DNA of 64,000 nt, from NCBI RefSeq assembly GCF_023824195.1, contig NZ_CP085442.1, positions 3,820,001 to 3,884,000 on the forward strand, read 5' to 3'. Positions 1 through 64,000 of this stretch are shown in pieces (position 1 is the stretch's first letter; the number at the start of each line of letters is the position of its first letter). A model generated the notes under the pieces. The model saw only the letters and a list, made by a program, of their open reading frames with translations, made no database searches and was not told the DNA's origin. The DNA is from Priestia megaterium. Lineage in GTDB: Bacteria > Bacillota > Bacilli > Bacillales > Bacillaceae_H. Both the position numbers and the translations under genes were made by a program.

Positions 1-127
1 ACAGCAAACCGTTCTAACAAAAAAAGAGCTTGTAAAAATAGCCGACGTAATGAAGCAGCTGTCTCTGCGAATTGAGAAGATGGCACATTCCTCAGAAGAA
101 CTTGAACGGTTAACTGAAAAAAGTTGA
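1..127 (+). CDS. C-terminal end of an unidentified protein (partial)
   Basis: The reading frame is open from base 2 to a TGA at 125-127 and gives about 41 residues rich in Lys, Glu and Leu, with a likely coiled or helical C-terminus ending in LERLTEKS. A strong hairpin terminator follows 6 bases after the stop, as expected for a real gene end. The fragment is too short to assign a family. In B. subtilis the neighbour of hpr is the YhaH-type general stress protein, which would fit a helical Lys/Glu-rich tail, but that is only a guess from synteny. Confidence 0.6.
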   Translation, partial: QQTVLTKKELVKIADVMKQLSLRIEKMAHSSEELERLTEKS

Positions 128-132
128 TATGC

Positions 133-169
133 AAAAAAGCCTTCTCAGCTTGCACAAGAAGGCTTTTTT
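133..169. terminator. Bidirectional terminator between the 5' partial gene and hpr
   Basis: An A-rich stem (AAAAAGCCTTCT) pairs with AGAAGGCTTTTT around a 10-base loop, with T runs on both strands. It serves the plus-strand gene ending at 127 and hpr on the minus strand, whose stop codon lies inside the stem. Confidence 0.85.
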
Positions 170-698
170 ATTTTTTCAAGCTAGCGGGCTCTTGAGAAGA
201 ACGTTCGATAAACTGGACAAAATCCTCTCCGTATATGCTTCGAATCAGAGCCGTCAGCTCAACAAAGTCAGGCAGCTCTCCGTAAACATCTCGCAGCGGC
301 ATCGCTCCTTGAAACAAAGGATTTTCAAGAGGGTTATAATCCTCGAGCGTTTTTAAAAACATCTTTTTTCCTTCTTCTGTGAGCTGTACGTATGTATTCC
401 GCTTATCTTTCTCATTTTTAGAAAGGGTAAGATAGCCCCGCAAGTGCAATTTTTTTGCAAAGTTAAAAGCTGTGGATAAATGCATGACGCCTAGCTTTGA
501 AATGTCGGTCATCGACGCAATTTCCAGCTGATAAGCAATCCCCAAAATGTGATGCTCATTAATGCTCAAATCGTACGGCTTAACCCACTGCTCCCAATCC
601 TTTTCAGTAGACTTCCAAAGAGCTTTGCTTACTTGCATCACAAGCTGATTAAACAGCATGGCATCTTTAATCGTATCTTGATTTAACGTGCGTTTCAC
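168..698 (-). CDS. hpr: MarR-family transition-state regulator Hpr (ScoC)
   Basis: A 176-residue winged-helix protein. The stretch KALWKSTEKDWEQWVKPYDL followed by INEHHILGIAYQL and GVMHLSTAFNFAKKL matches B. subtilis Hpr/ScoC almost residue for residue, including the recognition helix. Hpr represses extracellular protease, oligopeptide transport and sporulation genes when growth slows. It is somewhat shorter than the B. subtilis protein (about 203 aa) because the acidic C-terminal tail is reduced to a few residues. It forms a single-gene unit; the start at 698 has an AGGAAGTGAAGAGG purine tract upstream. Family assignment is firm; targets are known only from B. subtilis. Confidence 0.93.
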   Translation of the reverse strand: MKRTLNQDTIKDAMLFNQLVMQVSKALWKSTEKDWEQWVKPYDLSINEHHILGIAYQLEIASMTDISKLGVMHLSTAFNFAKKLHLRGYLTLSKNEKDKRNTYVQLTEEGKKMFLKTLEDYNPLENPLFQGAMPLRDVYGELPDFVELTALIRSIYGEDFVQFIERSSQEPASLKK

Positions 699-854
699 CT
701 CTTCACTTCCTCTCTAGAAATGCAACCGTTCACATCATTTTCCCCTAAGACTTTATAAACAAAAAGAATGAAAATATATACAAAATATTATACATGATTG
801 CTTATATATTTCAACTTATTTTGCATAAAAATAAATTTTAACGTTTCTTTATGT

Positions 855-898
855 AAAAAAACAGGTGTGAACGTTCAGCGTTCACGCCTGTTTTTTAA
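855..898. terminator. Terminator after rsiV
   Basis: The stem AAAAAACAGG-GTGAACG pairs with CGTTCAC-CCTGTTTTTT around a short loop. On the minus strand it follows and overlaps the end of rsiV and closes the sigV-rsiV operon. Confidence 0.85.
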
Positions 899-1758
899 TG
901 AATATACCGTTGACCAACTAGAAGGTTTGAAATAACGGCTGTCGGAATTTCAAACTCAATATTTCCCATATATCCTGGAGCGACTTCGTATTTATCAAAT
1001 ACGATTCTAAGCTTGTGATCTTTTGTAATGTAGAAGCTTTGATTTTCATCAATCTGTTTAAAAGGATCCATATCTTCTTCAGTCAGCCAGTAGATTTTGC
1101 CTTCTTCATGTTTCATTTGATCTTTCATTTGCTGTTTAATATTTTCACTAATGACCTTTATATAGCTTTTATCTTTGAACAAACTTGGAAGCGTAACGAG
1201 CACTTCGTGTTTTTTATCAATCGTGTCGTACTGATTGACGCTGGACGTTGAAGCTCTCGATTCTTCCACATATCGATGAACAACAAGCAAATCGTCAGTA
1301 TCCGTCATAATATCATAGCCGCTGCTTACAGCCACGTTTCCTTTCTCTCCTTTTTGTAATGTTTTCATCTCTTGTTTAAACTGTTCATACAGCTGCTTGT
1401 TTTCTTTTACATACTTTTCATTCAAACTTGTTTGAAGACCTTTGTTTTGCAGCCCTGAAATCGATGGTGTTTTCACGTCAATACGAGAATGCTTTTCTTC
1501 TTGCTTCAGTTCATCAAATGTAATAACTTCTACTACTTTTCCCAGTACAGGAATTTTTACCATTGCATTTGCTGCATCTGGACTTACATTCACCGTCATG
1601 ATAAAAATCACCGCTGCTGCCGCGATCGCGCTCGGCCAAATATAGGATTTCTTTTTACGAGGATGTGAAGCAAGTGCCTGTGCGATAATATCATCTAATT
1701 CGTCTGGAATAGGAATGTCATGATACTGCTTCTTTAACTTTTCTATTTTTTCGTTCAT
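895..1758 (-). CDS. rsiV: Anti-sigma-V factor RsiV (lysozyme receptor)
   Basis: A 287-residue single-pass membrane protein. It has a cytoplasmic N-terminal segment that should hold SigV, a transmembrane helix at about 40-60, an AxA-like signal-peptidase site just after it (SPDAANAM), and an extracellular DUF4179/DUF3298 domain ending in IPTAVISNLLVGQRYI. It is very close to B. subtilis RsiV (285 aa), where lysozyme binding to the outer domain exposes the cleavage site for signal peptidase and then RasP, freeing SigV. The start overlaps the sigV stop by 4 bases (ATGA type), so the two genes are translationally coupled. Confidence 0.95.
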   Translation of the reverse strand: MNEKIEKLKKQYHDIPIPDELDDIIAQALASHPRKKKSYIWPSAIAAAAVIFIMTVNVSPDAANAMVKIPVLGKVVEVITFDELKQEEKHSRIDVKTPSISGLQNKGLQTSLNEKYVKENKQLYEQFKQEMKTLQKGEKGNVAVSSGYDIMTDTDDLLVVHRYVEESRASTSSVNQYDTIDKKHEVLVTLPSLFKDKSYIKVISENIKQQMKDQMKHEEGKIYWLTEEDMDPFKQIDENQSFYITKDHKLRIVFDKYEVAPGYMGNIEFEIPTAVISNLLVGQRYIH

Positions 1759-2255
1759 TGTTTTAAATCCTCCTCCGTCATCGTAACCCGCAACAGGTTC
1801 AACCCTCTGTAAAGCCTTGTCTTTACCGTATTTACATTTTCCTCAATGATTTCCGCAATTTCTTCCATTTTTAAATCTTCGAAAAAACGCAGAATAATAA
1901 TGGTCTTATATTTAACCGGCAGCTGATCCATTGCTTGTTTTAAATCTATATCTTCATACTTATCTTCGCGTCCGCTGCTCAAGTGCTCAAGCGCTTCATC
2001 GTCCATAAGCGTTAAGCGTTTATGCTTGCGCAGGAAATCGATTGCTGTTCGTACAACAATTTTATAAAGCCAGCTTTTAATCGATTGAATATCCTTGATA
2101 CTGTCCATTGAAATGAGTGCTTTTTTAATCGATTCTTGCACAATATCAAGCGCATCTTCTTGACTTTTCACATAGCTAAAAGCAAGCCGGTAAAAATCCG
2201 CTTTATGCTCGGTTATGCACGCTACGAGCATCTGATGTGCATCATGTTTTTTCAT
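1755..2255 (-). CDS. sigV: ECF RNA polymerase sigma factor SigV
   Basis: A 166-residue ECF sigma factor with region 2 (FYRLAFSYVKSQEDALDIVQ, about 22-41) and region 4 (LPVKYKTIIILRFFEDLKME, then a helix-turn-helix with NTVKTRLYRGL). Length and sequence match B. subtilis SigV, which answers lysozyme and drives peptidoglycan modification genes. It overlaps rsiV by 4 bases. Upstream is a CCAAAC-N17-CGTCTA promoter of the type SigV itself reads, suggesting autoregulation. In B. subtilis oatA follows rsiV; here the operon ends at rsiV, and the deacetylase gene lies divergent instead. Confidence 0.95.
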   Translation of the reverse strand: MKKHDAHQMLVACITEHKADFYRLAFSYVKSQEDALDIVQESIKKALISMDSIKDIQSIKSWLYKIVVRTAIDFLRKHKRLTLMDDEALEHLSSGREDKYEDIDLKQAMDQLPVKYKTIIILRFFEDLKMEEIAEIIEENVNTVKTRLYRGLNLLRVTMTEEDLKQ

Positions 2256-2304
2256 CGTCTTTCATGCCCCTTCTATTTTCTCTTGCTGAAGTACGTCCAT
2301 AAGG

Positions 2305-2333
2305 TAGACGGAATAAGTAGAAAAATAGTTTGG
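2305..2333 (-). promoter_or_regulatory. Putative SigV promoter of sigV-rsiV
   Basis: On the minus strand CCAAAC (2328-2333) and CGTCTA (2305-2310) are separated by exactly 17 bases. AAAC and CGTC cores at this spacing are typical of Bacillus ECF promoters. The pair mirrors the one found for pdaC on the other strand. Confidence 0.7.
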
Positions 2334-2349
2334 TTTTTTAAAAAAAAAA

Positions 2350-2378
2350 TAAAACTAAATGATGGTCTCATGCGTCTA
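2350..2378 (+). promoter_or_regulatory. Putative SigV promoter of pdaC
   Basis: TAAAAC (2350-2355), a 17-base spacer, then CGTCTA (2373-2378), ending 37 bases before the pdaC start codon. The -10 hexamer and spacing are identical to those of the divergent sigV promoter, and the -35 shares AAAC. Confidence 0.72.
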
Positions 2379-2414
2379 TTAGGTAGATATATACAAAAAG
2401 GGGAATATTACTAC

Positions 2415-3824
2415 ATGAAAACCATGGGCTACAAACGTATTTTGACACTGCTTGGATGCTGTATTTTGCTTCTTGGTACAGCAGGGTATATCGTTAAAGC
2501 AAACAGTACAGAGAAAAAAACGGCAAATATTCAAACAGATCAAACCTATCCAAACGTTGAAATTCAAACGCTAGTTAAGGATCTTACCGAAGGAGGGTAT
2601 GCGATTAGCTACCCTTCCTTTGGCAAAAAAGAAATTGATCAATCCATTCAAGCTTACGTAACAGATCAAGTGGCACACTATGAAAAAAAGCTGAAGAAGC
2701 AGTCAAAAAAGAAAAAATCTGAATTAACTATTACATATAAAATCGTTCATTACAGCAAACAAACGCTAAGCATTGCCTTTGATGAATATGAATCTGTAAA
2801 TGGAGAGAAAGGAACGTCTTCTCTCAAAACCTTTACATTTGATCTGCCTGCTCAAAAACAAATGTCGTTAAAAGATTTATTTAAAGAAGATGCAAACTAT
2901 TTAGATCGTCTTTCAGCTATTTCATATGCTGAATTAAAAAAACAAATGAAAACAGCTGATTTTGACCCGGACCTTCAAAAAGGAACGCAGGCAGCTGATA
3001 AAAATTTCAGTCATTTTGCGCTCCTTGAAAACAGTATTGTGATCTATTTTAAGCCTTATCAGCTAGGCGATGAACAAACGAAAACCCAAACAATCGCTAT
3101 CCAAAAAGATTTATTTAAAGACATCATGAGCGATGCTTACAAAGACGAAGCAGCAAATAAAAATAAAGTGAAAGAAACGCCTCCAAAACATATCGTTAAC
3201 GAAATGCCGGAGCAAGGAGCACCTATTGACCCAACTAAAAAAATCGTTGCAATGACCTTTGATGACGGACCTAACCCTTCATCTACCAATGTGATTTTAG
3301 ATGGATTAAAAGAAGTGAACGGGCACGCTACCTTTTTTGTGTTAGGAAGCCGCGTTCAATATTATCCTGAAACAATCGAACGTATGGTCAAGGAAGGCAA
3401 CGAAGTCGGAAATCACTCTTGGGATCATCCTCAGCTCACTCGTTTAAATGAAGCGCAGGTCAAACACCAAATAGGCGATACCCAAGCGCTCATTAAACAA
3501 GTCAGCGGCTATGAACCACTGCATGTCCGCCCTCCTTATGGAGCCGTGAACGCAAATGTAAGACGTTATATCGGAAATGTTGGCGTGACTCTATGGGATA
3601 TCGATCCCGAAGACTGGAAATATCGAAACGTGCCTCACTCCGTCCAAGCAGTTATGAGCCAAGTCGGAGACGGGAAAGTTATTTTAATGCATGATATTTA
3701 TCAAACAAGCGCCGAAGCAGCCGTTGAAATTATGAAGAAGCTTCATGCACAAGGGTATCAGCTTGTTACGATTTCACAGCTAGAGCAAGTAAAAAAAGAG
3801 CGGGAGCAGCTGCACGTACAGTAG
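2415..3824 (+). CDS. pdaC: Peptidoglycan N-acetyl deacetylase PdaC-like (DUF4163/DUF3298 + NodB)
   Basis: A protein of 469 residues, the length of B. subtilis PdaC (467). An N-terminal signal anchor (about 6-26) is followed by a DUF4163/DUF3298 module (about 45-240) and a NodB polysaccharide deacetylase domain from about 270. Catalytic motifs are visible: TFDDGP (about 281), the zinc site NHSWDH, RPPYG, and a late LMHD. It should act outside the membrane and remove acetyl groups from peptidoglycan sugars, which raises lysozyme resistance. The frame is open far upstream, but the start at 2415 gives a signal peptide directly after AAAAGGGGAATATT and follows the ECF promoter. A terminator follows the stop. 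Confidence 0.88.
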   Translation: MKTMGYKRILTLLGCCILLLGTAGYIVKANSTEKKTANIQTDQTYPNVEIQTLVKDLTEGGYAISYPSFGKKEIDQSIQAYVTDQVAHYEKKLKKQSKKKKSELTITYKIVHYSKQTLSIAFDEYESVNGEKGTSSLKTFTFDLPAQKQMSLKDLFKEDANYLDRLSAISYAELKKQMKTADFDPDLQKGTQAADKNFSHFALLENSIVIYFKPYQLGDEQTKTQTIAIQKDLFKDIMSDAYKDEAANKNKVKETPPKHIVNEMPEQGAPIDPTKKIVAMTFDDGPNPSSTNVILDGLKEVNGHATFFVLGSRVQYYPETIERMVKEGNEVGNHSWDHPQLTRLNEAQVKHQIGDTQALIKQVSGYEPLHVRPPYGAVNANVRRYIGNVGVTLWDIDPEDWKYRNVPHSVQAVMSQVGDGKVILMHDIYQTSAEAAVEIMKKLHAQGYQLVTISQLEQVKKEREQLHVQ

Positions 3825-3840
3825 CGGATAGCAGACGAAT

Positions 3841-3872
3841 GCGCTGCAGCCATCATGATGGCTGCAGCGCTT
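3841..3872 (+). terminator. Terminator after pdaC
   Basis: A perfect GC-rich inverted repeat (GCGCTGCAGCCATC / GATGGCTGCAGCGC) is followed by TTTTGTTTTTTT. Confidence 0.9.
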
Positions 3873-3879
3873 TTGTTTT

Positions 3880-4330
3880 TTTATGCGATGTTTAATAAAG
3901 GCTATACAAAGCAGCGTAAACGGAATCACTGCGTGAAAAGGGATAAAAAGTAACACCGGCATAATCGTTAGCCCTTCTTTTAAATGCTCTTGAAAATTAC
4001 TTGCCATCGTCAAAGAAAAAAATAAAATCACCGTGCCTACAGGATAGGTTAGCGCAGAAAGTCGTTTCACCTTAAACAGTGTGGAAATTCCAACAATCAC
4101 GGTGTAAAAAAAGACGTTGATTTTAACAAATCCTCCGATTACTAATGCAATCATAAAAAACACGTCTAGCTGTTCTAGCTATTACTTCAAGCCCTTTGTA
4201 CACCGTATAAATAATTAACAGCATCAGCATCGCATTCATTACAAATAAAGGACTGTCGCTTGTTCCTCTGATGACAAAGCTTCCGTTTCCTTTTTATTGT
4301 CTTTGCTTTTTTTGTTTTTAAATACAGAAG
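3880..4330 (-). pseudogene. Decayed spore germination permease (GerB-type) remnant
   Basis: No full-length gene is present, but two frames on the minus strand carry adjoining parts of one protein. The first (about 4275-4160) reads FVIRGTSDSPLFVMNAMLML then IIYTVYKGLEVIARTA; the second (about 4163-3890) reads FFMIALVIGGFVKINVFFY and then a last membrane segment ending IKHRIKKQKR. These resemble the C-terminal helices of GerAB/GerKB amino-acid-permease-like germinant receptor subunits. The frame changes at a T-run near 4156-4160, there is a stop upstream near 4285, and the C-terminus reads through into the pdaC terminator. The N-terminal two thirds are missing. A Lys-rich stretch further upstream (PSVFKNKKSKDNKK) could be the start of a GerA-type subunit joined by deletion; this is uncertain. 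Confidence 0.6.
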
Positions 4331-4486
4331 GCACGATTAAAAACACCTTTCTTTTTTTTAGCTTTTTCCAAATAAATGCTTTGTATGCAATTTTTAATAG
4401 AGCAATCAAAGCGTAAGACAAAAAAAATAACAAAAGCTATCGGTAGAATGTCTTTAAGAAAAAAACAAAAACGGAGAGTGAGATGT

Positions 4487-4720
4487 ATGAAAATCGTGTG
4501 GATATCAGCTTTGCTTTTAGGATGCTTAATGGGATTTTCTATCAGTATAGATATGATGCAGGGATTTAGTTTTTCCATGGCCTTGCAAAATGCCTACAGT
4601 CCGTTTCGTGTTATGGAGTTCGCAGAATTATTTGTCCTTTTTTTCCTTTTGTTCTGTTTTGTAGCTGAAGTGTTTTACCGTTCATATAAAGTAAAAAAAG
4701 CAAAACAGCAGCAAAGGTAA
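4487..4720 (+). CDS. Small two-helix membrane protein, unknown function
   Basis: A 77-residue protein with two hydrophobic helices (about 3-22 and 41-62) and a basic tail (YKVKKAKQQQR). The start at 4487 follows CGGAGAGTGAGATGT; an in-frame start at 4448 would add 13 basic residues but has a poorer ribosome site. It lies between the ger remnant and the repeat-rich protein and is not obviously in an operon. I do not recognise a family. Its basic tail and size resemble small inner-membrane accessory proteins, but nothing more can be said. Confidence 0.5.
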   Translation: MKIVWISALLLGCLMGFSISIDMMQGFSFSMALQNAYSPFRVMEFAELFVLFFLLFCFVAEVFYRSYKVKKAKQQQR

Positions 4721-4884
4721 AACTCCGCAAAAAACACACATTTCTCCTTTTTACCACCTATTCTCCTTTTCATTTAAATGTTATAATTTTCATAATTGGA
4801 AAAACTTTTACACGCCTTTCTACATGGAAAGCTGTACGCTTAAACTACAAAATAAACATTGACTTTGAACTAAAAGGTGAAGAA

Positions 4885-6051
4885 ATGATGAAAAAAAAAT
4901 TAGCCGCTATTAGTACAGCTTGCTTACTTATTCTTGCAAGTGACCCCATCTCTTCTTATGCTACTCCGGATTCCTCTTCAGACGTTTTGGACCAACCTAC
5001 AAACGTGGATACAAATGAAGATGTAAAAGCTATTTTTGACTCTCTCTATCAAGAAGGCTATTCGCTTGGAGAAGAAGATGGATACGCACAGAAGAAATTC
5101 GAACAGTTTGATCAAACAACAGGACTGGACAAATCTTCTGAAGAATTCACGTGGTTTATGATGGGGTATACGGTAGGATATAAAAAAGGACAGCAGCAAA
5201 AAGAAGAAGAACTCAAGACTGAACAAGAAAATGAAATGGCTGCCGGCGAAGAGGAAGGCTATCAGCAAGGAGTGCTTGATTACAAACATGCTACCGTTCA
5301 GTCAGAAATCGAATCCTTTCCTTCTAAGTCATCCGACTGGAATAAAGGGTATGTTCAAGGCTACAAAAAAGCTATTTCTTTAATGGACTTATCTGTTAAA
5401 GCAAAAAAAGAAGGCTATAACCAAGGTCTTGAAAATGATTCAATGAGTGTTCCGAGCATGTATGATGATGAGGATATCACACGTCAGGCTTTTACAGAAG
5501 GCTTTGAAACCGCTCAATCTGAAGTGCTGAATCAGCAAAAAAAGCAGTTTGAAAAGCAGGGCTACGTGCAAGGCTATCACGACCTTTCACTTGAAGTGCC
5601 TGCAGAAGCAGAAGGCGAATTGCAAACAGCTTTTGAACAAGGATACGAAAAAGGACAGAAACAAAAACAAAAAGATGTAAAAGCACAGGGGTACGACTCT
5701 GCTTTTACTTATCAGACCTATAGAGCGCCTAAAAGTCTTCAGGACAAGCCCGAGCTAGAAAAATGGTACAAAGCAGGCTTTTATTCGAATAAAGACGTGA
5801 AACCTTTGCAGCAAAAAGCTTATAAAGACGGCTGGAAGCTTGGAAAAGAAATGAGCGTTCCAAAAAAATACAAGCAAAATAAAGCTGCCGTGGCGATGTA
5901 TAAAAAATATTTTGAACAAGGCCAAAAAAAGCAGGATAAAACAGTGAGTCATATCCTGCTCGGCAGCGGTATTGTTCTTACACTGATTGCTCTTATCACA
6001 CTATGGAGGCTCCGCCGACGTAAAGATGAAGATACAGCACTAGATAGCTAA
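4885..6051 (+). CDS. Secreted, C-terminally membrane-anchored protein with six GY-rich repeats
   Basis: A protein of 388 residues with a signal peptide (about 1-26, ending SSYA), a long hydrophilic body, a single transmembrane helix (about 356-376) and a short basic cytoplasmic tail (RLRRRK). The body consists of six degenerate repeats at about 57-103, 124-162, 176-212, 225-258, 268-303 and 314-348. Each opens with a G(Y/W)xxG element, has a middle part often carrying a (S/E/A)(V/F/A)P turn, and closes with an aromatic-xxG(F/Y)-like helix, for example EGYNQG...SVP...AFTEGF and DGWKLG...SVP...YKKYFEQG. The GxxxG spacing recalls the Yae1-type GX3 motif. The anchoring topology is that of an LPXTG-less surface protein. 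Function unknown. Confidence 0.75.
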   Translation: MMKKKLAAISTACLLILASDPISSYATPDSSSDVLDQPTNVDTNEDVKAIFDSLYQEGYSLGEEDGYAQKKFEQFDQTTGLDKSSEEFTWFMMGYTVGYKKGQQQKEEELKTEQENEMAAGEEEGYQQGVLDYKHATVQSEIESFPSKSSDWNKGYVQGYKKAISLMDLSVKAKKEGYNQGLENDSMSVPSMYDDEDITRQAFTEGFETAQSEVLNQQKKQFEKQGYVQGYHDLSLEVPAEAEGELQTAFEQGYEKGQKQKQKDVKAQGYDSAFTYQTYRAPKSLQDKPELEKWYKAGFYSNKDVKPLQQKAYKDGWKLGKEMSVPKKYKQNKAAVAMYKKYFEQGQKKQDKTVSHILLGSGIVLTLIALITLWRLRRRKDEDTALDS

Positions 6052-6063
6052 AGATAAGTACAT

Positions 6064-6100
6064 AAAAAACCCGGAAAATCACGATTTTCCGGGTTTTTTA
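6064..6100. terminator. Bidirectional terminator, repeat protein / rocE
   Basis: AAAAAACCCGGAAAATC pairs with GATTTTCCGGGTTTTTT around a 3-base loop, with T runs in both directions between two convergent genes. Confidence 0.9.
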
Positions 6101-6102
6101 TG

Positions 6103-7536
6103 CTAGATAATCATTCGCTTATTTTCCGCAAGCTGAACTTCTTGCTCCTGTTTTGACTGATTTCGTTTTCGAATTTTCAAATAATAATAAATATAGCAGC
6201 CTATAAAGAAAATACCTCCGCAGTATAACGCCATTCGCTGTTCGGGATCAAACGCAAGACTGATCATGACGATACAGTTCGTAATAAGCGCTACGATAGG
6301 AATAACCGGATAAAGAGGTGTTCTAAATTTCAGATCTTCTACTTTTCCGCCTTTAGCCACGTAAGCACGGCGGAACGCAAGCAGTGAAGCTGTAATCGCA
6401 ATCCAGCCAATTTGAGCGCCAAGTCCAGCTAGAGAAATCAGCCATACAAAAACAGTTTTAGCTGCCACTACGCTTGAAAGCAGAGAAAAACATGAAATTA
6501 CAAGCGTAATTAATAACGCATTAAACGGAACCCCTCTTTTATTGACTTTTCCAAGCGCAGGACTTGCCATTCCTTCTCGTGAAAGAGAATAAAGCATACG
6601 TGTAGCCGCGTAAAATCCAGAGTTTGCGACTGAAAGAAGAGCCGTTAAAATGATAAAGTTCATAATGTCTGCCGCATAAGGTACGCCTACACTGTCTAAC
6701 ACAACAACAAACGGGCTTTCTACGACGCCTGCTTTTTCACGAGGAATCATGCTTGCTAGGACAAACACGGATAAGACGAAAAAGAAAAGCGTACGCCAAA
6801 CCGTTTGTTTGATGGCTTTTGGAATTGTTTTTTCCGGATTTTCACTTTCTCCTGCTGCAATTCCAATCAATTCTGTTCCTTGAAACGAAAAGTTCACCGT
6901 AATCATCGTAATCAGTAAAGCTGTTACCCCATTTGGAAACAGCCCTTCGGCAAAGAAGTTTGATAAAAACGGTGCGTCCTGTCCGCTTTTCATATCAATG
7001 AGTCCAAACATTGCCGCTCCGCCTACAACGATAAACATAATAATAGCGAAAATTTTCACGCTTGAAAACCAAAATTCTGTTTCACCGAATGCTTTGGCTG
7101 AAAGTGCATTTAACGAAAAAATTAATGCTCCAAAAATTGCGCACCATAACCAAACGGGCGAGTCCGGGAACCATCTTTGCATTAACTGCCCGGCAGCTAA
7201 AAACTCAAGTGCAACCGTTACTGCCCACCCTAGCCAGTACAGCCAACCAATCGCAAAACCAGTTGCGGGGCCGATAAATTTAGTGGAGTACGTTTGAAAC
7301 GATCCTGCAACTGGCATAGCAACGGAGAGTTCTCCAAGACACAGCATCGTTAGATACATAATGAGCCCTCCTACCAAGTAGGAAATCATTGCTCCCATCG
7401 GACCGGCTTCATTGATGGTATAACCTGACCCAAGGAAAAAACCGGTACCAATACATCCTCCTAGTGATATCATAAAAAGATGCCTTGTTTTCATCGTTCT
7501 TTTTAATTCTCCTGGCTGTCCCTGTGGAATATTCAT
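6103..7536 (-). CDS. rocE: Arginine/ornithine permease RocE (APC family)
   Basis: A 477-residue amino-acid permease with 12 predicted helices. It tracks B. subtilis RocE closely: RTMKTRHLFMISLGG at the N-terminus, GWLYWLGWAVTVALEFLAAG, QGTELIGIAAGESENPEKTI and SLAFDPEQRMALYCG. RocE imports arginine and ornithine for degradation by the Roc pathway. The start at 7536 was chosen for the GGGAGG ribosome site 8 bases upstream; a longer frame would run through the cre box. It lies downstream of rocF in the same direction with a 232-base gap, so it may be co-transcribed or have its own promoter. A perfect CcpA cre box lies 30 bases before the start. Confidence 0.93.
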   Translation of the reverse strand: MNIPQGQPGELKRTMKTRHLFMISLGGCIGTGFFLGSGYTINEAGPMGAMISYLVGGLIMYLTMLCLGELSVAMPVAGSFQTYSTKFIGPATGFAIGWLYWLGWAVTVALEFLAAGQLMQRWFPDSPVWLWCAIFGALIFSLNALSAKAFGETEFWFSSVKIFAIIMFIVVGGAAMFGLIDMKSGQDAPFLSNFFAEGLFPNGVTALLITMITVNFSFQGTELIGIAAGESENPEKTIPKAIKQTVWRTLFFFVLSVFVLASMIPREKAGVVESPFVVVLDSVGVPYAADIMNFIILTALLSVANSGFYAATRMLYSLSREGMASPALGKVNKRGVPFNALLITLVISCFSLLSSVVAAKTVFVWLISLAGLGAQIGWIAITASLLAFRRAYVAKGGKVEDLKFRTPLYPVIPIVALITNCIVMISLAFDPEQRMALYCGGIFFIGCYIYYYLKIRKRNQSKQEQEVQLAENKRMII

Positions 7537-7566
7537 CCCATTTCCTCCCTTTGCTGCACAAAAAAA

Positions 7567-7580
7567 TGAAATCGCTTTCA
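7567..7580. promoter_or_regulatory. Catabolite response element (CcpA cre) before rocE
   Basis: TGAAATCGCTTTCA fits the consensus TGWAANCGNTNWCA at all constrained positions and is a perfect palindrome extended by A/T on both sides. It lies between the rocE promoter region and ribosome site, where bound CcpA would block transcription, so arginine uptake is probably repressed by preferred sugars. Confidence 0.78.
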
Positions 7581-7768
7581 TTTTTTTAGGTTTATTTTGT
7601 TTTTATAGCCGCTTATTAGGTAGCCTTTCATGACTCAAGTCAATTGATGTCCGATGATTTACAAATGGCGCCAGCCCCGTAGCGAGGATGGCAGCCGTTT
7701 AGTGCTGCATGACCGTTTCTTGGATCATAACAGACTTTCTTCACGCGACACCTATAAGTATCTCTTTC

Positions 7769-8668
7769 TTATAAAAGCTTATCTCCAAACAATGAGCTCA
7801 TTAACGCAACCGCTACTTCCGCAGTTTTGTTATGCTGATCTAAAATAGGATTCACTTCTACAAATTCAGCGGATGTCACCATGTCTGCTTCCGCCAGCAT
7901 TTCCATCGCTAAATGACTTTCTCGGTAGCTGATGCCGCCTTTTACAGGTGTACCTACGCCTGGTGCATCATCTGGATCTAAGCCATCCAAGTCTAGCGAA
8001 AGGTGAACGCCGTCTGTACCGCTTAAATAATCAATCGTTTCTTTCATCACTTGCGTCATGCCTAACCGATCAATTTCATGCATGGTATACACTTTAATTC
8101 CTTTTTTTTTAATTAACTCTTTTTCACCATCGTCCAATGAGCGTGCACCGATAATAACTAGATTTTCAGGTTTAATTTTGGGCGTATATCCTCCAATATT
8201 TAAAAGCACGGGATGTCCAATACCCAAGCTCACAGCTAACGGCATGCCGTGAATGTTGCCTGATGGAGATGTTTCAGCGGTGTTTAAATCACCATGAGCA
8301 TCATACCATATAACGCCTAAATTTTCTGAACCTTTTGCGACTCCTGCAAGCGTTCCAATTGCAATGCTGTGGTCTCCGCCTAGTATTAACGGAAAGCGGT
8401 CTTGCTCTTTTACTTCTTCAACCTTTGCAGCAAGCTGTTCGTTGCCACTGGCTACAGCCGCTAAATTTTTTAAATTCGTATTTTTATCTACGTCTGCTCG
8501 CTCTTTAATTTCTACTTTAATATCACCTTCATCGTGTACGGTATAGCCAAGAGCTTCTAAGCGTGTATTCATGCCTGCATAGCGGATTGCGCTCGGCCCC
8601 ATGTCTACACCCCTTCTTGTTTGTCCGTAATCCATTGGTACACCGATAATTGAAATTTCTTTTTTCAT
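7769..8668 (-). CDS. rocF: Arginase RocF
   Basis: A ureohydrolase of 299 residues (B. subtilis RocF 296) that converts arginine to ornithine and urea. The binuclear manganese site is complete: GGDHS (about 97-101), WYDAHGDLN (about 120) and SLDLDGLDP (about 226). SGNIHGMPLAV is the substrate-loop motif. The start at 8668 has a GGGGG-containing ribosome site. The gene stands upstream of rocE and behind a sigma-54 promoter; in B. subtilis the order is rocD-rocE-rocF, so the operon has been rearranged and rocD is not in the window. Confidence 0.95.
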   Translation of the reverse strand: MKKEISIIGVPMDYGQTRRGVDMGPSAIRYAGMNTRLEALGYTVHDEGDIKVEIKERADVDKNTNLKNLAAVASGNEQLAAKVEEVKEQDRFPLILGGDHSIAIGTLAGVAKGSENLGVIWYDAHGDLNTAETSPSGNIHGMPLAVSLGIGHPVLLNIGGYTPKIKPENLVIIGARSLDDGEKELIKKKGIKVYTMHEIDRLGMTQVMKETIDYLSGTDGVHLSLDLDGLDPDDAPGVGTPVKGGISYRESHLAMEMLAEADMVTSAEFVEVNPILDQHNKTAEVAVALMSSLFGDKLL

Positions 8669-8766
8669 CTTCCATACCCCCGTTGCATTTTATTCTGTGT
8701 GAAGTAAACATAGGCGTTTATTTAACTATGTATTTTTTCATTCATACAGCTTCTCATCTATTTCGT

Positions 8767-8784
8767 ATGCAAAAATGATGCCAA
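8767..8784 (-). promoter_or_regulatory. Sigma-54 (SigL) promoter of rocF
   Basis: On the minus strand TTGGCAT-CATTT-TTGCAT matches the -24/-12 consensus TGGCAC-N5-TTGCA with only the last base of the -24 box changed. It lies about 100 bases before rocF. Roc genes in B. subtilis are SigL-dependent and activated by RocR, which supports the call. No clear RocR palindrome was found. Confidence 0.82.
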
Positions 8785-8932
8785 CTTTGTTTGTAGCATT
8801 CTATCAGTCTTTTTATCACACGTTTTTTTACATATGCCAAAAAAACTGTCGATTTCTACAACTTTTTGGAAAACCATGCAAACTTTTTTGTCTTTTGTCT
8901 TAAAATCGCCAATTTTATTTGCTTTAATAAAA

Positions 8933-9177
8933 AAAGAGATGGCGACATAACAAAAACCATTCAATCTAAAGACGAACAAACGGGATAAAGGAGCTAGTAT
9001 GAATCGCTCGTTACACCGCTGTTGATTTCCGTGCAACAGCTAGAAGCAGCTACATAGACGAAAACTATGGTCACCATAGAAATAAAAAAATCCGAACGAG
9101 TAGGATTCTCCATCAAGAATCTCAATTCTTCGTTCGGATCTTCATTCAACTAAACTACTTTTTTCCTAGCCTATTTT
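8933..9177. repeat. Dispersed intergenic element, copy A (short form)
   Basis: One of five related copies in the window. It keeps the left end (AAAGAGAT-GGCGACATAAC), the motif AAAGACGAACAAA, the core TTGATTTCCGTGCA and the right-hand terminator stem (TCCGAACGA / TCGTTCGGA, 9091-9139), but lacks the whole GC-rich central module of copies B, D and E. The right end abuts the ggt stop codon, so the stem with its minus-strand T run serves as the ggt terminator. Confidence 0.85.
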
Positions 9178-11256
9178 TTAATTTGTAATAACGTCTCCGT
9201 CTTCATCATCACCGGTATCATCTTCACCAGGATCTTTTTCTAATGACACTACTTTCTTTTCTTCATCCCATTTCACTTTGTAGCCAAGTGATTTTGCTAC
9301 TTTGATAACCGATAAATAGGAGTGATGATTTGGCTTATACAGCTTTAAATCACTCGAATCAATAACGCCTAATCCTAGCAGCAAACGGTCGGACTGTACG
9401 TAAGGCTTTCCATCAATCAGCTTCACTTGCTTATCAGTAAACGGATACACTGCGTTGTTGACTTCAACTGTAAACTCTCCTTTTTTCTCTTCTTTAATTG
9501 GCTTTGGCTGCTTGGATACATATTTAATCGCGTCTACTCCTAACACCGTGCCTTGGCGTGTATTATCCGCACCTCCGTACATTTTCCCTGTTTCATAGTC
9601 ATAGATAACCGCTTGGACGTTTCCAATATGCTCAGGCGTTTCTTCAAACGCATGTCCTTTAGCCATCATTTCAAGGATCGTATCTTGGCTAAATCCTGGT
9701 TCCCATCTTACGGTTGGATAGCCGCCTGAGTAAATGCGTGGAGTTAAAATCGCTTTTTGAATTGGCATCTTATGGTCAATGACATTCATAATCGTTTCTG
9801 CTACAGATGCAATAATGGTTGGACCTCCCGGTGAACCAATTGCCATGAACGGCTTTCCGTCTTTTAACAGCATCGTTGGAGACATGCTGCTTCGAGGACG
9901 TTTTTTAGGCTCAACTTGGTTCACGCCTCCCGGAGCGGCATCAAAATCTGTCATTTCATTGTTTAGCATAAACCCGTAGTCAGGAACCATAATTCCTGAG
10001 CCAAAAACTTGTTCAATGGTAGTAGTATAAGAAACCATGTTTCCCCATTTATCTACAACAGAGAAATGAGTCGTTTGGCCAATTGGATTTTCTTCCGTTA
10101 CCGTTGCTTTATTTGGATTTTCTTTTCCTTCATACTTCCAAGGGTCTCCTTCCTTGACATTAGGCGTTGCTTTATTTGGATTAATTAATTTGCGGCGTTC
10201 TTTAATATAATCTTCATCTAACAGTCCTTTTTTCGGCACTTCGTAAAAATCTTCATCCGCCATATATGCCGCGCGGTCAGCGAAAGCTAAGTGCATAGCT
10301 TCTGTTAAATGCTGCAAATACTGAGGGGTATTGGAACCCATTTTTTCTACATCATACCCTTCCATTAGCTTTAAAATTTGCTGCACTGTTAATCCGCCGG
10401 AGCTAGGAGGAGCCGCACTAACCACATCATAGCCCCGGTAAGTTGTTTTGACTGGCTCGCGTTCTTTTACAGCGTAATTTTTTAAATCATCCATGGTCAT
10501 GCTTCCATCGCGCTTTTGAACTTCTTTAACAAGTGCTTCTCCAATTTCTCCTTTATAAAGAGCATCTGAACCTTCTTTTTGAATAAGTTTTAATGTTTTA
10601 GCAAGATCCGGCTGAACAAGCTTATCTCCTTCTTTTAACGGTTTACCATTGGGGACAAATACATCACCGGCCGTTTGGTATCTTTCAAGCTTGTCCACAT
10701 TTTCATCGATATACTGAGCCATCGACCAATTTACTTTGATTCCTTGTTCCGCTTGAGTAATAGCTGGTTTAATAACATCTGATAAGTCCATTGTTCCATA
10801 ATCTTTAAGGGCTGTTTCTACTCCTTTTAACGTGCCGGGAACTCCAACTGCTTTTCCTGTTATGTGACGCTTACTGAAAGGAATGACTTTTCCTTTTGAA
10901 TCTAAAAATAACTTAGGCGTGACGTCAGCCGGTGCCATTTCACGGCTGTCTAGCATCGTAATTTTATCTTTCTTTTTTTCATAAATTATCATAAAGCCAC
11001 CGCCGCCGATACCTGACATCATCGGTTCCACAACATTTAGAGATAGTTGAATGGCAGCTGCCGCATCTACAGCGTTTCCGCCTTCAGCTAAAACTTTCCT
11101 TCCTGCTTCAGCAGCCAGCGGGTGAGATGCCGCTACAATTCCTTGTGTAGCACCTCGTTTCATTGAATGGTCGACACCCGGAACTTCAGCAGCAGCTGGT
11201 GTGACAACTAAACATACGCTGAATAATGCAATAACCAACATTTTCATAACCTTCAT
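9178..11256 (-). CDS. ggt: Gamma-glutamyltranspeptidase with C-terminal copper-amine-oxidase-like domain
   Basis: A secreted N-terminal-nucleophile hydrolase of 692 residues with a signal peptide (1 to about 23). The proenzyme cleaves itself before the nucleophile Thr (about 393) in GQTTHFSVVD; oxyanion and substrate motifs YTTTIEQ, MLNNEMTDF and GSPGGPTI are present. B. subtilis Ggt is 587 aa; the extra 100 residues here (about 594-680) read as a copper amine oxidase N-terminal-like domain (VEVNNAVYPFTDK, then SYLSVIKVAKSLGYKVKWDE), ending in an acidic tail. It hydrolyses glutathione, glutamine and gamma-PGA ends outside the cell. The start at 11256 follows AAGGAGGAGACCCAG. Confidence 0.92.
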   Translation of the reverse strand: MKVMKMLVIALFSVCLVVTPAAAEVPGVDHSMKRGATQGIVAASHPLAAEAGRKVLAEGGNAVDAAAAIQLSLNVVEPMMSGIGGGGFMIIYEKKKDKITMLDSREMAPADVTPKLFLDSKGKVIPFSKRHITGKAVGVPGTLKGVETALKDYGTMDLSDVIKPAITQAEQGIKVNWSMAQYIDENVDKLERYQTAGDVFVPNGKPLKEGDKLVQPDLAKTLKLIQKEGSDALYKGEIGEALVKEVQKRDGSMTMDDLKNYAVKEREPVKTTYRGYDVVSAAPPSSGGLTVQQILKLMEGYDVEKMGSNTPQYLQHLTEAMHLAFADRAAYMADEDFYEVPKKGLLDEDYIKERRKLINPNKATPNVKEGDPWKYEGKENPNKATVTEENPIGQTTHFSVVDKWGNMVSYTTTIEQVFGSGIMVPDYGFMLNNEMTDFDAAPGGVNQVEPKKRPRSSMSPTMLLKDGKPFMAIGSPGGPTIIASVAETIMNVIDHKMPIQKAILTPRIYSGGYPTVRWEPGFSQDTILEMMAKGHAFEETPEHIGNVQAVIYDYETGKMYGGADNTRQGTVLGVDAIKYVSKQPKPIKEEKKGEFTVEVNNAVYPFTDKQVKLIDGKPYVQSDRLLLGLGVIDSSDLKLYKPNHHSYLSVIKVAKSLGYKVKWDEEKKVVSLEKDPGEDDTGDDEDGDVITN

Positions 11257-11666
11257 CTGGGTCTCCTCCTTCAAATACATTATTTCACATCGCCTGAGAC
11301 GATGGATTTCCCCAAGAATAAATTAGTTTATTATGATATTTTTTTACATATGTGTATAAATAAAAAGCAAAGTAAATCACACCTTTGCTTTTTTAGTTAG
11401 TCGCATGTTTAACTTTTATCTCTATTTATTTACAATTATCTATATTTTCTAACAATTTATCCATAGGCTGATAGTTTCTTACTATTTTTGGAACTATGTA
11501 GACTGAACGCTCTAATAATGTAAAAAATCTTGCAGTGAAGAAGTCATTCGACTCACATTCACTTCTTGAAATATTTATAAATATTCTTATTGTTATATAA
11601 AAAGCAATCCTTTGTGAAAATGAGCACACGTTTCTTGAAAACCAAAAATAAAACAGGACTTTTGAT
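11257..11666. other. 410-bp intergenic region upstream of ggt
   Basis: AT-rich. It must contain the ggt promoter, not pinned down here. Besides the hairpin at 11362-11394 there is only a 67-codon open frame (minus, 11629-11426) of unconvincing composition. A small RNA ending at the hairpin is possible but unsupported. Confidence 0.4.
11362..11394 (-). terminator. Hairpin terminator in the ggt / TPR intergenic region
   Basis: AAAAAGCAAAG pairs with CTTTGCTTTTT. T runs exist on both strands; the nearest minus-strand gene that could use it is the TPR gene ending 270 bases earlier. Confidence 0.6.
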
Positions 11667-12167
11667 TCAATGTCCTGTTTGCAGCATGTTTTCGACTTTT
11701 TTTATACCCGTATGAGCAGGATCGATTTCCTTGGCATAGGCGATCTGTTCTTTCGCTTTTTCGATTTCTTTTAATTGAATATATGTTTTAGCAAGTTCGA
11801 GCGGCAGCATAACCCCTTCAAAACCAAGCTCTTGCGCCCGCTGTAAATAAAACAGCGATTTTTCGTAATTCCCTCCAAACATAAGCGGAGTCTCCCGGTA
11901 TTTTACTCCTCGAACGAAGTGCGCCAAGCTTGAAGATGGATTTAATGTTAATGCCTGATGAAGAGCTCGGTCCATTTCTAAATTTAACACCATTTTTTCA
12001 AAAACAATGGATTCTTCGATTTGCTTTGCTAAACAAACCGCTAGGTAACAGTATAAATCAGATGCTTCAGGTTTTTTCTTCATTTCTTGTTGAATTTCGC
12101 GTTTGATTTCTTTCCACTTACCCTCTTCTAGCTGATTCATGACGTATTCTACATGTATTCCCACCAC
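11667..12167 (-). CDS. TPR-repeat protein
   Basis: A cytoplasmic helical protein of about 166 residues. The C-terminal half contains tetratricopeptide-like pairs (SLFYLQRAQELGFEG, then LPLELAKTYIQLKEIEKAKE and AYAKEIDPAH), and the central part another degenerate unit (ALHQALTLNPSSSLAHFVRG). Such proteins are adaptor surfaces; the partner cannot be told from the context. The GTG at 12167 follows GGAGGG at proper distance; a second GTG is directly next to it. Single-gene unit. Confidence 0.72.
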   Translation of the reverse strand: MVGIHVEYVMNQLEEGKWKEIKREIQQEMKKKPEASDLYCYLAVCLAKQIEESIVFEKMVLNLEMDRALHQALTLNPSSSLAHFVRGVKYRETPLMFGGNYEKSLFYLQRAQELGFEGVMLPLELAKTYIQLKEIEKAKEQIAYAKEIDPAHTGIKKVENMLQTGH

Positions 12168-12282
12168 TTTGCCCTCCTTTTCCTCTTTATCATAAAGGAT
12201 TTCTGCACAAATGAAAAAAGTAAGTGTTCTTCATTCTTCTCAAAAGATCGTTACCGTTAAAAAATAGGCAAATTTCTCAATC

Positions 12283-12308
12283 ACTTAACCCAATTAGTAC
12301 ATAGGATA
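12283..12308 (+). promoter_or_regulatory. Sigma-K-like promoter of the first YjcZ gene
   Basis: CATAGGATA (12300-12308) fits the sigma-K -10 pattern CATANNNTA, with AC 15 bases upstream (12283-12284). It lies 30 bases before the start codon. The weak information content of sigma-K sites limits certainty. Confidence 0.5.
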
Positions 12309-12338
12309 TAGAGAATTTTATTAAAGGAGGTTACACAT

Positions 12339-12425
12339 ATGGGTGCAAAAGGCGGTTTTGGTTTTTCATTTATCGTTGTTTTATTTATTCTATTAGTAAT
12401 CGTAGGGTGTTCTTGCTACTACTAA
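12339..12425 (+). CDS. YjcZ-family sporulation micropeptide
   Basis: A 28-residue peptide with the family pattern: a Gly-rich N-terminus (MGAKGGFGFS) and a single hydrophobic helix IVVLFILLVIVGC, ending CSCYY. It starts 6 bases after a perfect AAAGGAGG. YjcZ proteins are tiny membrane peptides of Bacillus endospores with unknown biochemical role. This copy is unusual in carrying two Cys near the end. A hairpin follows the stop codon, and a second family member lies convergent at 12613. Confidence 0.85.
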   Translation: MGAKGGFGFSFIVVLFILLVIVGCSCYY

Positions 12426-12431
12426 TTTCTA

Positions 12432-12458
12432 AAGGGGATGAACATCATTCATCCCCTT
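12432..12458 (+). terminator. Terminator after the first YjcZ gene
   Basis: AAGGGGATGAA pairs with TTCATCCCCTT around a short loop; only a short T-rich tail follows. Confidence 0.7.
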
Positions 12459-12462
12459 GTTT

Positions 12463-12487
12463 CAAAAAAAACCATGCTTTCGCATGG
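12463..12487 (-). terminator. Terminator of the convergent YjcZ gene
   Basis: On the minus strand CCATGC-GAAA-GCATGG is followed by eight T residues: a compact stem with a GNRA-type tetraloop. It ends a 3' untranslated stretch of about 125 bases after the gene at 12613. Confidence 0.82.
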
Positions 12488-12612
12488 CTACATACCGATT
12501 AGATGAATGAGTAGAGGAACTCATTGTTCGGCAATATTGAAGAAATTTTTGGTTTTTACTTCCGCCTAGTATACCCTTGTTGACGGGGGCTATGCGTAAA
12601 TAAAGTTAACAT

Positions 12613-12693
12613 TTAAAAGCGAAAGCCAGACGCACCTACAATAACAAGTAAAACAAATAACACAACGATTAACGCAAAATTTTGTTTTCCCAC
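12613..12693 (-). CDS. Second YjcZ-family sporulation micropeptide
   Basis: A 26-residue peptide starting with GTG after GTGAGGGATGATAC. It reads MGKQNFALIVVLFVLLVIVG then ASGFRF, which matches the YjcZ pattern (short polar start, helix with VLFVLLVIVGAS, aromatic end). It faces the first YjcZ gene tail to tail. Upstream, CATACACTA (12725-12733) fits the sigma-K -10 pattern, so both genes may be made late in the mother cell. The two peptides share the hydrophobic core but differ at both ends. Confidence 0.82.
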   Translation of the reverse strand: MGKQNFALIVVLFVLLVIVGASGFRF

Positions 12694-12724
12694 GTATCAT
12701 CCCTCACTTCCTGTTATCTGCTTT

Positions 12725-12733
12725 TAGTGTATG
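12725..12733 (-). promoter_or_regulatory. Sigma-K-like -10 element of the second YjcZ gene
   Basis: CATACACTA on the minus strand fits CATANNNTA and lies about 32 bases before the GTG start; an ACA triplet lies 16-17 bases further upstream. Confidence 0.45.
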
Positions 12734-12882
12734 CAACAGCTTGCCAAAATGTTTAGGACAGGAGTGCGGATTTTTTAAACGGGAAAAATCTTCAAATTTC
12801 GCTAAAAAAGTGAATCATATTTATGTTTCTTTCGTTATATATAGTAAGAGATTTTTTTACTATAAAAAAAGGGGGGCCTTTG

Positions 12883-12975
12883 ATGCGCCGACATTCCAAA
12901 TTGCCCAGTATTCTTGTCTTTGCCTTCTTTTTATTCATTGCAACTGTTTTGTGCGTAACCTCTTATATGTCTTGA
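12883..12975 (+). CDS. Single-helix membrane micropeptide, unknown
   Basis: A 30-residue peptide: basic start MRRHSKLP, then one hydrophobic helix (SILVFAFFLFIATVLCVTSY). It is preceded by AAAAAAAGGGGGGCCTTTG, a good ribosome site at 7-8 bases, and followed 15 bases later by a strong terminator. No family is recognised. The compact ribosome site-ORF-terminator layout is the main support. Confidence 0.55.
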   Translation: MRRHSKLPSILVFAFFLFIATVLCVTSYMS

Positions 12976-12989
12976 ATGTATAAATAATA

Positions 12990-13021
12990 TAAAAAAATCG
13001 CCTCATCGAAGGCGATTTTTT
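12990..13021. terminator. Bidirectional terminator, micropeptide gene / ktrB
   Basis: AAAAAATCGCC pairs with GGCGATTTTTT around a 7-base loop, with T runs on both strands. Confidence 0.88.
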
Positions 13022-14341
13022 CTACCCTAGCATAATATCTTCGTTTGGATATCGTACAGCTTCTCGCTTCTGTTTTGATAATGAAAACGCAAGCGTTAAT
13101 GGCCCCACTTTTCCTAAAAACATGATAAAAATAATAATCACGCGTCCAAAGTATGAAAGTTCAGGAGTCGCTCCCATTGATAAACCTACTGTTCCAAACG
13201 CTGAGACCACTTCAAACATAATTTTTACAAACGGTAGGTTTTCCGAAATATTCAACAAGAAAATGGCTCCAAACACAAACATAATCGAAATCATCGTGAT
13301 GGCTAATGCCTTAAACACGTGAAGAGGAAGAAGCCTTCTCTTCAGTAAAACAATATCTTCCCGGCTTCGTAAAAATGCCCATACGGAAAAGACAATCACC
13401 ACAAACGTTGTTAGTTTGATACCGCCTCCTGTTGACGCACTTCCTGCACCAATAAACATCAATAAAACCATTAAAAAGACCGTGGCGTCATGCAGGTGAG
13501 CTAAATCAATTGTATTAAATCCAGCAGTTCTTGTCGTTACCGCTTGAAAATAAGACGCCCATATTTTGTCTCCGAATGACAAATTTCCGAGCGTATGTGA
13601 ATTGCCGTACTCTAAGAAAAAAATAAAAAGCATGGCAGCTACATTAATCGCAAACGTGCTGATAATCATAATTTTTGAATGCAGCGTTAGCTTTTTATAC
13701 GATTTTTTCACCCACATATCAGCAAGGACGGTAAAGCCTAACCCGCCAATAATAAATAGAAAAGAAATCGTTATGTTAATAATGGGATCTCCTACATACT
13801 GAACTAAGTTATCAGACAACAGCCCGAACCCTGCGTTATTAAAAGCCGAGATCGAATGAAACAAGCTAAAGAACAGCCCCTTAGACCATCCGAACTCCGG
13901 AACCCAGCGTATCGCTAAAAAGATAAGTGCAACAAACTCAATTAAAAATGAAAAGATAAACAGCCTTTTAACTAGCAGCACCACTCCGCCGACGCTCGTC
14001 TGATTTAAGGCCTGCTGAACGAGCATACGCTCTTTAAATCCAATTTTTTTACCGAGCATCATAAAAATCAACACGGCAAATGACATAATACCAAGACCGC
14101 CTATTTGAATTAACAGCATAATAATCGTTTGACCAATGACGGTAAAACGCGTGCCCGTATCTACGACCGCTAAGCCGGTTACCGTCATCGCAGAAGTAGA
14201 CGTAAAAAGAGCGTCTACCCACCGGATTGGCTCAGTAGTAGAAAAAGGCATCATCAATAGAAGCGCACCAATAATAATTCCTCCACCAAAAATAGAAACA
14301 AGCAGCTGCGGAGGGGTGAGTTTAATGATTTGTTTTTTCAT
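13022..14341 (-). CDS. ktrB: Potassium channel subunit KtrB (TrkH/KtrB family)
   Basis: A 439-residue membrane subunit of the Ktr potassium uptake system (B. subtilis KtrB 445). Four M1-P-M2 repeats are seen with the pore glycines in STSAMTVTGLA, SAFNNAGFG, TTRTAGFNT and SAFGTVGLSMG. It works as a dimer on a KtrA octamer ring and moves K+ with Na+ during osmotic upshift. It starts 3 bases after the ktrA stop in one operon, which is governed by a c-di-AMP riboswitch upstream of ktrA. Confidence 0.94.
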   Translation of the reverse strand: MKKQIIKLTPPQLLVSIFGGGIIIGALLLMMPFSTTEPIRWVDALFTSTSAMTVTGLAVVDTGTRFTVIGQTIIMLLIQIGGLGIMSFAVLIFMMLGKKIGFKERMLVQQALNQTSVGGVVLLVKRLFIFSFLIEFVALIFLAIRWVPEFGWSKGLFFSLFHSISAFNNAGFGLLSDNLVQYVGDPIINITISFLFIIGGLGFTVLADMWVKKSYKKLTLHSKIMIISTFAINVAAMLFIFFLEYGNSHTLGNLSFGDKIWASYFQAVTTRTAGFNTIDLAHLHDATVFLMVLLMFIGAGSASTGGGIKLTTFVVIVFSVWAFLRSREDIVLLKRRLLPLHVFKALAITMISIMFVFGAIFLLNISENLPFVKIMFEVVSAFGTVGLSMGATPELSYFGRVIIIFIMFLGKVGPLTLAFSLSKQKREAVRYPNEDIMLG

Positions 14342-14344
14342 GAG

Positions 14345-15004
14345 TTAAACTCCTTCTTCTTCAAAACGGTTCAAATCGCGATTATGTCCGATGACAATCA
14401 GCATATCTCCTTGTTCAATTGTTTCATGTGCCGTAGGCGAAATCACCATTTCTCCGTCTTTTCGCTGAAATCCGATAATGTTGCAGCCGTACTTTGCACG
14501 AATATTTAAATCAAAAAGCGTTTTATTATGAAGTTTTTTGGAAGCGACAATTTCAACAATGCTATAGTCCTTTGAGAGTTCAATGTAATCAATGATCTTT
14601 TCTGATACCACGTGATGAGCAATGCGCTTAGCAATATCGCGCTCCGGATGAATAACTTTGTCCGCTCCTATTTTCTCCAGCACTTTTTGATGATACATAT
14701 TCACTGCTTTTACCCATACTTGCTTAACACCCATATCTTTTAAAAGCATGGTTGCGAGCACGCTTGCTTCAATATCATCCCCAAATGAAATAAGAGCATG
14801 ATCAACATTGCGAATACCTAGCCCCTTTAAGCTAGCTTCATCAATTGCGTTCGCTTGCACAACATATGTAGCTGAGTTGCTATATTTATTTACTACCTCT
14901 TGATTGCGGTCAATAGCCAGCACATCCACATCCAAATTAGCAAACTCTTCAACCAAACTGCCTCCAAAACGGCCTAATCCCAATACAGCAAACTGTTTTT
15001 TCAT
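14345..15004 (-). CDS. ktrA: Cytosolic gating ring protein KtrA (RCK domain)
   Basis: A 219-residue protein with an RCK_N Rossmann fold (FAVLGLGRFGGSL, with the acidic ribose ligand in VLAIDRN) and an RCK_C domain (about 135-219, GDMLIVIG). It binds ATP/ADP to gate KtrB; in Bacillus and Staphylococcus c-di-AMP binds the RCK_C domain and inactivates the system. It is first in the ktrAB operon behind a ydaO/yuaA-type riboswitch, so c-di-AMP probably shuts the system at both RNA and protein level. Confidence 0.94.
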   Translation of the reverse strand: MKKQFAVLGLGRFGGSLVEEFANLDVDVLAIDRNQEVVNKYSNSATYVVQANAIDEASLKGLGIRNVDHALISFGDDIEASVLATMLLKDMGVKQVWVKAVNMYHQKVLEKIGADKVIHPERDIAKRIAHHVVSEKIIDYIELSKDYSIVEIVASKKLHNKTLFDLNIRAKYGCNIIGFQRKDGEMVISPTAHETIEQGDMLIVIGHNRDLNRFEEEGV

Positions 15005-15094
15005 AATGTATTTATTCCTTTCTTCAACTGCTGTGTGTTCTCTTAGCTTATACTTTTTCTAAAAAATTACATCTTTTTCTTTAAAAAAGCACAA

Positions 15095-15125
15095 AAAAAC
15101 ACAGGAAGGCTCCTGTGCTTTTTCA
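15095..15125 (-). terminator. Expression-platform terminator of the ktrAB riboswitch
   Basis: On the minus strand AAGCACAGGA-GCC-TTCCTGTGTTTTTTT forms a stem and U-tract between aptamer and ktrA. When c-di-AMP is bound it should stop transcription before ktrA. Confidence 0.85.
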
Positions 15126-15138
15126 CACTCTTCCCCCT

Positions 15139-15270
15139 CAAAACGCTTGCGAAGTTAGCTGTCGGGTTCGGGTTTTAAGAGTAACCCTACCTTTTTAAGG
15201 ATTCACCCCAGAGCACAATATGTGCATAAATAATGGGTCCTCCGCTCCATAATGGATTAAGCGATTTTTA
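15139..15270 (-). ncRNA. c-di-AMP riboswitch (ydaO/yuaA class)
   Basis: The minus strand shows the conserved blocks in order: TCGCTTAATCC, GGAGCGGAGGACCCA, GGGGTGAATCC, AAAAGGTAGGGTTACTC, ACCCGAACCCGACAGCTAAC, and a closing GCAAGCG that pairs with CGCTT at the 5' end. This class senses c-di-AMP and normally turns genes off; the founding members lie upstream of ydaO and yuaA (ktrA). Its place before ktrAB and the terminator after it agree with that. Confidence 0.94.
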
Positions 15271-15388
15271 TTGACATGTCTATGATCTATTTTTTAGAAT
15301 AATCGATTCGATTCATGATACGTTTCACTTCACGAAAGCTATCTTACTCCTGTGAATTTTGTCTGTCAAGGTATTTTTAGCGAAGACA

Positions 15389-15847
15389 TCACTTGGGCTG
15401 CAAACTGCAAAAATCATATAAATCTAAACTGACAATCAGTTTGTGAAATTGATCAAACAAATTAATAACAGCCAACAGTTCTAATAGCTGCGTATCACTG
15501 TAATGTTTCTTTATTTGATTCATATCAGCATCCGTCAAATCCCTTGGACGCACCCGATATACATCAATAAATCGAAACAGTAGTCGATCTCTTTCTTCAA
15601 TTTCTTCTTCGCTTAATACTTTTTGATTAAGCGTCTTATCCCCTACATATGACATGCTCATACACGTCTCACAGCCGTTCACACCCGCTAGATAAAGCCT
15701 GATTTTTTCCTTTGTCTCTCTTTCTACTATATCGCTGTTCCAAAGGGTGTCGTAAAGCTCATCATACAATCTTTTTACATGTGGAATTAAATTCAATGCT
15801 TCTTCAAAATTTGTTCCCTCTTCATTTGTTAACAAAACTCTTGCCAT
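15389..15847 (-). CDS. AhpD-like (carboxymuconolactone decarboxylase family) protein
   Basis: A 152-residue all-helical protein with the redox motif NGCETCMSMSYVGD (CxxC at about 59-62), as in AhpD-type peroxidase partners. After the motif comes a helical stretch with acidic and aromatic residues. It is likely a small thiol-disulfide enzyme helping peroxide or electrophile detoxification; the substrate is not visible. It is divergent from an Lrp/AsnC regulator (120 bases between the starts), which may control it. The start follows AAAAAGGAGTGAGTG. Confidence 0.72.
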   Translation of the reverse strand: MARVLLTNEEGTNFEEALNLIPHVKRLYDELYDTLWNSDIVERETKEKIRLYLAGVNGCETCMSMSYVGDKTLNQKVLSEEEIEERDRLLFRFIDVYRVRPRDLTDADMNQIKKHYSDTQLLELLAVINLFDQFHKLIVSLDLYDFCSLQPK

Positions 15848-15967
15848 TTTTCACTCACTCCTTTTTAATTATTATAGTAAGAAAAATAGAAATTTCAGAT
15901 AACATATAAAACGTCTTATCTTCTATTACTAATCAAATGAAACGTTAATAAGAAAGAAGGTTTTCAA

Positions 15968-16423
15968 TTGAAAATTGATGAAATTGATTTATCGATTCTG
16001 CAGGCGCTGCAGCAAAACAGCCGTCTTTCCTTAAGAGAGCTGGGAAAACAAATTAACTTGTCTCCTCCTTCAGTGGCAGAGAGAGTACGACAGCTAGAAA
16101 GCTTTGGTGTTATAAAAAGGTATACGATTGATATTGATTATGAGAAGCTGCATTTACCCGTATCATGTTTTATTGAAGTAACTATGAAAAACGGAGAGCA
16201 TGAGCGTTTTAAGCGATTTATTTCTCAGTATCCCTATGCTTTATTCTGTGAACGCATCGCCGGGCAAGCCTGCTTTATTACAAAGCTTCAGCTTCCTCAC
16301 CTGCACGTACTCGAACAATTTATTAACGAAATTACACCTTATGCAAAAACGATTTCACACATCGCCCTTTCTCACGTGGAGATGTCTTCTGCATTACTGA
16401 GTCATTTAAAAGATGAAAAGTGA
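15968..16423 (+). CDS. Lrp/AsnC-family transcriptional regulator
   Basis: A 151-residue protein: N-terminal helix-turn-helix (IDLSILQALQQNSRLSLREL, then INLSPPSVAERVRQLESFGVI) and a C-terminal RAM domain (about 65-145) typical of feast/famine regulators. It probably senses an amino acid; the divergent AhpD-like gene is a candidate target. The TTG at 15968 follows GAAAGAAGG. Oddly, the last Lys codon and the stop codon lie within the left end of repeat copy B, so the C-terminus seems to have been finished by the inserted element. Confidence 0.82.
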   Translation: MKIDEIDLSILQALQQNSRLSLRELGKQINLSPPSVAERVRQLESFGVIKRYTIDIDYEKLHLPVSCFIEVTMKNGEHERFKRFISQYPYALFCERIAGQACFITKLQLPHLHVLEQFINEITPYAKTISHIALSHVEMSSALLSHLKDEK

Positions 16424-16766
16424 TTGAAACGTAACGAAAGCAGTTCAATTTACAGACGAACAAATGGAATAAAGGAGCTCGTATGAACCATTTTTTACAC
16501 CGCTGTTGATTTCCGTGCAAGGCTTCGCTTTCCGCGGGCGGCCGGTGAGCCTCCTCGTCGCTTCCGCTCCTGCGGGGTCTCGCCTGTTCCGCTTTTCCCG
16601 TAGGAGTCTTCGCCTTGCCCTCCACTCAACCGCTAGAAGCAACTACACATATTAAGTCTACGTTCACCCTACTAATGAAAAAGATTCGGACGCGTTTGAT
16701 TCTCCATCAAGAATCAAACGCGTTCGAATCTCCCTTTAACGAAAATACTTTTATCCCAGCTTCTTT
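16417..16766. repeat. Dispersed intergenic element, copy B (long form)
   Basis: The left end AAAGTGATTGAAACGTAAC overlaps the end of the Lrp gene. The GC-rich central module (about 16520-16620) contains complementary blocks such as GCAAGGC/GCCTTGC and CTCCTGCGGGG/CCCGTAGGAG. The right module is a long stem GATTCGGACGCGTTTGATTC pairing with GAATCAAACGCGTTCGAATC (16683-16731), and the right end is TCCCAGCTTCTTT. There is no convincing ORF inside. Confidence 0.88.
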
Positions 16767-16790
16767 GGTTCGTCCAACAGCATAAAAAAT

Positions 16791-16812
16791 AACCCTCCGA
16801 AGCTGGAGGGTA
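16791..16812 (-). terminator. Small hairpin downstream of the prsA-like gene
   Basis: ACCCTCC pairs with GGAGGGT; on the minus strand it is followed by TATTTTTTATG. It may be a second terminator behind the one at 16885. Confidence 0.55.
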
Positions 16813-16884
16813 TAAGTTTTCCGAATAATGAAAGTTTTACAACTTTATTTTATCAGGTGCCGACATTTCTGTCTACTTAAAAAT

Positions 16885-16920
16885 GTAAAAGAGCTTTCTA
16901 TTAATAGAAAGCTCTTTTAC
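16885..16920. terminator. Perfect 36-bp palindrome, terminator of the prsA-like gene
   Basis: GTAAAAGAGCTTTCTATT is followed directly by its exact reverse complement. The A/T flanks make it work as a terminator on either strand. Confidence 0.75.
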
Positions 16921-16961
16921 CTGCTTGTTTTTTGAAAACAATCAATCTATATAAAAGGGAA

Positions 16962-17864
16962 CTACCTAAGGTTGAAAGTCACCTGAAACCTTGGCAGTTC
17001 ATCCTGGATATACCGGTTGATATGATTCAAAACAAGTTCTTTCATCATTTCTTCTTTAACTTCGGATTCCGTTTTTTTATCTTTTTGTTTTAAAATAAGA
17101 ATATAATAGACTTTACCCATTTTAATGGGCTCACTACTCTCTCCGATGTGCTGTTTTTTTAAAACATCTATAAAAGAGGGAGATAGACTTGAAAGCTTTA
17201 GATTATCAGCATTCTCTATTTTGCTGATTGTCTGGACATCAGCATATTTTTTTTGAACTTCTTGAAGCGATGTTCCCTTTTGCAGTTCATCCGCAACGGC
17301 ATCGGCATCATGTAAAGTGGGGAACGCCAGCTGCGTAAAAGATACGCGCGTTAGATCGTTTTCAATACGTTTATAGTAAGCAGTTAGTTCATCAGACGTA
17401 ATTTGTTTACGGAAATATTCTTCTAATTTAAACTGATTCGTTAGCTGGTTGGTTACATCACTAGAACGAATGTTTAAGACTTCATAACCTTGCTTTCTTG
17501 TACCCTTGTCATATGAGTGTTTAATTTGCTTCCACATATCCTCCACTTGTTTTTGCACTTTATCGCTTGTCTTTAGATGCGTAATTAAGATTTTTTGCAT
17601 GACAAGCCGCCGCAACAACTCTTTGCGGTAGCTTGTATCATTTAGCGGAGCATCAGGATTTAAGAACCCTTCAACGGCTAAAAAACGGTTGAATTCGGCT
17701 CCTGTCACCTTGCCTCCCTCATACGCTGCCACTTCTTTGGCAGAAGATAGCTGACTAATTTCTACAGAAGGAAACAACGTGTTTGAATGCTTCCCTCCGC
17801 AGCCTGTCAAAAGTCCAAACGCTGTTAATACTGCTAGCAGCAGCTTTAACGGTGTTGAACTCAT
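16962..17864 (-). CDS. PrsA/SurA-like lipoprotein foldase
   Basis: A 300-residue exported lipoprotein: signal peptide with lipobox LLTGC (Cys about 22), a SurA-N-like helical region (about 45-160; EFNRFLAVEGF, LLRRLVMQKILI), then a degenerate parvulin-like part (about 165-270; TAYYKRIENDLTRVSFTQLA, GKVYYILILKQKDKK). It should help fold or hold secreted proteins outside the membrane. The start overlaps the htrB stop by 4 bases, so chaperone and protease are made together. The rotamase active-site motifs are not clear, so it may be only a holdase. Confidence 0.78.
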   Translation of the reverse strand: MSSTPLKLLLAVLTAFGLLTGCGGKHSNTLFPSVEISQLSSAKEVAAYEGGKVTGAEFNRFLAVEGFLNPDAPLNDTSYRKELLRRLVMQKILITHLKTSDKVQKQVEDMWKQIKHSYDKGTRKQGYEVLNIRSSDVTNQLTNQFKLEEYFRKQITSDELTAYYKRIENDLTRVSFTQLAFPTLHDADAVADELQKGTSLQEVQKKYADVQTISKIENADNLKLSSLSPSFIDVLKKQHIGESSEPIKMGKVYYILILKQKDKKTESEVKEEMMKELVLNHINRYIQDELPRFQVTFNLR

Positions 17865-19135
17865 CCATTGTTATCCTGCTGCTCTGAAAGCTTCAGAGAA
17901 ATGGTTTGTTTTTTTCCATTGCGGTACACGTCTAATTTTACCGTGTCTCCTACTTTGCGTTTTGTGTATAGATATTGACGTAAATCACTGGATGTTTTGA
18001 CTTCATTTCCATCGATGGCAACAATCACGTCTTTTGATTGTAAACCTGCATCAGAAGCAGAAGAGAACGGTTCAACCGTCGTTACGACAACTCCTTCAGA
18101 CGTATCGCTTGTTAGACCTAGCTGGTTTTGTTTTGTTGCAGCTGAAAGCTGACCTACATCTTGAAGACCTACCCCCATATATGGACGCGTTATTTTTCCG
18201 TTTTTCATCAGCTGTTCAATCGTCGGCTGCACTTCATCACTTGGAAGAGCAAAGCCTATGCCTTCTACATTGTCTTCTGAAATTTTCATACTGTTGATAC
18301 CGACTACTTCACCGGAAGAATTAATCAAGGCACCGCCGCTGTTTCCTGGATTAATCGCCGCATCCGTTTGAATTGCATCTACGTTCCAATTGTCTGAAAT
18401 AGGGACAGAGCGTTTTGCTGCGCTCACGATACCTTGTGTGACCGTACGAGAAAATTGTTCACCAAGAGGATTTCCGATTGCAAGCACCGTTTCACCCGCT
18501 ACTAAATCCGATGATTTCCCGAACTTCGCCACTTGTTCAACATTTTTGTCAGACATCTCCAGAACCGCTAAATCCGTTAGCGCATCAGCTCCGACAATTT
18601 TAGCTTTTTCTTTTTGTCCGTTTGAAAGTGACACTTCTACTTCGCTTGCGCCGTCAATAACGTGGTTATTGGTCACAACGTATGCTTTTCCATTTTCTTT
18701 TTTGAAAATAACACCGGAACCCGTTCCTGCTTCTTGCGTTTGGGTATCTCCAGAAAATGGATTTGTTTGCTGTTGAATATTGTTCACGCCTACAACAGCA
18801 GCTGATACTTTATTTACAACTGAAACAAGATCTGACTGATTCACGGTTGTGCTTACTGTTCGAGGCGTTGTGCTCGTTGTCGTTGCGGTTTGAGTCTGCG
18901 TTGTTTGATTCGCTGTTTGCGTATCAGCTGAATCCATTAACCCCAGCTGCGGAGCGCCGTATAGCACAATTCCTCCCCCTAGAACTGCTCCGGCGATAGA
19001 AGATGCAATCACTGGAAATAAGCGTCTTCTTGGAGGCTGTGATGATGACGCAGGCTGATACTGATCGTAGCGCTGCTGGCGGTTTTCATATTCTTCTTTT
19101 CGTTCTTGCTCTCTTTCATAATCACGTGGATCCAT
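17861..19135 (-). CDS. htrB: Membrane serine protease HtrB-like (DegP/HtrA family)
   Basis: A 424-residue protease. A hydrophilic cytoplasmic head rich in Arg, Glu and Tyr (1 to about 35) precedes one membrane helix (about 38-60), a Thr/Gln-rich linker, a trypsin-like domain with triad His (NNHVIDG), Asp (DLAVLEM) and Ser (GNSGGALI), and a C-terminal PDZ domain. It degrades misfolded secreted proteins at the membrane surface. The start at 19135 follows AAAAGGAGTGTTTTTC. It lies divergent from cssRS, as htrB (yvtA) does in B. subtilis, where CssR activates it under secretion stress. Confidence 0.92.
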   Translation of the reverse strand: MDPRDYEREQERKEEYENRQQRYDQYQPASSSQPPRRRLFPVIASSIAGAVLGGGIVLYGAPQLGLMDSADTQTANQTTQTQTATTTSTTPRTVSTTVNQSDLVSVVNKVSAAVVGVNNIQQQTNPFSGDTQTQEAGTGSGVIFKKENGKAYVVTNNHVIDGASEVEVSLSNGQKEKAKIVGADALTDLAVLEMSDKNVEQVAKFGKSSDLVAGETVLAIGNPLGEQFSRTVTQGIVSAAKRSVPISDNWNVDAIQTDAAINPGNSGGALINSSGEVVGINSMKISEDNVEGIGFALPSDEVQPTIEQLMKNGKITRPYMGVGLQDVGQLSAATKQNQLGLTSDTSEGVVVTTVEPFSSASDAGLQSKDVIVAIDGNEVKTSSDLRQYLYTKRKVGDTVKLDVYRNGKKQTISLKLSEQQDNNG

Positions 19136-19216
19136 GAAAAACACTCCTTTTAACGTAGCAAATTTTATGTTATCTATACTATAAAATAAAAGTTTGGGAT
19201 AAGTATCAAAACAATG

Positions 19217-19231
19217 TGTGAAATTGTGAAA
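19217..19231. promoter_or_regulatory. Direct repeat in the htrB-cssR control region
   Basis: TGTGAAA occurs twice with an 8-base period (19217-19223, 19225-19231) in the divergent promoter region. It could be part of a CssR operator, by analogy with B. subtilis; the match is not proven. Confidence 0.4.
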
Positions 19232-19357
19232 AATTTCTTTATAACAGCAAACACGTAGTATAATAGCGGGTACATAGACCTTTAAAGAAACGCGCATAGA
19301 TGGCGCAATATGCTTTATTTACCTTAATTTTCATATATTCAGAGGAAGGTGTCAAAT

Positions 19358-20029
19358 TTGAGCTTTACACTATATTTAGTAGAGGATGAACAAAATTTAA
19401 ACGAAGTTTTAACCCTTTACCTTCAAAAAGAAGGCTGGGAAGTTCGCTCATTTTTTAACGGCACGGACGCCAAAGAAATGATTGCAACTCCTCCGCACCT
19501 GTGGATTTTAGATATTATGCTGCCTGACATTGACGGGTATCAGCTCATTCGCGAAATCAAGCAGCAAACGCCACATGTGCCTGTTATTTTCATCTCAGCC
19601 CGCGATGCCGATATTGACCGGGTTCTTGGGCTTGAAATGGGCAGCGACGACTATTTATCAAAGCCTTTTTTGCCTCGTGAACTAGTTATTCGAGCAAACA
19701 AACTGCTAAACCGCGTATATGGTTCCAATCAAAAGAAAACCGATACCATTACGCTGACTCCTTATGAAATCGATTTACATACCCGTACAGTCAGTGAAAA
19801 TGGAAAGCCGATTGATTTAACGTCTAAAGAATTTGATTTTCTTGTCACTATCTCAAAAGACCTTGGACAGGCTTTTTCACGAGAGCAGCTGCTGAATCTC
19901 ATTTGGGGAGAAGATTATTTCGGCACAGACCGAGTGGTGGATGATTTAGTAAGGCGCGTGCGTAAAAAAATGCCGCAAGCACGAATTGAAACGATTTACG
20001 GATACGGATACCGGATGATGAAAGCATGA
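19358..20029 (+). CDS. cssR: Secretion-stress response regulator CssR
   Basis: A 223-residue OmpR-type regulator: receiver domain with phospho-acceptor Asp in LWILDIMLPDIDGY (about 54), Thr/Ser switch in VIFISARDAD and Lys in LSKPFLPRE, and a winged helix ending VETIYGYGYR-like (IETIYGYGYRMM). It matches B. subtilis CssR, including the unusual DIDRVLGLEMGS. The TTG at 19358 gives the family N-terminus SFTLYLVEDE and lies 8 bases after AGAGGAAGG; a GTG 9 bases upstream is too close to that site. It overlaps cssS by 4 bases. Confidence 0.93.
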   Translation: MSFTLYLVEDEQNLNEVLTLYLQKEGWEVRSFFNGTDAKEMIATPPHLWILDIMLPDIDGYQLIREIKQQTPHVPVIFISARDADIDRVLGLEMGSDDYLSKPFLPRELVIRANKLLNRVYGSNQKKTDTITLTPYEIDLHTRTVSENGKPIDLTSKEFDFLVTISKDLGQAFSREQLLNLIWGEDYFGTDRVVDDLVRRVRKKMPQARIETIYGYGYRMMKA

Positions 20030-21375
20030 AAAACAAGTCGCTTGCATTTCAAATTTGGCTCGTCATCTCCGGTATTTTACTGCTTATTTCAATTTTGCTC
20101 GCTATTTTATTCCCAACGACGCTCAGGCAGTTCTTCACGAATGAAATTTATACCACTATTGAAAATGAACAGCATATTTTAAAAGAATACGGCCTGCCAA
20201 GCCGCTCAGGTGAATACTACTTTAGCAATGAAGACAGTGAACCAACACTTGGTAATCGAACCGTGGATCATATTTTATTGCCTGAACATGCGGATATCTC
20301 TTATTTTTCATCACGGGTGTTGCCTCAAGACTTTTTGAGAAAAGCACAGGAAGATGCAATCAGTCAGCGAAAAATCGTCGCTCGCTATGAAAAAGATCTC
20401 GGCAACCGGACGCTTTTTTATGTGATTCGAAAAGTAAGCGTAAACGGACAGCCTGCTTTTTTGCTTTCATTTTCGTGGGATACGTATCGCAACGCGCTTA
20501 CTTCTACTCTTTTTAAACAGCTGCTTCTTGTAATTTCAATTGTATTTCTATTCAGCTGGCTTCCATCTATTTGGCTATCAAGATATTTAAGCAAGCCGCT
20601 TGTATCGCTTGAAAAAGATGTAAAAAAAATTGCCGAACAAAATTGGCATGAGCCCGTTACAGTCAACCGTTCCGATGAAATTGGCAAGCTAGGTGCCTCC
20701 ATCGAGCAAATGCGCAAAAGGCTCGTATCTAAAGATGAAGCACAGCAAACGCTGCTTCAAAATATTTCACACGATTTAAAAACACCGGTTATGGTTATTC
20801 AAAGCTACGCTCAGTCGATTCAAGACGGCATTTATCCAAAAGGTGATTTATCTCAAACGGTAAAAGTTATTGAAGATGAATCCAAAAATCTTGAGAAAAA
20901 AATCCGCGATTTGCTTTACTTAACCAAACTTGACTATATGTCCACTCATCAGCTTGCACAAGATGACTTTGATTTTACTGCACTTCTTCATGAAGTAGTG
21001 GATCGCTTGCGGTGGAGGCGCCCTGAAATACAGTGGGAATTTGACGACGTAAACGCAACGATTAAAGGAGACAAAGAGCTGTGGACAAAAGTTCTTGAAA
21101 ATGTACTCGACAATCAGCTGCGCTATGCCGAGACGAAGGTTTCACTTTCACTTGCTAAACACCAAACGAACGTTCAATGTACAATCAGCAACGATGGTCC
21201 CCCGATTGATCAAAGCGTGCTTCAACACTTGTTTGAACCGTTTAAAAAAGGAGCAAATGGTGAATTCGGTATTGGCTTAAGCATCGTAAAGCGTATTGTT
21301 ACGATGCACGGTGGAGCAATTACGGCTGAAAACACAGACGCCGGAGTGACGTTTTCAATTACTATTCCTATATAA
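20026..21375 (+). CDS. cssS: Secretion-stress sensor histidine kinase CssS
   Basis: A 449-residue kinase (B. subtilis CssS 451). Two membrane helices (about 9-30 and 166-186) bracket an extracytoplasmic sensor loop. Then come HAMP, the H box NISHDLKTPVMVIQSYAQ (His about 249), N box ENVLDNQLRYA and G boxes with GEFGIGLSIVKR. It senses misfolded exported protein and phosphorylates CssR. ATGA overlap with cssR shows coupled translation. The terminator behind it is shared with dcyD. Confidence 0.93.
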   Translation: MKNKSLAFQIWLVISGILLLISILLAILFPTTLRQFFTNEIYTTIENEQHILKEYGLPSRSGEYYFSNEDSEPTLGNRTVDHILLPEHADISYFSSRVLPQDFLRKAQEDAISQRKIVARYEKDLGNRTLFYVIRKVSVNGQPAFLLSFSWDTYRNALTSTLFKQLLLVISIVFLFSWLPSIWLSRYLSKPLVSLEKDVKKIAEQNWHEPVTVNRSDEIGKLGASIEQMRKRLVSKDEAQQTLLQNISHDLKTPVMVIQSYAQSIQDGIYPKGDLSQTVKVIEDESKNLEKKIRDLLYLTKLDYMSTHQLAQDDFDFTALLHEVVDRLRWRRPEIQWEFDDVNATIKGDKELWTKVLENVLDNQLRYAETKVSLSLAKHQTNVQCTISNDGPPIDQSVLQHLFEPFKKGANGEFGIGLSIVKRIVTMHGGAITAENTDAGVTFSITIPI

Positions 21376-21378
21376 ACT

Positions 21379-21413
21379 AAAAAAGCAAGGGAGTCGAATC
21401 CCTTGCTTTTTTA
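21379..21413. terminator. Bidirectional terminator cssS / dcyD
   Basis: AAAAAAGCAAGGGA pairs with TCCCTTGCTTTTTT with a 6-base loop between convergent genes. Confidence 0.88.
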
Positions 21414-22403
21414 TGAAAAAATTGATGTATAGGCATAAAGAGCCGGTGAACCTCCTGAGTGGATAAACACCACATTTTCATCTTTTTTAAAATAACCTTT
21501 TCGAATTAAATCAATTAGACCAGCCATGGCTTTTCCCGTATACACAGGATCCAATAAAATCCCTTCCGTACTGGCCACAAGTTTGACTACTTCCACCATC
21601 TCTTCTGTCGGAACAGCATACCCTGGACCTACACATTCATCCATACACACAATCTCTTCTTTTTTAAAAGGCGTTTTACTATGTAAATGATCATAAAGTT
21701 CACTCGTCAGCTTGGCAACTTTCATTTCTTGTTCTTCTTTAGCACGACTGACATTCATTCCAATAACAGACACGTCACTTTGAAGACCTTGAAAGCCTGC
21801 CACTAATCCTGCATGCATACCCCCGCTGCCGCTTGTGCAAACCACGTGGCTAAGCTTTATTTGCTGCTCATAACTTTGCATAAGCAACTCTTGTGCACAG
21901 GCAGCGTATCCGGTTGCACCGATAACATTCGAACCTCCTACTGGAATTAAATATGGCTTATGACCTTTTTCAATTAGCTCTCGCTCTACTTTTTTCATTT
22001 CCGCTGTCAAATCCAAACCTTCAGCGACAAACCGCATGTCATGAGCGCCTAATAAATGATAAAGAAAATAGTTTCCTGTCGGCTGATCGCTTGCTTTATT
22101 TTCACCTTCTTCCAATATGAGCACGCATTTCATTTGTTCTTTTACAGCCGCAGCGAGCGTCAAACGACAGTGATTGGATTGTATCGCACCGCACGTTACA
22201 AGCACGTCTGCTCCTTGCGCCTTTGCATCAGCTACTAAATATTCAAGCTTACGCGTCTTATTTCCGCCCCCTGTCAGTCCAAGCATATCATCGCGCTTCA
22301 TATAAATTGAAGGTCCATTTAACTGCTGAGATAAAACCGATAGCTTTTCTAAAGGTGTAGGATAATCCGTATATTTTCTTCTAGAAAATTGAGTTAAGTT
22401 CAT
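21411..22403 (-). CDS. dcyD: D-cysteine desulfhydrase (PLP-dependent, ACC deaminase family)
   Basis: A 330-residue fold-type II PLP enzyme. The PLP lysine lies in GGGNKTRKLEYL (about 47-52), the phosphate-binding loop is TSGSGGMHAG, and AIQSNHCR is the ACC deaminase/DcyD substrate motif; the end is HSGGSPALYAY. It should break D-cysteine down to pyruvate, H2S and ammonia. Length fits the family (about 328-338). ACC deaminase activity cannot be excluded. The start follows GAGAGGATGAGAAC. Confidence 0.82.
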   Translation of the reverse strand: MNLTQFSRRKYTDYPTPLEKLSVLSQQLNGPSIYMKRDDMLGLTGGGNKTRKLEYLVADAKAQGADVLVTCGAIQSNHCRLTLAAAVKEQMKCVLILEEGENKASDQPTGNYFLYHLLGAHDMRFVAEGLDLTAEMKKVERELIEKGHKPYLIPVGGSNVIGATGYAACAQELLMQSYEQQIKLSHVVCTSGSGGMHAGLVAGFQGLQSDVSVIGMNVSRAKEEQEMKVAKLTSELYDHLHSKTPFKKEEIVCMDECVGPGYAVPTEEMVEVVKLVASTEGILLDPVYTGKAMAGLIDLIRKGYFKKDENVVFIHSGGSPALYAYTSIFS

Positions 22404-22553
22404 GTTCTCATCCTCTCTTTCGTATTTGTTCTATTTTACCATATGGAAGCTTTTGAAGAGCTTTTTACGAAAGGGCTTTCTATAACTTGTATACATAAGA
22501 ACAAGTAGTCAACATACATTAAACCATATAAACAGTTTGAAGGAGTGTTTTCA

Positions 22554-23072
22554 ATGAGTGAAAAAGCAGTACTTTGCAGCGTCTCACGAGTAGTCAAATC
22601 ACAGCACATTTTTCCAAATGACCTAAACAATCACCACACCCTTTTTGGTGGAAAAATTGTCGCTGACATGGACATGACGGCTTCTCTTTCGGCGGCTAAA
22701 CATTCCCGAAAGTCGTGTGTTACAGCTTCCATTGATCATGTTGACTTTATCGAACCCGTCACCGAAGAAGATTTTATTTCATATGAAGCATTCGTTGTTG
22801 TCACAGGAAAAAGCTCTATGATTATTTTTGTTAAAGTGATTGCCGAAAATTTGCTAACGGGCATTAAGCGTATTGCAGCTACTTCTTTTCTCACCTTTGT
22901 TGCATTAGAAAACGGGAAACCTGCCCCCGTTCCTCAAGTTATTGCTCAAACTGAAGAAGAAAAAAGTCTTCAAAAAGTAGCTCTTGAACGAAAAGAGTCC
23001 AAAAAAACGCAGGTTGAGCACAGCAAAGCGATTGCGAGCATTTTATCTAAATCTTTGCGCAGCAGTAATTAA
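22554..23072 (+). CDS. Acyl-CoA thioesterase, hotdog fold (YkhA-like)
   Basis: A 172-residue hotdog protein. The region PNDLNNHHTLFGGKIVADMD carries the active-site Asn/Asp helix typical of BACH/YciA-type thioesterases, followed by VTASIDHVDFIEPV. It hydrolyses medium or long acyl-CoA and is closest to B. subtilis YkhA. A GTG 9 bases upstream is in frame, but the ATG at 22554 has the better distance from GAAGGAG. The C-terminus is Lys/Glu-rich. Single gene with its own terminator. Confidence 0.85.
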   Translation: MSEKAVLCSVSRVVKSQHIFPNDLNNHHTLFGGKIVADMDMTASLSAAKHSRKSCVTASIDHVDFIEPVTEEDFISYEAFVVVTGKSSMIIFVKVIAENLLTGIKRIAATSFLTFVALENGKPAPVPQVIAQTEEEKSLQKVALERKESKKTQVEHSKAIASILSKSLRSSN

Positions 23073-23075
23073 GCA

Positions 23076-23120
23076 CTTCATCTAAAAAGCAGCTGTCTGC
23101 TTTTTAGACGAAGTTTTTTT
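23076..23120 (+). terminator. Terminator after the thioesterase gene
   Basis: CTTCATCTAAAAAGCAG pairs with CTGCTTTTTAGACGAAG with one mismatch, then seven T residues. Confidence 0.9.
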
Positions 23121-23165
23121 AGTTTTCATATTGTTATTTAATGTAATATGCGATATATTGGTTTT

Positions 23166-23828
23166 ATGAAAAATAACATTCAACCTCTCAAACGACTTTC
23201 TTTAAGGGAAGAAGTCTATCAAACACTTAAACACAATATTGTTATGCTTGAATTTCAGCCGGAACAAAAGCTTCAGGATAAAGAACTGGCTGAGCAATTT
23301 GGAGTTAGCCGCACTCCTGTTCGAGAAGCATTAAAAAGGCTTGAAGATGAAGGCCTTGTCCAAACGACACCTGGCTCTTCTACAAAAGTGGCTCCATTAA
23401 ACCTTGAGGAGGCAAAACAATCTTTTATTGTCGTCGCAGCTCTTCATGCACTTGCTGCTAAGCTGGCTTGTACTTCGTTACAAGAAGAAGATATGGGCGA
23501 ACTAATCAAAAACAATCAATCTCTAGAACATGCAATCAAAACAAGACATGTCCTTAAAGCGATTGAAGCGGATGAAGCATTTCATTCCGTCTTTTTAAAA
23601 CGGGCGAACAATATAGAGCTAGAACGTGTTGTAAAACAAACAAGCGCCAAAATTCAGCGTCTGGAAATCGCTCGTTTTTCTTCTCTTGCTAGCCTTGCTT
23701 CGGTTGATCAGCACAAAGAAATCATAAACGCTTGCCGTCAAAAAGAGGCCGCACTGACATCGCAGCTTGTCGAAACGAACTGGCTGACACTAGGTGAAGC
23801 GCTGACAAGTGAGGAGGAATCCAAGTGA
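23166..23828 (+). CDS. GntR-family regulator (FadR/FCD subfamily)
   Basis: A protein of about 220 residues: N-terminal winged helix (LREEVYQTLKHNIVMLEFQP, AEQFGVSRTPVREALKRLE) and a C-terminal FCD ligand domain (about 75-215), though without an obvious full set of metal-binding His. The start is unclear: ATGs at 23148 and 23166 both lack a good ribosome site. It overlaps the next gene by 4 bases (GTGA), so regulator and DMT transporter form one unit, and the regulator probably senses a substrate of that transporter. Confidence 0.82.
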   Translation: MKNNIQPLKRLSLREEVYQTLKHNIVMLEFQPEQKLQDKELAEQFGVSRTPVREALKRLEDEGLVQTTPGSSTKVAPLNLEEAKQSFIVVAALHALAAKLACTSLQEEDMGELIKNNQSLEHAIKTRHVLKAIEADEAFHSVFLKRANNIELERVVKQTSAKIQRLEIARFSSLASLASVDQHKEIINACRQKEAALTSQLVETNWLTLGEALTSEEESK

Positions 23829-24766
23829 AGCCTCTTTTATTAGGCATTGCTGCATCATTCTTTTTTGCTTTTACATTCGTTTTAAATCGAGCGATGGATT
23901 TATCCGGAGGCAGCTGGGCGTGGAGCGCATCGCTGCGCTATTTTTTTATGGTACCTCTTTTGCTTGTGCTTGTTTATTTTTGGGGTGGTATTAAACCTGT
24001 GGTGGCAGAAATAAAAGCCCATCCGCAAAAATGGCTGCTTTGGAGCACGGTTGGATTTGGCTTTTTTTACGCTCCTCTTTGTTTTGCTTCAGCCTACGGT
24101 CCCGGCTGGCTTATTGCAGGCACTTGGCAAATCACAATTTTATCGGGGTCTCTCCTAGCTCCTTTGTTTTACAAGGAAGGAAAACGGCGAGGAGGCATTC
24201 CTTTCAAGCAGCTAGGTTTTTCGTTTATTATTTTAATAGGAGTTGTGCTCATGCAGCTTGAGCATGCGACTGAACTGTCGGCCGCTACTGCCTTGCTTTG
24301 TACCATTCCCATTTTGATTGCCTCTTTTGCGTACCCGCTTGGCAATCGTAAAATGATGGAGGTGTCGTCACTTAATACGTTTCAGCGCGTGCTTGGAATG
24401 ACGCTTTCAAGCCTGCCGTTTTGGATTATTCTTTCTGTCTATGCCTACGTGACCGATGGACTACCAAAAACAACTCAGATTTATCAAAGCAGTTTAGTTG
24501 CTTTACTTTCAGGCGTATGTGCAACGGTTTTATTTTTTGCGGCAACCGACCTTGTTAAAAAAGATTCTCAAAAGTTAGGTGCAGTTGAAGCTACACAATC
24601 GATGGAAGTTTTATTTGCCCTGCTAGGAGAGGTCTTCCTTCTATCAAGTCCTTTGCCATCGATTCTTTCTTGGGTCGGAATGGGAGTTATCGTAGCAGGC
24701 ATGGTGCTTCACAGCTACCAAACGAGTCATAACAAAGCTATACCGCAAAAAGAATTGACCTACTAA
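23825..24766 (+). CDS. DMT-superfamily transporter (multidrug-resistance efflux type)
   Basis: A 313-residue membrane protein with about 10 helices in two EamA-like halves (LLLGIAASFFFAFTFVLNRA at the start; EATQSMEVLFALLGEVFLL near the end). It resembles the PF13536 EmrE-like transporter family. GTG start after GAGGAGGAATCCAA, overlapping the GntR regulator. The substrate is unknown; coupling to an FCD-type GntR suggests an organic acid or amino-acid-like compound. Terminator follows. Confidence 0.8.
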   Translation: MKPLLLGIAASFFFAFTFVLNRAMDLSGGSWAWSASLRYFFMVPLLLVLVYFWGGIKPVVAEIKAHPQKWLLWSTVGFGFFYAPLCFASAYGPGWLIAGTWQITILSGSLLAPLFYKEGKRRGGIPFKQLGFSFIILIGVVLMQLEHATELSAATALLCTIPILIASFAYPLGNRKMMEVSSLNTFQRVLGMTLSSLPFWIILSVYAYVTDGLPKTTQIYQSSLVALLSGVCATVLFFAATDLVKKDSQKLGAVEATQSMEVLFALLGEVFLLSSPLPSILSWVGMGVIVAGMVLHSYQTSHNKAIPQKELTY

Positions 24767-24773
24767 TCAATAA

Positions 24774-24808
24774 CAAAAAAGAGCGTCTCAGTCGGCGCTC
24801 TTTTTGTT
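24774..24808. terminator. Terminator between the DMT transporter and the SUFU gene
   Basis: AACAAAAAAGAGCG pairs with CGCTCTTTTTGTT around a loop. T runs on both strands between convergent genes. Confidence 0.82.
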
Positions 24809-25386
24809 TATACAACAGATCTTCTTTCTAAATTGAAGACATTAACCTGCTCAGCATCAAAGCGGCTTAGCAACGAATCTACTCCGTACTCAAGTGCAAA
24901 AGCACGTTCATTTTCTGAAATCGGAACGGCCTGCAGGAACGTTACTTTTTTATCAGATAGTTCAATCGTTGAAAAATTATCCCATAAGAACGGCGGAATC
25001 AGCAAAATGTGCTGCATATGAAAGCTGTCATCAAGGACTGCAATAACGTCTTTATAAATAGCTCCTGGGAAGATGGACACATGAGATTTCATCATATGGA
25101 AAATACAGTTTGCTAAAATAGCAGAATAAATACCGAATTCCTCATGACAAGCCCCAACGATTTCAATTCGAAGCGGGATCCCTCCAACTGTATAGCCTGT
25201 CGGACATTGATGTCCACCGAGCGTTGCATACGCGGTTACGTCTTGACGCGGATGATTTTCACACGCCACAACGTGAATACCATGCTTTTTTCGTTCATCT
25301 GAATAATCTTCAATTCGATCCTTTTGACCAAATACATCTATTGCTTTATGTATAATTAATTCTTCATCTTTTGTAAAATTACTCAT
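24808..25386 (-). CDS. SUFU-domain protein, YqcF antitoxin-like
   Basis: A 192-residue protein of the suppressor-of-fused fold (PF05076), the same length as B. subtilis YqcF, the immunity protein to the LXG toxin YqcG. Family signs are the central IVGACHEEFGIYSAILANCI and the late ILLIPPFLWDNFSTIEL, then FLQAVPISENERAFALEYG. The start at 25386 follows AAGGAGGTTTTTT; a longer frame upstream is Ser/Cys-rich and not convincing. No LXG toxin lies next to it, so it would be an orphan immunity protein. Confidence 0.78.
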   Translation of the reverse strand: MSNFTKDEELIIHKAIDVFGQKDRIEDYSDERKKHGIHVVACENHPRQDVTAYATLGGHQCPTGYTVGGIPLRIEIVGACHEEFGIYSAILANCIFHMMKSHVSIFPGAIYKDVIAVLDDSFHMQHILLIPPFLWDNFSTIELSDKKVTFLQAVPISENERAFALEYGVDSLLSRFDAEQVNVFNLERRSVV

Positions 25387-25560
25387 AAAAAACCTCCTTG
25401 CTTGCGACCTTAAAAAGCTCCCTACTGTACAGCATATACTACTGCACTCGCTTACGATATAGTTTTTAGAAAATGTGATAGAAATGTTATCGTTTCGTAA
25501 CATACTATGGAATTGTATCAAGAAGCAAACAAGAAACCTTAACCAATTTTTTCTTTTCTC

Positions 25561-25603
25561 ATAAAAAATAGAGCCTGCACCATGGCAGCCTCTATTTTTT
25601 ATG
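25561..25603. terminator. Terminator downstream of the M24 peptidase gene
   Basis: ATAAAAAATAGAG-CCTGC pairs with GGCAG-CTCTATTTTTTAT around CACCAT, almost perfect, with T runs both ways. Confidence 0.85.
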
Positions 25604-25609
25604 ACATTA

Positions 25610-26710
25610 TTATGAAATAATTTGTAATTCTTTTGGGTACTTCGTTAACGTTTCGTATCCATTTTTTGTAATGATTACATCATCTTCAATTCGCACGCCT
25701 CCGAGTTCTGGAATATAGATACCCGGTTCAATTGTATATACCATGCCTTCTTGAAGCACATCATCATTGTTGCGGCTCATTGAAGGAAACTCATGCACGC
25801 TGATACCAAGACCATGACCAAGACGATGCAAGAAATACTCTCCATACCCTGCTTCTGTAATAATATTGCGTGCTACCATGTCCAAGTCGCCAATGCGAGT
25901 GCCGGGCTTGGAAGCTTCAAGAGCTGCCTGCTCGGCGCGCTGTACCGTTTCATAGATTTCTTTTTGCTTATCATTAATCGACTTGTAAGCTACTGTACGC
26001 GTAATATCTGAACAGTATCCATCTAGTACTACACCTAAATCGAACAGAACCATATCCCCTGGCTTTAACGTGCGAAGACCCGGGTTCCCGTGCGCTTCTC
26101 CCGTTTTTTCACCAAATAAAACCATCGTTGAAAACGACATCTCACGAATTCCTTTGCGCTTTAGCTCGTATTCAATTTTAGCCAGAACATCCATTTCCGT
26201 AACGCCTTCTTTTAAAGCAGCTACGCCTACTTCTACACCAAAATCAGCTAATGCAGCTGCCTTTTGCAGAATCTCAACTTCACGCTCATCTTTAATTAAA
26301 CGCAGCTGATTTAGTTTCTCTTCTGCTCCGACTAGCTCAGCATTTGGATATAGGCTAAGCAGTTCTTCGGCTCTCGCATACAGCAGCTGCTCCTTCTCTA
26401 CAGCAACCTTTTTCACATCTATTACGTTTCGTTTATGTAAAGCTTCTTTAATAAGTTCCCAAGGATTTTGATGGTCTTCATATCCAATCACATCAAACTT
26501 CCAGCCGGCTTCTTTTGCTTGTCCCACTTCCATTGATGGACAAACAAGCATCGGCTCCGCTTCATTAAACACAAATAAGCCAAGCAAACGCTCATGCGGA
26601 TCCGTGTGAAATCCAGTTAAATAAAATACGTTTTCGGTTGACGAAATAAAGGCCGTTTCTACATTCTTTTCTTTTAGCCACGATACGACTTTTTGTAAAC
26701 GTGCTTCCAT
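25610..26710 (-). CDS. Xaa-Pro peptidase, M24 family (YkvY-like)
   Basis: A 366-residue aminopeptidase P/prolidase-type protein. An N-terminal creatinase-like domain (about 1-130; ENVFYLTGFHTDPHERLLGL) precedes the pita-bread domain with metal ligands in VLFDLGVVLDGYCSDITR (two Asp), RLGHGLGISVHE (His), and the Glu residues of YTIEPGIYIPE and GVRIEDDV. It releases N-terminal residues before proline in the cytosol. The start at 26710 follows GAAAGGGGTTTTTTTA. Single gene. Confidence 0.88.
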   Translation of the reverse strand: MEARLQKVVSWLKEKNVETAFISSTENVFYLTGFHTDPHERLLGLFVFNEAEPMLVCPSMEVGQAKEAGWKFDVIGYEDHQNPWELIKEALHKRNVIDVKKVAVEKEQLLYARAEELLSLYPNAELVGAEEKLNQLRLIKDEREVEILQKAAALADFGVEVGVAALKEGVTEMDVLAKIEYELKRKGIREMSFSTMVLFGEKTGEAHGNPGLRTLKPGDMVLFDLGVVLDGYCSDITRTVAYKSINDKQKEIYETVQRAEQAALEASKPGTRIGDLDMVARNIITEAGYGEYFLHRLGHGLGISVHEFPSMSRNNDDVLQEGMVYTIEPGIYIPELGGVRIEDDVIITKNGYETLTKYPKELQIIS

Positions 26711-26785
26711 TAAAAAAACCCCTTTCATTGTGCAATATTACTATTATAACATAGTTATTTAGCAATATTGTACAATGAATAGAGG

Positions 26786-27460
26786 TTAAGACAAAGCCGC
26801 GTGAAGAGTAGTAAGCTGCTCTTTAATCGCTTTTCGCTGAATACTTACTTTCATCAGCCAGCCATTTTCTCCGTATCTATAAACAAATTCGTACGTACCT
26901 TTAGGAAAATATTCTTTTACCAGCATGTCTCGGTTTTCAACAAATCCCGGATCGCCAATAAAATAGGTACCTTCTTCAAGCGGAAGCTCATGAACTTTTT
27001 TTTCTAGCTGCTTCTCTTCGTCTTCGTCATCATCTATAACAATGTGCAGACCGCCTTCATCACGCACAACATCAAATTCACCGTTTTGTTCAAGCTCAAG
27101 CACCGGCACCACTTGTCCATTTACCGTTAGCAGCTGCTTCGTTCCTTCAAGGACCTGGGACCAGTGATCATCATATAAAGTAGAAGAATAAAAAACATAG
27201 CCCTGAGATCTATATAATAAAAGCAGCTGTTCAAAATGATTTTTCACTTGTTCTTTATCAAACAGAATAACAAAATGCTTTCGATAGAAAAAACTTGTAA
27301 AAGGCAGAATAGACGATTGATTAAGCTCTTTAATTATTTCAGCACTATCTTTACCTGAAATAATAGCTCCGGTCAATTCCCCCGCGCCATAAGGTTTCCA
27401 ATGACTTAACGCCGCTTCTGGAATCAGCACAAGGTTCGAAGATGACACATATATACTCAT
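26786..27460 (-). CDS. Conserved hypothetical protein
   Basis: A protein of about 224 residues with no signal peptide or membrane helix. A central acidic run (VIDDDEDEEKQLEKK, about 140-155) separates an N-terminal half from a C-terminal half with EEGTYFIGDPGFVENRDMLV and a final basic helix. I do not recognise the family. The ATG at 27460 lies 8 bases after AAAGGAG; a GTG 9 bases upstream is less well placed. Not in an operon. Confidence 0.6.
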   Translation of the reverse strand: MSIYVSSSNLVLIPEAALSHWKPYGAGELTGAIISGKDSAEIIKELNQSSILPFTSFFYRKHFVILFDKEQVKNHFEQLLLLYRSQGYVFYSSTLYDDHWSQVLEGTKQLLTVNGQVVPVLELEQNGEFDVVRDEGGLHIVIDDDEDEEKQLEKKVHELPLEEGTYFIGDPGFVENRDMLVKEYFPKGTYEFVYRYGENGWLMKVSIQRKAIKEQLTTLHAALS

Positions 27461-27772
27461 TCGCTTCACTCCTTTTTCCTACATTTAGACCTATATTTGA
27501 TTCTCCGCACACAGAGACTTTCCTCTTATTCCATTCTTAAAAGACAGAACTTTTTCCCTAACTATGATAGATTATAACAAATATCCTTGAAAAAAATAAC
27601 CTTTATTTCCTCTTTCTTCTATTTGTACCCTTCTCTTATTTTAGCTGTCTTCGCAGATTTACTAGTGAACGTACTTGCTAATCTAATTCCTTAGTGTTAA
27701 TTTTATTATGTCGTTTTATAATTTTTTGCATAATTGGTTTCAAACAAAAAAGTATTAATATTTTTGAATGCG
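27461..27772. other. 312-bp divergent intergenic region before the LCP gene
   Basis: AT-rich region between two divergent genes. It must hold both promoters, but no confident -35/-10 pair, repeat or small ORF stands out. Confidence 0.4.
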
Positions 27773-28729
27773 ATGGTGAGACATTTGGAAGAACGTACAG
27801 AACGTAAACAACATAAAAGAAAAAAGCAAAGAAAAAAGAAACGCTTTAGTAAGCTACTTCTTTTCTTTCTCATTCTTGTAATCGCCGCTGGTGCGTATGT
27901 GTATTATCAATACCAACAAGGGTTAGCAGAAGCAGACGGAGCTTTTGGGAAAGATGGACAGTTTGATTTTAATGGTGCAAGTGCCAATTTAGATAGCATG
28001 AATGTGCTGCTTCTTGGAATTGACTCTCGAGGTGAAGAACATTCGCGTGCCGATACAATCATGATTGCTCATTATGACAAAGACAGCAATCAGCCTAAAA
28101 TTGTTTCTTTGATGCGTGATTCATATGTGGATATTCCCGGACATGGCAAAAACAAATTAAATTCAGCCTATGCATTTGGCGGGCCCGAATTAATGCGTAA
28201 GACAATTAAAGAAAATTTCGGCGTAGATGTAAACTATTATGCCGTTGTTGATTTTAAAGGTTTTTCTAAAGTTGCCGATACCATTGCCCCTGAGGGAATT
28301 ACGGTTACCGTGCCACACGAAATGTCATCAGGAATTGGAATGACGCTAAAACCTGGAAAACAAACTCTTCACGGAGATAAATTACTAGGATATGTGCGAT
28401 TCCGACACGATAGCCAAAGTGATTTCGGGCGCGTGAAGCGTCAACAAGAAGTTATTGGTAAATTAATGGATGAAGCTCTTCAAGTAAAGACGCTGGCGAA
28501 AGCTCCTAAGCTATGGGGCGTCATTGATCCATATGTGGATACAAACATTCCGCCAAAAACATTTATCGTGATAGGAAAAGATTTCTTAGTTGGAAATCAG
28601 CCAGATTTAAAATCTCTTCGTTTACCGGTCGAAGGTTCCTATTCAAATGAACGAGTATCCGGTATTGGTGCTGTTTTAAGCATCGACCTTGAAGAAAACA
28701 AACAAGCGTTACAGTCATTTTTAAATTAG
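27773..28729 (+). CDS. LytR-CpsA-Psr (LCP) family wall polymer ligase
   Basis: A protein of about 318 residues: a very basic cytoplasmic head (RKQHKRKKQRKKKRF), one membrane helix (about 32-52), and an extracellular LCP domain with MNVLLLGIDSRGEEHSRADT, SLMRDSYVDIPGHG, and the Arg/Asp-containing GYVRFRHDSQSDFGRVKRQQ. LCP proteins move teichoic acid or other polymers from lipid carrier to peptidoglycan. A close paralogue lies at 47149. The start is uncertain, since no good ribosome site precedes the ATG at 27773; a TTG at 27785 after GATGGTGAG is an alternative. Confidence 0.88.
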   Translation: MVRHLEERTERKQHKRKKQRKKKRFSKLLLFFLILVIAAGAYVYYQYQQGLAEADGAFGKDGQFDFNGASANLDSMNVLLLGIDSRGEEHSRADTIMIAHYDKDSNQPKIVSLMRDSYVDIPGHGKNKLNSAYAFGGPELMRKTIKENFGVDVNYYAVVDFKGFSKVADTIAPEGITVTVPHEMSSGIGMTLKPGKQTLHGDKLLGYVRFRHDSQSDFGRVKRQQEVIGKLMDEALQVKTLAKAPKLWGVIDPYVDTNIPPKTFIVIGKDFLVGNQPDLKSLRLPVEGSYSNERVSGIGAVLSIDLEENKQALQSFLN

Positions 28730-28730
28730 G

Positions 28731-28762
28731 AAAAGGTGTCCATTAGCGGACACCTTTTTTTA
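28731..28762 (+). terminator. Terminator after the first LCP gene
   Basis: AAAAGGTGTCC pairs with GGACACCTTTTTT around a short loop. Confidence 0.9.
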
Positions 28763-28943
28763 TACTATTCAAAAAAACTTCTGTTTTTCCTTCCTATCCT
28801 TCAAAAAAATTTGAGCTTCGACAAAAAATGAAGCCATTTTCCAGGAAACAGCTATTTCTTTCGAGTTCTATTTTTTCTATTACATGCGTATATGAAAGGA
28901 GAAGGACTTCTTTTTTATATTTTTTATTCAAGGAGATGAACGT

Positions 28944-29309
28944 ATGAAATTATATGGTTTTCAATCTGAAGAAGAGCGTTCCTTTCTTCATTCTACCTAT
29001 AAAGTAAACCCATTGCTTTCTCATACTGGAGATGTCAAAATTAGCTTTTTATCTTTTCAAGAAAATGATTATACACCCCGTCAAGAAGCTACGATTCCAC
29101 AGCTTCTATTAGTCGTTCACGGGGAAGGCTGGGTAGCTGGCGATAACGGACTGAAAATTTATATTAAACAAGGTGAATCCGCATTTTGGAGAGCCGGTGA
29201 ATCATTTGAAGTCGGGAGTCTAACTGCTATGACAGGATTACTAATTGAAGGATTAGATATCGCTCCTCAAAAGCTGCTTACTTCTTTTTCACGAACAAAT
29301 GTAAATTAA
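28944..29309 (+). CDS. Small cupin-like protein
   Basis: A 121-residue single-domain protein with beta-rich cupin traits (QLLLVVHGEGWVAGDNGLKI, then IKQGESAFWRAGESFEVGS). The usual metal-binding His set is reduced to one or none, so it may bind a ligand rather than catalyse. It starts after CAAGGAGATGAACGT and has its own terminator. Function unknown. Confidence 0.68.
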   Translation: MKLYGFQSEEERSFLHSTYKVNPLLSHTGDVKISFLSFQENDYTPRQEATIPQLLLVVHGEGWVAGDNGLKIYIKQGESAFWRAGESFEVGSLTAMTGLLIEGLDIAPQKLLTSFSRTNVN

Positions 29310-29336
29310 AAAGCCGCGTTAACGCGGCTTTTTTTT
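29308..29336. terminator. Terminator between cupin and flavodoxin-fold genes
   Basis: AAAAGCCGCGTT is followed by its reverse complement AACGCGGCTTTT and more T residues; convergent genes. Confidence 0.9.
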
Positions 29337-29856
29337 ATTGTCTTAATAATTGAGCGTAGCTTTCAGCACTATCTTGAATGTCTTTGTCGCTCAGCTCACC
29401 GCCTGCTCCTTGAAATAAAAATGGCGTTTGGAACTTCATGCCTGTTAAATTTGCCGTAGCTTGAAACGGAAGAAGCAGATGATTCATTGGATACCGGTTG
29501 TAGCCGCCTTCTTGATAAGCTTCTGCAGGGCCTCCTGTTGAAGTAGCTACGATAAACTCTTTTCCGTGAAGTTTAGTACCTTTGCTTCCATAAGCCCATC
29601 CGTATGTTAAGACAACATCTTGCCACTCTTTTAAGAGTGCTGGTGAGCTGTACCAGTAAAATGGAAATTGAAAAACAATACGATCGAATTGAACAGCTAA
29701 CTCCTGCTCTTTTTCTACATCAATTTTGAAATCGGGATAGTTTGCGTATAAATCATGAACGTACACATTCTCTTCTTTTTTTACTCGCCCTGCCCACGCT
29801 TTATTAATACGAGAAGATGCTAAGTTTGGATGCGCTAAAATAACCAGTGTTTTCAT
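29335..29856 (-). CDS. NAD(P)H oxidoreductase, flavodoxin-like fold (YwrO/KefF type)
   Basis: A 173-residue flavoprotein of the NQO/KefF group. TLVILAHPNLASSRINKAW is the FMN-phosphate loop, FQFPFYWYSSPALLKEWQDV the second flavin segment, and VATSTGGPAEAYQEGG the third. It probably reduces quinones or nitro compounds by two electrons, as B. subtilis YwrO or YrkL are thought to. Start after AGAAGGAGAGTATC. Single gene. Confidence 0.85.
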   Translation of the reverse strand: MKTLVILAHPNLASSRINKAWAGRVKKEENVYVHDLYANYPDFKIDVEKEQELAVQFDRIVFQFPFYWYSSPALLKEWQDVVLTYGWAYGSKGTKLHGKEFIVATSTGGPAEAYQEGGYNRYPMNHLLLPFQATANLTGMKFQTPFLFQGAGGELSDKDIQDSAESYAQLLRQ

Positions 29857-29996
29857 TTTGATACTCTCCTTCTGATGTCTGTGCTTACTTTATTCTTTTC
29901 TATTTTTCACGCTTGCCTCTCACGGCTTGTTCAGTCATTCTTTCCTTTCCCTTCAGGAAATCCGAGTTAGTTTACACTTATAAACTACCAGTATTA

Positions 29997-30743
29997 TCAT
30001 TCTGCTTCAATAAAATTGACTTTGCTTTTATCACCTTTAATTTTTTTATGTACCCAAAACGGTAGATAAAGGACAAGAAAGCTAAGAATCATGATTCCTT
30101 CAATCCATACTAAATACCAAGGATGAGGTCCAAGAACATCCAGCAAGGAAGCGTGCTCTGGCTTTTTCATCATGTATAAATAATTCGCACCGAGTAAACG
30201 ATTCATGACATAGACAACCCCCCCGTACAGATCAACAAATACTACGCTTACCCATAAAGAACGAAACGTCGGCTCATATCTGCAGGCAGCAATTAGCGTA
30301 CAGCAAGCAAGTACCACACCGCCATGCGATACATAGAACTGCACATAGCGAAACTGGGCATACGCATAGCCCCCGAGGTCTGGGGTAATCATCGCTTGAA
30401 CAGAGCTGCTGATTCCTGCGAAGTACACAAAATAAAAAAGAAACCTGCTTTTGGTTATCAGCATAACAGCAGCCAGCAGCACGACTATATCACTGAGCTG
30501 AAGAGGCAAGGAAATTTCAGCGGACCACTGATGGCATCCGATTTCCCAAGCCTGGTAGGCTGTTTCTGAAGCAATTAGAACGAGTGAAAGCAAAACGAAC
30601 ACAAACCTCTTTTTTCGCAGCTGCTTTCGACACAAAAAAATAAATGCTCCTATGATCACGATAATGGCTAAAGTTACAAGATGTTCAACTGAAAAAAGCT
30701 GAAAGGAATGTTGTACAGGATGACACGTAAAAAATGAATTCAT
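29997..30743 (-). CDS. YwaF/TIGR02206-family membrane protein
   Basis: A 248-residue protein with six or seven helices. Family marks are FSVEHLVTLAIIV at the N-terminus, LPLQLSDIVVLLA in the middle, FYVSHGGVVLACC with a His in the membrane, and NRLLGANYLYMMKKP followed by LDVLGPHPWYLVWIEG. It belongs to the TIGR02206 group, of which B. subtilis YwaF is a member, with no known activity. Start after GGAAGGGAGGCGCCGTT. Monocistronic. Confidence 0.82.
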   Translation of the reverse strand: MNSFFTCHPVQHSFQLFSVEHLVTLAIIVIIGAFIFLCRKQLRKKRFVFVLLSLVLIASETAYQAWEIGCHQWSAEISLPLQLSDIVVLLAAVMLITKSRFLFYFVYFAGISSSVQAMITPDLGGYAYAQFRYVQFYVSHGGVVLACCTLIAACRYEPTFRSLWVSVVFVDLYGGVVYVMNRLLGANYLYMMKKPEHASLLDVLGPHPWYLVWIEGIMILSFLVLYLPFWVHKKIKGDKSKVNFIEAE

Positions 30744-30832
30744 AACGGCGCCTCCCTTCCATCAGAAAACAAATTCGGTACTTTTAGCTTGTTCATAAGA
30801 CCTCATTTTCATTAACGCTTCTCTCACATTAA

Positions 30833-31047
30833 AAAGAGATTGAGACATAACAAAATCACGCCAATCTAAAGACGAACAAATGGTGTAAATGATCGAGTAT
30901 GGATCACTTCTTGCACCGCAGTTGATTTCCATGCAAGGCTTCGCCTTGCCCTCCACCCAACTGCTAGAAACAACTAAAATGAAAAGATCCGAACGATTCA
31001 TCATTCGGATCTTCTTTGAACTAACATACTGTTGTCCTAGCCTTTTT
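30833..31047. repeat. Dispersed intergenic element, copy C (central module deleted)
   Basis: Left end AAAGAGATTGAGACATAAC, AATCTAAAGACGAACAAATG, then GCAAGGCTTCGCCTTGCCC where the long copies carry about 100 more bases. The deletion junction lies on TTCGC, which flanks the module in the long copies. The right stem is ATCCGAACGA / TCATTCGGAT, with minus-strand T run; the right end TGTCCTAGCCTTTTTT lies 9 bases from the opuFB stop codon, so it should end that operon. Confidence 0.87.
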
Positions 31048-31056
31048 TCTTCGTTT

Positions 31057-32580
31057 TTACTCTTTAATTAAGCCTTTTTCCACTAAGAATTGATGAGCAA
31101 CTTCTTCAGCCGTTTTCCCTTTCGCATTTACTTGATAGTTCATTTCACGCATTTCGTCATCACTGATTTTACCGCCCAGTTGATTTAAGATTTTTTTCAG
31201 TTCAGGGTGCTCTTTTAGCGTATCTTCACGAAGCACAGGCGCTCCTTGATACGGAGGGAAGAACTGCTGATCGTCTTTTAAGACTTTCAAACCAAACTGT
31301 TTGATTTCAGGATCCGTTGCGTAAGCATCAAGCATGTTAATATCGCCTTTTTCTACAGCGCGATAGCGAAGCTTCGGCTCCATCGTTTTAATATTCGGGA
31401 AGGTAAGGCCATATTCTTTTTGAATGCCTACGTAGCCGTCTTCACGATCTTTAAACTCAAGCGTAAATCCTGCTTTTACTTTATCTGTTGCATTTGCCAA
31501 ATCTGAAATAGTCGTTAGATTATTTTCTTTGGCAAACTCTTTTGTCACGGTCAATGTGTACGTATTATTAAACTTCATTGGATCTAAATAGACAAGGCCG
31601 AATTTCTTTTGAAATCCTTCTTTTGCCTGCTTGTACACCTGTGTTTCATCTTTGCTGTCCGGCTGTTCCTTTAGATGCGTCACAATGGCTGTACCCGTAT
31701 ATTCAGGGTACAAATCAATTTCCTTGTTACGCAGAGCCTCAAATACAAATACCGTTTTCCCAAGCGACGAACGCATATTTACTTTCATATCGGTTTGATC
31801 TTCAATTAATTCTTTGTACATATTAATTAAAATATCTTGTTCTGCACCAATTTTCCCTCCGATAACAAGGTCTGGTTTTGTTGCGCTCATCGCTGCAAAC
31901 GGAGAAACAAGAATGAGTATTAATACGATGATCATACTGAACGAGCGTTTTTTGGACCCTTTTTTAGCTGAGTGTTCAATCGTTCGCAGAATTCCATCAA
32001 AAATAAGCGCTAATAATGCTGCTGGAATGGCTCCTAATAAAATCAAACTATTATCGCTTCGGTCAATACCAAGCAAAATTAAGCTTCCCAGTCCGCCCGC
32101 TCCGATAAGAGCCACGATTGTCGCTGTACCAATGATGAGTACCATCGCTGTGCGAATTCCGGCCATAATGACAGGAAGTGCTAGAGGAAGTTCTACTTTG
32201 ATTAATCGTCTCCACGAGTTCATCCCCATGGCTTTGGATGCTTCAATTAAAGATGGGTCCACTTCTTTAATTCCGGTATATGTATTTCGTACAATAGGAA
32301 GAAGCGAATATAAAAACAGTGCAATAACCGCGGGAAAGGTTCCAATTCCGACAAGAGGAATCAGTAATCCTAATAAAGCGAGTGAAGGAATGGTTTGCAG
32401 TACGGCTGTTACGCCAATGATCGGTTCAGCAATGCGGTCATGCCTCGTTAAGTACAGTCCGAGCGGCACTGAAATTAATACCGCGATAACAAGAGCCAGT
32501 ACTGAAATTTGAATGTGTTCAAGAAGAGCTTGAAACAGTGCATCTCCTCGTTGATCTAATAATGTGCTTAGTGCATTCAT
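31057..32580 (-). CDS. opuFB: Osmoprotectant ABC transporter, fused permease and binding protein (OpuFB)
   Basis: A 507-residue fusion. Residues 1 to about 210 are a BPD-type permease with six helices and the EAA motif (EASKAMGMNSWRRLIKVELPLALP). After a linker helix (about 218-235) comes an OpuAC-type substrate-binding domain (about 240-507; KPDLVIGGKIGAEQDILINM, LDPMKFNNTYTLTVTKEFA, KILNQLGGKISDDEM). It faces outside and takes up glycine betaine or similar compatible solutes. This matches the two-component OpuF system described in Bacillus. It shares 1 base with the opuFA stop. Confidence 0.9.
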   Translation of the reverse strand: MNALSTLLDQRGDALFQALLEHIQISVLALVIAVLISVPLGLYLTRHDRIAEPIIGVTAVLQTIPSLALLGLLIPLVGIGTFPAVIALFLYSLLPIVRNTYTGIKEVDPSLIEASKAMGMNSWRRLIKVELPLALPVIMAGIRTAMVLIIGTATIVALIGAGGLGSLILLGIDRSDNSLILLGAIPAALLALIFDGILRTIEHSAKKGSKKRSFSMIIVLILILVSPFAAMSATKPDLVIGGKIGAEQDILINMYKELIEDQTDMKVNMRSSLGKTVFVFEALRNKEIDLYPEYTGTAIVTHLKEQPDSKDETQVYKQAKEGFQKKFGLVYLDPMKFNNTYTLTVTKEFAKENNLTTISDLANATDKVKAGFTLEFKDREDGYVGIQKEYGLTFPNIKTMEPKLRYRAVEKGDINMLDAYATDPEIKQFGLKVLKDDQQFFPPYQGAPVLREDTLKEHPELKKILNQLGGKISDDEMREMNYQVNAKGKTAEEVAHQFLVEKGLIKE

Positions 32581-33542
32581 TACAGCGTTCCTCCTTCTTT
32601 CGTTTTATCAGAAAGAAACGCTAATAGAGTTTTGCGCGTTACAACGCCAATGCGTTTGCTCCCTTTTTTCACGGCTATCGCTTCGTGGTCGTAAAGGGCG
32701 TCCATTGCCTGCTGAACAGTGGCGGTTGAAGCTAGCTCTTCAGTAGGTTCTATGTCTGGCTGTTCACTTTCTTTGACAAACATATCCAATGTCTCAAATA
32801 AAGCATTGCCTTGATTTCCAATAAATGTTTTTACAAATTCATTTTTAGGCTTTTGAATGAATTCCTCCGGGGTTCCAACTTGAACAATTTCCCCATCTTT
32901 CATCAGGCAGATACGATCTCCAAGCGTCATCGCTTCGCTCATATCATGCGTAACAAACACAAATGTTTTTTTGATTTTTTCTTTTAAGCTAATAACATCT
33001 TGCTGAAGCTGTTCGCGGCTTAACGGATCGAGGGCACTAAAGGGTTCGTCCATTAAAATAACGGGGGGATCGGCTGCGAGGGCACGTGCTACACCTACAC
33101 GTTGCTGCTGGCCACCTGAGAGCTCAGACGGCTTTCGGTTTCGATACTGCTTTGGGTCTAGTCCTACCAAGGTAAGCAGTTCATCAATGCGCGTTTTGAT
33201 TTTATTTTTCTTCCAATGCTTCATCTCGGGTACAATGGCTATATTTTCAGCAATGGTCATATGAGGAAAAAGAGCAATCTGCTGCAGGACATAACCAATG
33301 TTCCAGCGTAACTTATGTATGTTGTGGTCCGATACGAGCTTATCTTTTATGTATAGTTCTCCTTCGGTAATATCATGAAGACGGTTAATCATTTTTAAGG
33401 TGGTTGTTTTCCCACACCCACTCGGACCAATTAAAACGAAAAACTCCCCTTCTTTAATTTCTAGATTAATATTTTTCACAGCGGTCGTACCGTCTGGATA
33501 TTGCTTTGACACATTCTTAAACGTAATCAAATTATCGTTCAC
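32580..33542 (-). CDS. opuFA: Osmoprotectant ABC transporter ATP-binding protein (OpuFA)
   Basis: A protein of about 320 residues: Walker [10 protein letters not shown] (about 38-46), Q-loop, signature [10 protein letters not shown], Walker B VILMDEP, switch His in [11 protein letters not shown], and a C-terminal CBS-like part (about 255-315; [20 protein letters not shown]) which in OpuA-type ATPases senses ionic strength or c-di-AMP. It powers OpuFB. The GTG at 33542 is tight to its AGGGAG site, so the exact start is open. A sigma-B-type promoter lies just upstream. Confidence 0.9.
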
Positions 33543-33574
33543 ACTCCCTGTTGAAATTTAACCCCCAGTTTCGT

Positions 33575-33600
33575 GTACCCAATACTTAGAGGCAATAAAC
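33575..33600 (-). promoter_or_regulatory. Sigma-B-type promoter of opuFAB
   Basis: On the minus strand GTTTAT (33595-33600), a 14-base spacer, GGGTAC (33575-33580). This fits the general stress consensus GTTTAA-N12-15-GGGTAT and agrees with an osmotic stress role. Confidence 0.72.
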
Positions 33601-33756
33601 ATTCTTTTAAGAATATTTCTAAATATGGTTCATAAGACATAGTGGAAAAGATACACATGTTTTCTCACAGCCTCCTAATAAGGCTATCAAACTGTTAAAG
33701 TTTTCACAAGGCGGGGAAGAATAATTCGGAGAATAATTTTAAAGCCAACACAAATA

Positions 33757-33793
33757 AAAAAACCTTCTTTCAACAAGAAAGAAGGTTTTTTAG
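33757..33793 (-). terminator. Terminator after tRNA-Thr
   Basis: On the minus strand AAAACCTTCTTTC pairs with GAAAGAAGGTTTTTTT directly after the tRNA. Confidence 0.9.
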
Positions 33794-33795
33794 TA

Positions 33796-33868
33796 TGCTA
33801 GCGACAGGGATCGAACCTGCGACCTCTTGCTTACCATGCAAGTGCTCTACCTACTGAGCTACACCAGC
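33796..33868 (-). tRNA. tRNA-Thr (anticodon GGU)
   Basis: A 73-base cloverleaf on the minus strand: acceptor GCTGGTG / CGCTAGC with discriminator A, D arm GCTC-AGTAGGTA-GAGC, anticodon stem CTTGC / GCAAG around ATGGTAA (anticodon GGT), and T arm with TTCGATC. The CCA end is not encoded. It reads ACC and ACU codons. It is a single tRNA with its own terminator. Confidence 0.93.
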
Positions 33869-34078
33869 GTCTTGGAAAATTATATCACGTTTAAATTTAT
33901 TTAGGAAGCGCTTTTTTAAATTTTTTTATTGGTATATTCTCTAATTTGCGTCTTTTGAAATTCGCACTTTCTACAAAGTTCCATATTTTATGTTAGAACT
34001 CCTTACATAAATTGTGTGAATTTTCTTTTTTTATATTACCCTTAGTAAAAGAGCTTACAAAAGAAGGGAAGAAAATAG

Positions 34079-35131
34079 ATGGAACAACAACCAACCATGA
34101 CCAAATCGAAAACGGCAACTCCCTACCCAAGAGACTGCACGTTCAGCCTGGAAGATTGGACGACGCTCTCTAAGTATTGGTACCCCGTCGCACGCTGCAG
34201 TGATGTAACAGAGAAACCAACGTCCGTAAAACTGCTAGATGTAAATCTAGTTCTATACCGTACCACACACAAAGTTGTAGCGGCTCGTGATTTATGCGTT
34301 CACCGAGGCACCCCGCTTAGCATGGGCTGGGTGGAAGATGATGAAATTGTCTGTCCTTACCACGGCTTCCGCTACGCAACGGACGGCGCATGCACGTCGA
34401 TTCCAGCTCACCCTGACGCCAACATTTCTCCCCGCCTGTGCATGGCCGTCTATCCAGTTATTGAACGATTTGGATTAGTGTGGACTTCCCTGACAGGAGA
34501 ACAAGATAACCTGCCTTACTTCGATGCGTGGGAGGACCCTGATTTTCAGCAAATTGTTTGTCCGAGCTTTGATATCATGGGTTCAGCCGGTCGTCAAATG
34601 GAAGGCTTTTTAGACGTAGCTCATTTTGCTTGGGTTCACACGGACACATTTGGCGATCGAAACAACGCCTTCGTGCCTAAATATAAAGTAAGCGATACAG
34701 ATTATGGGCTTCATGTAGAATATACGAGCACCGTGAGCAATTATTCCAAAGAACAGCAGCATTTAAATCCACCTGATTTTAAATGGCTTCGCGTCTTTGA
34801 TGTTTATCCGCCGTTTACAGCTACGCTAAAAGTATACTTCCCAGAAGGCGCAGAACTGTGGATTATGAATGCAGTCTCTCCTATTTCAGCCCGCGAAACA
34901 CGTTTATTCGCACCAATCGCTCGAAACTTTGACAAAGATTCTCCCGTTGAAGGTGTATATGACTTTAACCTTCGCGTCTTTGACGAAGATCGTGAAATGG
35001 TTGAAAACCAAAAACCTGAAGACTTGCCTTTAGACCTGCAGATGGAAGCGCATATTATGGCTGATCAAACGTCCATCGGCTACCGGAAATTATTAAAGAA
35101 AATGGGCTTAAGCTTTAGATATACAAGCTAA
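34079..35131 (+). CDS. Rieske non-heme iron oxygenase (ring-hydroxylating/demethylase type)
   Basis: A 350-residue oxygenase alpha subunit. The Rieske [2Fe-2S] site is CVHRG (about 73) and CPYHGF (about 92), and the mononuclear iron site is in EGFLDVAHFAWVHTDTFGD (two His), with a later acidic ligand expected. It is closest to vanillate/dicamba demethylase and VanA-like oxygenases. No ferredoxin or reductase gene is adjacent, so electrons must come from elsewhere in the genome. Substrate unknown. ATG start after AAGAAGGGAAGAAAATAG. Monocistronic with a terminator. Confidence 0.85.
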   Translation: MEQQPTMTKSKTATPYPRDCTFSLEDWTTLSKYWYPVARCSDVTEKPTSVKLLDVNLVLYRTTHKVVAARDLCVHRGTPLSMGWVEDDEIVCPYHGFRYATDGACTSIPAHPDANISPRLCMAVYPVIERFGLVWTSLTGEQDNLPYFDAWEDPDFQQIVCPSFDIMGSAGRQMEGFLDVAHFAWVHTDTFGDRNNAFVPKYKVSDTDYGLHVEYTSTVSNYSKEQQHLNPPDFKWLRVFDVYPPFTATLKVYFPEGAELWIMNAVSPISARETRLFAPIARNFDKDSPVEGVYDFNLRVFDEDREMVENQKPEDLPLDLQMEAHIMADQTSIGYRKLLKKMGLSFRYTS

Positions 35132-35168
35132 ATAAATCCCCGCTGTCTCAGCGGGGATTTATTTTTTA
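35131..35168. terminator. Bidirectional terminator, oxygenase / MFS pump
   Basis: AAATAAATCCCCGCTG pairs with CAGCGGGGATTTATT; T run follows. Confidence 0.9.
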
Positions 35169-36689
35169 TTTAGCAAACTGCTCGCGTCCTGCCTTTTCCT
35201 TTATCACTTCATCTTCACTTGCCGGCGTTGCGCGTTTCATAAACAATGAAAGAATTAAGGCAACCACCACTAGTACTACTGAAACGGCAAACGCATCGTT
35301 AATCCCTTGTACCATTGCCTGCATCCCAATCTGTTCTTTCATTTGAGCTGCCCCGGCTGCGGTTGCATTAGCTGCTCCTGCTCCGCTCATTGCATCTTGA
35401 GCGAGCTCTTTTGCATGCGTAGCTGTACGGTTTGACATCACCGTTACTAAAAGAGCCGAACCAATAGCTCCCGATACTTGTTGAAGCGTATTGTTCATGG
35501 CAGTACCATGCGGATTAAAGCGCTGCGGCAGCTGATTTAATCCGTTTGTCATAACCGGCATCATCACCATAGACATCCCGAACATACGAAGCGTGTAAAG
35601 CGTAATGAGCGTTGCATACGTCGTATCAAGCTCTAAGTTACTGAAGAAATACGTCGTAACGGCTGTAATAGTTAGACCCGTTACAGCCAGTGCACGCGCT
35701 CCGAATTTATCAAATAATTTTCCGGTAATCGGTGACATCACACCCATTAGTAACGCACCTGGAAGCATTAGTAATCCTGAATGAAGCGGAGAAATGCCTC
35801 GTACCGTTTGAACATAAATTGGCATTAGCAGCATGGCTGAGAATAATGCCATTGTGATTACCATCGAAATCGTTGATGATAAAGCAAACATTGGATATTT
35901 AAAAATGCGAAATTCAAGCATAGGTGTTTTAAGCTTGAACTGACGCGTAATAAATAAAATCAGAGCCACAGCTCCTACGATAATGGTGCCGTATACTTCC
36001 ACAGAATCCCAGCCTTTATCCCCTGCTGAGCTAAATCCGTATAGAAGTCCGCCAAATCCAATTGTAGATAACACAAGTGATAGGAAATCCAAATTGATTT
36101 CCACTTTTTCTTTTTTGTCTTTTAATAGGAAGAAAGCGCCTATTAATACAATTGCCGCGATTGGCGTAACAAGGTGGAACAGCATTCTCCACTCATAGTG
36201 TTCAATTAGCCACCCTGATAATGTAGGACCAATTGCCGGAGCAAAAATCATAACTAAACCGAAAATCCCCATCGCAGCTCCGCGTTTTTCTAATGGAAAA
36301 CTTGTGAGCAATACGTTCATTAACAGCGGCATCATAATGGCTGCGCCTGATGCTTGAATAATACGAGCGGTTAACAAGACCGAAAATACGGGTGAAGCAC
36401 CGGCAAGTATTGTTCCTGCTGTAAATAAGGTCATCGCCGTTAAAAATAAGCCTCTGATAGAATAGCGCTGAATTAAAAAAGCGGTAGTTGGAATCATAAT
36501 ACCATTCACTAACATATAACCAGTAGAAAGCCACTGGACCGTTGACGTTGTCACATCTAAGTCTTTCATAATAGACGGCAGCGCCACATTTAATAACGTT
36601 TCATTCAACAATGAGATAAAAGCGCCAATTAACAAAATAGCAATTATGCCATAAGGCGGCTTTTCCATTTGATTTATCGATTGACTCAT
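35166..36689 (-). CDS. MFS drug efflux transporter, DHA2 family (LmrB/EmrB/QacA-like)
   Basis: A 507-residue pump with 14 predicted helices. Motif A/C-like marks include WLSTGYMLVNGIMIPTTAFL, GLFGLVMIFAPAIGPTLSGWLIEHYEWR-type (seen as FAPAIGPTLSGW) and LLMLPGALLMGVMSPITGKL. It exports lipophilic drugs with proton exchange; the closest Bacillus relative is LmrB-like. It is divergent from a TetR regulator 265 bases away, which probably controls it. Start after AAGGAGGTACAATA. Confidence 0.88.
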   Translation of the reverse strand: MSQSINQMEKPPYGIIAILLIGAFISLLNETLLNVALPSIMKDLDVTTSTVQWLSTGYMLVNGIMIPTTAFLIQRYSIRGLFLTAMTLFTAGTILAGASPVFSVLLTARIIQASGAAIMMPLLMNVLLTSFPLEKRGAAMGIFGLVMIFAPAIGPTLSGWLIEHYEWRMLFHLVTPIAAIVLIGAFFLLKDKKEKVEINLDFLSLVLSTIGFGGLLYGFSSAGDKGWDSVEVYGTIIVGAVALILFITRQFKLKTPMLEFRIFKYPMFALSSTISMVITMALFSAMLLMPIYVQTVRGISPLHSGLLMLPGALLMGVMSPITGKLFDKFGARALAVTGLTITAVTTYFFSNLELDTTYATLITLYTLRMFGMSMVMMPVMTNGLNQLPQRFNPHGTAMNNTLQQVSGAIGSALLVTVMSNRTATHAKELAQDAMSGAGAANATAAGAAQMKEQIGMQAMVQGINDAFAVSVVLVVVALILSLFMKRATPASEDEVIKEKAGREQFAK

Positions 36690-36743
36690 TATTGTACCTC
36701 CTTATACTTTAAGTTCATTTTTTTAGACACATGTTCTACATAG

Positions 36744-36756
36744 AGTATATTATACT
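36744..36756. promoter_or_regulatory. Palindrome in the MFS promoter region
   Basis: AGTATATTATACT is a 13-base perfect palindrome 55 bases upstream of the pump gene; it may be the TetR operator or simply overlap a -10 element. Confidence 0.35.
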
Positions 36757-36954
36757 GTGAGTTCAATTTATGCAAGCGAAAAATCTTGCGTTCATGTCCT
36801 TTATTTTCTCGACTTTTTTAGTCCTATAATCCTTTTATATCAATATATCGTCGGGATATCGTTCATTTTTTTGAAAAGAACATTTGTGTAAACGCTTTAA
36901 ATCATGTATCATAAAGTTGGACCATGAGTCTAATTTTATATTTAGGTGATAATA

Positions 36955-37857
36955 ATGAATAACCGAAAACAGCAAGTTGTAAAAAATGCACACCATCTCT
37001 TCGTTGAAAAAGGATTTCAAGCTACATCTATTCAAGACATCATTGATTATAGCGGCATTTCAAAAGGAACATTCTACAACTATTTTTCTTCAAAAAATGA
37101 ATTATTAATCGCTGTTTTTACCTGGCTTCATACAACAATTGAACAAGAGCGCAATCAGCTGCTGGTTGGTAAAAGCCTGACCGATGTAGATGTATTTGTT
37201 AAACAGATTGATGCACAGATGAAAAACCACCATAAACATAAATTTTTTACATTACTTGAAGAAGTATTTGTTTCCAATGATCCTGATTTAAAAGCATACA
37301 TAAAAAAAACCCAGTTTATTGAAGTAAACTGGGTTTACAAGCGGTTCATTGATTTATTTGGACAGGAAAAGAAACCGTACCTGCTAGATTGTGCAATTAT
37401 GTTTCTTGGCATGCTTCATCGCAACTTTCACTATAATTTTATGGTTAACGGCACAAATACTGACCCGCATGAGATCATAAGCTACAGCGTTAAGCGCCTG
37501 CTTCCTCTTGTAGACGAAGTAGCAAATTCAGGAGACATTTTGCTCGATCCGCAAACGATTAAAGAATGGCTTCCATCTTGCCCGAATACTAAAAATCAAA
37601 TAGAACAGGACATTTCTACAGCACTTATCGATTTAAAAAAACAAGTTCACAAACAATTTACTGATGAATTCGAACGCCAAAAATGCACAGAGCTTATTAG
37701 TTTTATTGAAGAAGAGCTGTTTAAACAGTCGACTCCCCGCAAGTTTGTTGTTGATAGTGCTCTTCATTCATTAAAGCAGCTGTCTGTCAACAAAAGTAAG
37801 ACAACGCTAGAGGATTTAGAGGCGATGATTGATCAGTATGTGAGTGAACTTCATTAA
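36955..37857 (+). CDS. TetR-family regulator, likely controlling the divergent MFS pump
   Basis: A 300-residue protein, long for the family (usually about 200). The N-terminal helix-turn-helix is canonical (ARHLFVEKG-like AHHLFVEKGFQATSIQDIID, then GISKGTFYNYFSSKNELLIA). The ligand domain is extended by about 100 residues with a predicted helical end (DLKKQVHKQFTDEFERQKC...). Start at 36955 after TTTAGGTGATAAT. The stop codon is directly followed by repeat copy D. Confidence 0.85.
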   Translation: MNNRKQQVVKNAHHLFVEKGFQATSIQDIIDYSGISKGTFYNYFSSKNELLIAVFTWLHTTIEQERNQLLVGKSLTDVDVFVKQIDAQMKNHHKHKFFTLLEEVFVSNDPDLKAYIKKTQFIEVNWVYKRFIDLFGQEKKPYLLDCAIMFLGMLHRNFHYNFMVNGTNTDPHEIISYSVKRLLPLVDEVANSGDILLDPQTIKEWLPSCPNTKNQIEQDISTALIDLKKQVHKQFTDEFERQKCTELISFIEEELFKQSTPRKFVVDSALHSLKQLSVNKSKTTLEDLEAMIDQYVSELH

Positions 37858-38211
37858 AAACAAATTAAGCCATAACGAAATCATTCCAATTTAAAGTCGA
37901 ACAAATGGAATAAAGGGACTCGTATGGATTGCTTGAGACACCGCTTCCGCTGTTGATTTCCGTGCCAGACTTCGCTTTCCGCGGGCGACGGTGAGCCTCC
38001 CCGTCGCGTACGCTCCTGCGGGGTCTCACCTGTTCCGCTTTTCCCGCTGGAGCCTTCGTCTTGCCCTTCAATCAACAGCTAGAAGCAACTAAACATACGA
38101 AACCTATATTTACCCTACCAATAAAAAAATCCGAATGCGTTTGATTCTCCCTCAAGAATCAAACGCATTCGGATCTTCCTTCAACTAAATAATTTTTGTC
38201 CCAGCCTCTTT
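37858..38211. repeat. Dispersed intergenic element, copy D (long form)
   Basis: The element fills the space between two convergent genes from stop codon to stop codon. The left end AAACAAATTAAGCCATAAC follows the TetR TAA directly; the right end GTCCCAGCCTCTT overlaps the stop codon of the kinase gene by 2 bases. Central GC-rich module about 37968-38070; the right stem ATCCGAATGCGTTTGATTC pairs with GAATCAAACGCATTCGGAT, 18-19 bp without mismatch, followed by T7 on the minus strand. Confidence 0.9.
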
Positions 38212-39484
38212 ATTCACAAAGGGGAAATTCAAGTGAAAAACACGTTTCTTTTCCTTTTATGCTAGACACACTCACTTTTCCCTTCATATAATGAATAATA
38301 CTGAAAGATACCATCGTTCCAAGCCCCGTACCTTTTTCTTTTGTTGTAAAATACGGTTCTCCTAACCGGTTGATTTGTTCTTGCGTCATACCGCAGCCTG
38401 TATCGATAATATCCACAATAACAACCCCGCCTTCTTTTGCTACTTTAACGGTTAACGTGCCTCCATTTTGCATGGCTTCAATACTATTTTTAAATAAATT
38501 GATTAGGCACTGCTGAAGCTTTCTTCTTTCTCCCATTACGAAGAACTTCACTTCTTCATCAAAGGTAAAATCAATAGCGACTCCATTCATATTTGCAAGA
38601 GGCGTCATAATATGGGTGACGTGATGAATCTCTTCTGAAATATTCATTTTTTCATTTCGTTCCGGAGCAGAATTGGCAAACAGCAAGTAATCATCAATGA
38701 TTTCTTTTGCACGATCTAGTTCATTAATCGCAATGGAAATGTAGCGTTTTTTAGCAGGTTCTTTTTCATCTTCTTGCAGCATTTGCATAAATCCTCTGCT
38801 TGCAGTTAGAGGATTTCGCACCTCATGAGAGATGCTGGCGGCCAAATGACTGACAATTTCTAGTTTTTCTGCTTTCATCAGGCGCTGCAGCACTAATAAA
38901 TTTGCCCGTATCGCTTCCCAGAGTATGGTAATCACAAACATGCCTGCTACATCTAAAATCGCGAATTGAACCCACACGCTAATAGGAATGCTTGTTACGT
39001 GCAAGACAAAAATAGATACAAGCATAGCTAATAAAGAACCGACTACACTAAGACAGGTGCTCACGATAATTCTATTTTTTAATGAGAAATGTAAAAAGTA
39101 TTTTGTTATGAAAAATAAAGGAATGGATAAAATCGGAAGAGCAATTAATGTTGATAAAAACCCTACATCGTACCCGCCAATTAGCAAGCGCAGCAGTAAA
39201 ATAAAGACAAAAAGCAAGCTTCCTAGCGGCCAGCCTCCATATAACGTTCCTAAAATATAAGGAATTCTTCGTAAATCCATTCGATAGTCATCCGGGACAT
39301 AAGCTCCGTTAACCGGAAACAAAAGGCAAAAGGTAATGGCTAAAATCGGAAATACCGCGATATAACGATCTTTCCACCAATGAATTTTTTTAGCATACTT
39401 GATTAAATAAAACATCTGCACTAAAAACAGCGCCAATAAAATAAATAAAAAATTAATTAACAAATCTTTCGTGACAAAACTCAT
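38210..39484 (-). CDS. KinB-like membrane histidine kinase (5TM-5TMR_LYT sensor)
   Basis: A 424-residue orphan kinase with six helices in the first 190 residues (5TMR_LYT-type sensor: FPVNGAYVPDDYRMDLRRIP and GTLYGGWPLGSLLFVFILLL) and a HisKA/HATPase core: H box LAASISHEVRNPLTASRGFM, N box INLFKNSIEAM, G boxes DTGCGM and TGLGTMVSFSII. It resembles KinB of B. subtilis (428 aa), which feeds phosphate to Spo0F at sporulation onset. No response regulator lies next to it, which fits a phosphorelay kinase. Start after CCGGTGAATGC. Confidence 0.82.
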   Translation of the reverse strand: MSFVTKDLLINFLFILLALFLVQMFYLIKYAKKIHWWKDRYIAVFPILAITFCLLFPVNGAYVPDDYRMDLRRIPYILGTLYGGWPLGSLLFVFILLLRLLIGGYDVGFLSTLIALPILSIPLFFITKYFLHFSLKNRIIVSTCLSVVGSLLAMLVSIFVLHVTSIPISVWVQFAILDVAGMFVITILWEAIRANLLVLQRLMKAEKLEIVSHLAASISHEVRNPLTASRGFMQMLQEDEKEPAKKRYISIAINELDRAKEIIDDYLLFANSAPERNEKMNISEEIHHVTHIMTPLANMNGVAIDFTFDEEVKFFVMGERRKLQQCLINLFKNSIEAMQNGGTLTVKVAKEGGVVIVDIIDTGCGMTQEQINRLGEPYFTTKEKGTGLGTMVSFSIIHYMKGKVSVSSIKGKETCFSLEFPLCE

Positions 39485-39755
39485 GCATTCACCGGTCTTT
39501 CAAATGAGATAAAAATAAACTCTTTTATTGCATTTACATTTGTAACACAAATTAGAGCGTAATCATAGATAAATAAACGTATTCTATTTACTTTTTTATA
39601 ACTTCCTATGACTTTATCGTCCGTTCCCTAAAATAGTGAAGGATAAGAAAACCTTTTCAACTTCACTAAAAATATTCAGAATTTTATTTACATATGAGCT
39701 ACAATGCTCTATAATCAGATCAATGTACTTGGTTTTGAGAGTAGGAGGACGAAAT

Positions 39756-40520
39756 ATGGAACTATCAATTACCTTAATGGGATTATTCGTTGGAACCCTT
39801 GTAGGCTTAACGGGGGTTGGAGGTGCCGCTTTATTAACACCTTTACTGATTGTACTCGGCATTAACCCTTCCATTGCCGTAGGAACAGATCTTGTCTACA
39901 ATTCTATCACAAAATTATTCGGAGTCGCTCAGCACTACAAACAGCGAACCATTAACTTTAAATTAGCAAAATATTTAGCCTTCGGAAGTATTCCGAGCGC
40001 CGTGCTGGCTATTGTCACACTTCATGCATTCCCATCTTTTCACGAGCATCAAGAAACGATTATTAAGCACGCTCTTGGATATGTCATGACGCTGGTTGCC
40101 ATTTCAATTATCTTTCGCGTCTTTTTTGATAAATTAATTCGCCCAAATCGGTTTCAGGAAATGGACTTAGATCAGAAAAAAGGATTAACAATCGGAATTG
40201 GCGTAGTCTTTGGATTCATTGTCGGACTAACATCGATTGGTTCGGGCTCATTATTTGCGATTGCGATGCTGTACTTATTTAAGCTAAAAACATCTGAGCT
40301 GGTTGGAACTGATATTGCACATGCGTTTCTTCTCGTTACGGTGGCTGGTATTTTAAATGCAAGCTTTGGAAGCGTGGATTACATGTTGACTGCTAACCTA
40401 TTAACTGGATCTATTCCAGGTGTGTTACTCGGAAGCCGTTTATCAACGAAAGTGCCTTCAAGACCGCTTCAAGCCATCATGGCAACCATCATTCTAATTA
40501 GCGGAATTAAATTAATTTAA
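39756..40520 (+). CDS. TSUP-family anion transporter (TauE/SafE)
   Basis: A 254-residue permease with 7-8 helices and two repeats of the family glycine motif: VGLTGVGGAALLTPLLIV near the start and VGLTSIGSGSLFAIAML near the middle. TSUP carriers export or import sulfite, sulfoacetate or related anions. The start at 39756 follows GTAGGAGGACGAAAT. Monocistronic. Substrate not deducible. Confidence 0.85.
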   Translation: MELSITLMGLFVGTLVGLTGVGGAALLTPLLIVLGINPSIAVGTDLVYNSITKLFGVAQHYKQRTINFKLAKYLAFGSIPSAVLAIVTLHAFPSFHEHQETIIKHALGYVMTLVAISIIFRVFFDKLIRPNRFQEMDLDQKKGLTIGIGVVFGFIVGLTSIGSGSLFAIAMLYLFKLKTSELVGTDIAHAFLLVTVAGILNASFGSVDYMLTANLLTGSIPGVLLGSRLSTKVPSRPLQAIMATIILISGIKLI

Positions 40521-40526
40521 CAAATA

Positions 40527-40558
40527 AAAGCACATGCCTTTGCATGTGCTTTTTATTA
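40527..40558 (+). terminator. Terminator after the first TSUP gene
   Basis: AAAAGCACATGC pairs with GCATGTGCTTTTT around a 4-base loop. Confidence 0.9.
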
Positions 40559-40754
40559 GTTTCTTTAAATATCTACATTAAAAATAATAATGTTTTAAAC
40601 CACTTCCCTGCTCTTCTTATACACTTCAACTAATATTTTTATTGAATTTTAGTCAAAGAGACCAATGACACCTCAAACAACCTTACGTTAAAATGTAAAA
40701 AAACATAACATCTATTGTGATATTTAAAAAAATTGTAGGACGAAGGGAGAACAC

Positions 40755-42107
40755 ATGACAAAAACAGCGGCAAAAAGTAAGAAAAAACCTTTTTATAAAG
40801 GTCTTTTCTTTCAAATTATGATGGCAATTGTGCTTGGCATAGCCGTAGGATATCTATGGCCAAGCTTTGGAAATGCTGTGAAACCGATTGGAGACGGTTT
40901 TATTAAGCTTATCAAAATGCTGATTGCTCCTCTTATTTTTGGAGTAGTTGTTGTTGGAATTGCCAAGGTTGGAAACATTAAAACAGTTGGGCGTATCGGT
41001 GGAAAAACCATTCTCTACTTCGAAATTGTCACAACATTCGCTCTATTAATCGGTCTATTAGTAGCAAACGTAATGAATCCCGGCACCGGTATGAATGTTG
41101 ATCCTTCAAGCTTAAGCACAAGCGAAGTGGACGCGAAGACAAACGGCTCCGAACTTCCGAGTGAAGGTGATTTTTTTCTTAATATGATTCCAGACAGTGC
41201 AGTTGGTGCTTTTTCAAGCAACTCTATGCTTCAAGTGCTTTTAATTTCTTGTTTGTTTGGCATCGCGCTTGTCCATATAGGCGGAAAAACAGCAGAGACC
41301 CTTTTAAATGTATTGGAAAAAGTAAATGATGTGTTGTTTAAAATTATGGGATACATTATGAAATTAACGGCTCTTGCCACGTTTAGCGCCATGGCATTTG
41401 CAGTTAGTCAGTACGGTCTTGGAACACTTGCTGCATTTGGAAAGCTATTTATCGCTATGACAATTGCTTGTCTAGCATTTGTTCTTGTTTTAGCTGCTAT
41501 TTTACGAATCTATTTAAAATTAAGTTTATGGAAAGTCATTCTATATATACGAGAAGAAATTATGCTGGCATTTGCTACGGGTTCCACTGAAGCCGTTATG
41601 CCGCAGCTCATGGATAAATTCGAACAAGCAGGATGCAACAAAGCAGTCGTTGGCCTTGTTGTGCCTACTGGCTATTCGTTTAATCTAGACGGTGCTTCCA
41701 TTTACTTGTCTCTTGCCCTCGTCTTTTTAGCACAAGCAACGGGCATAGACTTGAGCCTCACTGATCAGATTTTAATGCTTGGTGTCCTGCTTCTTACATC
41801 TAAAGGAATGGCTGGCATTCCAGGCTCAGCCTTTGTTGCTCTCTCTGCGACCGCAGCAGCAACCGGATCCATTCCGGTAGCAGCCGTTGCTCTGATGCTC
41901 GCTCCTGATCGCTTTATGGGTAATTACCGGACTACAGTTAATATTATTGGTTATGCGGTAGCTGCTTTTATTATCGCAAGATGGGAAAATTTATTAGACC
42001 TACAAAAAGCAAATGATGTGCTGGATGGAAAAATTGCGTATCAGCCCAAAAATGCTGAAATTTCTCTCCCAGAGAGTATTCCAGCAGCCAATGAAAAAGC
42101 ATTTTAA
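40755..42107 (+). CDS. dctP: C4-dicarboxylate:cation symporter DctP (DctA/DAACS family)
   Basis: A 450-residue carrier of the GltPh fold. It shows the Ser-rich tip and signature SMLQVLLISCLFGIALVHIG, FATGSTEAVMPQLMDKFEQ (hairpin 1) and LTSKGMAGIPGSAFVALSAT (hairpin 2), and NLDGASIY in helix 7 with substrate-binding Asp in ALMLAPDRFMGNYRT. It imports succinate, fumarate and malate with Na+ or H+. In B. subtilis dctP is driven by DctSR; those genes are not in this window. Start after GAAGGGAGAACAC. Confidence 0.92.
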   Translation: MTKTAAKSKKKPFYKGLFFQIMMAIVLGIAVGYLWPSFGNAVKPIGDGFIKLIKMLIAPLIFGVVVVGIAKVGNIKTVGRIGGKTILYFEIVTTFALLIGLLVANVMNPGTGMNVDPSSLSTSEVDAKTNGSELPSEGDFFLNMIPDSAVGAFSSNSMLQVLLISCLFGIALVHIGGKTAETLLNVLEKVNDVLFKIMGYIMKLTALATFSAMAFAVSQYGLGTLAAFGKLFIAMTIACLAFVLVLAAILRIYLKLSLWKVILYIREEIMLAFATGSTEAVMPQLMDKFEQAGCNKAVVGLVVPTGYSFNLDGASIYLSLALVFLAQATGIDLSLTDQILMLGVLLLTSKGMAGIPGSAFVALSATAAATGSIPVAAVALMLAPDRFMGNYRTTVNIIGYAVAAFIIARWENLLDLQKANDVLDGKIAYQPKNAEISLPESIPAANEKAF

Positions 42108-42112
42108 TAAAA

Positions 42113-42165
42113 AAATTTCCTGCCCGAGACAAGTCTATTTTGCTTGTTTTTCGGGCAGGAATTTA
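42113..42165. terminator. Terminator between dctP and the 131-aa gene
   Basis: AAATTTCCTGCCCGA pairs with TCGGGCAGGAATTT around a partly paired loop; T-rich on the minus strand. The minus-strand stop codon lies inside. Confidence 0.8.
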
Positions 42166-42530
42166 ATTGTTACGTGAAAGGCCTTTTGCTGAAACTTATT
42201 TTCTTCCAGTATTTTATATACCATTTGTTTAATAGTTTCTTGCGTTTTGGCATCAGATGAAACGGAAGGCTCCATATACACATCCAGCTCTACTCTGTCT
42301 TTTGAGTAAAGGGAAGAATTCACGCCTCTTGATTCATAGCCCGCTTCAGTTAAACCGCTGCTGATTTTATGCCAAATATCCAGTTTGTCCATTTGTTTAA
42401 TAACAGGCTTTGCTTCTTCGTACACTTGTGCTTGCTGAGTCTTGGAAACTTCTTCTTTTTTAGTAAAAACTGCATACCCTGAACCTACTACTAAAAACGT
42501 CATAATAGCAAATGCTCGCATCCTTTTCAT
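42135..42530 (-). CDS. Conserved hypothetical protein with N-terminal membrane anchor
   Basis: A 131-residue protein: one hydrophobic helix or signal (about 5-22), then an extracytoplasmic alpha/beta domain with LDIWHKISSGLTEAGYESRG and the strand-rich DRVELDVYMEPSVSS and KAFHVTIKFLP. The layout resembles small DUF4030-like envelope proteins, but I am not sure. Start after CTCAAATGAGGTGAGAAA-like GAGGTGAG. Single gene. Confidence 0.62.
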   Translation of the reverse strand: MKRMRAFAIMTFLVVGSGYAVFTKKEEVSKTQQAQVYEEAKPVIKQMDKLDIWHKISSGLTEAGYESRGVNSSLYSKDRVELDVYMEPSVSSDAKTQETIKQMVYKILEENKFQQKAFHVTIKFLPEKQAK

Positions 42531-42600
42531 TTTCTCACCTCATTTAGAGATATAGATTATAAATATGCGAATAATTGCTGCAGTATGACGGCTTGTATAT

Positions 42601-43572
42601 CTACTTCTTTTCCACTATACTCAGCAGTCGTTTAGAACCGACGTGCACTTCTTCTATCATACTGTCAAAAAGCTCTTGCACCGTTGGGATACTATCAATC
42701 AGTCCAACGACTTGGCCTGCCCATCCATAGCCTTCATCGATTTTATTTTCATAAATATACCGGCAGTTTGCCCCTCCGCTAATGACGTCTTTTAACTCTT
42801 CGTACCTCTCTCCTTGCTGCTCACGCTCAATAATATCAAGAGTGTAATGAGACTTCAATACGCGTCCAGGCGCTCCGAACGAACGTTTAATAACCACAGT
42901 ATCGGTTTCTTTTGCTTCTACAATAGCTTGTTTATACGCATCGTGGGCATCTACACATTCTTTTGTCGCGATAAAACGCGTTCCCATTTCAATCCCTTCA
43001 GCGCCTAATGATAACGCTGCCAATAATCCTTGTCCGTTTCCAATCCCTCCGCTTGCAAGGACCGGAATTGACACAGCCGCAGCTACTCGAGGAATTAACA
43101 CCATTGTGCCGAGATCCTCACGTCCGATATGTCCTCCTGCTTCTTGCCCCACTGCCATGACGGCATCTGCTCCTAACTTCTCAGCTTTCTGAGCTTGACG
43201 CACGTTGGCTACCAGCACGAGCGTTTTAATTCCCGTTCCTTTTAATCTCTCAAAAATAGGTGCGGGATTTGCTCCTGTTATGGAAACAACCGGAACGCCT
43301 TCTTCTACTGCTACGTCGAGAAGTTCTTTATAAGAACCTTCTGTTTGACCTCCAACAGCAAAATTAACGCCAAAAGGACGCTCAGTTAAAGAACGTACTT
43401 TCTTAATTTCAGCTCGAAGTTTCTCAGGTGTTCGGAGCGTCATAGCTGTAATTTGTCCAAGCCCTCCTGCATTTGAGACAGCAGCAGCAAGTTCTGCGTA
43501 CGCTAAATACGCCAGACCTCCTTGTACAATTGGATATTGAATTTCTAATAAATCTGTTACCCGTGTTTTCAT
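42601..43572 (-). CDS. Nitronate monooxygenase / FabK-like flavoprotein
   Basis: A 323-residue FMN TIM barrel (2-nitropropane dioxygenase family). N-terminal IQYPIVQGGLAYLAYAELAA, the phosphate-binding GQEAGGHIG and PVLASGGIGNGQGLLAAL, then GAEGIEMGTRFIAT are all family motifs. It oxidises nitronates such as propionate-3-nitronate; some relatives are enoyl-ACP reductases, but the fatty acid gene context is missing here. Closest Bacillus relative is probably YrpB-like. Start after AAAGGAGAGGGGATACATAG. Confidence 0.82.
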   Translation of the reverse strand: MKTRVTDLLEIQYPIVQGGLAYLAYAELAAAVSNAGGLGQITAMTLRTPEKLRAEIKKVRSLTERPFGVNFAVGGQTEGSYKELLDVAVEEGVPVVSITGANPAPIFERLKGTGIKTLVLVANVRQAQKAEKLGADAVMAVGQEAGGHIGREDLGTMVLIPRVAAAVSIPVLASGGIGNGQGLLAALSLGAEGIEMGTRFIATKECVDAHDAYKQAIVEAKETDTVVIKRSFGAPGRVLKSHYTLDIIEREQQGERYEELKDVISGGANCRYIYENKIDEGYGWAGQVVGLIDSIPTVQELFDSMIEEVHVGSKRLLSIVEKK

Positions 43573-43672
43573 CTATGTATCCCCTCTCCTTTTATTTTCT
43601 TATTTATGAATACTTATTCATAATCATAACAAGAAAATAACGGATTTCCTACGAAAAAATTCCAACATTTCT

Positions 43673-43698
43673 GTTTGCTTCAACTTTTGATAGGGTAC
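43673..43698 (+). promoter_or_regulatory. Sigma-B-type promoter of katE
   Basis: GTTTGC (43673-43678), 14-base spacer, GGGTAC (43693-43698), 46 bases before the start codon. It fits the general-stress consensus; B. subtilis katE is a classic sigma-B gene. Confidence 0.78.
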
Positions 43699-43744
43699 AC
43701 ATTTTGTAATGATTATTAATTGAAGGTCAAGGAGGAAGACAGGT

Positions 43745-45787
43745 ATGACAAAAAAGCACCCTGTAAATGAAAAAAGCAAGCAAGAACAGCTCGAGCAGTT
43801 TAAAACAGATGATCGAAACCAAGCGCTCACAACCAATCAAGGGTTAAAGCTTTCCGAAGATGAATTTTCTTTAAAAGCGGGTGAACGTGGTCCAACCCTT
43901 ATGGAAGACTTTCATTTCCGTGAAAAAATGACGCATTTTGACCACGAGCGCATTCCTGAACGCATCGTTCATGCGCGCGGCTTCGCTGCTCACGGAGAAT
44001 TTGAACTGTATGACTCTCTCAGTGAATATACAAAAGCTAAATTTTTACAGAATCCGTCTGTAAAAACACCTGTATTTGTCCGTTTCTCTACTGTAGCAGG
44101 TTCTAAAGGTTCAGCTGAAACGGTGCGCGACGCCCGTGGTTTTGCAACAAAATTTTATACAGAAGAAGGAAACTATGACTTAGTTGGAAATAACATTCCC
44201 GTGTTCTTTATCCAAGATGCGATTAAATTCCCGGATTTAATTCACGCTGTTAAGCCTGAGCCACACAACGAAATGCCGCAGGCGGCTTCAGCACATGATA
44301 CGTTTTGGGATTTTGTCGCCAATAACCAAGAGTCTGCTCACATGGTCATGTGGTCAATGTCAGACCGTGCAATTCCACGCAGCTTGCGTATGATGGAAGG
44401 CTTCGGCGTACATACTTTTCGCTTAGTTAATGCAGAAGGAAAAGCTCATTTTGTCAAATTCCACTGGAAGCCTGTGCTCGGAACGCATTCCCTTGTTTGG
44501 GACGAAGCTCAAACCATTTCTGGGAAAGACCCTGATTTTCATCGCCGCGATTTATGGGAGTCGATTGAAAACGGAGATTATCCTGAATATGAGCTAGGGC
44601 TTCAAATCATAGCTGAGGAAGATGAATTTAAGTTCGACTTTGACATTCTCGATCCAACTAAGCTTTGGCCAGAAGAAGACATTCCCGTCAAATTGGTTGG
44701 AAAAATGACCTTAAATCGAAATGTAGACAACGTATTTGCCGAAACGGAACAAGTCGCATTCCATCCGGGGCATGTGGTACCGGGAATTGATTTTTCCAAT
44801 GATCCTCTCTTACAAGGGAGATTGTTTTCATACACGGATACCCAGCTTATTCGTCTGGGCGGTCCGAATTTTCATGAACTTCCAATCAACCGTCCAGTAT
44901 GCCCGTTTCATAACAATCAACGAGACGGCTACGGACGTCAAACGATTAACAAAGGGCCTGTCAGCTATCACAGAAACTCTCTTGCAGCCAATACGCCGGC
45001 TCCTGTCCCAGAGTCAGAGGGCGGTTATGCTCACTATCAAGAAAAAGTGGAAGGAAGAAAAGTTCGAAGCCGAAGCGAAAGTTTTAAAGACCACTTTTCA
45101 CAGGCAACGCTATTTTGGAATAGCATGAGCGACCCTGAAAAAGAGCATATTATCAGTGCTTTCAGCTTTGAGCTTGGAAAAGTGAAAAGCAAGTCTGTTC
45201 AGCAGCAGGTCGTTGATATGTTTGCCAACGTCAGTACAGTGCTAGCTAAACAAGTAGCACAAGCGATTGGTGCAACGCCTCCATCAGGAGAAGACGCGCC
45301 AGTGACCAAGTCATCTCCGGCTCTTAGTCAGGAACAGACGATTAAAAAGCCGAATACGCGTAAAGTAGCTGTCATTCTAGCTAATGACTTTAGCAGTGAC
45401 CTACCACAAGTGTTAAACAGTTTAAAACAACAGGGCATTCAGCCTGAAATTGTAAGCACAACCCTCCAAAACGTAAAAGGAACAGACGGGTTAGAACTTG
45501 AAGTACAGCACACGTTCTTAACAAGTGATTCTGTCTTATTCGATGCGGTTTATGTTGTCGGAAGTTCGTCAGCTGATGAGAAGTTTCGTAAAGAAGCACT
45601 GACGTTTGCTCAAGAAGCATTCGAGCATTTTAAACCAATTGGCGCGACAGATGAAGGTGTTAAGTGGCTGAAAGCTTCTGGCTTAGATAGTAGTCCCGGT
45701 GTCGTAACTGGAGAAACTACACGCTTTACAGATGAGTTTATTGAAGCTATTTCAGCTCACCGCCACTGGAATCGTCACGTTATATAA
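43745..45787 (+). CDS. katE: Large-subunit catalase KatE
   Basis: A 680-residue clade 2 catalase. Core features: distal His in [16 protein letters not shown] (about 75), Asn near [15 protein letters not shown], and proximal haem Tyr in [15 protein letters not shown] (about 360). The C-terminal 150 residues (about 540-680, [18 protein letters not shown]...) form the flavodoxin/DJ-1-like domain of large-subunit catalases, without obvious enzyme residues. It removes H2O2 during general stress and in stationary phase. Start after AAGGAGGAAGACAGGT; sigma-B-type promoter upstream; terminator follows. Confidence 0.95.
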
Positions 45788-45788
45788 A

Positions 45789-45831
45789 TAAAAAAAGCCT
45801 TTGAAATCAATGATTTCAAAGGCTTTTTTTA
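45789..45831. terminator. Bidirectional terminator katE / acetyltransferase
   Basis: AAAAAAAGCCTTTGAAATCA pairs with TGATTTCAAAGGCTTTTTTT around one base: a long near-perfect stem with T runs both ways. Confidence 0.92.
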
Positions 45832-46344
45832 TTAAACTGATTTTCTAAATGCCATAACGTGCAAATCTTTTACCGGATAAAAATCGTTATCAGGAAAGCG
45901 AACGTAACCTCTTTTAGTGTACAGCTTAATGGCATGTTCCATTGAATTATCTGTATGTAAACCTAAATAAGAACACCCTAGCTCCCGAGATTTTTTTTCA
46001 CACGCTTCAAGAAGCGCATTGGCGACTCCTTTTCGGCGATGAGACGGAGCAACTGCCAGCAGACGAATTTCAGCCCATGGAAATGGCTTTAACAACCCTC
46101 CATATACATCCGTATTCGGCGGATAAAACAAAACGCTTCCTGCCATTTCTCCATCGATTTCAGCTACAATGCACTCAAATTTCTTTTCTTCACTCAAGGT
46201 ATGTAAAATTCCCTTTCGATATCTTTTCCAGTGTGCTTCTGATTTTACAGCTGCATATTGCTCATAGGCAGCAAGCGTCACTGTTTCAATAGATGATGTT
46301 TCTTCTTCTCTAGCTTTTCGAACGATCAATTTTTTCTCCTCCAT
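45832..46344 (-). CDS. GNAT-family N-acetyltransferase
   Basis: A 170-residue GNAT protein. The acetyl-CoA loop is in IRLLAVAPSHRRKGVANALL (motif A, about 93-112) and motif B in GCSYLGLHTDNSMEHAIKLY, then TKRGYVRFP. The acceptor is unknown. ATG at 46344 follows GAAGAAGG closely. Single-gene unit. Confidence 0.85.
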   Translation of the reverse strand: MEEKKLIVRKAREEETSSIETVTLAAYEQYAAVKSEAHWKRYRKGILHTLSEEKKFECIVAEIDGEMAGSVLFYPPNTDVYGGLLKPFPWAEIRLLAVAPSHRRKGVANALLEACEKKSRELGCSYLGLHTDNSMEHAIKLYTKRGYVRFPDNDFYPVKDLHVMAFRKSV

Positions 46345-46529
46345 TTACCTTCTTCGTTAATTCTTATTGTCTATGGTGAACCATGTTTATGCAACACATT
46401 TGCATCTTAAAACAGCTTCCTTTGCATATATTTAATCCGTTCATTATGGTTTCTAAAGCGGTCTTTGTGCTGAAACTCTGCTTGTCTTCATATACATATA
46501 AAGAGATTCATAGACAAGGATGAGACAGC

Positions 46530-47111
46530 ATGTATAAAAAATTGATTGCAATTGGAATTGGCAGTGTGTTTGTTAGTATCGGAATTAACGTTTTTATTCT
46601 TCCGCTTCAGCTTGTAACAGGAGGCATTACGGGAATTAGCTTAATCATTAATTATTTACTTGGCTATAAAGTAGGTGTGATGATTTTTTGCTTAAACTTG
46701 CCGATTTACCTTCTCGCCTTGGGTTTTAACCGCTCTTATTTTTTAAATGCTATCTATGGCATGGTTCTCTCAGCCGTTATGATTGATTTGCTGTTTCCGC
46801 TTCACGGGATTTTTCACCTTCCCATTATCTTAAGCGCTTGCCTTGGAGGTGTTTTTAACGGAATCGGAACCGGCATCATGCTCCGGCAGCACGCAAGTCA
46901 AGGCGGGGTCGACTTATTTTCTCTGATACTTGCGAAATGGTTATCTTTAAACCCCGGCATCATCATTTTAGTGATTGACGCATCTATTATTATTTCAGGT
47001 ATTTTACTGCTTCAAAACGATACAGCTATTTATTCATTATTCATTGTTGTATGCTCCGGTATAGTGACCAGTTTAATTACATCATTCAAACGCATCATCG
47101 TCTATGTATAA
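46530..47111 (+). CDS. YitT-family membrane protein, short form
   Basis: A 193-residue protein with five helices of the YitT/DUF161 type (SVFVSIGINVFILPLQLVTG, GITGISLIINYLLGYKVG, GGVFNGIGTGIMLRQHASQG-GVDL). Most YitT proteins are about 280 aa because of a cytoplasmic DUF2179 domain; here it is missing and the protein ends right after the last helix (SFKRIIVYV). The gene then has a terminator, so this may be a true short form. Function unknown. Start after CAAGGATGAGACAGC. Confidence 0.82.
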   Translation: MYKKLIAIGIGSVFVSIGINVFILPLQLVTGGITGISLIINYLLGYKVGVMIFCLNLPIYLLALGFNRSYFLNAIYGMVLSAVMIDLLFPLHGIFHLPIILSACLGGVFNGIGTGIMLRQHASQGGVDLFSLILAKWLSLNPGIIILVIDASIIISGILLLQNDTAIYSLFIVVCSGIVTSLITSFKRIIVYV

Positions 47112-47113
47112 GG

Positions 47114-47148
47114 AAAAAGCCTCGAGACATGCGTCTCGAGGCTTTTCT
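47114..47148. terminator. Bidirectional terminator, YitT gene / LCP gene
   Basis: AAAAGCCTCGAGAC pairs with GTCTCGAGGCTTTT around ATGC. Confidence 0.9.
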
Positions 47149-48129
47149 TTATTTGTCATTTAAGAATTCTTGCAGCGCCTCTTTATTTTTATCTAAATCA
47201 ATATCAAGCACCATACCAACACCGCTATACGTTTTGTTTTCAAATGATCCGTCTAACGGCAGTCGCAGGCTTTGAACATCTTTCATGTTTCCTGTTACCA
47301 CATCTTTAGCCAGAAGCATCATGCTTTTTGTATCTAAATTTGTATCGATGTAAGGATCCATTACGCCGAGAAGCTTCGGTATTTTAAACACGCTGTTTAG
47401 GCTTGCTACTTCATCTTTAAGCTTTAAAACGACTTCTTGCTGGCGCTGAACGCGTCCAAAATCACTCATGTTATCATGGCGAAAACGTACGTAGCCAAGC
47501 AGCTGTTCACCGTGTAAAACTTGGGTACCTTTGTGAAGCGTCATACCAATTCCCGAAGACATATCGTGAGGCACGGTTACTTCAATGCCATCAGGCGCAA
47601 TCGTATCTACAATTTTTGAAAAACCTTCGAAGTCCACAACTGCATAATAGTTAATATCGATATCAAAATTTTGTTTAATCGTTTGACGCAGCAGCTCAGG
47701 ACCTCCGAACGCGTAAGCAGCATTCAGCTTTTGCTTGCCGTGTCCTGGAATATCCACGTACATATCCCTCATAAGGGAAACAATTTTCGGGTGCTTGCTT
47801 TTAGAATCGTAGTGAGCAATTAAAATAGAGTCTGTACGAGAATGCTTTTCCCCGCGCGAGTCACTTCCTAACAGCAGCATATTTACTTCTCCGTTATTTG
47901 GGAGACTGCCTTGAAACTGTTCAAATGTCGTGCCGTCATCCGCAAATTGACCATCACTTGCCATCGATAGCCCTTGCTTATATTGGAAATAGCTGTATAT
48001 GCCCCCAACGATAATAAAAAGGAACAACAAAGCAAAGAACACTCTGCCCCATCGAACTCTTCTTCTTCTTTTGCGTCTTGTTCGCTCCACGTTTCTGTCA
48101 CCAGCTTTCTTTTTCAATGAAGTTCTCAT
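47149..48129 (-). CDS. LytR-CpsA-Psr (LCP) family wall polymer ligase, second copy
   Basis: A protein of about 326 residues: Arg-rich head (RTRRKRRRRVRWG), one helix (about 30-50), and an LCP domain with NMLLLGSDSRGEKHSRTDS, SLMRDMYVDIPGHGKQKLNA, GYVRFRHDNMSDFGRVQRQQ. It is highly similar to the protein at 27773 over the whole domain. It attaches teichoic acid or similar polymers to peptidoglycan and follows ltaS. The ATG at 48129 sits only 4 bases after the ltaS terminator stem and lacks a ribosome site; a GTG at 48090 preceded by GGTGACAG may be the true start. Confidence 0.88.
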   Translation of the reverse strand: MRTSLKKKAGDRNVERTRRKRRRRVRWGRVFFALLFLFIIVGGIYSYFQYKQGLSMASDGQFADDGTTFEQFQGSLPNNGEVNMLLLGSDSRGEKHSRTDSILIAHYDSKSKHPKIVSLMRDMYVDIPGHGKQKLNAAYAFGGPELLRQTIKQNFDIDINYYAVVDFEGFSKIVDTIAPDGIEVTVPHDMSSGIGMTLHKGTQVLHGEQLLGYVRFRHDNMSDFGRVQRQQEVVLKLKDEVASLNSVFKIPKLLGVMDPYIDTNLDTKSMMLLAKDVVTGNMKDVQSLRLPLDGSFENKTYSGVGMVLDIDLDKNKEALQEFLNDK

Positions 48130-48130
48130 A

Positions 48131-48180
48131 AAACAAGCAAGTAGCTAAGCTTTTAAAAAGCTCCTCTACTTGCTTGTTTG
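48131..48180 (-). terminator. Terminator or attenuator between ltaS and the LCP gene
   Basis: AAACAAGCAAGTAG pairs with CTACTTGCTTGTTT around a partly self-paired loop; on the minus strand it ends in TTTT directly before the LCP ATG. Confidence 0.78.
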
Positions 48181-48204
48181 GATTGTATGGTGTGAAAGCT
48201 TACA

Positions 48205-50127
48205 TTACTTTTCTGTTTCTTGGTCTTTTCCATACATGTATTTTGATGGATCGACCGGTTTAAAGTCATCTAATTTATTAAATCGTAATAAATCACCGTA
48301 TAACACTTTATCAGAAAGTTCTAGCTCTCTTCCAACTTTCTTTTTATAAGCTTTCGCTTCGTCTGTTACTGTGATTCTTTCTCCTGTGTTTGTATCGTAA
48401 TACTTGCCGTCAATTGACGTGTATTTCGGAGAAACATAATCACCATTTCTAAATGCTACTACCTGATCATGGTCTTTTGATAATAAATCTGTACCGAATT
48501 GAACATACTCTTTACTATCAATTCCCACTAAGTGAAGAAGCGTAGGTACTACGTCAATTTCACCGCCGTACGTATGGTTCACTCCACCTTTTACACCTGG
48601 TACGTGAAGGAAGAACGGTACGCGTTGAAGCTGAGCATTTTTATATGGCGTAATTTTCTCGCCAAGAACTTTTTCCATTGCTTTGTTATGATTTTCAGAA
48701 ATACCATAGTGGTCGCCGTAAATCATAATAACTGAGTTGTCATATAAGCCTGAAGCTTTTAGCTCTGTAAAGAATTCTTGCAGTGATTCATCCAAATAAC
48801 GAGCCGTTTGGAAATAACGGTCTACCGTTCCATCTCCTGTGTTTGCCGGCTCAATGCTAGCATCGCCTTTATCAAGGACAAATGGGAAATGGTTTGTTAA
48901 TGTAATCATATGCGCATAGAACGGCTGCTTCAATGACTGTAGCATTGGCATAGATTCTTTGAAGAATGGCTTATCTTTTAATCCATAGTTTACTTTGTTA
49001 TCACCAGTCATATTGTAATAACTTGCGTCAAAGAATTTATCCACACCGAACTGCTTATAAATTTCATTACGGTTCCAGAACGTTTTATAGTCTCCGTGTA
49101 AAACGGCACTTGTATAGCCACCCTCTTGATCTAAGATCGCTGGTGCTGCTTGGTACGTGTTGCGGCCTTTTAAGCTAAATGCTGATCCTTGAGGCAAGCC
49201 ATATAATGACGTATCCATCATAAGCTCTGCATCAGCTGTTTTACCTTGTCCTGTTTGATGGAAGAAGTTATCAAAATACATAAATTCATTTCCATTTGCT
49301 AATGAATTTAAAAACGGCGTTACTTCTTGCCCGTTTAACTTATAGTTAATCAGGAATGACTGAAATGATTCTAGATGAATTTTAATAATGTTTTTCCCTT
49401 TTGCTTTACCGGCATACTCAATATTTGGAGCTGCATAGTGACTTGTACTGAAGTTTTTCACTGTTGTTAAGTCATCACTGCTTGCGAATGCTCGTTGCTT
49501 TGAGTTTTTAAACGTTTGAACTGCATCATACACCGTGTAGTTGTATGCTCCTAAATATTTCACTAGGTAGTTGCGATCAAATGTTCTTGTTAATAATTCA
49601 GGGCGATCTTTTTCAGCATAGTGCAAGTTAATTGCAAAAGCGATAGCTCCTGCCGCTAGTACCATGAACGTATAACGGAATTTAAGACGTGCTTTTGGCC
49701 ATTCGATTTTTCTAACAAACAATAGCGCAATCAGTAAAATGATATCTACAAAGTAAAAAATATCGTGAGCTTTTACTAAATCAGCGATACTGCCTCCCAT
49801 ATGACCCACATTGCTTGTTTGCGTTAAAGTAGGCAATGTCACAAAGTCATTGAAGAATCGATAATATAAAATATTGCTGTACAAAATGACCGTCATGATT
49901 GTACTAAGAATAAGCGTCCAAACGATGGATCTTTTTCCTTTTGCAAACAATGCTAACCCTAAAAAGATCAAAGTTGAACTAATTGGATTAATAAACAATA
50001 ACGTTTTTTGCATTGAGTCACTTATATCTAAGTTGAACTCCACTTTGTAAGACATGTAAGACTTGATCCACATGAATAAAACCGCTATAAAAAAGTAAAA
50101 CAACGGCTTTGAAAATAGTTTTTTCAT
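48205..50127 (-). CDS. ltaS: Lipoteichoic acid synthase LtaS
   Basis: A 640-residue enzyme: five membrane helices (about 4-190) and an extracellular sulfatase-fold domain. The nucleophile Thr (about 297) is in TGQGKTADAELM; metal ligands include HLESFQSF, MIYGDHYG and SVIMIYGDH-type Asp/His. It polymerises glycerophosphate from phosphatidylglycerol into lipoteichoic acid. The start at 50127 follows AAAGGAATTTGAAA; 12 codons further upstream are also open. The LCP gene lies downstream after a hairpin, linking two wall-polymer functions. Confidence 0.93.
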   Translation of the reverse strand: MKKLFSKPLFYFFIAVLFMWIKSYMSYKVEFNLDISDSMQKTLLFINPISSTLIFLGLALFAKGKRSIVWTLILSTIMTVILYSNILYYRFFNDFVTLPTLTQTSNVGHMGGSIADLVKAHDIFYFVDIILLIALLFVRKIEWPKARLKFRYTFMVLAAGAIAFAINLHYAEKDRPELLTRTFDRNYLVKYLGAYNYTVYDAVQTFKNSKQRAFASSDDLTTVKNFSTSHYAAPNIEYAGKAKGKNIIKIHLESFQSFLINYKLNGQEVTPFLNSLANGNEFMYFDNFFHQTGQGKTADAELMMDTSLYGLPQGSAFSLKGRNTYQAAPAILDQEGGYTSAVLHGDYKTFWNRNEIYKQFGVDKFFDASYYNMTGDNKVNYGLKDKPFFKESMPMLQSLKQPFYAHMITLTNHFPFVLDKGDASIEPANTGDGTVDRYFQTARYLDESLQEFFTELKASGLYDNSVIMIYGDHYGISENHNKAMEKVLGEKITPYKNAQLQRVPFFLHVPGVKGGVNHTYGGEIDVVPTLLHLVGIDSKEYVQFGTDLLSKDHDQVVAFRNGDYVSPKYTSIDGKYYDTNTGERITVTDEAKAYKKKVGRELELSDKVLYGDLLRFNKLDDFKPVDPSKYMYGKDQETEK

Positions 50128-50533
50128 TTTCAAATTCCTTTCACTAAAAAGTAGAGATTTCATGTTCAGCTAACCTCAGGAAAGTCCCCTACATTAAATC
50201 GTAACGGTTACGTCCTGCAAAAGATTACCTGAAAATGATTCAATTTGTCAAACAATATCATCTTCATCTCTTTTTTTAGTCATCTACAAAATTTACATTT
50301 TAACTTGTAATCTCTTATTTTTTATCGTGATGTTAATATTACACAATTGTTAATTTGTAAATTTTGTTCTCCCTATATTGCATACATATTAATTTACCAC
50401 ATTTCTGCTCTGCAATAAAAGTATTTTTATTTTATTGATCATAATATTTCACTTACTGAATGAAAAGGTACTATTGTACTGGACAGTATTCTTCGCTTAC
50501 TGTTAGGACTAGTAAAAATGGACTTATCTATGC
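50128..50533. other. 406-bp AT-rich region upstream of ltaS
   Basis: No gene is visible. It contains the ltaS promoter region and the palindrome at 50200-50212; the part from 50280 to 50500 is very AT-rich without clear structure. Confidence 0.45.
50200..50212. promoter_or_regulatory. Palindrome CGTAAC-G-GTTACG before ltaS
   Basis: A perfect 13-base inverted repeat 73 bases upstream of the ltaS start, GC-richer than its surroundings. It looks like an operator half-site pair; the regulator is unknown. Confidence 0.4.
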
Positions 50534-50887
50534 TTAGTCTTCATCTTCATCAACAGCTATGCGGTCTCCTTGTGCAAAGGGCTGTGAAATAACAAGAAAC
50601 TCAATCTCTTCGCTCGAACGATTCATCATTTGATGAAGAATAGACGGAAGCACTTCTATTCCTTCATGTGCTTTTACATCATAAATAATTCCGTCTACTT
50701 CTAGAGCAGCTGTTCCTTTTAGCACAAAGAAAAATTGCTGTGCTCTCGTGTGATAATGCCTTACCTCTTTTGTATGAGGAGGCATGCGCTCATGAATAAT
50801 ACTTACGTCTTTATTTTTCACTAGGTGCCACCCGTCGCATTTTCCTCCCCACACGTAATGTTCTGCGTTTTGCTTACTAACTTTCAT
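50534..50887 (-). CDS. Single-domain cupin protein
   Basis: A 117-residue cupin. Motif 1 is HYHTRAQQFFFVLKGTAALE (His-x-His, Gln) and motif 2 GIEVLPSILHQMMNRS (His). Three His ligands suggest a metal site for an isomerase or ligand-binding role. It ends with an acidic tail (DEDED). Start after AAAAGGGGAGCTGTC. It is followed upstream (minus strand) by a DMT transporter gene 51 bases away, possibly one operon. Confidence 0.8.
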   Translation of the reverse strand: MKVSKQNAEHYVWGGKCDGWHLVKNKDVSIIHERMPPHTKEVRHYHTRAQQFFFVLKGTAALEVDGIIYDVKAHEGIEVLPSILHQMMNRSSEEIEFLVISQPFAQGDRIAVDEDED

Positions 50888-50938
50888 GACAGCTCCCCTT
50901 TTCTAATGAACGAGCACCAACAAATTAAATGGAAAATT

Positions 50939-51838
50939 CTATATGTTTTTTTGAACCTTACTATTGGAAATGTTTTTTTCAGATTCTGGTTTTCGCTTTA
51001 AGGTAAACAGCATTCCTAAAAAGATCAAAACGATGCCTGCAAGCTGAAGAAACGTCGGGCGGAAGCCTGTGAATGCTGTATCTAATAAAATAGCAACAGC
51101 TGGATCTAAAAACACCAGAACTGAAATTACCTGAGTTTTTAAATAGCGCAGGCTGTCAAAAAACAAATAATACACTAAACCAGTATGTACAAAGCCCGTT
51201 ACTAAAATTGCTGTCCAGTTGGCCGTTGTTAGGAAATGAAAATCACTAAAATGAACAAACGGCAACAGTAGAAAAATTCCTAAAAAAGTCTGAAGAAATG
51301 TAACAGCATAAGCACTCATATGAATAATTCCTTTTCCAAGCAGCGTCGTGCATGCATAAAACAAAGCGGCTAAAAGCGCCCAAAGTATTCCTGAAGACAT
51401 GAAGCCCTCAATCGTAAGTTGCTCCACTCCAATAATTAGAAGTGTTCCTATAAAACAGATTGAGATAGACATAACGCCAAGAACCGTTATTTTCTCCTTA
51501 AACATCAAGCTCCCCAGAAGCAATACTAAAACGGGTGCAAGGTGATAAATAGAAATGGCAACCGTAACGGACATCATTTCAAATGCTTTAAATAAAAACA
51601 CCCAGTTAAACACTAGAAATACCCCGCACAGTAAAATCTGCTTTATCTCTTTGATATTCCACTTTTCCCTTTTGTACTCCCCCGTTATGAACCAGCACAT
51701 TCCAAGAAAAAGCGTTGCACAAATACAGCGAACAAATACTAAATCAAAGGAAGGCAGTCCAGTTTGTGTGGAGAAAAATCCAATTGAACCAAAAATACTC
51801 ATTGAAACCATCATTTTCACCATTGGACCTGCTTTCAT
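50939..51838 (-). CDS. EamA/DMT-family permease
   Basis: A 299-residue membrane protein with ten helices in two EamA repeats (FGSIGFFSTQTGLPSFDLVFVRC-type start, and ALLAALFYACTTLLGKGI, VISVLVFLDPAVAILLD). It exports a metabolite, perhaps an amino acid. Start after GAGGTGGAAAA. It lies upstream of the cupin gene in the same direction, so the two may be co-transcribed. Confidence 0.82.
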   Translation of the reverse strand: MKAGPMVKMMVSMSIFGSIGFFSTQTGLPSFDLVFVRCICATLFLGMCWFITGEYKREKWNIKEIKQILLCGVFLVFNWVFLFKAFEMMSVTVAISIYHLAPVLVLLLGSLMFKEKITVLGVMSISICFIGTLLIIGVEQLTIEGFMSSGILWALLAALFYACTTLLGKGIIHMSAYAVTFLQTFLGIFLLLPFVHFSDFHFLTTANWTAILVTGFVHTGLVYYLFFDSLRYLKTQVISVLVFLDPAVAILLDTAFTGFRPTFLQLAGIVLIFLGMLFTLKRKPESEKNISNSKVQKNI

Positions 51839-51930
51839 TTTTCCACCTCACTTTCAGAAAACTATTACTATTCAAACATAAAGAAGTCCATTTGTAAATT
51901 AATGGTTCAAAAGCACGATTCCATAAAAAA

Positions 51931-51980
51931 GCAAAAAAGCGTAAAGACATGGGGGCAGTCCCATCGTCTTTGCGCTTTTC
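51931..51980 (-). terminator. Terminator after the OYE gene
   Basis: AAAAAAGCG-AAAGAC-TGGG pairs with CCCA-GTCTTTGCGCTTTT with small bulges; T run on the minus strand. Confidence 0.82.
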
Positions 51981-51990
51981 TGTCTTTCTT

Positions 51991-53118
51991 TTAATCTTCA
52001 ACCGGGAACCAGCCTGGCGTGTTAATAACAGCTTGCCAAAGCGGGTCAGGAATCACAAGCTTTTCCTGATCGTTTTTGCTTAATGTTGTTACAATTTCAT
52101 TTTCGCGGCCTTCTTTGACTTTTTGAACCCAGTCTGGATCCATAATTAATTCGCGGCCAATCGCAAGCAGTGGAATCCCCGTTTCAAGAGCTGCTACTGC
52201 TTCGTCTGCTGTATGAATAGAACCTACGCCCATCACAGGCACGCGGCTTCCTACTCGCTCTTGAATAATTTCAATACGTGAACGAGTATCTTCTACGCCT
52301 CGGCGCGGTTTTGACCAGAATTCCATTAGTGACACGTGAAGGTAATCAAGGTCTTTTTCTGCTAGTGCATCAACTAATTTCAATGTGTCAGCCATTGTAA
52401 TTCCAGGTGTTTCAGGCTCTTCTGGAGAGAAGCGGTAGCCTACTAAAAATGGCTCTTTTGCATGTTTAGAAACGGCTTGCTTTACTTCGTCTACGATTGC
52501 TAGCGGGAATGTTAAGCGTTTTTCTACGCTGCCACCCCATTTATCTTCACGGCGATTAGAATGCGGAGAAAAGAACTGCTGAATTAAATAGTTATTTGCT
52601 CCGTGGATTTCAACTCCGTCAAACCCTGCTTCAATGGCACGACGCGTCATTTCACCAAAATCGTGAATAATGTCTTCGATTTCTTCATTTGTTAACTCTC
52701 GAGGCACCGGTGCTCCTTCTTGTTCTGCAGCAACAGCGCTTGCGCTAACAACCTCTCCATTTGGAACCAGTTCAGGCGGGCACATGCGGCCTCCGTGGAA
52801 AATTTGAAGAACTGCTTTTGCTCCTTGATCTTTAATTGCTGTTGCTAAACGGCGCAGGCTAGGAATCATTTCATCGCTGTCTGCAGCAAACTCTCCGTGA
52901 AATCCTTTGCCGTTCGGCGTCCCGTATGTACATGCTGTAATAACCATGCTGACACCTTTTGAACGTCGCACATAGTAGTCAACTTCTGCGTTTGACACCG
53001 TTCCATCTTCATTTGATGAAAAGTTTGTCATAGGTGCAAGAATAATACGGTTATCTAATTTGATGCCATTTGAAAAAGCAAATGGCTGTAAAAGCGGCTC
53101 ATACTTTTTATTTGTCAT
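51991..53118 (-). CDS. NADH-dependent flavin oxidoreductase (old yellow enzyme family, YqiG-like)
   Basis: A 375-residue FMN TIM barrel. ILAPMTNFSSNEDGTVSNAE, LQIFHGGRMCPP, EIHGANNYLIQQFFSPHSNR (active-site His/Asn and Tyr) and VMGVGSIHTADEA are OYE family marks. It reduces enones or nitro-esters; physiological substrate unknown. The start at 53118 follows TTGGAGGGAAATAAA. Single gene with a strong terminator; similar in size to B. subtilis YqiG (372 aa). Confidence 0.87.
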   Translation of the reverse strand: MTNKKYEPLLQPFAFSNGIKLDNRIILAPMTNFSSNEDGTVSNAEVDYYVRRSKGVSMVITACTYGTPNGKGFHGEFAADSDEMIPSLRRLATAIKDQGAKAVLQIFHGGRMCPPELVPNGEVVSASAVAAEQEGAPVPRELTNEEIEDIIHDFGEMTRRAIEAGFDGVEIHGANNYLIQQFFSPHSNRREDKWGGSVEKRLTFPLAIVDEVKQAVSKHAKEPFLVGYRFSPEEPETPGITMADTLKLVDALAEKDLDYLHVSLMEFWSKPRRGVEDTRSRIEIIQERVGSRVPVMGVGSIHTADEAVAALETGIPLLAIGRELIMDPDWVQKVKEGRENEIVTTLSKNDQEKLVIPDPLWQAVINTPGWFPVED

Positions 53119-53279
53119 TTTATTTCCCTCCAAAAATGATACGGTCAAAAATATTAGCATATTATAGGTAGAAACTGTTTTCCTTCCTATAACATGTGTA
53201 ATTTAAAACTGTAACTTTAAAATATACTGTGATTTTAATCTGTACAGTTTTGCCTGTCAAAGAATAAGACTTTCTCATA

Positions 53280-53314
53280 TAAAAAAGCACTCATATACTG
53301 AGTGCCTTTTTATC
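53280..53314 (-). terminator. Terminator after the FbpA-like gene
   Basis: AAAAAGCACTCA pairs with TGAGTGCCTTTTT around TATAC. Confidence 0.85.
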
Positions 53315-53495
53315 ATTGCGAAAGAGGTTCCTGATTATACATGAATGCTTTCACTTTTACATATTGAGCTTCTAACTCTTGAAGTGTCAGTTCGTATAAG
53401 TGCCGATTTCCTTTTTTATAAATACCAAAATTCAATAGCGCATTAATAAACCAATTTTTCTTATGTTCCGTTTCAGGCTGTGTGTGTTGTTTCAC
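53313..53495 (-). CDS. Small FbpA-like basic protein
   Basis: About 60 residues with the pattern of the Fur-regulated basic protein FbpA family (PF13076): LLNFGIYKKGNRHLYELTLQ followed by ELEAQYVKVKA. In B. subtilis FbpA helps the iron-sparing response of the FsrA small RNA. The GTG at 53495 lies 8 bases after AGGTGG; two further in-frame GTGs lie upstream. I could not see a convincing Fur box before it, so iron control is unproven here. Confidence 0.65.
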   Translation of the reverse strand: MKQHTQPETEHKKNWFINALLNFGIYKKGNRHLYELTLQELEAQYVKVKAFMYNQEPLSQ

Positions 53496-53606
53496 GATTT
53501 CCACCACCTAAGTTTATCTCATATTAATTTTGCAAAGCGTTTGCTTTTACATAAATGATTTTACTTCTGTACGATGAAAAAACAGTGAAATAGATAGCTT
53601 TTTTAT

Positions 53607-54500
53607 TTAAATTTCCGCAGCCGGACCCGCCATTTTTTTACGTCTTTTCACTTCCGTTAATATTTTTTCAATATAATAAATAACAATAATAAAAACCGAC
53701 ATAATAGCAAAATAAGTACCGATTACAACAAAAGGATTCGGACTTTCAAAACCGCCTTCTTTTCCTTTCATTCCTCTTTCCGGACCTCCGCCATCGTGAT
53801 CAAAGTTCGGAGGTTCGTGACCAGCAGATGCCGTCGCAGAAGATTTGTTCTCGCTAAATGAATGGCGATCAAAATCCGGCTTTCCACCGCCTTTTTGCGG
53901 CATATCTGATGAACTTAAATTTAGTACTCTCGCTACTCCTCCAAGCTTTCCAAGAAAACCCGTCTCATTTATTTCGTATATGCCAACGACTAACAGTGCA
54001 ACGGTTGCTAGCTTAGCTACTATGCTCAAGCTTTTCTTTGACTTTTTGAATTTCGTCATGTTTTTACATACATTTATGACCCATTGCCAATGAAGACCTA
54101 TGTGAGCGGCTACTAAAATTAACACTAAAAATGATACCGAAATATGCGAAACCTTAAACCACTGTTCATTCCCAACATTAATATTTGGAAATACTACTCT
54201 TGAAATAAAAATACCGCTTATCATAATAAATGACATCGTAATCAACAGCATGATATTTAAAAAGTAACCGAACTTTGTTCTGCGCGGAAGCTTGCGGTCA
54301 AATAATTTAACCGTAACTTTCTTTACCCACTGCCAGTTTAGTAGCACGTGGGTAAAAAAGGCGGCGGCAATCGCTAGCCCCACAATTTCATGAAACGTTA
54401 ACCCTCCCAATACTTGTTTGTTGAAAAATAAAACAAACGTAACGGCCATTAAAAGATCCAGTCCAAACCGGACGTACATCATCTTTTTCACTCTATTCAT
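53607..54500 (-). CDS. DUF4405 cytochrome-b-like membrane protein
   Basis: A protein of about 297 residues with five helices: a DUF4405/cytochrome b561-type core (about 1-150) with His residues placed in helices (FHEIVGLAIAAAFFTHVLLN, VSHISVSFLVLILVAAHIGL-HWQW), a Gly/Pro-rich extracytoplasmic loop of about 60 residues (GGGKPDFDRHSF, PNFDHDGGGPERG) and a last helix. Paired His suggest haem b and a role in electron transfer, as in ferric reductases. Start at 54500 with AGGTGAGGAG upstream. Next to the FbpA-like gene, but with its own space. Confidence 0.75.
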   Translation of the reverse strand: MNRVKKMMYVRFGLDLLMAVTFVLFFNKQVLGGLTFHEIVGLAIAAAFFTHVLLNWQWVKKVTVKLFDRKLPRRTKFGYFLNIMLLITMSFIMISGIFISRVVFPNINVGNEQWFKVSHISVSFLVLILVAAHIGLHWQWVINVCKNMTKFKKSKKSLSIVAKLATVALLVVGIYEINETGFLGKLGGVARVLNLSSSDMPQKGGGKPDFDRHSFSENKSSATASAGHEPPNFDHDGGGPERGMKGKEGGFESPNPFVVIGTYFAIMSVFIIVIYYIEKILTEVKRRKKMAGPAAEI

Positions 54501-54665
54501 TCTCCTCACCTATGTATTTGTCAAAACAACCTCTCTTTCATATTTCTTAATGTAATCAGAGTTGGTGAAAATTAGGTGAAACGACTGATTTTTTTACCAA
54601 AATAACCAGTCCTGAGTTCTATAAAAAACAGAGTTCAATCATTTTTACTTTTTAGAAAATAGCTG

Positions 54666-54694
54666 TTGACAAAGAAAAAAGAAGCACGTATAGT
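54666..54694 (+). promoter_or_regulatory. Sigma-A promoter of the T-box permease operon
   Basis: TTGACA (54666-54671), 17-base spacer, TATAGT (54689-54694): a near-consensus promoter ending just before the T-box leader. Confidence 0.88.
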
Positions 54695-54701
54695 AATGGT
54701 T

Positions 54702-55002
54702 ATTCATCAAGAACTTTCAGATTTTAATCAAAAACACAGCGATTGGGAGTAGTAGAAGCTTATTATTCGGTCAAGAGAGCTACGGGTTGGTGCAACGTAG
54801 TCCAATAATACTTTGAACTCGCCCAGGAGTGGTAATTCAGAAAGAATGCAGAAGTATTCTCTAAGTTTTAACGTCTAACCTTCGTTATCAGGTTTTAAGC
54901 AGGGTTCTTTAAGAGCCAACAAGAGTGGTACCGCGGTCAGCTAAAGCTTATCGTCTCTTCTCTCATTTGATAATGAGGTAGGAGACGATAAGCTTTTTTT
55001 AT
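54702..55002 (+). ncRNA. T-box leader (tRNA-sensing riboswitch), probably for tRNA-Phe
   Basis: Stem I shows GGGAGTAGTA (loop E strand), AAGAGAGCTACGGGTTGGTG and the return strand ending TTTGAACTCGCC. The conserved T-box AAGAGTGGTACCGCGG lies at 54920-54936, followed by the terminator stem AAAGCTTATCGTCTC / GAGACGATAAGCTTTTTTT (54943-55001). The triplet before the conserved GAAC is TTT, followed by a purine as required, which suggests a UUU (Phe) specifier. Uncharged tRNA would allow read-through into the permease gene. Confidence 0.92.
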
Positions 55003-55028
55003 TTTATAAAAAAGTGGAGGGAAAAGTC

Positions 55029-56399
55029 ATGAAGAAGGACAACCAAGGTTTGCAGCGAACAATGACTTCACGTCACATTATGATGATGGCGCTAGGTGGA
55101 GCCATTGGCGCTGGTTTATTTAAAGGAAGCAGCTCAGCTATTGATATGGCAGGACCATCAGTTATCATTGCTTATTTAATTGGCGGAATTATTTTACTAT
55201 TCATTATGCAAGGTCTTGCTGAAATGGCGGTTCGAAACAGTGACGCACGAACGTTTCGTGATTTAGTTCAGTCGATTTTAGGAAGCTATCCCGCTTATTT
55301 TTTAGACTGGATTTACTGGAAAATGTGGGTGTTAAACATTGCCGCTGAAGCCGTTGTAGCAGCTATTTTTATTCAGTACTGGCTTCCTGATTATCCAATT
55401 TGGATGCTTGCTTTAGGCGTATCCGTTATTGTCACAGTTATTAACTTGCTTTCAGTTAAAGCATTTGCTGAAACGGAATACTGGTTAGCATTAATTAAAA
55501 TTACGGTCATTGTAATCTTTATCATCGCTGGACTTCTGTTACTATTTGTATCATTTGGTCACCATACCGCAGCGGGTTTTTCAAATTTAAGCGATCACGG
55601 CGGTTTCTTTCCAAAAGGACCAACTGGGTTAATTACGGCGATGCTAGTTGTCATCTACTCTTACGGTGGAACTGAAATCATCGGGGTGACGCTAGCTGAA
55701 ACAAAAAACCCTGAAAAAGTAGTACCAAAAGCCGTGCGCAGCACATTAACACGCATCATTGCTTTTTATCTGTTCCCGTTTTTTATCATCGTGAGCTTGA
55801 TCCCTTGGAATGAAGTAAACGGCGTTTCTCAAAGTCCTTTTGTGATGGTATTTAAAATGATTGGAATTCCCGGAGCAGATCATATTATGAATGCTGTGAT
55901 CTTGTTAGCCGTTATTTCTTCAATGAACTCAGGACTTTACGGTTCATCACGTATTTTGTATACCCAAGCAGTAGACGGTCGAGTGCCGAAGATATTTTCG
56001 AAACTTTCTGTTAACAAAGTTCCCGTCTATGCAATCTTAATGTGTACATCATCCCTTTATGTGGGCGTGTTGATTTCCTTATTTGCAGGAAGTAAAACAT
56101 TTGATTATTTGATGGGATCCTTAGGATATACCGTGTTGTTTATTTGGTTGATTATTGCGATCGCACACTTAAAGTCCCGCAAAGTTCAGCCAGAAGCATC
56201 GAGCAGCTACTCTGTTAAATGGTTTCCTTATACGACGTGGGCTGCCCTAATTGCACTAAGCGCTATTTTAATTGGTGTTATCTGTACAACCTCCGTTGTT
56301 ATTACGACTATTACACTAGCTATCTATTTATTTATTACAGCTACCTATATCTTTAAAGGCCGATTTTATCGATCATCAGCAGTCAAGCACGCTAAATAA
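55029..56399 (+). CDS. APC-family amino-acid permease under T-box control
   Basis: A 456-residue, 12-helix permease (YbxG/AapA/RocE-like group): LQRTMTSRHIMMMALGGAIG, the conserved YSYGGTEIIGVTLAETKNPE, and MNSGLYGSSRILYTQAVDGR. The leader suggests an aromatic amino acid, probably phenylalanine, as substrate; the sequence alone does not prove it. The start at 55029 follows GTGGAGGGAAAAGTC; five extra codons upstream are open. Monocistronic with a terminator. Confidence 0.87.
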   Translation: MKKDNQGLQRTMTSRHIMMMALGGAIGAGLFKGSSSAIDMAGPSVIIAYLIGGIILLFIMQGLAEMAVRNSDARTFRDLVQSILGSYPAYFLDWIYWKMWVLNIAAEAVVAAIFIQYWLPDYPIWMLALGVSVIVTVINLLSVKAFAETEYWLALIKITVIVIFIIAGLLLLFVSFGHHTAAGFSNLSDHGGFFPKGPTGLITAMLVVIYSYGGTEIIGVTLAETKNPEKVVPKAVRSTLTRIIAFYLFPFFIIVSLIPWNEVNGVSQSPFVMVFKMIGIPGADHIMNAVILLAVISSMNSGLYGSSRILYTQAVDGRVPKIFSKLSVNKVPVYAILMCTSSLYVGVLISLFAGSKTFDYLMGSLGYTVLFIWLIIAIAHLKSRKVQPEASSSYSVKWFPYTTWAALIALSAILIGVICTTSVVITTITLAIYLFITATYIFKGRFYRSSAVKHAK

Positions 56400-56439
56400 A
56401 AAAACGCCTCCTCTGATGACTCAAAGGAGGCGTTTTTTT
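56398..56439. terminator. Terminator after the T-box permease
   Basis: AAAAAAACGCCTCCT pairs with AGGAGGCGTTTTTTT around a loop; T runs both ways. Confidence 0.9.
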
Positions 56440-56441
56440 AT

Positions 56442-56672
56442 TTAAAATGTTAAGTACCAATAGCCAAGTGCAAAGCCGATATAGTTACCAATAATATAGC
56501 CAAGCGTTCCCACTACCAAAATAGGACCAACCAAACTTCCCCATCCTTTAGCAATCGCCATTGCACTTGCTGTCGTAGGTCCCCCTACCGTTGCATTGCT
56601 CGCCAGTAAAATATGCTCTAAATCAATTTTAAATATTTTTCCTAAAAGCAGTCCCACTATTAAATTACTCAT
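56442..56672 (-). pseudogene. C-terminal remnant of a DUF819 membrane protein
   Basis: 76 residues that match the last part of DUF819 (YjcL-type) proteins: GKIFKIDLEHILLASNATVG then GGPTTASAMAIAKGWGSLVG and VGTLGYIIGNYIGFALGYWY. Full proteins are about 390-400 aa with ten or more helices; here only the final three helices remain, and the frame begins 5 bases after the terminator stem of the TetR gene. No ribosome site is visible. It is most likely a deletion relic. Confidence 0.75.
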
Positions 56673-56713
56673 TAAAAAAAGCTTTCCACTCTAAAAGTGA
56701 AAAGCTTTTTTTC
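56673..56713 (-). terminator. Terminator after the LmrA/YxaF-type TetR gene
   Basis: AAAAAAAGCTTTTCACTTTTAG-type stem (minus strand) pairs with its complement around a short loop; T run follows. The tetR stop codon lies in the stem. Confidence 0.82.
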
Positions 56714-57278
56714 ATTTACGAATTAGAACCGGAATCTGCTGCTGAATCTGCTGCAAAGGAGCGCTTGTTTTCTCTGTTAACGAACGCAAGATTCCGCCTT
56801 CTATCAGACAGTTAATTACAACTGCGAGCTCTCCTGCTTGCTTCTCTTGAAATCCGCTCTCTATCATTTTCTCTCTAAAAAGTCTTTCCCAATCTTGAAA
56901 CGCTGCATAGCAGACTTCGCGAAGCTGCTCATTAATAAGCGCCGTTTCTCCAGCCAGCAGCCCAACAGGCATACCAGCAATACTTTCTTCGTGTTCAAAC
57001 TGCTTGGACAATTCTTCAATAAAATACTGAATAGCCTGCGCTGCATCAGAAGATTGATTTAAGCTTTCTTTAATTTGAACTTGGACGTATTTATTCGTAT
57101 ATTGAACAGCGTGAATCGCCAGTTCTTCTTTCCCTTTTGGGAAATAATAATAAAGAGACCCTTTTGGCGACCCACTCTCTTTAATAATTTGATTTAATCC
57201 TGTTGCATGATAGCCTTGCAGCTGAAAAAGCCGCGATGCTGTTTCTAAAATCTTATCGCGCGCATTTGCTTTCTTCAC
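56712..57278 (-). CDS. TetR-family regulator (LmrA/YxaF type)
   Basis: A 188-residue repressor: helix-turn-helix with DKILETASRLFQLQGYHATG and LNQIIKESGSPKGSLYYYFP (the GSPKGSLYYYFP signature of LmrA/YxaF), then an all-helical domain with the YxaF C-terminal pattern (GMPVGLLAGETALINEQLRE). In B. subtilis LmrA/YxaF repress multidrug pump and flavonoid-responsive genes. GTG start after GGGGAGG. The next gene downstream is the DUF819 relic, so an original partner may have been lost. Confidence 0.85.
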   Translation of the reverse strand: MKKANARDKILETASRLFQLQGYHATGLNQIIKESGSPKGSLYYYFPKGKEELAIHAVQYTNKYVQVQIKESLNQSSDAAQAIQYFIEELSKQFEHEESIAGMPVGLLAGETALINEQLREVCYAAFQDWERLFREKMIESGFQEKQAGELAVVINCLIEGGILRSLTEKTSAPLQQIQQQIPVLIRK

Positions 57279-57400
57279 AAAGACGATGCCTCCCCTATAT
57301 AATAAGTGGTTTCTATAACACTATTTATCATATAAGGAAATGAAATTTTTGTCAAAATAAAGTGAATATTTTACCATTTATTTTTTCTATCTTTCATTCC

Positions 57401-58039
57401 TTATGACCTAATAATTGTTTTTCTTACTTCTTCCGCTAACGGTTGAAGAGGCGTAATAATACGGTCGCTTACCTCCGCCGCCGCTTCTACCATCGAGAGC
57501 TGCGCCACTGAAACAACAGTGTTATGCTCTTTTATTAGCTCATGTAAGACATGTTTCACCTTCTGTTTATACTTCTCTAGGTTTCCAGTCATTACTAGTT
57601 CAAAAGCACCTTCTATCACAACAGGGCGAACCTTTATCTTTACATTTTGATAAAATGCAAATTCGTCTAGACGCTTCATTGTTCCTTCTACGGTCTCCGG
57701 ATTTGTAAATACGATAAGCTGCGGTTCTTCTATTTCACATATTCGGCGAAAATAAGGCTCATCGATTTTAATAATTGGAACATCGCTTGTAAATGCTTCT
57801 GGTAAAAGAGCAATGTAATTCGTACACGTAAGTAAAATGGCATCCGCTGAACATTCCTCCATCCACTTTAACTGCTTCTCTACTTCTGCAGCTGCTGACT
57901 CCGCTGCAAACTTAGGGTCGGTTGTTACCCGATGTACAAGTCCAGGGTCTACGAAATGCATACAGTTCGCAAACGGCAGCGCTTTTTCTATATAAGAGAT
58001 GTTCGAATGATGAGCGTGCAGGCAAGCAATTTTCTTCAT
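57401..58039 (-). CDS. Aspartate/glutamate racemase-superfamily protein
   Basis: A 212-residue Asp/Glu/hydantoin racemase-fold protein. The first half carries a Cys in ILLTCTNYIALLPEAF (about 76), like the catalytic Cys in such enzymes. The second position, where racemases have GCT, reads VSVAQLSMVEAA with no Cys. This one-Cys pattern recalls maleate isomerase or arylmalonate decarboxylase relatives rather than a two-base racemase. It shares 4 bases with the lysR stop, so the LysR gene is upstream in the same operon. ATG after GGGGGGAGAACT. Confidence 0.75.
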   Translation of the reverse strand: MKKIACLHAHHSNISYIEKALPFANCMHFVDPGLVHRVTTDPKFAAESAAAEVEKQLKWMEECSADAILLTCTNYIALLPEAFTSDVPIIKIDEPYFRRICEIEEPQLIVFTNPETVEGTMKRLDEFAFYQNVKIKVRPVVIEGAFELVMTGNLEKYKQKVKHVLHELIKEHNTVVSVAQLSMVEAAAEVSDRIITPLQPLAEEVRKTIIRS

Positions 58040-58935
58040 AGTTCTCCCCCCGTATGATGGTCTTTGAAATACTGAATTAAAAATTCCTGGAACTTCTTCG
58101 CAACAGGAGTTAAATATTTATCCTTGTTCCACGCAATCCCAATTACCCTTGAAGCTGTGTCTTCTTTGAGCTTTATTTTTTTAATGCCTCGCAAGTCCAC
58201 TCCCTTTATTTCAGGAAGCAAAGCAACCCCTAAATGAGCCGCTACAAAACCAATCACCGTCAAAAATTCTTCTCCTTCAAACGTAATATTTGGCACAATT
58301 TCGGCTTCTTCAAACAGCTGATCAAAAATTGTTCGGCTTCCGTATCCTTTTTTTAACGCGATAAACGATTCATGAGCCAACTCTGAAATCGAAAGCACTT
58401 GCCTTGAGGCAAAAGAATGCGTATCAGGGACATACGCGTACAGCTCGTCTTTCCATAAATATTCCCACTGAATTCCTGCCCTAGATTCCGTTACGGAAGA
58501 CATACAAAAATCAATTTCCCCCGTTTGAAGCTGATCGAGCATGATGTTCGTGGCGTTCTCAAAAATTTGAAATTGAACGTTCGGATACTCTTGTAAAAAA
58601 GCATGAACTAGTTTTGGGACAGACGAAGCGCCTAATGATTTTAAAAAAGCAAACGAAATACTGCCGCGGTGAGGGTGGATCAAATCTGAAAGCTCACGTT
58701 TAGCTTCTTCCATTTCGTTTAATACTTTAGCCGTTCGTTCGTAAAAAAGCCGTCCGTATCGATTTAAAATGACTTGTCTTCCTTTTCGTTCAAATAGCGG
58801 CACGCCAAGCTCTGATTCTAATTTAGAAATTGAGCGGCTGAGCGTAGGCTGTGCGATTGATAATTGTTCCGCAGCCTTTGTGAAATGTTCCGTTTGAGCT
58901 ACAACATTAAAATATTCGAGCTGCTGCCATTCCAT
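58036..58935 (-). CDS. LysR-family transcriptional regulator
   Basis: A 299-residue LysR protein: N-terminal winged helix (MEWQQLEYFNVVAQTEHFTK, QPTLSRSISKLESELGVPLF) and a two-lobed ligand domain (about 90-290). It resembles B. subtilis YwbI/GltC-type regulators. Its gene precedes the racemase-like gene with a 4-base overlap and is divergent from a TSUP transporter (155 bases), the usual layout for a LysR controlling a divergent target. Start at 58935 after AAAGGATGTGAAAAA. Confidence 0.85.
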   Translation of the reverse strand: MEWQQLEYFNVVAQTEHFTKAAEQLSIAQPTLSRSISKLESELGVPLFERKGRQVILNRYGRLFYERTAKVLNEMEEAKRELSDLIHPHRGSISFAFLKSLGASSVPKLVHAFLQEYPNVQFQIFENATNIMLDQLQTGEIDFCMSSVTESRAGIQWEYLWKDELYAYVPDTHSFASRQVLSISELAHESFIALKKGYGSRTIFDQLFEEAEIVPNITFEGEEFLTVIGFVAAHLGVALLPEIKGVDLRGIKKIKLKEDTASRVIGIAWNKDKYLTPVAKKFQEFLIQYFKDHHTGGEL

Positions 58936-59090
58936 TTTTTCACATCCTTTACTCATTACATAATACTATCAATTTCATATAAATTATACATTGGACGTCA
59001 TAAAAAATTCATGTTTAAATGAAGAACGTAGCACTTGCCGAAAATGTTATGTGTCTGCATAGAATAAGTGTTGAAAGAAGGAATTAGTTT

Positions 59091-59840
59091 ATGGATGTTT
59101 CAATTGTTTTAACAATGTTAGCCGTCGGACTGATCTTAGGGTTTGTCGGAGCAGGCGGATCAGGTTTTATTATTTCAATTTTAACGCTGCTGTACGGCGT
59201 ATCTGTACACGTTGCACTCGCAACGGCTCTTACCGCAATGATTTTCTCTTCTTTATCTGGCGCAGTCAGTCATTACCGCGAAGGTAACGTATCTTTAAAA
59301 TCCGGTATCTCTGTTGGTATCCTCGGTGCATTAGGCGCTTGGATTGGGTCTAACCTTTCATCCTTTATCCCAGAAGGCGAGCTAAAATGGCTCACAGCCG
59401 GTATGCTTTTATTATCTGGCGTTTTACTTTGGCTGCGAATGTTTTTATTTTCCCGTCAGCAAAAAGAACGTACGATTCCAACAGGAGCTAAATTTGTCGT
59501 TTATTCTTTACTAATTGGCTTAATTACTGGTGCGCTGTCAGGAATGTTTGGAATTGGATCAACTCCATTTATCCAGCTTGGCCTTATGATGGTGTTAGGC
59601 TTGTCTATTCGCCAGTCGGCTGGAACGACTATGCTCGTTATTATTCCCATTGCCATCGGCGGAGGAATGGGCTATTATCAGCAGGGTTTTTTAGATATTC
59701 CGCTGTTGATCCAAGTAGTAGTCGGCACAATGGTCGGTTCATATATTGGAGCAAAGTTTACAAATCGCGTACCTGCTCCCGTATTAAAAACGTCCCTTGT
59801 AGCGCTGCCTATTTTCTCTAGCTTCCTACTTGTTATATAA
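59091..59840 (+). CDS. TSUP-family anion transporter, LysR-linked
   Basis: A 249-residue permease with about eight helices and two glycine motifs (LGFVGAGGSGFIISILTLLY and LSGMFGIGSTPFIQLGLM). It is likely an uptake or export carrier for an organic sulfur or carboxylate compound which the LysR and racemase-like protein sense and process. Start after GAAAGAAGGAATTAGTTT. Only distantly similar to the TSUP protein at 39756. Confidence 0.83.
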   Translation: MDVSIVLTMLAVGLILGFVGAGGSGFIISILTLLYGVSVHVALATALTAMIFSSLSGAVSHYREGNVSLKSGISVGILGALGAWIGSNLSSFIPEGELKWLTAGMLLLSGVLLWLRMFLFSRQQKERTIPTGAKFVVYSLLIGLITGALSGMFGIGSTPFIQLGLMMVLGLSIRQSAGTTMLVIIPIAIGGGMGYYQQGFLDIPLLIQVVVGTMVGSYIGAKFTNRVPAPVLKTSLVALPIFSSFLLVI

Positions 59841-59842
59841 GA

Positions 59843-59876
59843 AAAAAGCTTGAACTCTTGTTCAAGCTTTTTTTAT
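59843..59876. terminator. Bidirectional terminator, TSUP / acetyltransferase
   Basis: AAAAAAGCTTGAAC pairs with GTTCAAGCTTTTTTT around TCTT. Confidence 0.9.
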
Positions 59877-60356
59877 GTCCATCTGATAAACAAACTGCTT
59901 TCCTTGGCTTCCAAAAATATGCCGGTTTGTATCCACAAAGCCGCTTCGGATGTACAGGTGCTGCGCGGTCGTGTTTTTATAGTTCACCCCTAGCACCACT
60001 TCATTTTTAGTCGGAAAGTGATGGTTGATAAAAGCAGGAAGAAATTTCAATGACTTTTTGCCAACTCCCTTTCCTTGATAATCAGGATGAATGGAATACG
60101 ACCGTATTAAAAGCGCGCCGGAGCTTTTGGTATATTCTTTAACGGCTTCCCCTGCGTCGAGCACGAAAAAGCCGGCTAGTTTGTTTTCTGCCAAAATCAA
60201 AACGGGCGTTCTGTCCTTTTCCTGCTCACACTTAGCTAAGGATTCAGCGGGAAGTGCCGTATAAATAAGCTGCTCTTCAGGCAGCGTATAGCTATGTATA
60301 GATGACTCGTAGGCTTCACTATAAAACGTTAGTGCTACGTTTACTGTATTATCCAT
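59862..60356 (-). CDS. GNAT-family N-acetyltransferase
   Basis: A 164-residue acetyltransferase with motif A RSYSIHPDYQGKGVGKKSLK (about 92-111) and the final VLGVNYKNTTAQHLYIRSGF. The start at 60356 lies 8-10 bases after AAAAAGGAGTAAGG; a longer frame runs back through the terminator of the preceding gene and is not used. Substrate unknown. Confidence 0.85.
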   Translation of the reverse strand: MDNTVNVALTFYSEAYESSIHSYTLPEEQLIYTALPAESLAKCEQEKDRTPVLILAENKLAGFFVLDAGEAVKEYTKSSGALLIRSYSIHPDYQGKGVGKKSLKFLPAFINHHFPTKNEVVLGVNYKNTTAQHLYIRSGFVDTNRHIFGSQGKQFVYQMDIKKA

Positions 60357-60393
60357 TCTATACCTTACTCCTTTTTCCATAGTATAACATGCA

Positions 60394-60423
60394 CAAAAAA
60401 AGCCGCATAAAGCGGCTTTTCCT
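60394..60423 (-). terminator. Terminator after the SDR gene
   Basis: AAAAGCCGC pairs with GCGGCTTTT around TTTA; on the minus strand seven T residues follow. Confidence 0.88.
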
Positions 60424-61065
60424 TTATCTAGCGTCGGATACAACGGTAAAGCGTTCGTTTACATGCTCTCCTCGCTCAATTTCATCAATGACTGCAATGG
60501 CATAATCAGCATAGCTGACATGGCTGTTTCCTTCTGAGTTTAAAATAACATGATCTTTCCCTGTTTTATAAGCATCCGTTCGTTTTCCTGAAGGATTAAA
60601 AAATGCTGCTGGGCTAATAAACGTCCAATTAATATCGCTTGTACTTTCTAAGTCTTTTAAATTTTGGGTTTGATTGTCAGCTGTCGCTTTGTATTCTTTT
60701 GGAAAATCAGGCGTATCCGCTAGACGCGTCGTTTTCTCTTCATCAACAAACAAACTGCCTGCTCCTCCTACAACAAGAAGACGAACGTCCGGAGCTTGTT
60801 TAAATACATGAATTAACGACTGCCCCGCTTCTACATGCAAATGTTCTTTTCCTTCAGGAGCTCCAAACGCATTCACTACTGCATCGAAACCTTCAATATC
60901 GTTTGCCGTAATATCAAAGATGTCTTTTTCCAATGTACGAACATCTTTTTCTTCTACTTTGCTCGCATCACGTACAATTGCCGTTACGTCATGCCCCCGA
61001 TTTAAAGCTTCTTTCACGATAAAACTTCCTGCTTTTCCTGTAGCACCTACGACTCCAATTTTCAT
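60424..61065 (-). CDS. NAD(P)-dependent atypical SDR (YwnB-like)
   Basis: A 213-residue NAD(P)-binding protein of the NmrA/YwnB group, the same length as B. subtilis YwnB. The dinucleotide loop is GVVGATGKAGSFIVKEALNR, followed by VVNAFGAP, LLVVGGAGSLFVDE and FISPAAFFNPSGKRT. It probably reduces or senses redox cofactors. Start after ACTGGAGGTTTTAAA. Single gene with its own terminator. Confidence 0.87.
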   Translation of the reverse strand: MKIGVVGATGKAGSFIVKEALNRGHDVTAIVRDASKVEEKDVRTLEKDIFDITANDIEGFDAVVNAFGAPEGKEHLHVEAGQSLIHVFKQAPDVRLLVVGGAGSLFVDEEKTTRLADTPDFPKEYKATADNQTQNLKDLESTSDINWTFISPAAFFNPSGKRTDAYKTGKDHVILNSEGNSHVSYADYAIAVIDEIERGEHVNERFTVVSDAR

Positions 61066-61162
61066 TTTAAAACCTCCAGTAAAATTCTCTATATTTAGGT
61101 ATTAGCCTCTTTTTGCTCTGCTAAAACACGGCGAAACGGTTTAAGTAAGATAGTGAACGAAT

Positions 61163-61514
61163 AAAGAGATTGAGACATAACGAAATCACTCCAATCTAAA
61201 GACGAACAAATGGGATAAATGAGTTAGTATGATCGTTTGTTACACCGTGGTTGATTTCCGTGCAAGGCTTCGCTTTCCGCAGGCGGCCGCTGAGCCTCCT
61301 CGTCGCTTGTGCTCCTGCGGGGTCTCACCCATTACGCTTTTCCCGCAGGAGTCTTTGCCTTGCCCTCCAATCAACCGCTAGAAGTACCTACATACACGAA
61401 ACCTACGTCCTCCATCACCATAAAAAGATCCGAACGTGTTGGATTCTCAACTAAGAATCTCCATTCATCGTTCGGACCTTCCTTCAACTAAAATACGTTT
61501 GTCCCAGTCTCTTT
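61163..61514. repeat. Dispersed intergenic element, copy E (long form)
   Basis: The clearest copy: left end AAAGAGATTGAGACATAAC and right end GTCCCAGTCTCTTT are imperfect inverted repeats of about 16 bases. Central GC-rich module about 61265-61365 with CTCCTGCGGGG / CCCGCAGGAG arms. The right stem GATCCGAACG / CGTTCGGACC follows, with minus-strand T run. It ends 20 bases from the mgtC stop codon, where it can act as the mgtC terminator. The small open frames inside it are not conserved between copies. Confidence 0.9.
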
Positions 61515-61534
61515 TGAAAAAAATAAATGAGTGC

Positions 61535-62197
61535 TTATTCAATTTCAATAAATAACACGTGAGCCATAGAGTGAATGGATTTAATCAATTCTACTTTATT
61601 CCCTTTCTTTTTTGCCTTTCCTTTTATCTCTACAAAATAGAGCAGCTCACCTTGATGATGATCTCGGTGAATTTCGTAAGATGAAATCATAATATTTTCT
61701 CTTTCAATCTTATCAAGCAGCTCATAAATATCCTCTTGATTTGCTGCACGAAACTTAATTAAAATGGAATGAGTAGAAAGAGATGTAAACATTACGTTCA
61801 ATATTTCTAAGCCAATCAGCACTAATATAGTTGCGCTAATGCCGACTGTATACATACCCGCCCCAATGGTTAAACCAATTCCCGACGTGGCCCATACGCC
61901 TGCGGCTGTTGTAAGCCCTCTAATATGCTGCTTTTGAATAATAATCATACCTGCTCCTAAAAAACCAATACCGCTTACTACTTGTGCTGCAACCCGGCTC
62001 GGATCAAGGGCCATATGATCTTGATGAAGCACATCTGAAAAGCCATATTTTGAAATTAGCAGAATCAGCGTGCTACCGACAGCAACTAAAAAATGAGTTC
62101 GAAAGCCCGCTTCTTTTGCTCTAAATTCTCTTTCTAATCCAACCAAAGCTCCTAACAGACCTGATAGGGCTAGACGACTAATAAAAGCTGCGGTCAT
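61535..62197 (-). CDS. MgtC/SapB-family membrane protein
   Basis: A 220-residue protein: four or five helices with the family signature LLGALVGLEREFRAKEAGFR (about 10-30), GIGFLGAGMIIIQ and LTTAAGVWATSGIGLTIGAG, then a cytoplasmic ACT-like C-terminal domain (about 145-220, IEREDIYELLDKIERENIMI-type). MgtC proteins modulate magnesium homeostasis and ATP synthase in pathogens; in soil Bacillus the role is uncertain. The start at 62197 follows GGAGGGAGG. Confidence 0.87.
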   Translation of the reverse strand: MTAAFISRLALSGLLGALVGLEREFRAKEAGFRTHFLVAVGSTLILLISKYGFSDVLHQDHMALDPSRVAAQVVSGIGFLGAGMIIIQKQHIRGLTTAAGVWATSGIGLTIGAGMYTVGISATILVLIGLEILNVMFTSLSTHSILIKFRAANQEDIYELLDKIERENIMISSYEIHRDHHQGELLYFVEIKGKAKKKGNKVELIKSIHSMAHVLFIEIE

Positions 62198-62309
62198 TTT
62201 TCCTCCCTCCTTTCTCTTCATCTTCATTTTTTCATAAATGCACCTATTAACTATTTCTATTTTTGTTATAATTTACTATAACTAATTTTTGAAGTGGAGG
62301 CTAATCAAA

Positions 62310-63119
62310 GTGGATAAAGTTATCGATTATTACAGCAGGTTTGATGAGTGGGGGAGATTAGAACGCGAGCCTATTGAGTTTCAAGTAAACTGGCATTTTA
62401 TAAAAAAACACCTTCCTCCTAGCGGACATATTTTAGATAACGGTGCCGGACCGGGAAGATATGCCTTAAAACTAGCAGAAAACGGCTACGAATTAACTCT
62501 AACTGATTTGACGCCTCATTTAGTTGAAACAGCTAAAGAAAAGGCTTTAGAACGGCAAGTATACAATGCATTTCGTGATTTTCACGTGGCAGATGCTCGG
62601 AACCTTCAATGTTGCCTGGATGAACAATTTCATGCGGCACTGATGCTTGGACCAATGTATCATTTGCAGAAGAAACAAGATCGCATTCAAGCTGTCCGAG
62701 AGCTGTATCGAGTCACAAAGCCAGGCGGAACTGTCTTTATTTCGTTTATGCCTCGTGTTCAGCACGTCATTTCTTCTTTAACGTCCCCGGAGCGTTTAAA
62801 ACCAAACAACACGGCAAAAGCGCTTCATGATTTCTATGAATCTGGCTGTTTTGATCATGCCGAAGAAGGACGGTTTACTCACGCTTATTACACTAAAATT
62901 GAAGATGTTATTCCTTTTTTAAAGGAGCATGGCTTTCAATGCGTCGAGCTAATTGCCTCCAACGTCGCTTCATCCGTTAACTCAGAGGAATGGACGTACT
63001 GGCAGAAAACGTCTCCTGAAGAAATGAACAGCATCGTTCAGCTGCTTATTAAGCACGCATCGAGTCCTCATCACCTTGGACTGTCTTCTCATTTACTTTA
63101 TATCGGGCGAAAAAATTAA
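62310..63119 (+). CDS. Class I SAM-dependent methyltransferase
   Basis: A 269-residue enzyme with motif I ILDNGAGPGRYALKLAENGY (about 41-60), an acidic motif II (LTLTDLTP), and post-II ALMLGPMYHLQKKQDRIQAV. It belongs to the Methyltransf_11/25 group; the acceptor is unknown. The GTG at 62310 lies 9 bases after GGAGG; an upstream start is less likely. The stop codon forms the foot of a long hairpin that ends at the next gene's ribosome site. Confidence 0.84.
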   Translation: MDKVIDYYSRFDEWGRLEREPIEFQVNWHFIKKHLPPSGHILDNGAGPGRYALKLAENGYELTLTDLTPHLVETAKEKALERQVYNAFRDFHVADARNLQCCLDEQFHAALMLGPMYHLQKKQDRIQAVRELYRVTKPGGTVFISFMPRVQHVISSLTSPERLKPNNTAKALHDFYESGCFDHAEEGRFTHAYYTKIEDVIPFLKEHGFQCVELIASNVASSVNSEEWTYWQKTSPEEMNSIVQLLIKHASSPHHLGLSSHLLYIGRKN

Positions 63120-63164
63120 TAATCACCTCTACCTATCATAGGATAGATAGAGGTGATTATTAAT
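63116..63164 (+). promoter_or_regulatory. Long hairpin covering the ribosome site of the PGA hydrolase gene
   Basis: TTAATAATCACCTCTA pairs with TAGAGGTGATTATTAA, with further pairing of CCTATC/GGATAG in the loop. The 3' arm contains AGAGGTGATT, the ribosome site for the gene starting at 63163. There is no T run, so it is less a terminator than a translation block in any transcript reading through from the methyltransferase gene. Confidence 0.75.
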
Positions 63165-63882
63165 GAACCGTTTATTCAAATGGAGTACGAGCATTTTGCT
63201 ATGTTTGATGTACTGCTTTGTGATTCCCCTTCCCTCTTATGCAAGCGGTGACTCTTACTCTTCCTATGCAGAACTGCAGCAGCACGAGATTCTCCATCAA
63301 GACTACGATATTCGCTACGAACAGCGCTTTAGCTATTTATCCATTATGGCCATTCACGGCGGAGGAATTGAACCAGGTACATCAGAAGTTGCCAAAGAAC
63401 TCGCCGATCGCTTTTCCGCTTCTTATTATTTATTCGAAGGCATCAAATCAAGCAACAACGGAGTTCTGCACATAACCTCAGAAAACTTTGACGAACCCAC
63501 TGCTAGAGGAATGGCTCAGCAAAGCATGTCCGTTTTGACGATTCACGGCTATAGCGGCAGCCAGCCTATCGTATATGTAGGCGGAAAAAATCAGCTTTAT
63601 AAAGAGCTGGTGAAGCAAGCGCTGCGCAAAAACGGCTTTACAGTCCGTGACGCTCTTTCTGACATAGCTGGAACAAGCGAACAAAATATTGTAAATGATA
63701 ATCTGCTAAAATCCGGAGTGCAGCTTGAACTTACAGCCGAACTAAGAAAATCTTTTTTTATAAACCACGACTGGTCGAGAAACAACCGCATGAATGTAAC
63801 GCCGCTTTTTCATACATTCGTATCTTCCTTACAAGAAGCCTCTTCTTCCTATCAAACTTTTCTTTACCTACAGATTCACTAA
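63163..63882 (+). CDS. Secreted poly-gamma-glutamate hydrolase family protein (YmaC/PghP-like)
   Basis: A 239-residue exported protein with a signal peptide (about 1-27, ending SYAS). It belongs to the gamma-PGA hydrolase family (PF05908): zinc ligands in MAIHGGGIEPGTSEVAKEL (His, Glu) and LTIHGYSGSQP (His). Such zinc peptidases, related to carboxypeptidases and phage PghP, cut poly-gamma-glutamate to short chains. Together with Ggt in this window it could recycle capsule or foreign PGA. Its ribosome site is locked in a hairpin. A terminator follows. Confidence 0.85.
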   Translation: MNRLFKWSTSILLCLMYCFVIPLPSYASGDSYSSYAELQQHEILHQDYDIRYEQRFSYLSIMAIHGGGIEPGTSEVAKELADRFSASYYLFEGIKSSNNGVLHITSENFDEPTARGMAQQSMSVLTIHGYSGSQPIVYVGGKNQLYKELVKQALRKNGFTVRDALSDIAGTSEQNIVNDNLLKSGVQLELTAELRKSFFINHDWSRNNRMNVTPLFHTFVSSLQEASSSYQTFLYLQIH

Positions 63883-63908
63883 TTTTCACAAGCTTTCGAT
63901 TTTCAGAC

Positions 63909-63950
63909 AAAAAAACCAGCGCAGTCTGTGTAATCAAACGCGCTGGTTCT
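63909..63950 (-). terminator. Terminator at the right edge
   Basis: AACCAGCGC pairs with GCGCTGGTT around a 17-base loop; on the minus strand T7 follows. Confidence 0.8.
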
Positions 63951-64000
63951 TATCTATTTCTCTTGCTAAAATAGACCGTTTAAAGCCTTTTTGTTTAAAG
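63934..64000 (-). CDS. C-terminal end of a minus-strand protein (partial)
   Basis: An open minus-strand frame enters at the window edge and gives FKQKGFKRSILAREIDKNQR then V and a TGA at 63934-63936, inside the terminator stem. The basic composition and the stop-in-terminator layout seen elsewhere here support a real gene end. Family not identifiable. Confidence 0.5.
   Translation of the reverse strand, partial: FKQKGFKRSILAREIDKNQRV

What the first reader, a model, noticed from the sequence alone, without database searches (positions are those of the whole stretch)
8933..61514. Five-copy dispersed intergenic element, all in one orientation
Seen directly: copies at 8933-9177, 16417-16766, 30833-31047, 37858-38211 and 61163-61514 share an ordered set of blocks: left end AAAGAGATTGAGACATAAC, then AAAGACGAACAAATGG, TTGATTTCCGTGCAAGGC, a GC-rich core, GCTAGAAGCAACTA, a TCCGAACG...CGTTCGGA stem, and right end TGTCCCAGCCTCTTT. 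The ends are imperfect inverted repeats and the inside is a nested set of stems, so the element could fold as one long RNA or cruciform. It carries no conserved ORF. Five copies in 53 kb imply hundreds per genome. It is like a MITE or a structured RNA repeat rather than a coding transposon. Similar GC-rich blocks occur, from memory, in other Bacillaceae, but I cannot name a described family with certainty.
Basis: seen in the sequence. Interest (0 to 1): 0.85.

Follow-up and report, generated by a model that had tools for sequence, protein, structure and literature searches.

The report
Mobile repeat that overwrites gene terminators
A short gene-less transposon is scattered in many copies through a soil bacterium's genome, and at the sites that could be compared with related strains it sits just past a gene's end in place of that gene's own transcription stop signal, apparently supplying a new one.

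Summary
The five copies are real. Read on the minus strand, the element begins at AAAGAGGCTGGGACA, usually a few bases after a stop codon. The genome (Priestia megaterium group) has 149 left ends. Of 67 copies from two genomes, 62 have an end within 25 nt of a stop codon; random placements, 31 of 533. At eight compared sites (five clean) the element-free allele has an A-tract/hairpin/T-tract terminator where the element sits. IS1182-family transposons elsewhere in Bacillales have the same ends and several sit in terminator hairpins; hairpin replacement is published for IS1272. Best reading: a non-autonomous IS1182-family MITE that replaces terminators and carries its own directional terminator-like hairpin (38 of 41 copies). 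Its GC-rich core is a covarying nested hairpin, also found antisense just upstream of IS1182-type transposase genes in 11 genomes (one read by hand); function unknown. No IS1182-type transposase was found in the five element-rich Priestia genomes, and no IS seen has both ends and core, so the parent is unresolved.

The parts
8933..9177 (-). Copy 1: element lacking most of the core; begins within about 2 nt of the stop codon of ORF 9178..11280 (-)
16417..16766 (-). Copy 2: full element; its right end abuts the stop of the convergent ORF 15968..16423 (+), so it is reversed relative to the gene it follows
30833..31047 (-). Copy 3: deleted element (short stem 1, no core); left end about 10 nt after the stop of ORF 31057..32580 (-)
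37858..38211 (-). Copy 4: full element between two convergent stop codons (ORFs 36946..37857 + and 38210..39484 -)
61163..61514 (-). Copy 5: full element; left end about 21 nt after the stop of ORF 61535..62227 (-)
38197..38211 (-). Left end of copy 4, AAAGAGGCTGGGACA, shared with IS1182-type transposons (e.g. L204, L210)
37858..37876 (-). Right end of copy 4 (read on +: 4 mismatches from AAAGAGATTGAGACATAAC)
38126..38178 (-). Stem 1 of copy 4 (CCGAATG..CATTCGG) followed by a T tract on the - strand: directional terminator-like hairpin
16680..16732 (-). Stem 1 of copy 2
61424..61480 (-). Stem 1 of copy 5
9086..9142 (-). Stem 1 of copy 1
37951..38077 (-). GC-rich core of copy 4: nested hairpin module also found upstream of IS1182-type transposase genes
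61250..61375 (-). GC-rich core of copy 5
16504..16630 (-). GC-rich core of copy 2

Best explanation
The element is a non-autonomous transposon (MITE) of the IS1182 family. Its ends are recognised by an IS1182-type DDE transposase that targets DNA hairpins. Transposition removes the hairpin of an intrinsic transcription terminator and puts the element between the terminator's A-tract and T-tract, so the copy lies just after the stop codon. The element carries its own hairpin plus T tract (stem 1), which in the usual orientation can stop transcription of the upstream gene, so the insertion is tolerated. Copies then decay by internal deletion, some to little more than stem 1, which looks like an ordinary small terminator. 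Shown here: position, terminator hairpins in the free alleles, identity of ends with IS1182-type transposons, hairpin targets of several of these, covariation of the core, decay forms. Inferred: the transposase step, the direction of replacement, termination activity, and selection as the cause of the orientation bias.
For: 62 of 67 copies have an end within 25 nt of a stop codon of a frame of 90+ codons, against 31 of 533 random placements in the fetched loci of this genome. Element-free alleles at 8 sites (5 window copies, 3 of the 4 G003 copies looked at) each hold an A-tract/hairpin/T-tract terminator at the element's place (folds -9.4 to -23.9 kcal/mol); clean cases are c1, c3, c5, L100 copy 1 and L101b. 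The arms are kept: AAAAAAGAA|hairpin|TTCTTTTTT in G008 against AAAAAAGAA|element|TTCTTTTT in G003. In the 60 of 67 copies with both ends found, the 6 nt outside the ends are more complementary than reshuffled flanks (0 of 2000 shuffles as high). Of 30 IS1182-type loci fetched, nine have GAGGCTGGGACA at one or both ends; L204, L207, L210 and L211 have CAAAA at one end and CATAACTA at the other, as our family has CAAAAG and CATAAC; 17 of 17 nt of the G003 consensus left end match L204 and L210. Transposases of L141, L210, L133 and L132 exceed NCBIfam's IS1182 cut-off. Relatives sit in hairpins: all five copies of one 521-aa type in G014 lie in a terminator loop; in G002, G154 and G195 a terminator hairpin stands on both sides of the IS. 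Papers, passages read: IS1272 replaces inverted repeats without target duplication (PMC5678879); TnSha1/IS1272 enters hairpins, several confirmed as terminators, with partial deletion (PMC4923244). Stem 1 is followed by 6 or more T in 8 nt in 38 of 41 copies on the sense strand, 0 of 41 on the other.
Against: No DUF772 (IS1182-type) match in the five element-rich Priestia genomes G000, G001, G003, G007, G008 and no match to the L141 transposase there (where 4 candidates per genome were scored): no partner in hand. No IS seen carries both the exact ends and the core; the end polarity (CAAAA/CATAAC) sets the core in the opposite sense to the core-bearing IS, so a plain transposase deletion is not shown. 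Copy 4's comparison is confounded by a segment of about 6.5 kb next to it in G001, G007 and G008. Copy 2's element-free hairpin is weak (-11.2), and the G008 allele of L100 copy 2 may hold a remnant of an element end. Flank pairing comes mostly from A/T at positions 1-3; positions 4-6 give p = 0.047, 4-10 p = 0.16 and 7-10 p = 0.53. Five of 67 copies are near no stop codon. Several Bacillales relatives duplicate the hairpin or its loop rather than replace it, so replacement is not the only mode.
Confidence: 0.85

Rival explanations
1. Terminator exchange by ectopic recombination: element copies spread as donor tracts, crossing over in the shared A-tract and T-tract of terminators, with no transposase.
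For: A- and T-tracts flank both alleles; no transposase match in the element-rich genomes; one junction (copy 4) goes with loss of a segment of about 6.5 kb at a shared TAAAGAG.
Against: Ends are sharply defined and match IS1182-type transposon ends over 16-17 nt; autonomous relatives occupy the same kind of site. Tracts of a few A or T are short for recombination (established knowledge).
Confidence: 0.08
2. A structured 3'-UTR RNA element kept for a host function (mRNA 3' end processing or regulation), repeated because many genes need it.
For: Same-sense position after stop codons (left end only 42, right end only 7; p = 4e-7); conserved nested structure with compensatory changes in the core.
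Against: Neighbour strains lack it at the same genes and have plain terminators; copies lose the core and other parts; no strand skew of G-U against A-C; the core is also found antisense upstream of transposase genes.
Confidence: 0.05
3. A REP-like element moved by a single-strand (HUH/Y1) transposase that recognises the hairpin.
For: Palindromic, intergenic, next to stop codons, high copy number.
Against: Has terminal inverted repeats matching a DDE family and is about 350 nt long. HUH genes in the genome were not searched.
Confidence: 0.02

Closest known systems
IS1272 / TnSha1 (IS1182 family, Staphylococcus; PMC5678879 and PMC4923244, passages read)
   Same: Targets hairpins, several confirmed as transcription terminators, and replaces or partly deletes them without target duplication.
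   Different: IS1272 encodes a transposase and occurs in 14 and 15 copies in the two strains described; this element has no room for one, 149 left ends in one genome, and its own terminator-like hairpin and core. Letters of IS1272 were not compared.
IS1182-family transposons of Bacillales found here (by ends: L202-L207, L209-L211; by core: L132, L133, L136, L166, L170, L174, L177, L182, L192, L195, L200)
   Same: Same ends (first group) or same core (second group); several sit at hairpins.
   Different: They carry a transposase frame; no single one seen has both the ends and the core.
MITEs assigned to ISMac2 (IS1182 family) in Methanosarcina acetivorans (PMC3852290, one table passage read)
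   Same: Non-autonomous IS1182-family derivatives.
   Different: 160 and 169 bp, 14 and 7 copies, archaeal host; terminator replacement is not mentioned in the passage read.
SPRITE of Streptococcus pneumoniae (PMC3049150, passages read)
   Same: Terminator-like repeat enriched close to 3' ends of genes.
   Different: 30 copies in the genome studied, ends AAAA/TTTT only, no comparable empty site found, 18 bp duplex; no sequence comparison was made here.
bcr1 of the Bacillus cereus group and the stem-loop families Bhal-1, Bhal-2 (PMC2267715, passages read)
   Same: Structured intergenic repeats of Bacillaceae.
   Different: 147-167 nt (bcr1) and 74-76 nt (Bhal); their letters were not available, so identity of Bhal-1 or Bhal-2 with part of the core could not be tested.

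Membership tests
MITE of the IS1182 family | Terminal inverted repeats match those of an IS1182-family transposon | tested here: met
   Left end of the G003 consensus 17 of 17 nt identical to L204 and L210; its far end shares GACATAACTA with L202, L204, L207, L210, L211, and three of the five window copies share GACATAAC (by eye); families by NCBIfam
MITE of the IS1182 family | No transposase gene inside | tested here: met
   At most about 358 nt; copies 4 and 5 hold no ORF of 80 aa, and the short ORFs that overlap copies 1-3 lie differently in each
MITE of the IS1182 family | Partner transposase in the same genome | tested here: not met
   0 DUF772 matches in G000, G001, G003, G007, G008; 0 protein matches (4 candidates per genome scored). 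Not strictly required of a MITE: the partner may be lost
MITE of the IS1182 family | Insertion at hairpins | tested here: met
   8 of 8 compared sites have a hairpin in the free allele, 5 of them clean
MITE of the IS1182 family | Shown to move when transposase is supplied | not testable with these tools
   needs a bench test
Rfam RNA family | Score over a family's gathering threshold | tested here: not met
   Only T-box, c-di-AMP riboswitch and tRNA in the window; permissive search of copy 4 gave 9 matches, all below gathering
Intrinsic terminator | Hairpin followed by a T tract in the sense of the upstream gene | tested here: met
   Stem 1 found in 41 of 44 copies; 38 of 41 have 6 or more T in the next 8 nt on the sense strand, 0 of 41 on the other; activity not tested
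bcr1 / Bhal-1 / Bhal-2 repeats | Sequence match to the described repeat | not tested
   sequences of those families not in the passages read

The most novel reading that the evidence does not exclude
IS1182-type transposons and their gene-less derivatives are a general engine of terminator turnover in Bacillales: hairpin-replacing transposition overwrites host terminators by the hundred and leaves new ones behind as copies decay, while a conserved, covarying GC-rich hairpin module of unknown function (about 130 nt) is shared between IS1182 lineages with different ends and kept even in derivatives without a transposase gene, because it is needed in cis for hairpin-targeted transposition or for control of the transposase.
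Probability: 0.4. Interest if true: 0.75.

Novelty: new variant of a known kind. Interest (0 to 1): 0.6.

Why it matters
A mobile element that replaces terminator hairpins and brings its own gives a direct, testable cause of differences in terminators between related bacteria, and a warning that some 'native' terminators in Priestia may be transposon remains. The conserved core gives a concrete handle on how IS1182-type transposons recognise hairpins or control their transposase.

Tried and rejected
H-type pseudoknot in the core (CTCCTGCGGG with CCCGCAGGAG crossing GGTGAG/CTCACC): the extra helix is no better paired than shuffled letters (87.2% against 87.2%), so rejected; the nested structure is the supported one (97.5%).

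Catalytic or regulatory RNA on one strand: no G-U/A-C skew (10 to 5; 8 to 12); left open but not favoured.

Rows dropped: of 53 core hits in the diverse loci and the window, 46 were kept after removing gappy and identical rows; 39 of these, with 9 from transposon loci, went into alignment A2. The 7 left out by hand were near-duplicates or divergent, ragged rows. With all 46 rows the corresponding 25 pairs are 96.3% paired, so the choice does not make the result.

Rfam: nothing. Letters of the core and ends in papers: two hits, by their titles unrelated, listing only. Name searches in the held library gave no description of this repeat among the titles listed; ISfinder and most subscription papers are not held, so a prior name may exist.

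Phages: no match. Plasmids: 15 records of Priestia and other Bacillales; 11 of 15 cover 37% of the query or less, in the core region.

Covariance-model scan of 398 Bacillota genomes: 4 positive, but only 8 candidates per genome were scored out of 100 or more in the rows shown, so absence there means nothing; I do not use it. The DNA scan of 61 genomes (41 with a match at E 1e-3) is the better guide; its list of places is capped.

L195 (G006, same genus) first looked like an IS with the Priestia-type end plus core; closer reading showed an IS with ends GAGGGTGTCCCAAAAGG / GAGGCTGACTCAAAAGG nested in another MITE. Entry 5 also gives L202 as CAAAA/CATAAC; it has CATAAC at both ends.

Recalled leads, later tested: that IS1182-family elements such as IS1272 replace hairpins (then found), and that the core is common in Bacillaceae (then tested).
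Full report
Observation. They read naturally on the minus strand: AAAGAGGCTGGGACA (left end), a hairpin ATCCGAACG..CGTTCGGAT followed by a T tract (stem 1), a GC-rich core of about 130 nt, and GTTATGTCTCAATCTCTTT (right end). Copies 1 and 3 are internal-deletion forms. The genome is of the Priestia megaterium group: the protein at 38210-39484 is 98% identical to one of P. aryabhattai B8W22. It holds 149 left ends with up to 2 mismatches, 79 on + and 70 on -, none for the reversed pattern.

Position. I took 44 copies of this genome (the 40 strongest places, of which 3 are in the window; the other two window copies; and 2 more found in the fetched loci) and 23 copies of the relative G003 (20 fetched regions). 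Either end lies within 25 nt of the stop codon of a frame of 90 or more codons in 62 of 67 (41 of 44 and 21 of 23); random placements in the fetched loci of this genome do so in 31 of 533. Median distance from stop to left end is 4-5 nt. Only the left end is at a stop in 42 copies, only the right end in 7 (p = 4e-7), both in 13, neither in 5. The sample was drawn by similarity to copy 4, not by place; for the same reason the higher pairwise identity in G003 (median 91% against 82%) only suggests more recent spread there.

What the element replaces. All five window sites are free of the element in G003 (5 of 5). Four G003 copies (two in L100, two in L101) were examined in G000, G001 and G008: three have an element-free allele in at least one of these; the fourth is present in shortened form in G000 and G008. 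At these eight sites the free allele has an A-tract, a hairpin and a T-tract at the element's place (folds). The clearest: G000 and G001 AAAAAAG-CCTTATTGAAAAATAAGG-CTTTTTTT against G003 AAAAAAG-AGACTGGGACA..GCAATCT-CTTTTTTT; and G008 AAAAAAGAA-ACGTTCACTTTATGTGGACGT-TTCTTTTTT against G003 AAAAAAGAA-GAGGCTGGGACA..TTAATCTC-TTCTTTTT. Clean cases are c1, c3, c5, L100 copy 1 and L101b. Against: c4 goes with loss of a segment of about 6.5 kb, c2's free-allele hairpin is weak, and the G008 allele of L100 copy 2 may keep an element remnant. The free alleles have different hairpins while the element is one family, so replacement of terminators by the element is the simpler direction; a rooted tree was not made.

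The transposon family. Searches of the order for the DUF772 domain (107 of 199 genomes) and for the L141 transposase (138 of 299 genomes) gave IS1182-type transposons; the four transposases tested exceed the NCBIfam IS1182 cut-off (L141, L210, L133, L132). Of the 30 loci fetched, nine (L202-L207, L209-L211) have GAGGCTGGGACA at one or both ends; L204, L207, L210 and L211 have CAAAA at one end and CATAACTA at the other, as in our family (CAAAAG and CATAAC); L202 has CATAAC at both, and L203, L205, L206 and L209 have CAAAA at both. Sites of such transposons: all five copies of one 521-aa type in G014 lie in a terminator loop (the sixth DUF772 place there, L142, was not resolved); in G002, G154 and G195 a terminator hairpin stands on both sides of the IS, and in G018 the same is inferred across contig ends; L204 and L208 have short complementary arms outside their ends. 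Sites of the other loci were not resolved. This fits published IS1272 behaviour: inverted-repeat replacement without target duplication (PMC5678879, passages) and insertion into hairpins, several of them terminators, with partial deletion (PMC4923244, passages). None of the five element-rich Priestia genomes has a DUF772 or L141-like match.

The core. A DNA search with copy 4 found matches in 41 of 61 genomes; in the capped list of places those outside Priestia cover mostly the core alone. The core is flanked by different ends in different genomes: GGCCACTGAAAAA in G025, AGGCTnTGTTAAA in G032, GAGGCTTGGCCAAAA in G018. In an alignment of 48 cores (39 from diverse loci and the window, 9 from transposon loci) a nested four-helix structure is 97.5% paired, with 12 of 25 pairs changed on both sides (51 cells against 8.9 in shuffles; slid controls 38-51% paired). 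In the 46-row alignment that keeps the rows I had dropped, the figure is 96.3%. There is no strand skew. Of 80 transposon loci scanned, 14 have a core. In 11 of the 14, from 10 genomes, it lies 6-196 nt upstream of the stop-to-stop transposase frame and is antisense to it. The other three are L179 (G054, an eleventh genome), L138 and L137, where the script chose a wrong frame; read by hand against the DUF772 frame they fit the same pattern, with only a partial core in L137. Sense-oriented cores were found downstream of the frame in L166 and L195, as second copies. So the core is a module of IS1182-type leaders in a minority of the loci seen, and gene-less derivatives keep it. Its role is unknown: a DNA hairpin used in transposition, or a leader that controls the transposase, are both open.

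How it most likely works. An IS1182-type transposase, not found in these strains today, moved the element by its ends and joined it at the foot of a terminator hairpin, the target hairpin being lost (inferred from IS1272 and from the alleles). The element's stem 1 has 6 or more T in the next 8 nt in 38 of 41 copies on the sense strand and in none on the other, so in its usual orientation it can serve as the terminator of the upstream gene; this may explain the 42 to 7 orientation bias by selection (inferred). Internal deletions leave short hairpins such as CCGAACGATnnATCGTTCGG (37 in G000, 32 in G001, 11 in G003, 28 in G007, 38 in G008, 0 in G004 and G009, up to 2 mismatches; some of these lie inside longer copies). 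This is seen directly at one site: G000 and G001 have the left end and stem 1 only, G003 a near-full copy, G008 a plain terminator.

Standing. This is a MITE of a known transposon family with a known target preference, so not a new kind. Not found in the searches listed under Tried and rejected: the scale of terminator replacement, the self-borne directional terminator, the decay to small terminators, and the conserved core shared between IS1182 lineages. ISfinder and most subscription papers could not be checked.

Noticed in passing
window 15129-15273 (-) and 54730-54961 (+): c-di-AMP riboswitch and T-box leader at Rfam gathering threshold.
   Followed up: no
at window 37858-38206; in G007 C33:4095-10622, G008 C1:3693706-3700284, G001 C6:723503-729911: A segment of about 6.4-6.6 kb lies here in G001, G007 and G008 and is absent from G000 and G003; in those three an element copy sits at its edge after another gene.
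   Followed up: partly
L050-L052 and L133 (G025): Core-bearing elements and an IS1182-type transposon appear to be inserted at the GGGCTACGCCC-type hairpin of another core: nested insertion, the core being a target as well as a passenger.
   Followed up: partly
L125 (G008:C1:3133450-3133900): A terminator allele followed by GATTGAGACATGACTAAACCCACCTCATTT, which resembles a worn element right end: possibly an element later replaced in part by another terminator.
   Followed up: no
L132, L166, L170, L174, L177 leaders: These transposons begin with CAGACTGTAGACAAA, a hairpin and a T tract: a terminator-like left end that could shield the transposase gene from outside transcription.
   Followed up: no
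window about 28001-28452: A stretch of about 450 nt matches a second place on the other strand at 71-72% identity, about 21 kb further on in G003 and 26 kb in G001 and G008 (another contig in G007); probably a paralogous gene.
   Followed up: no
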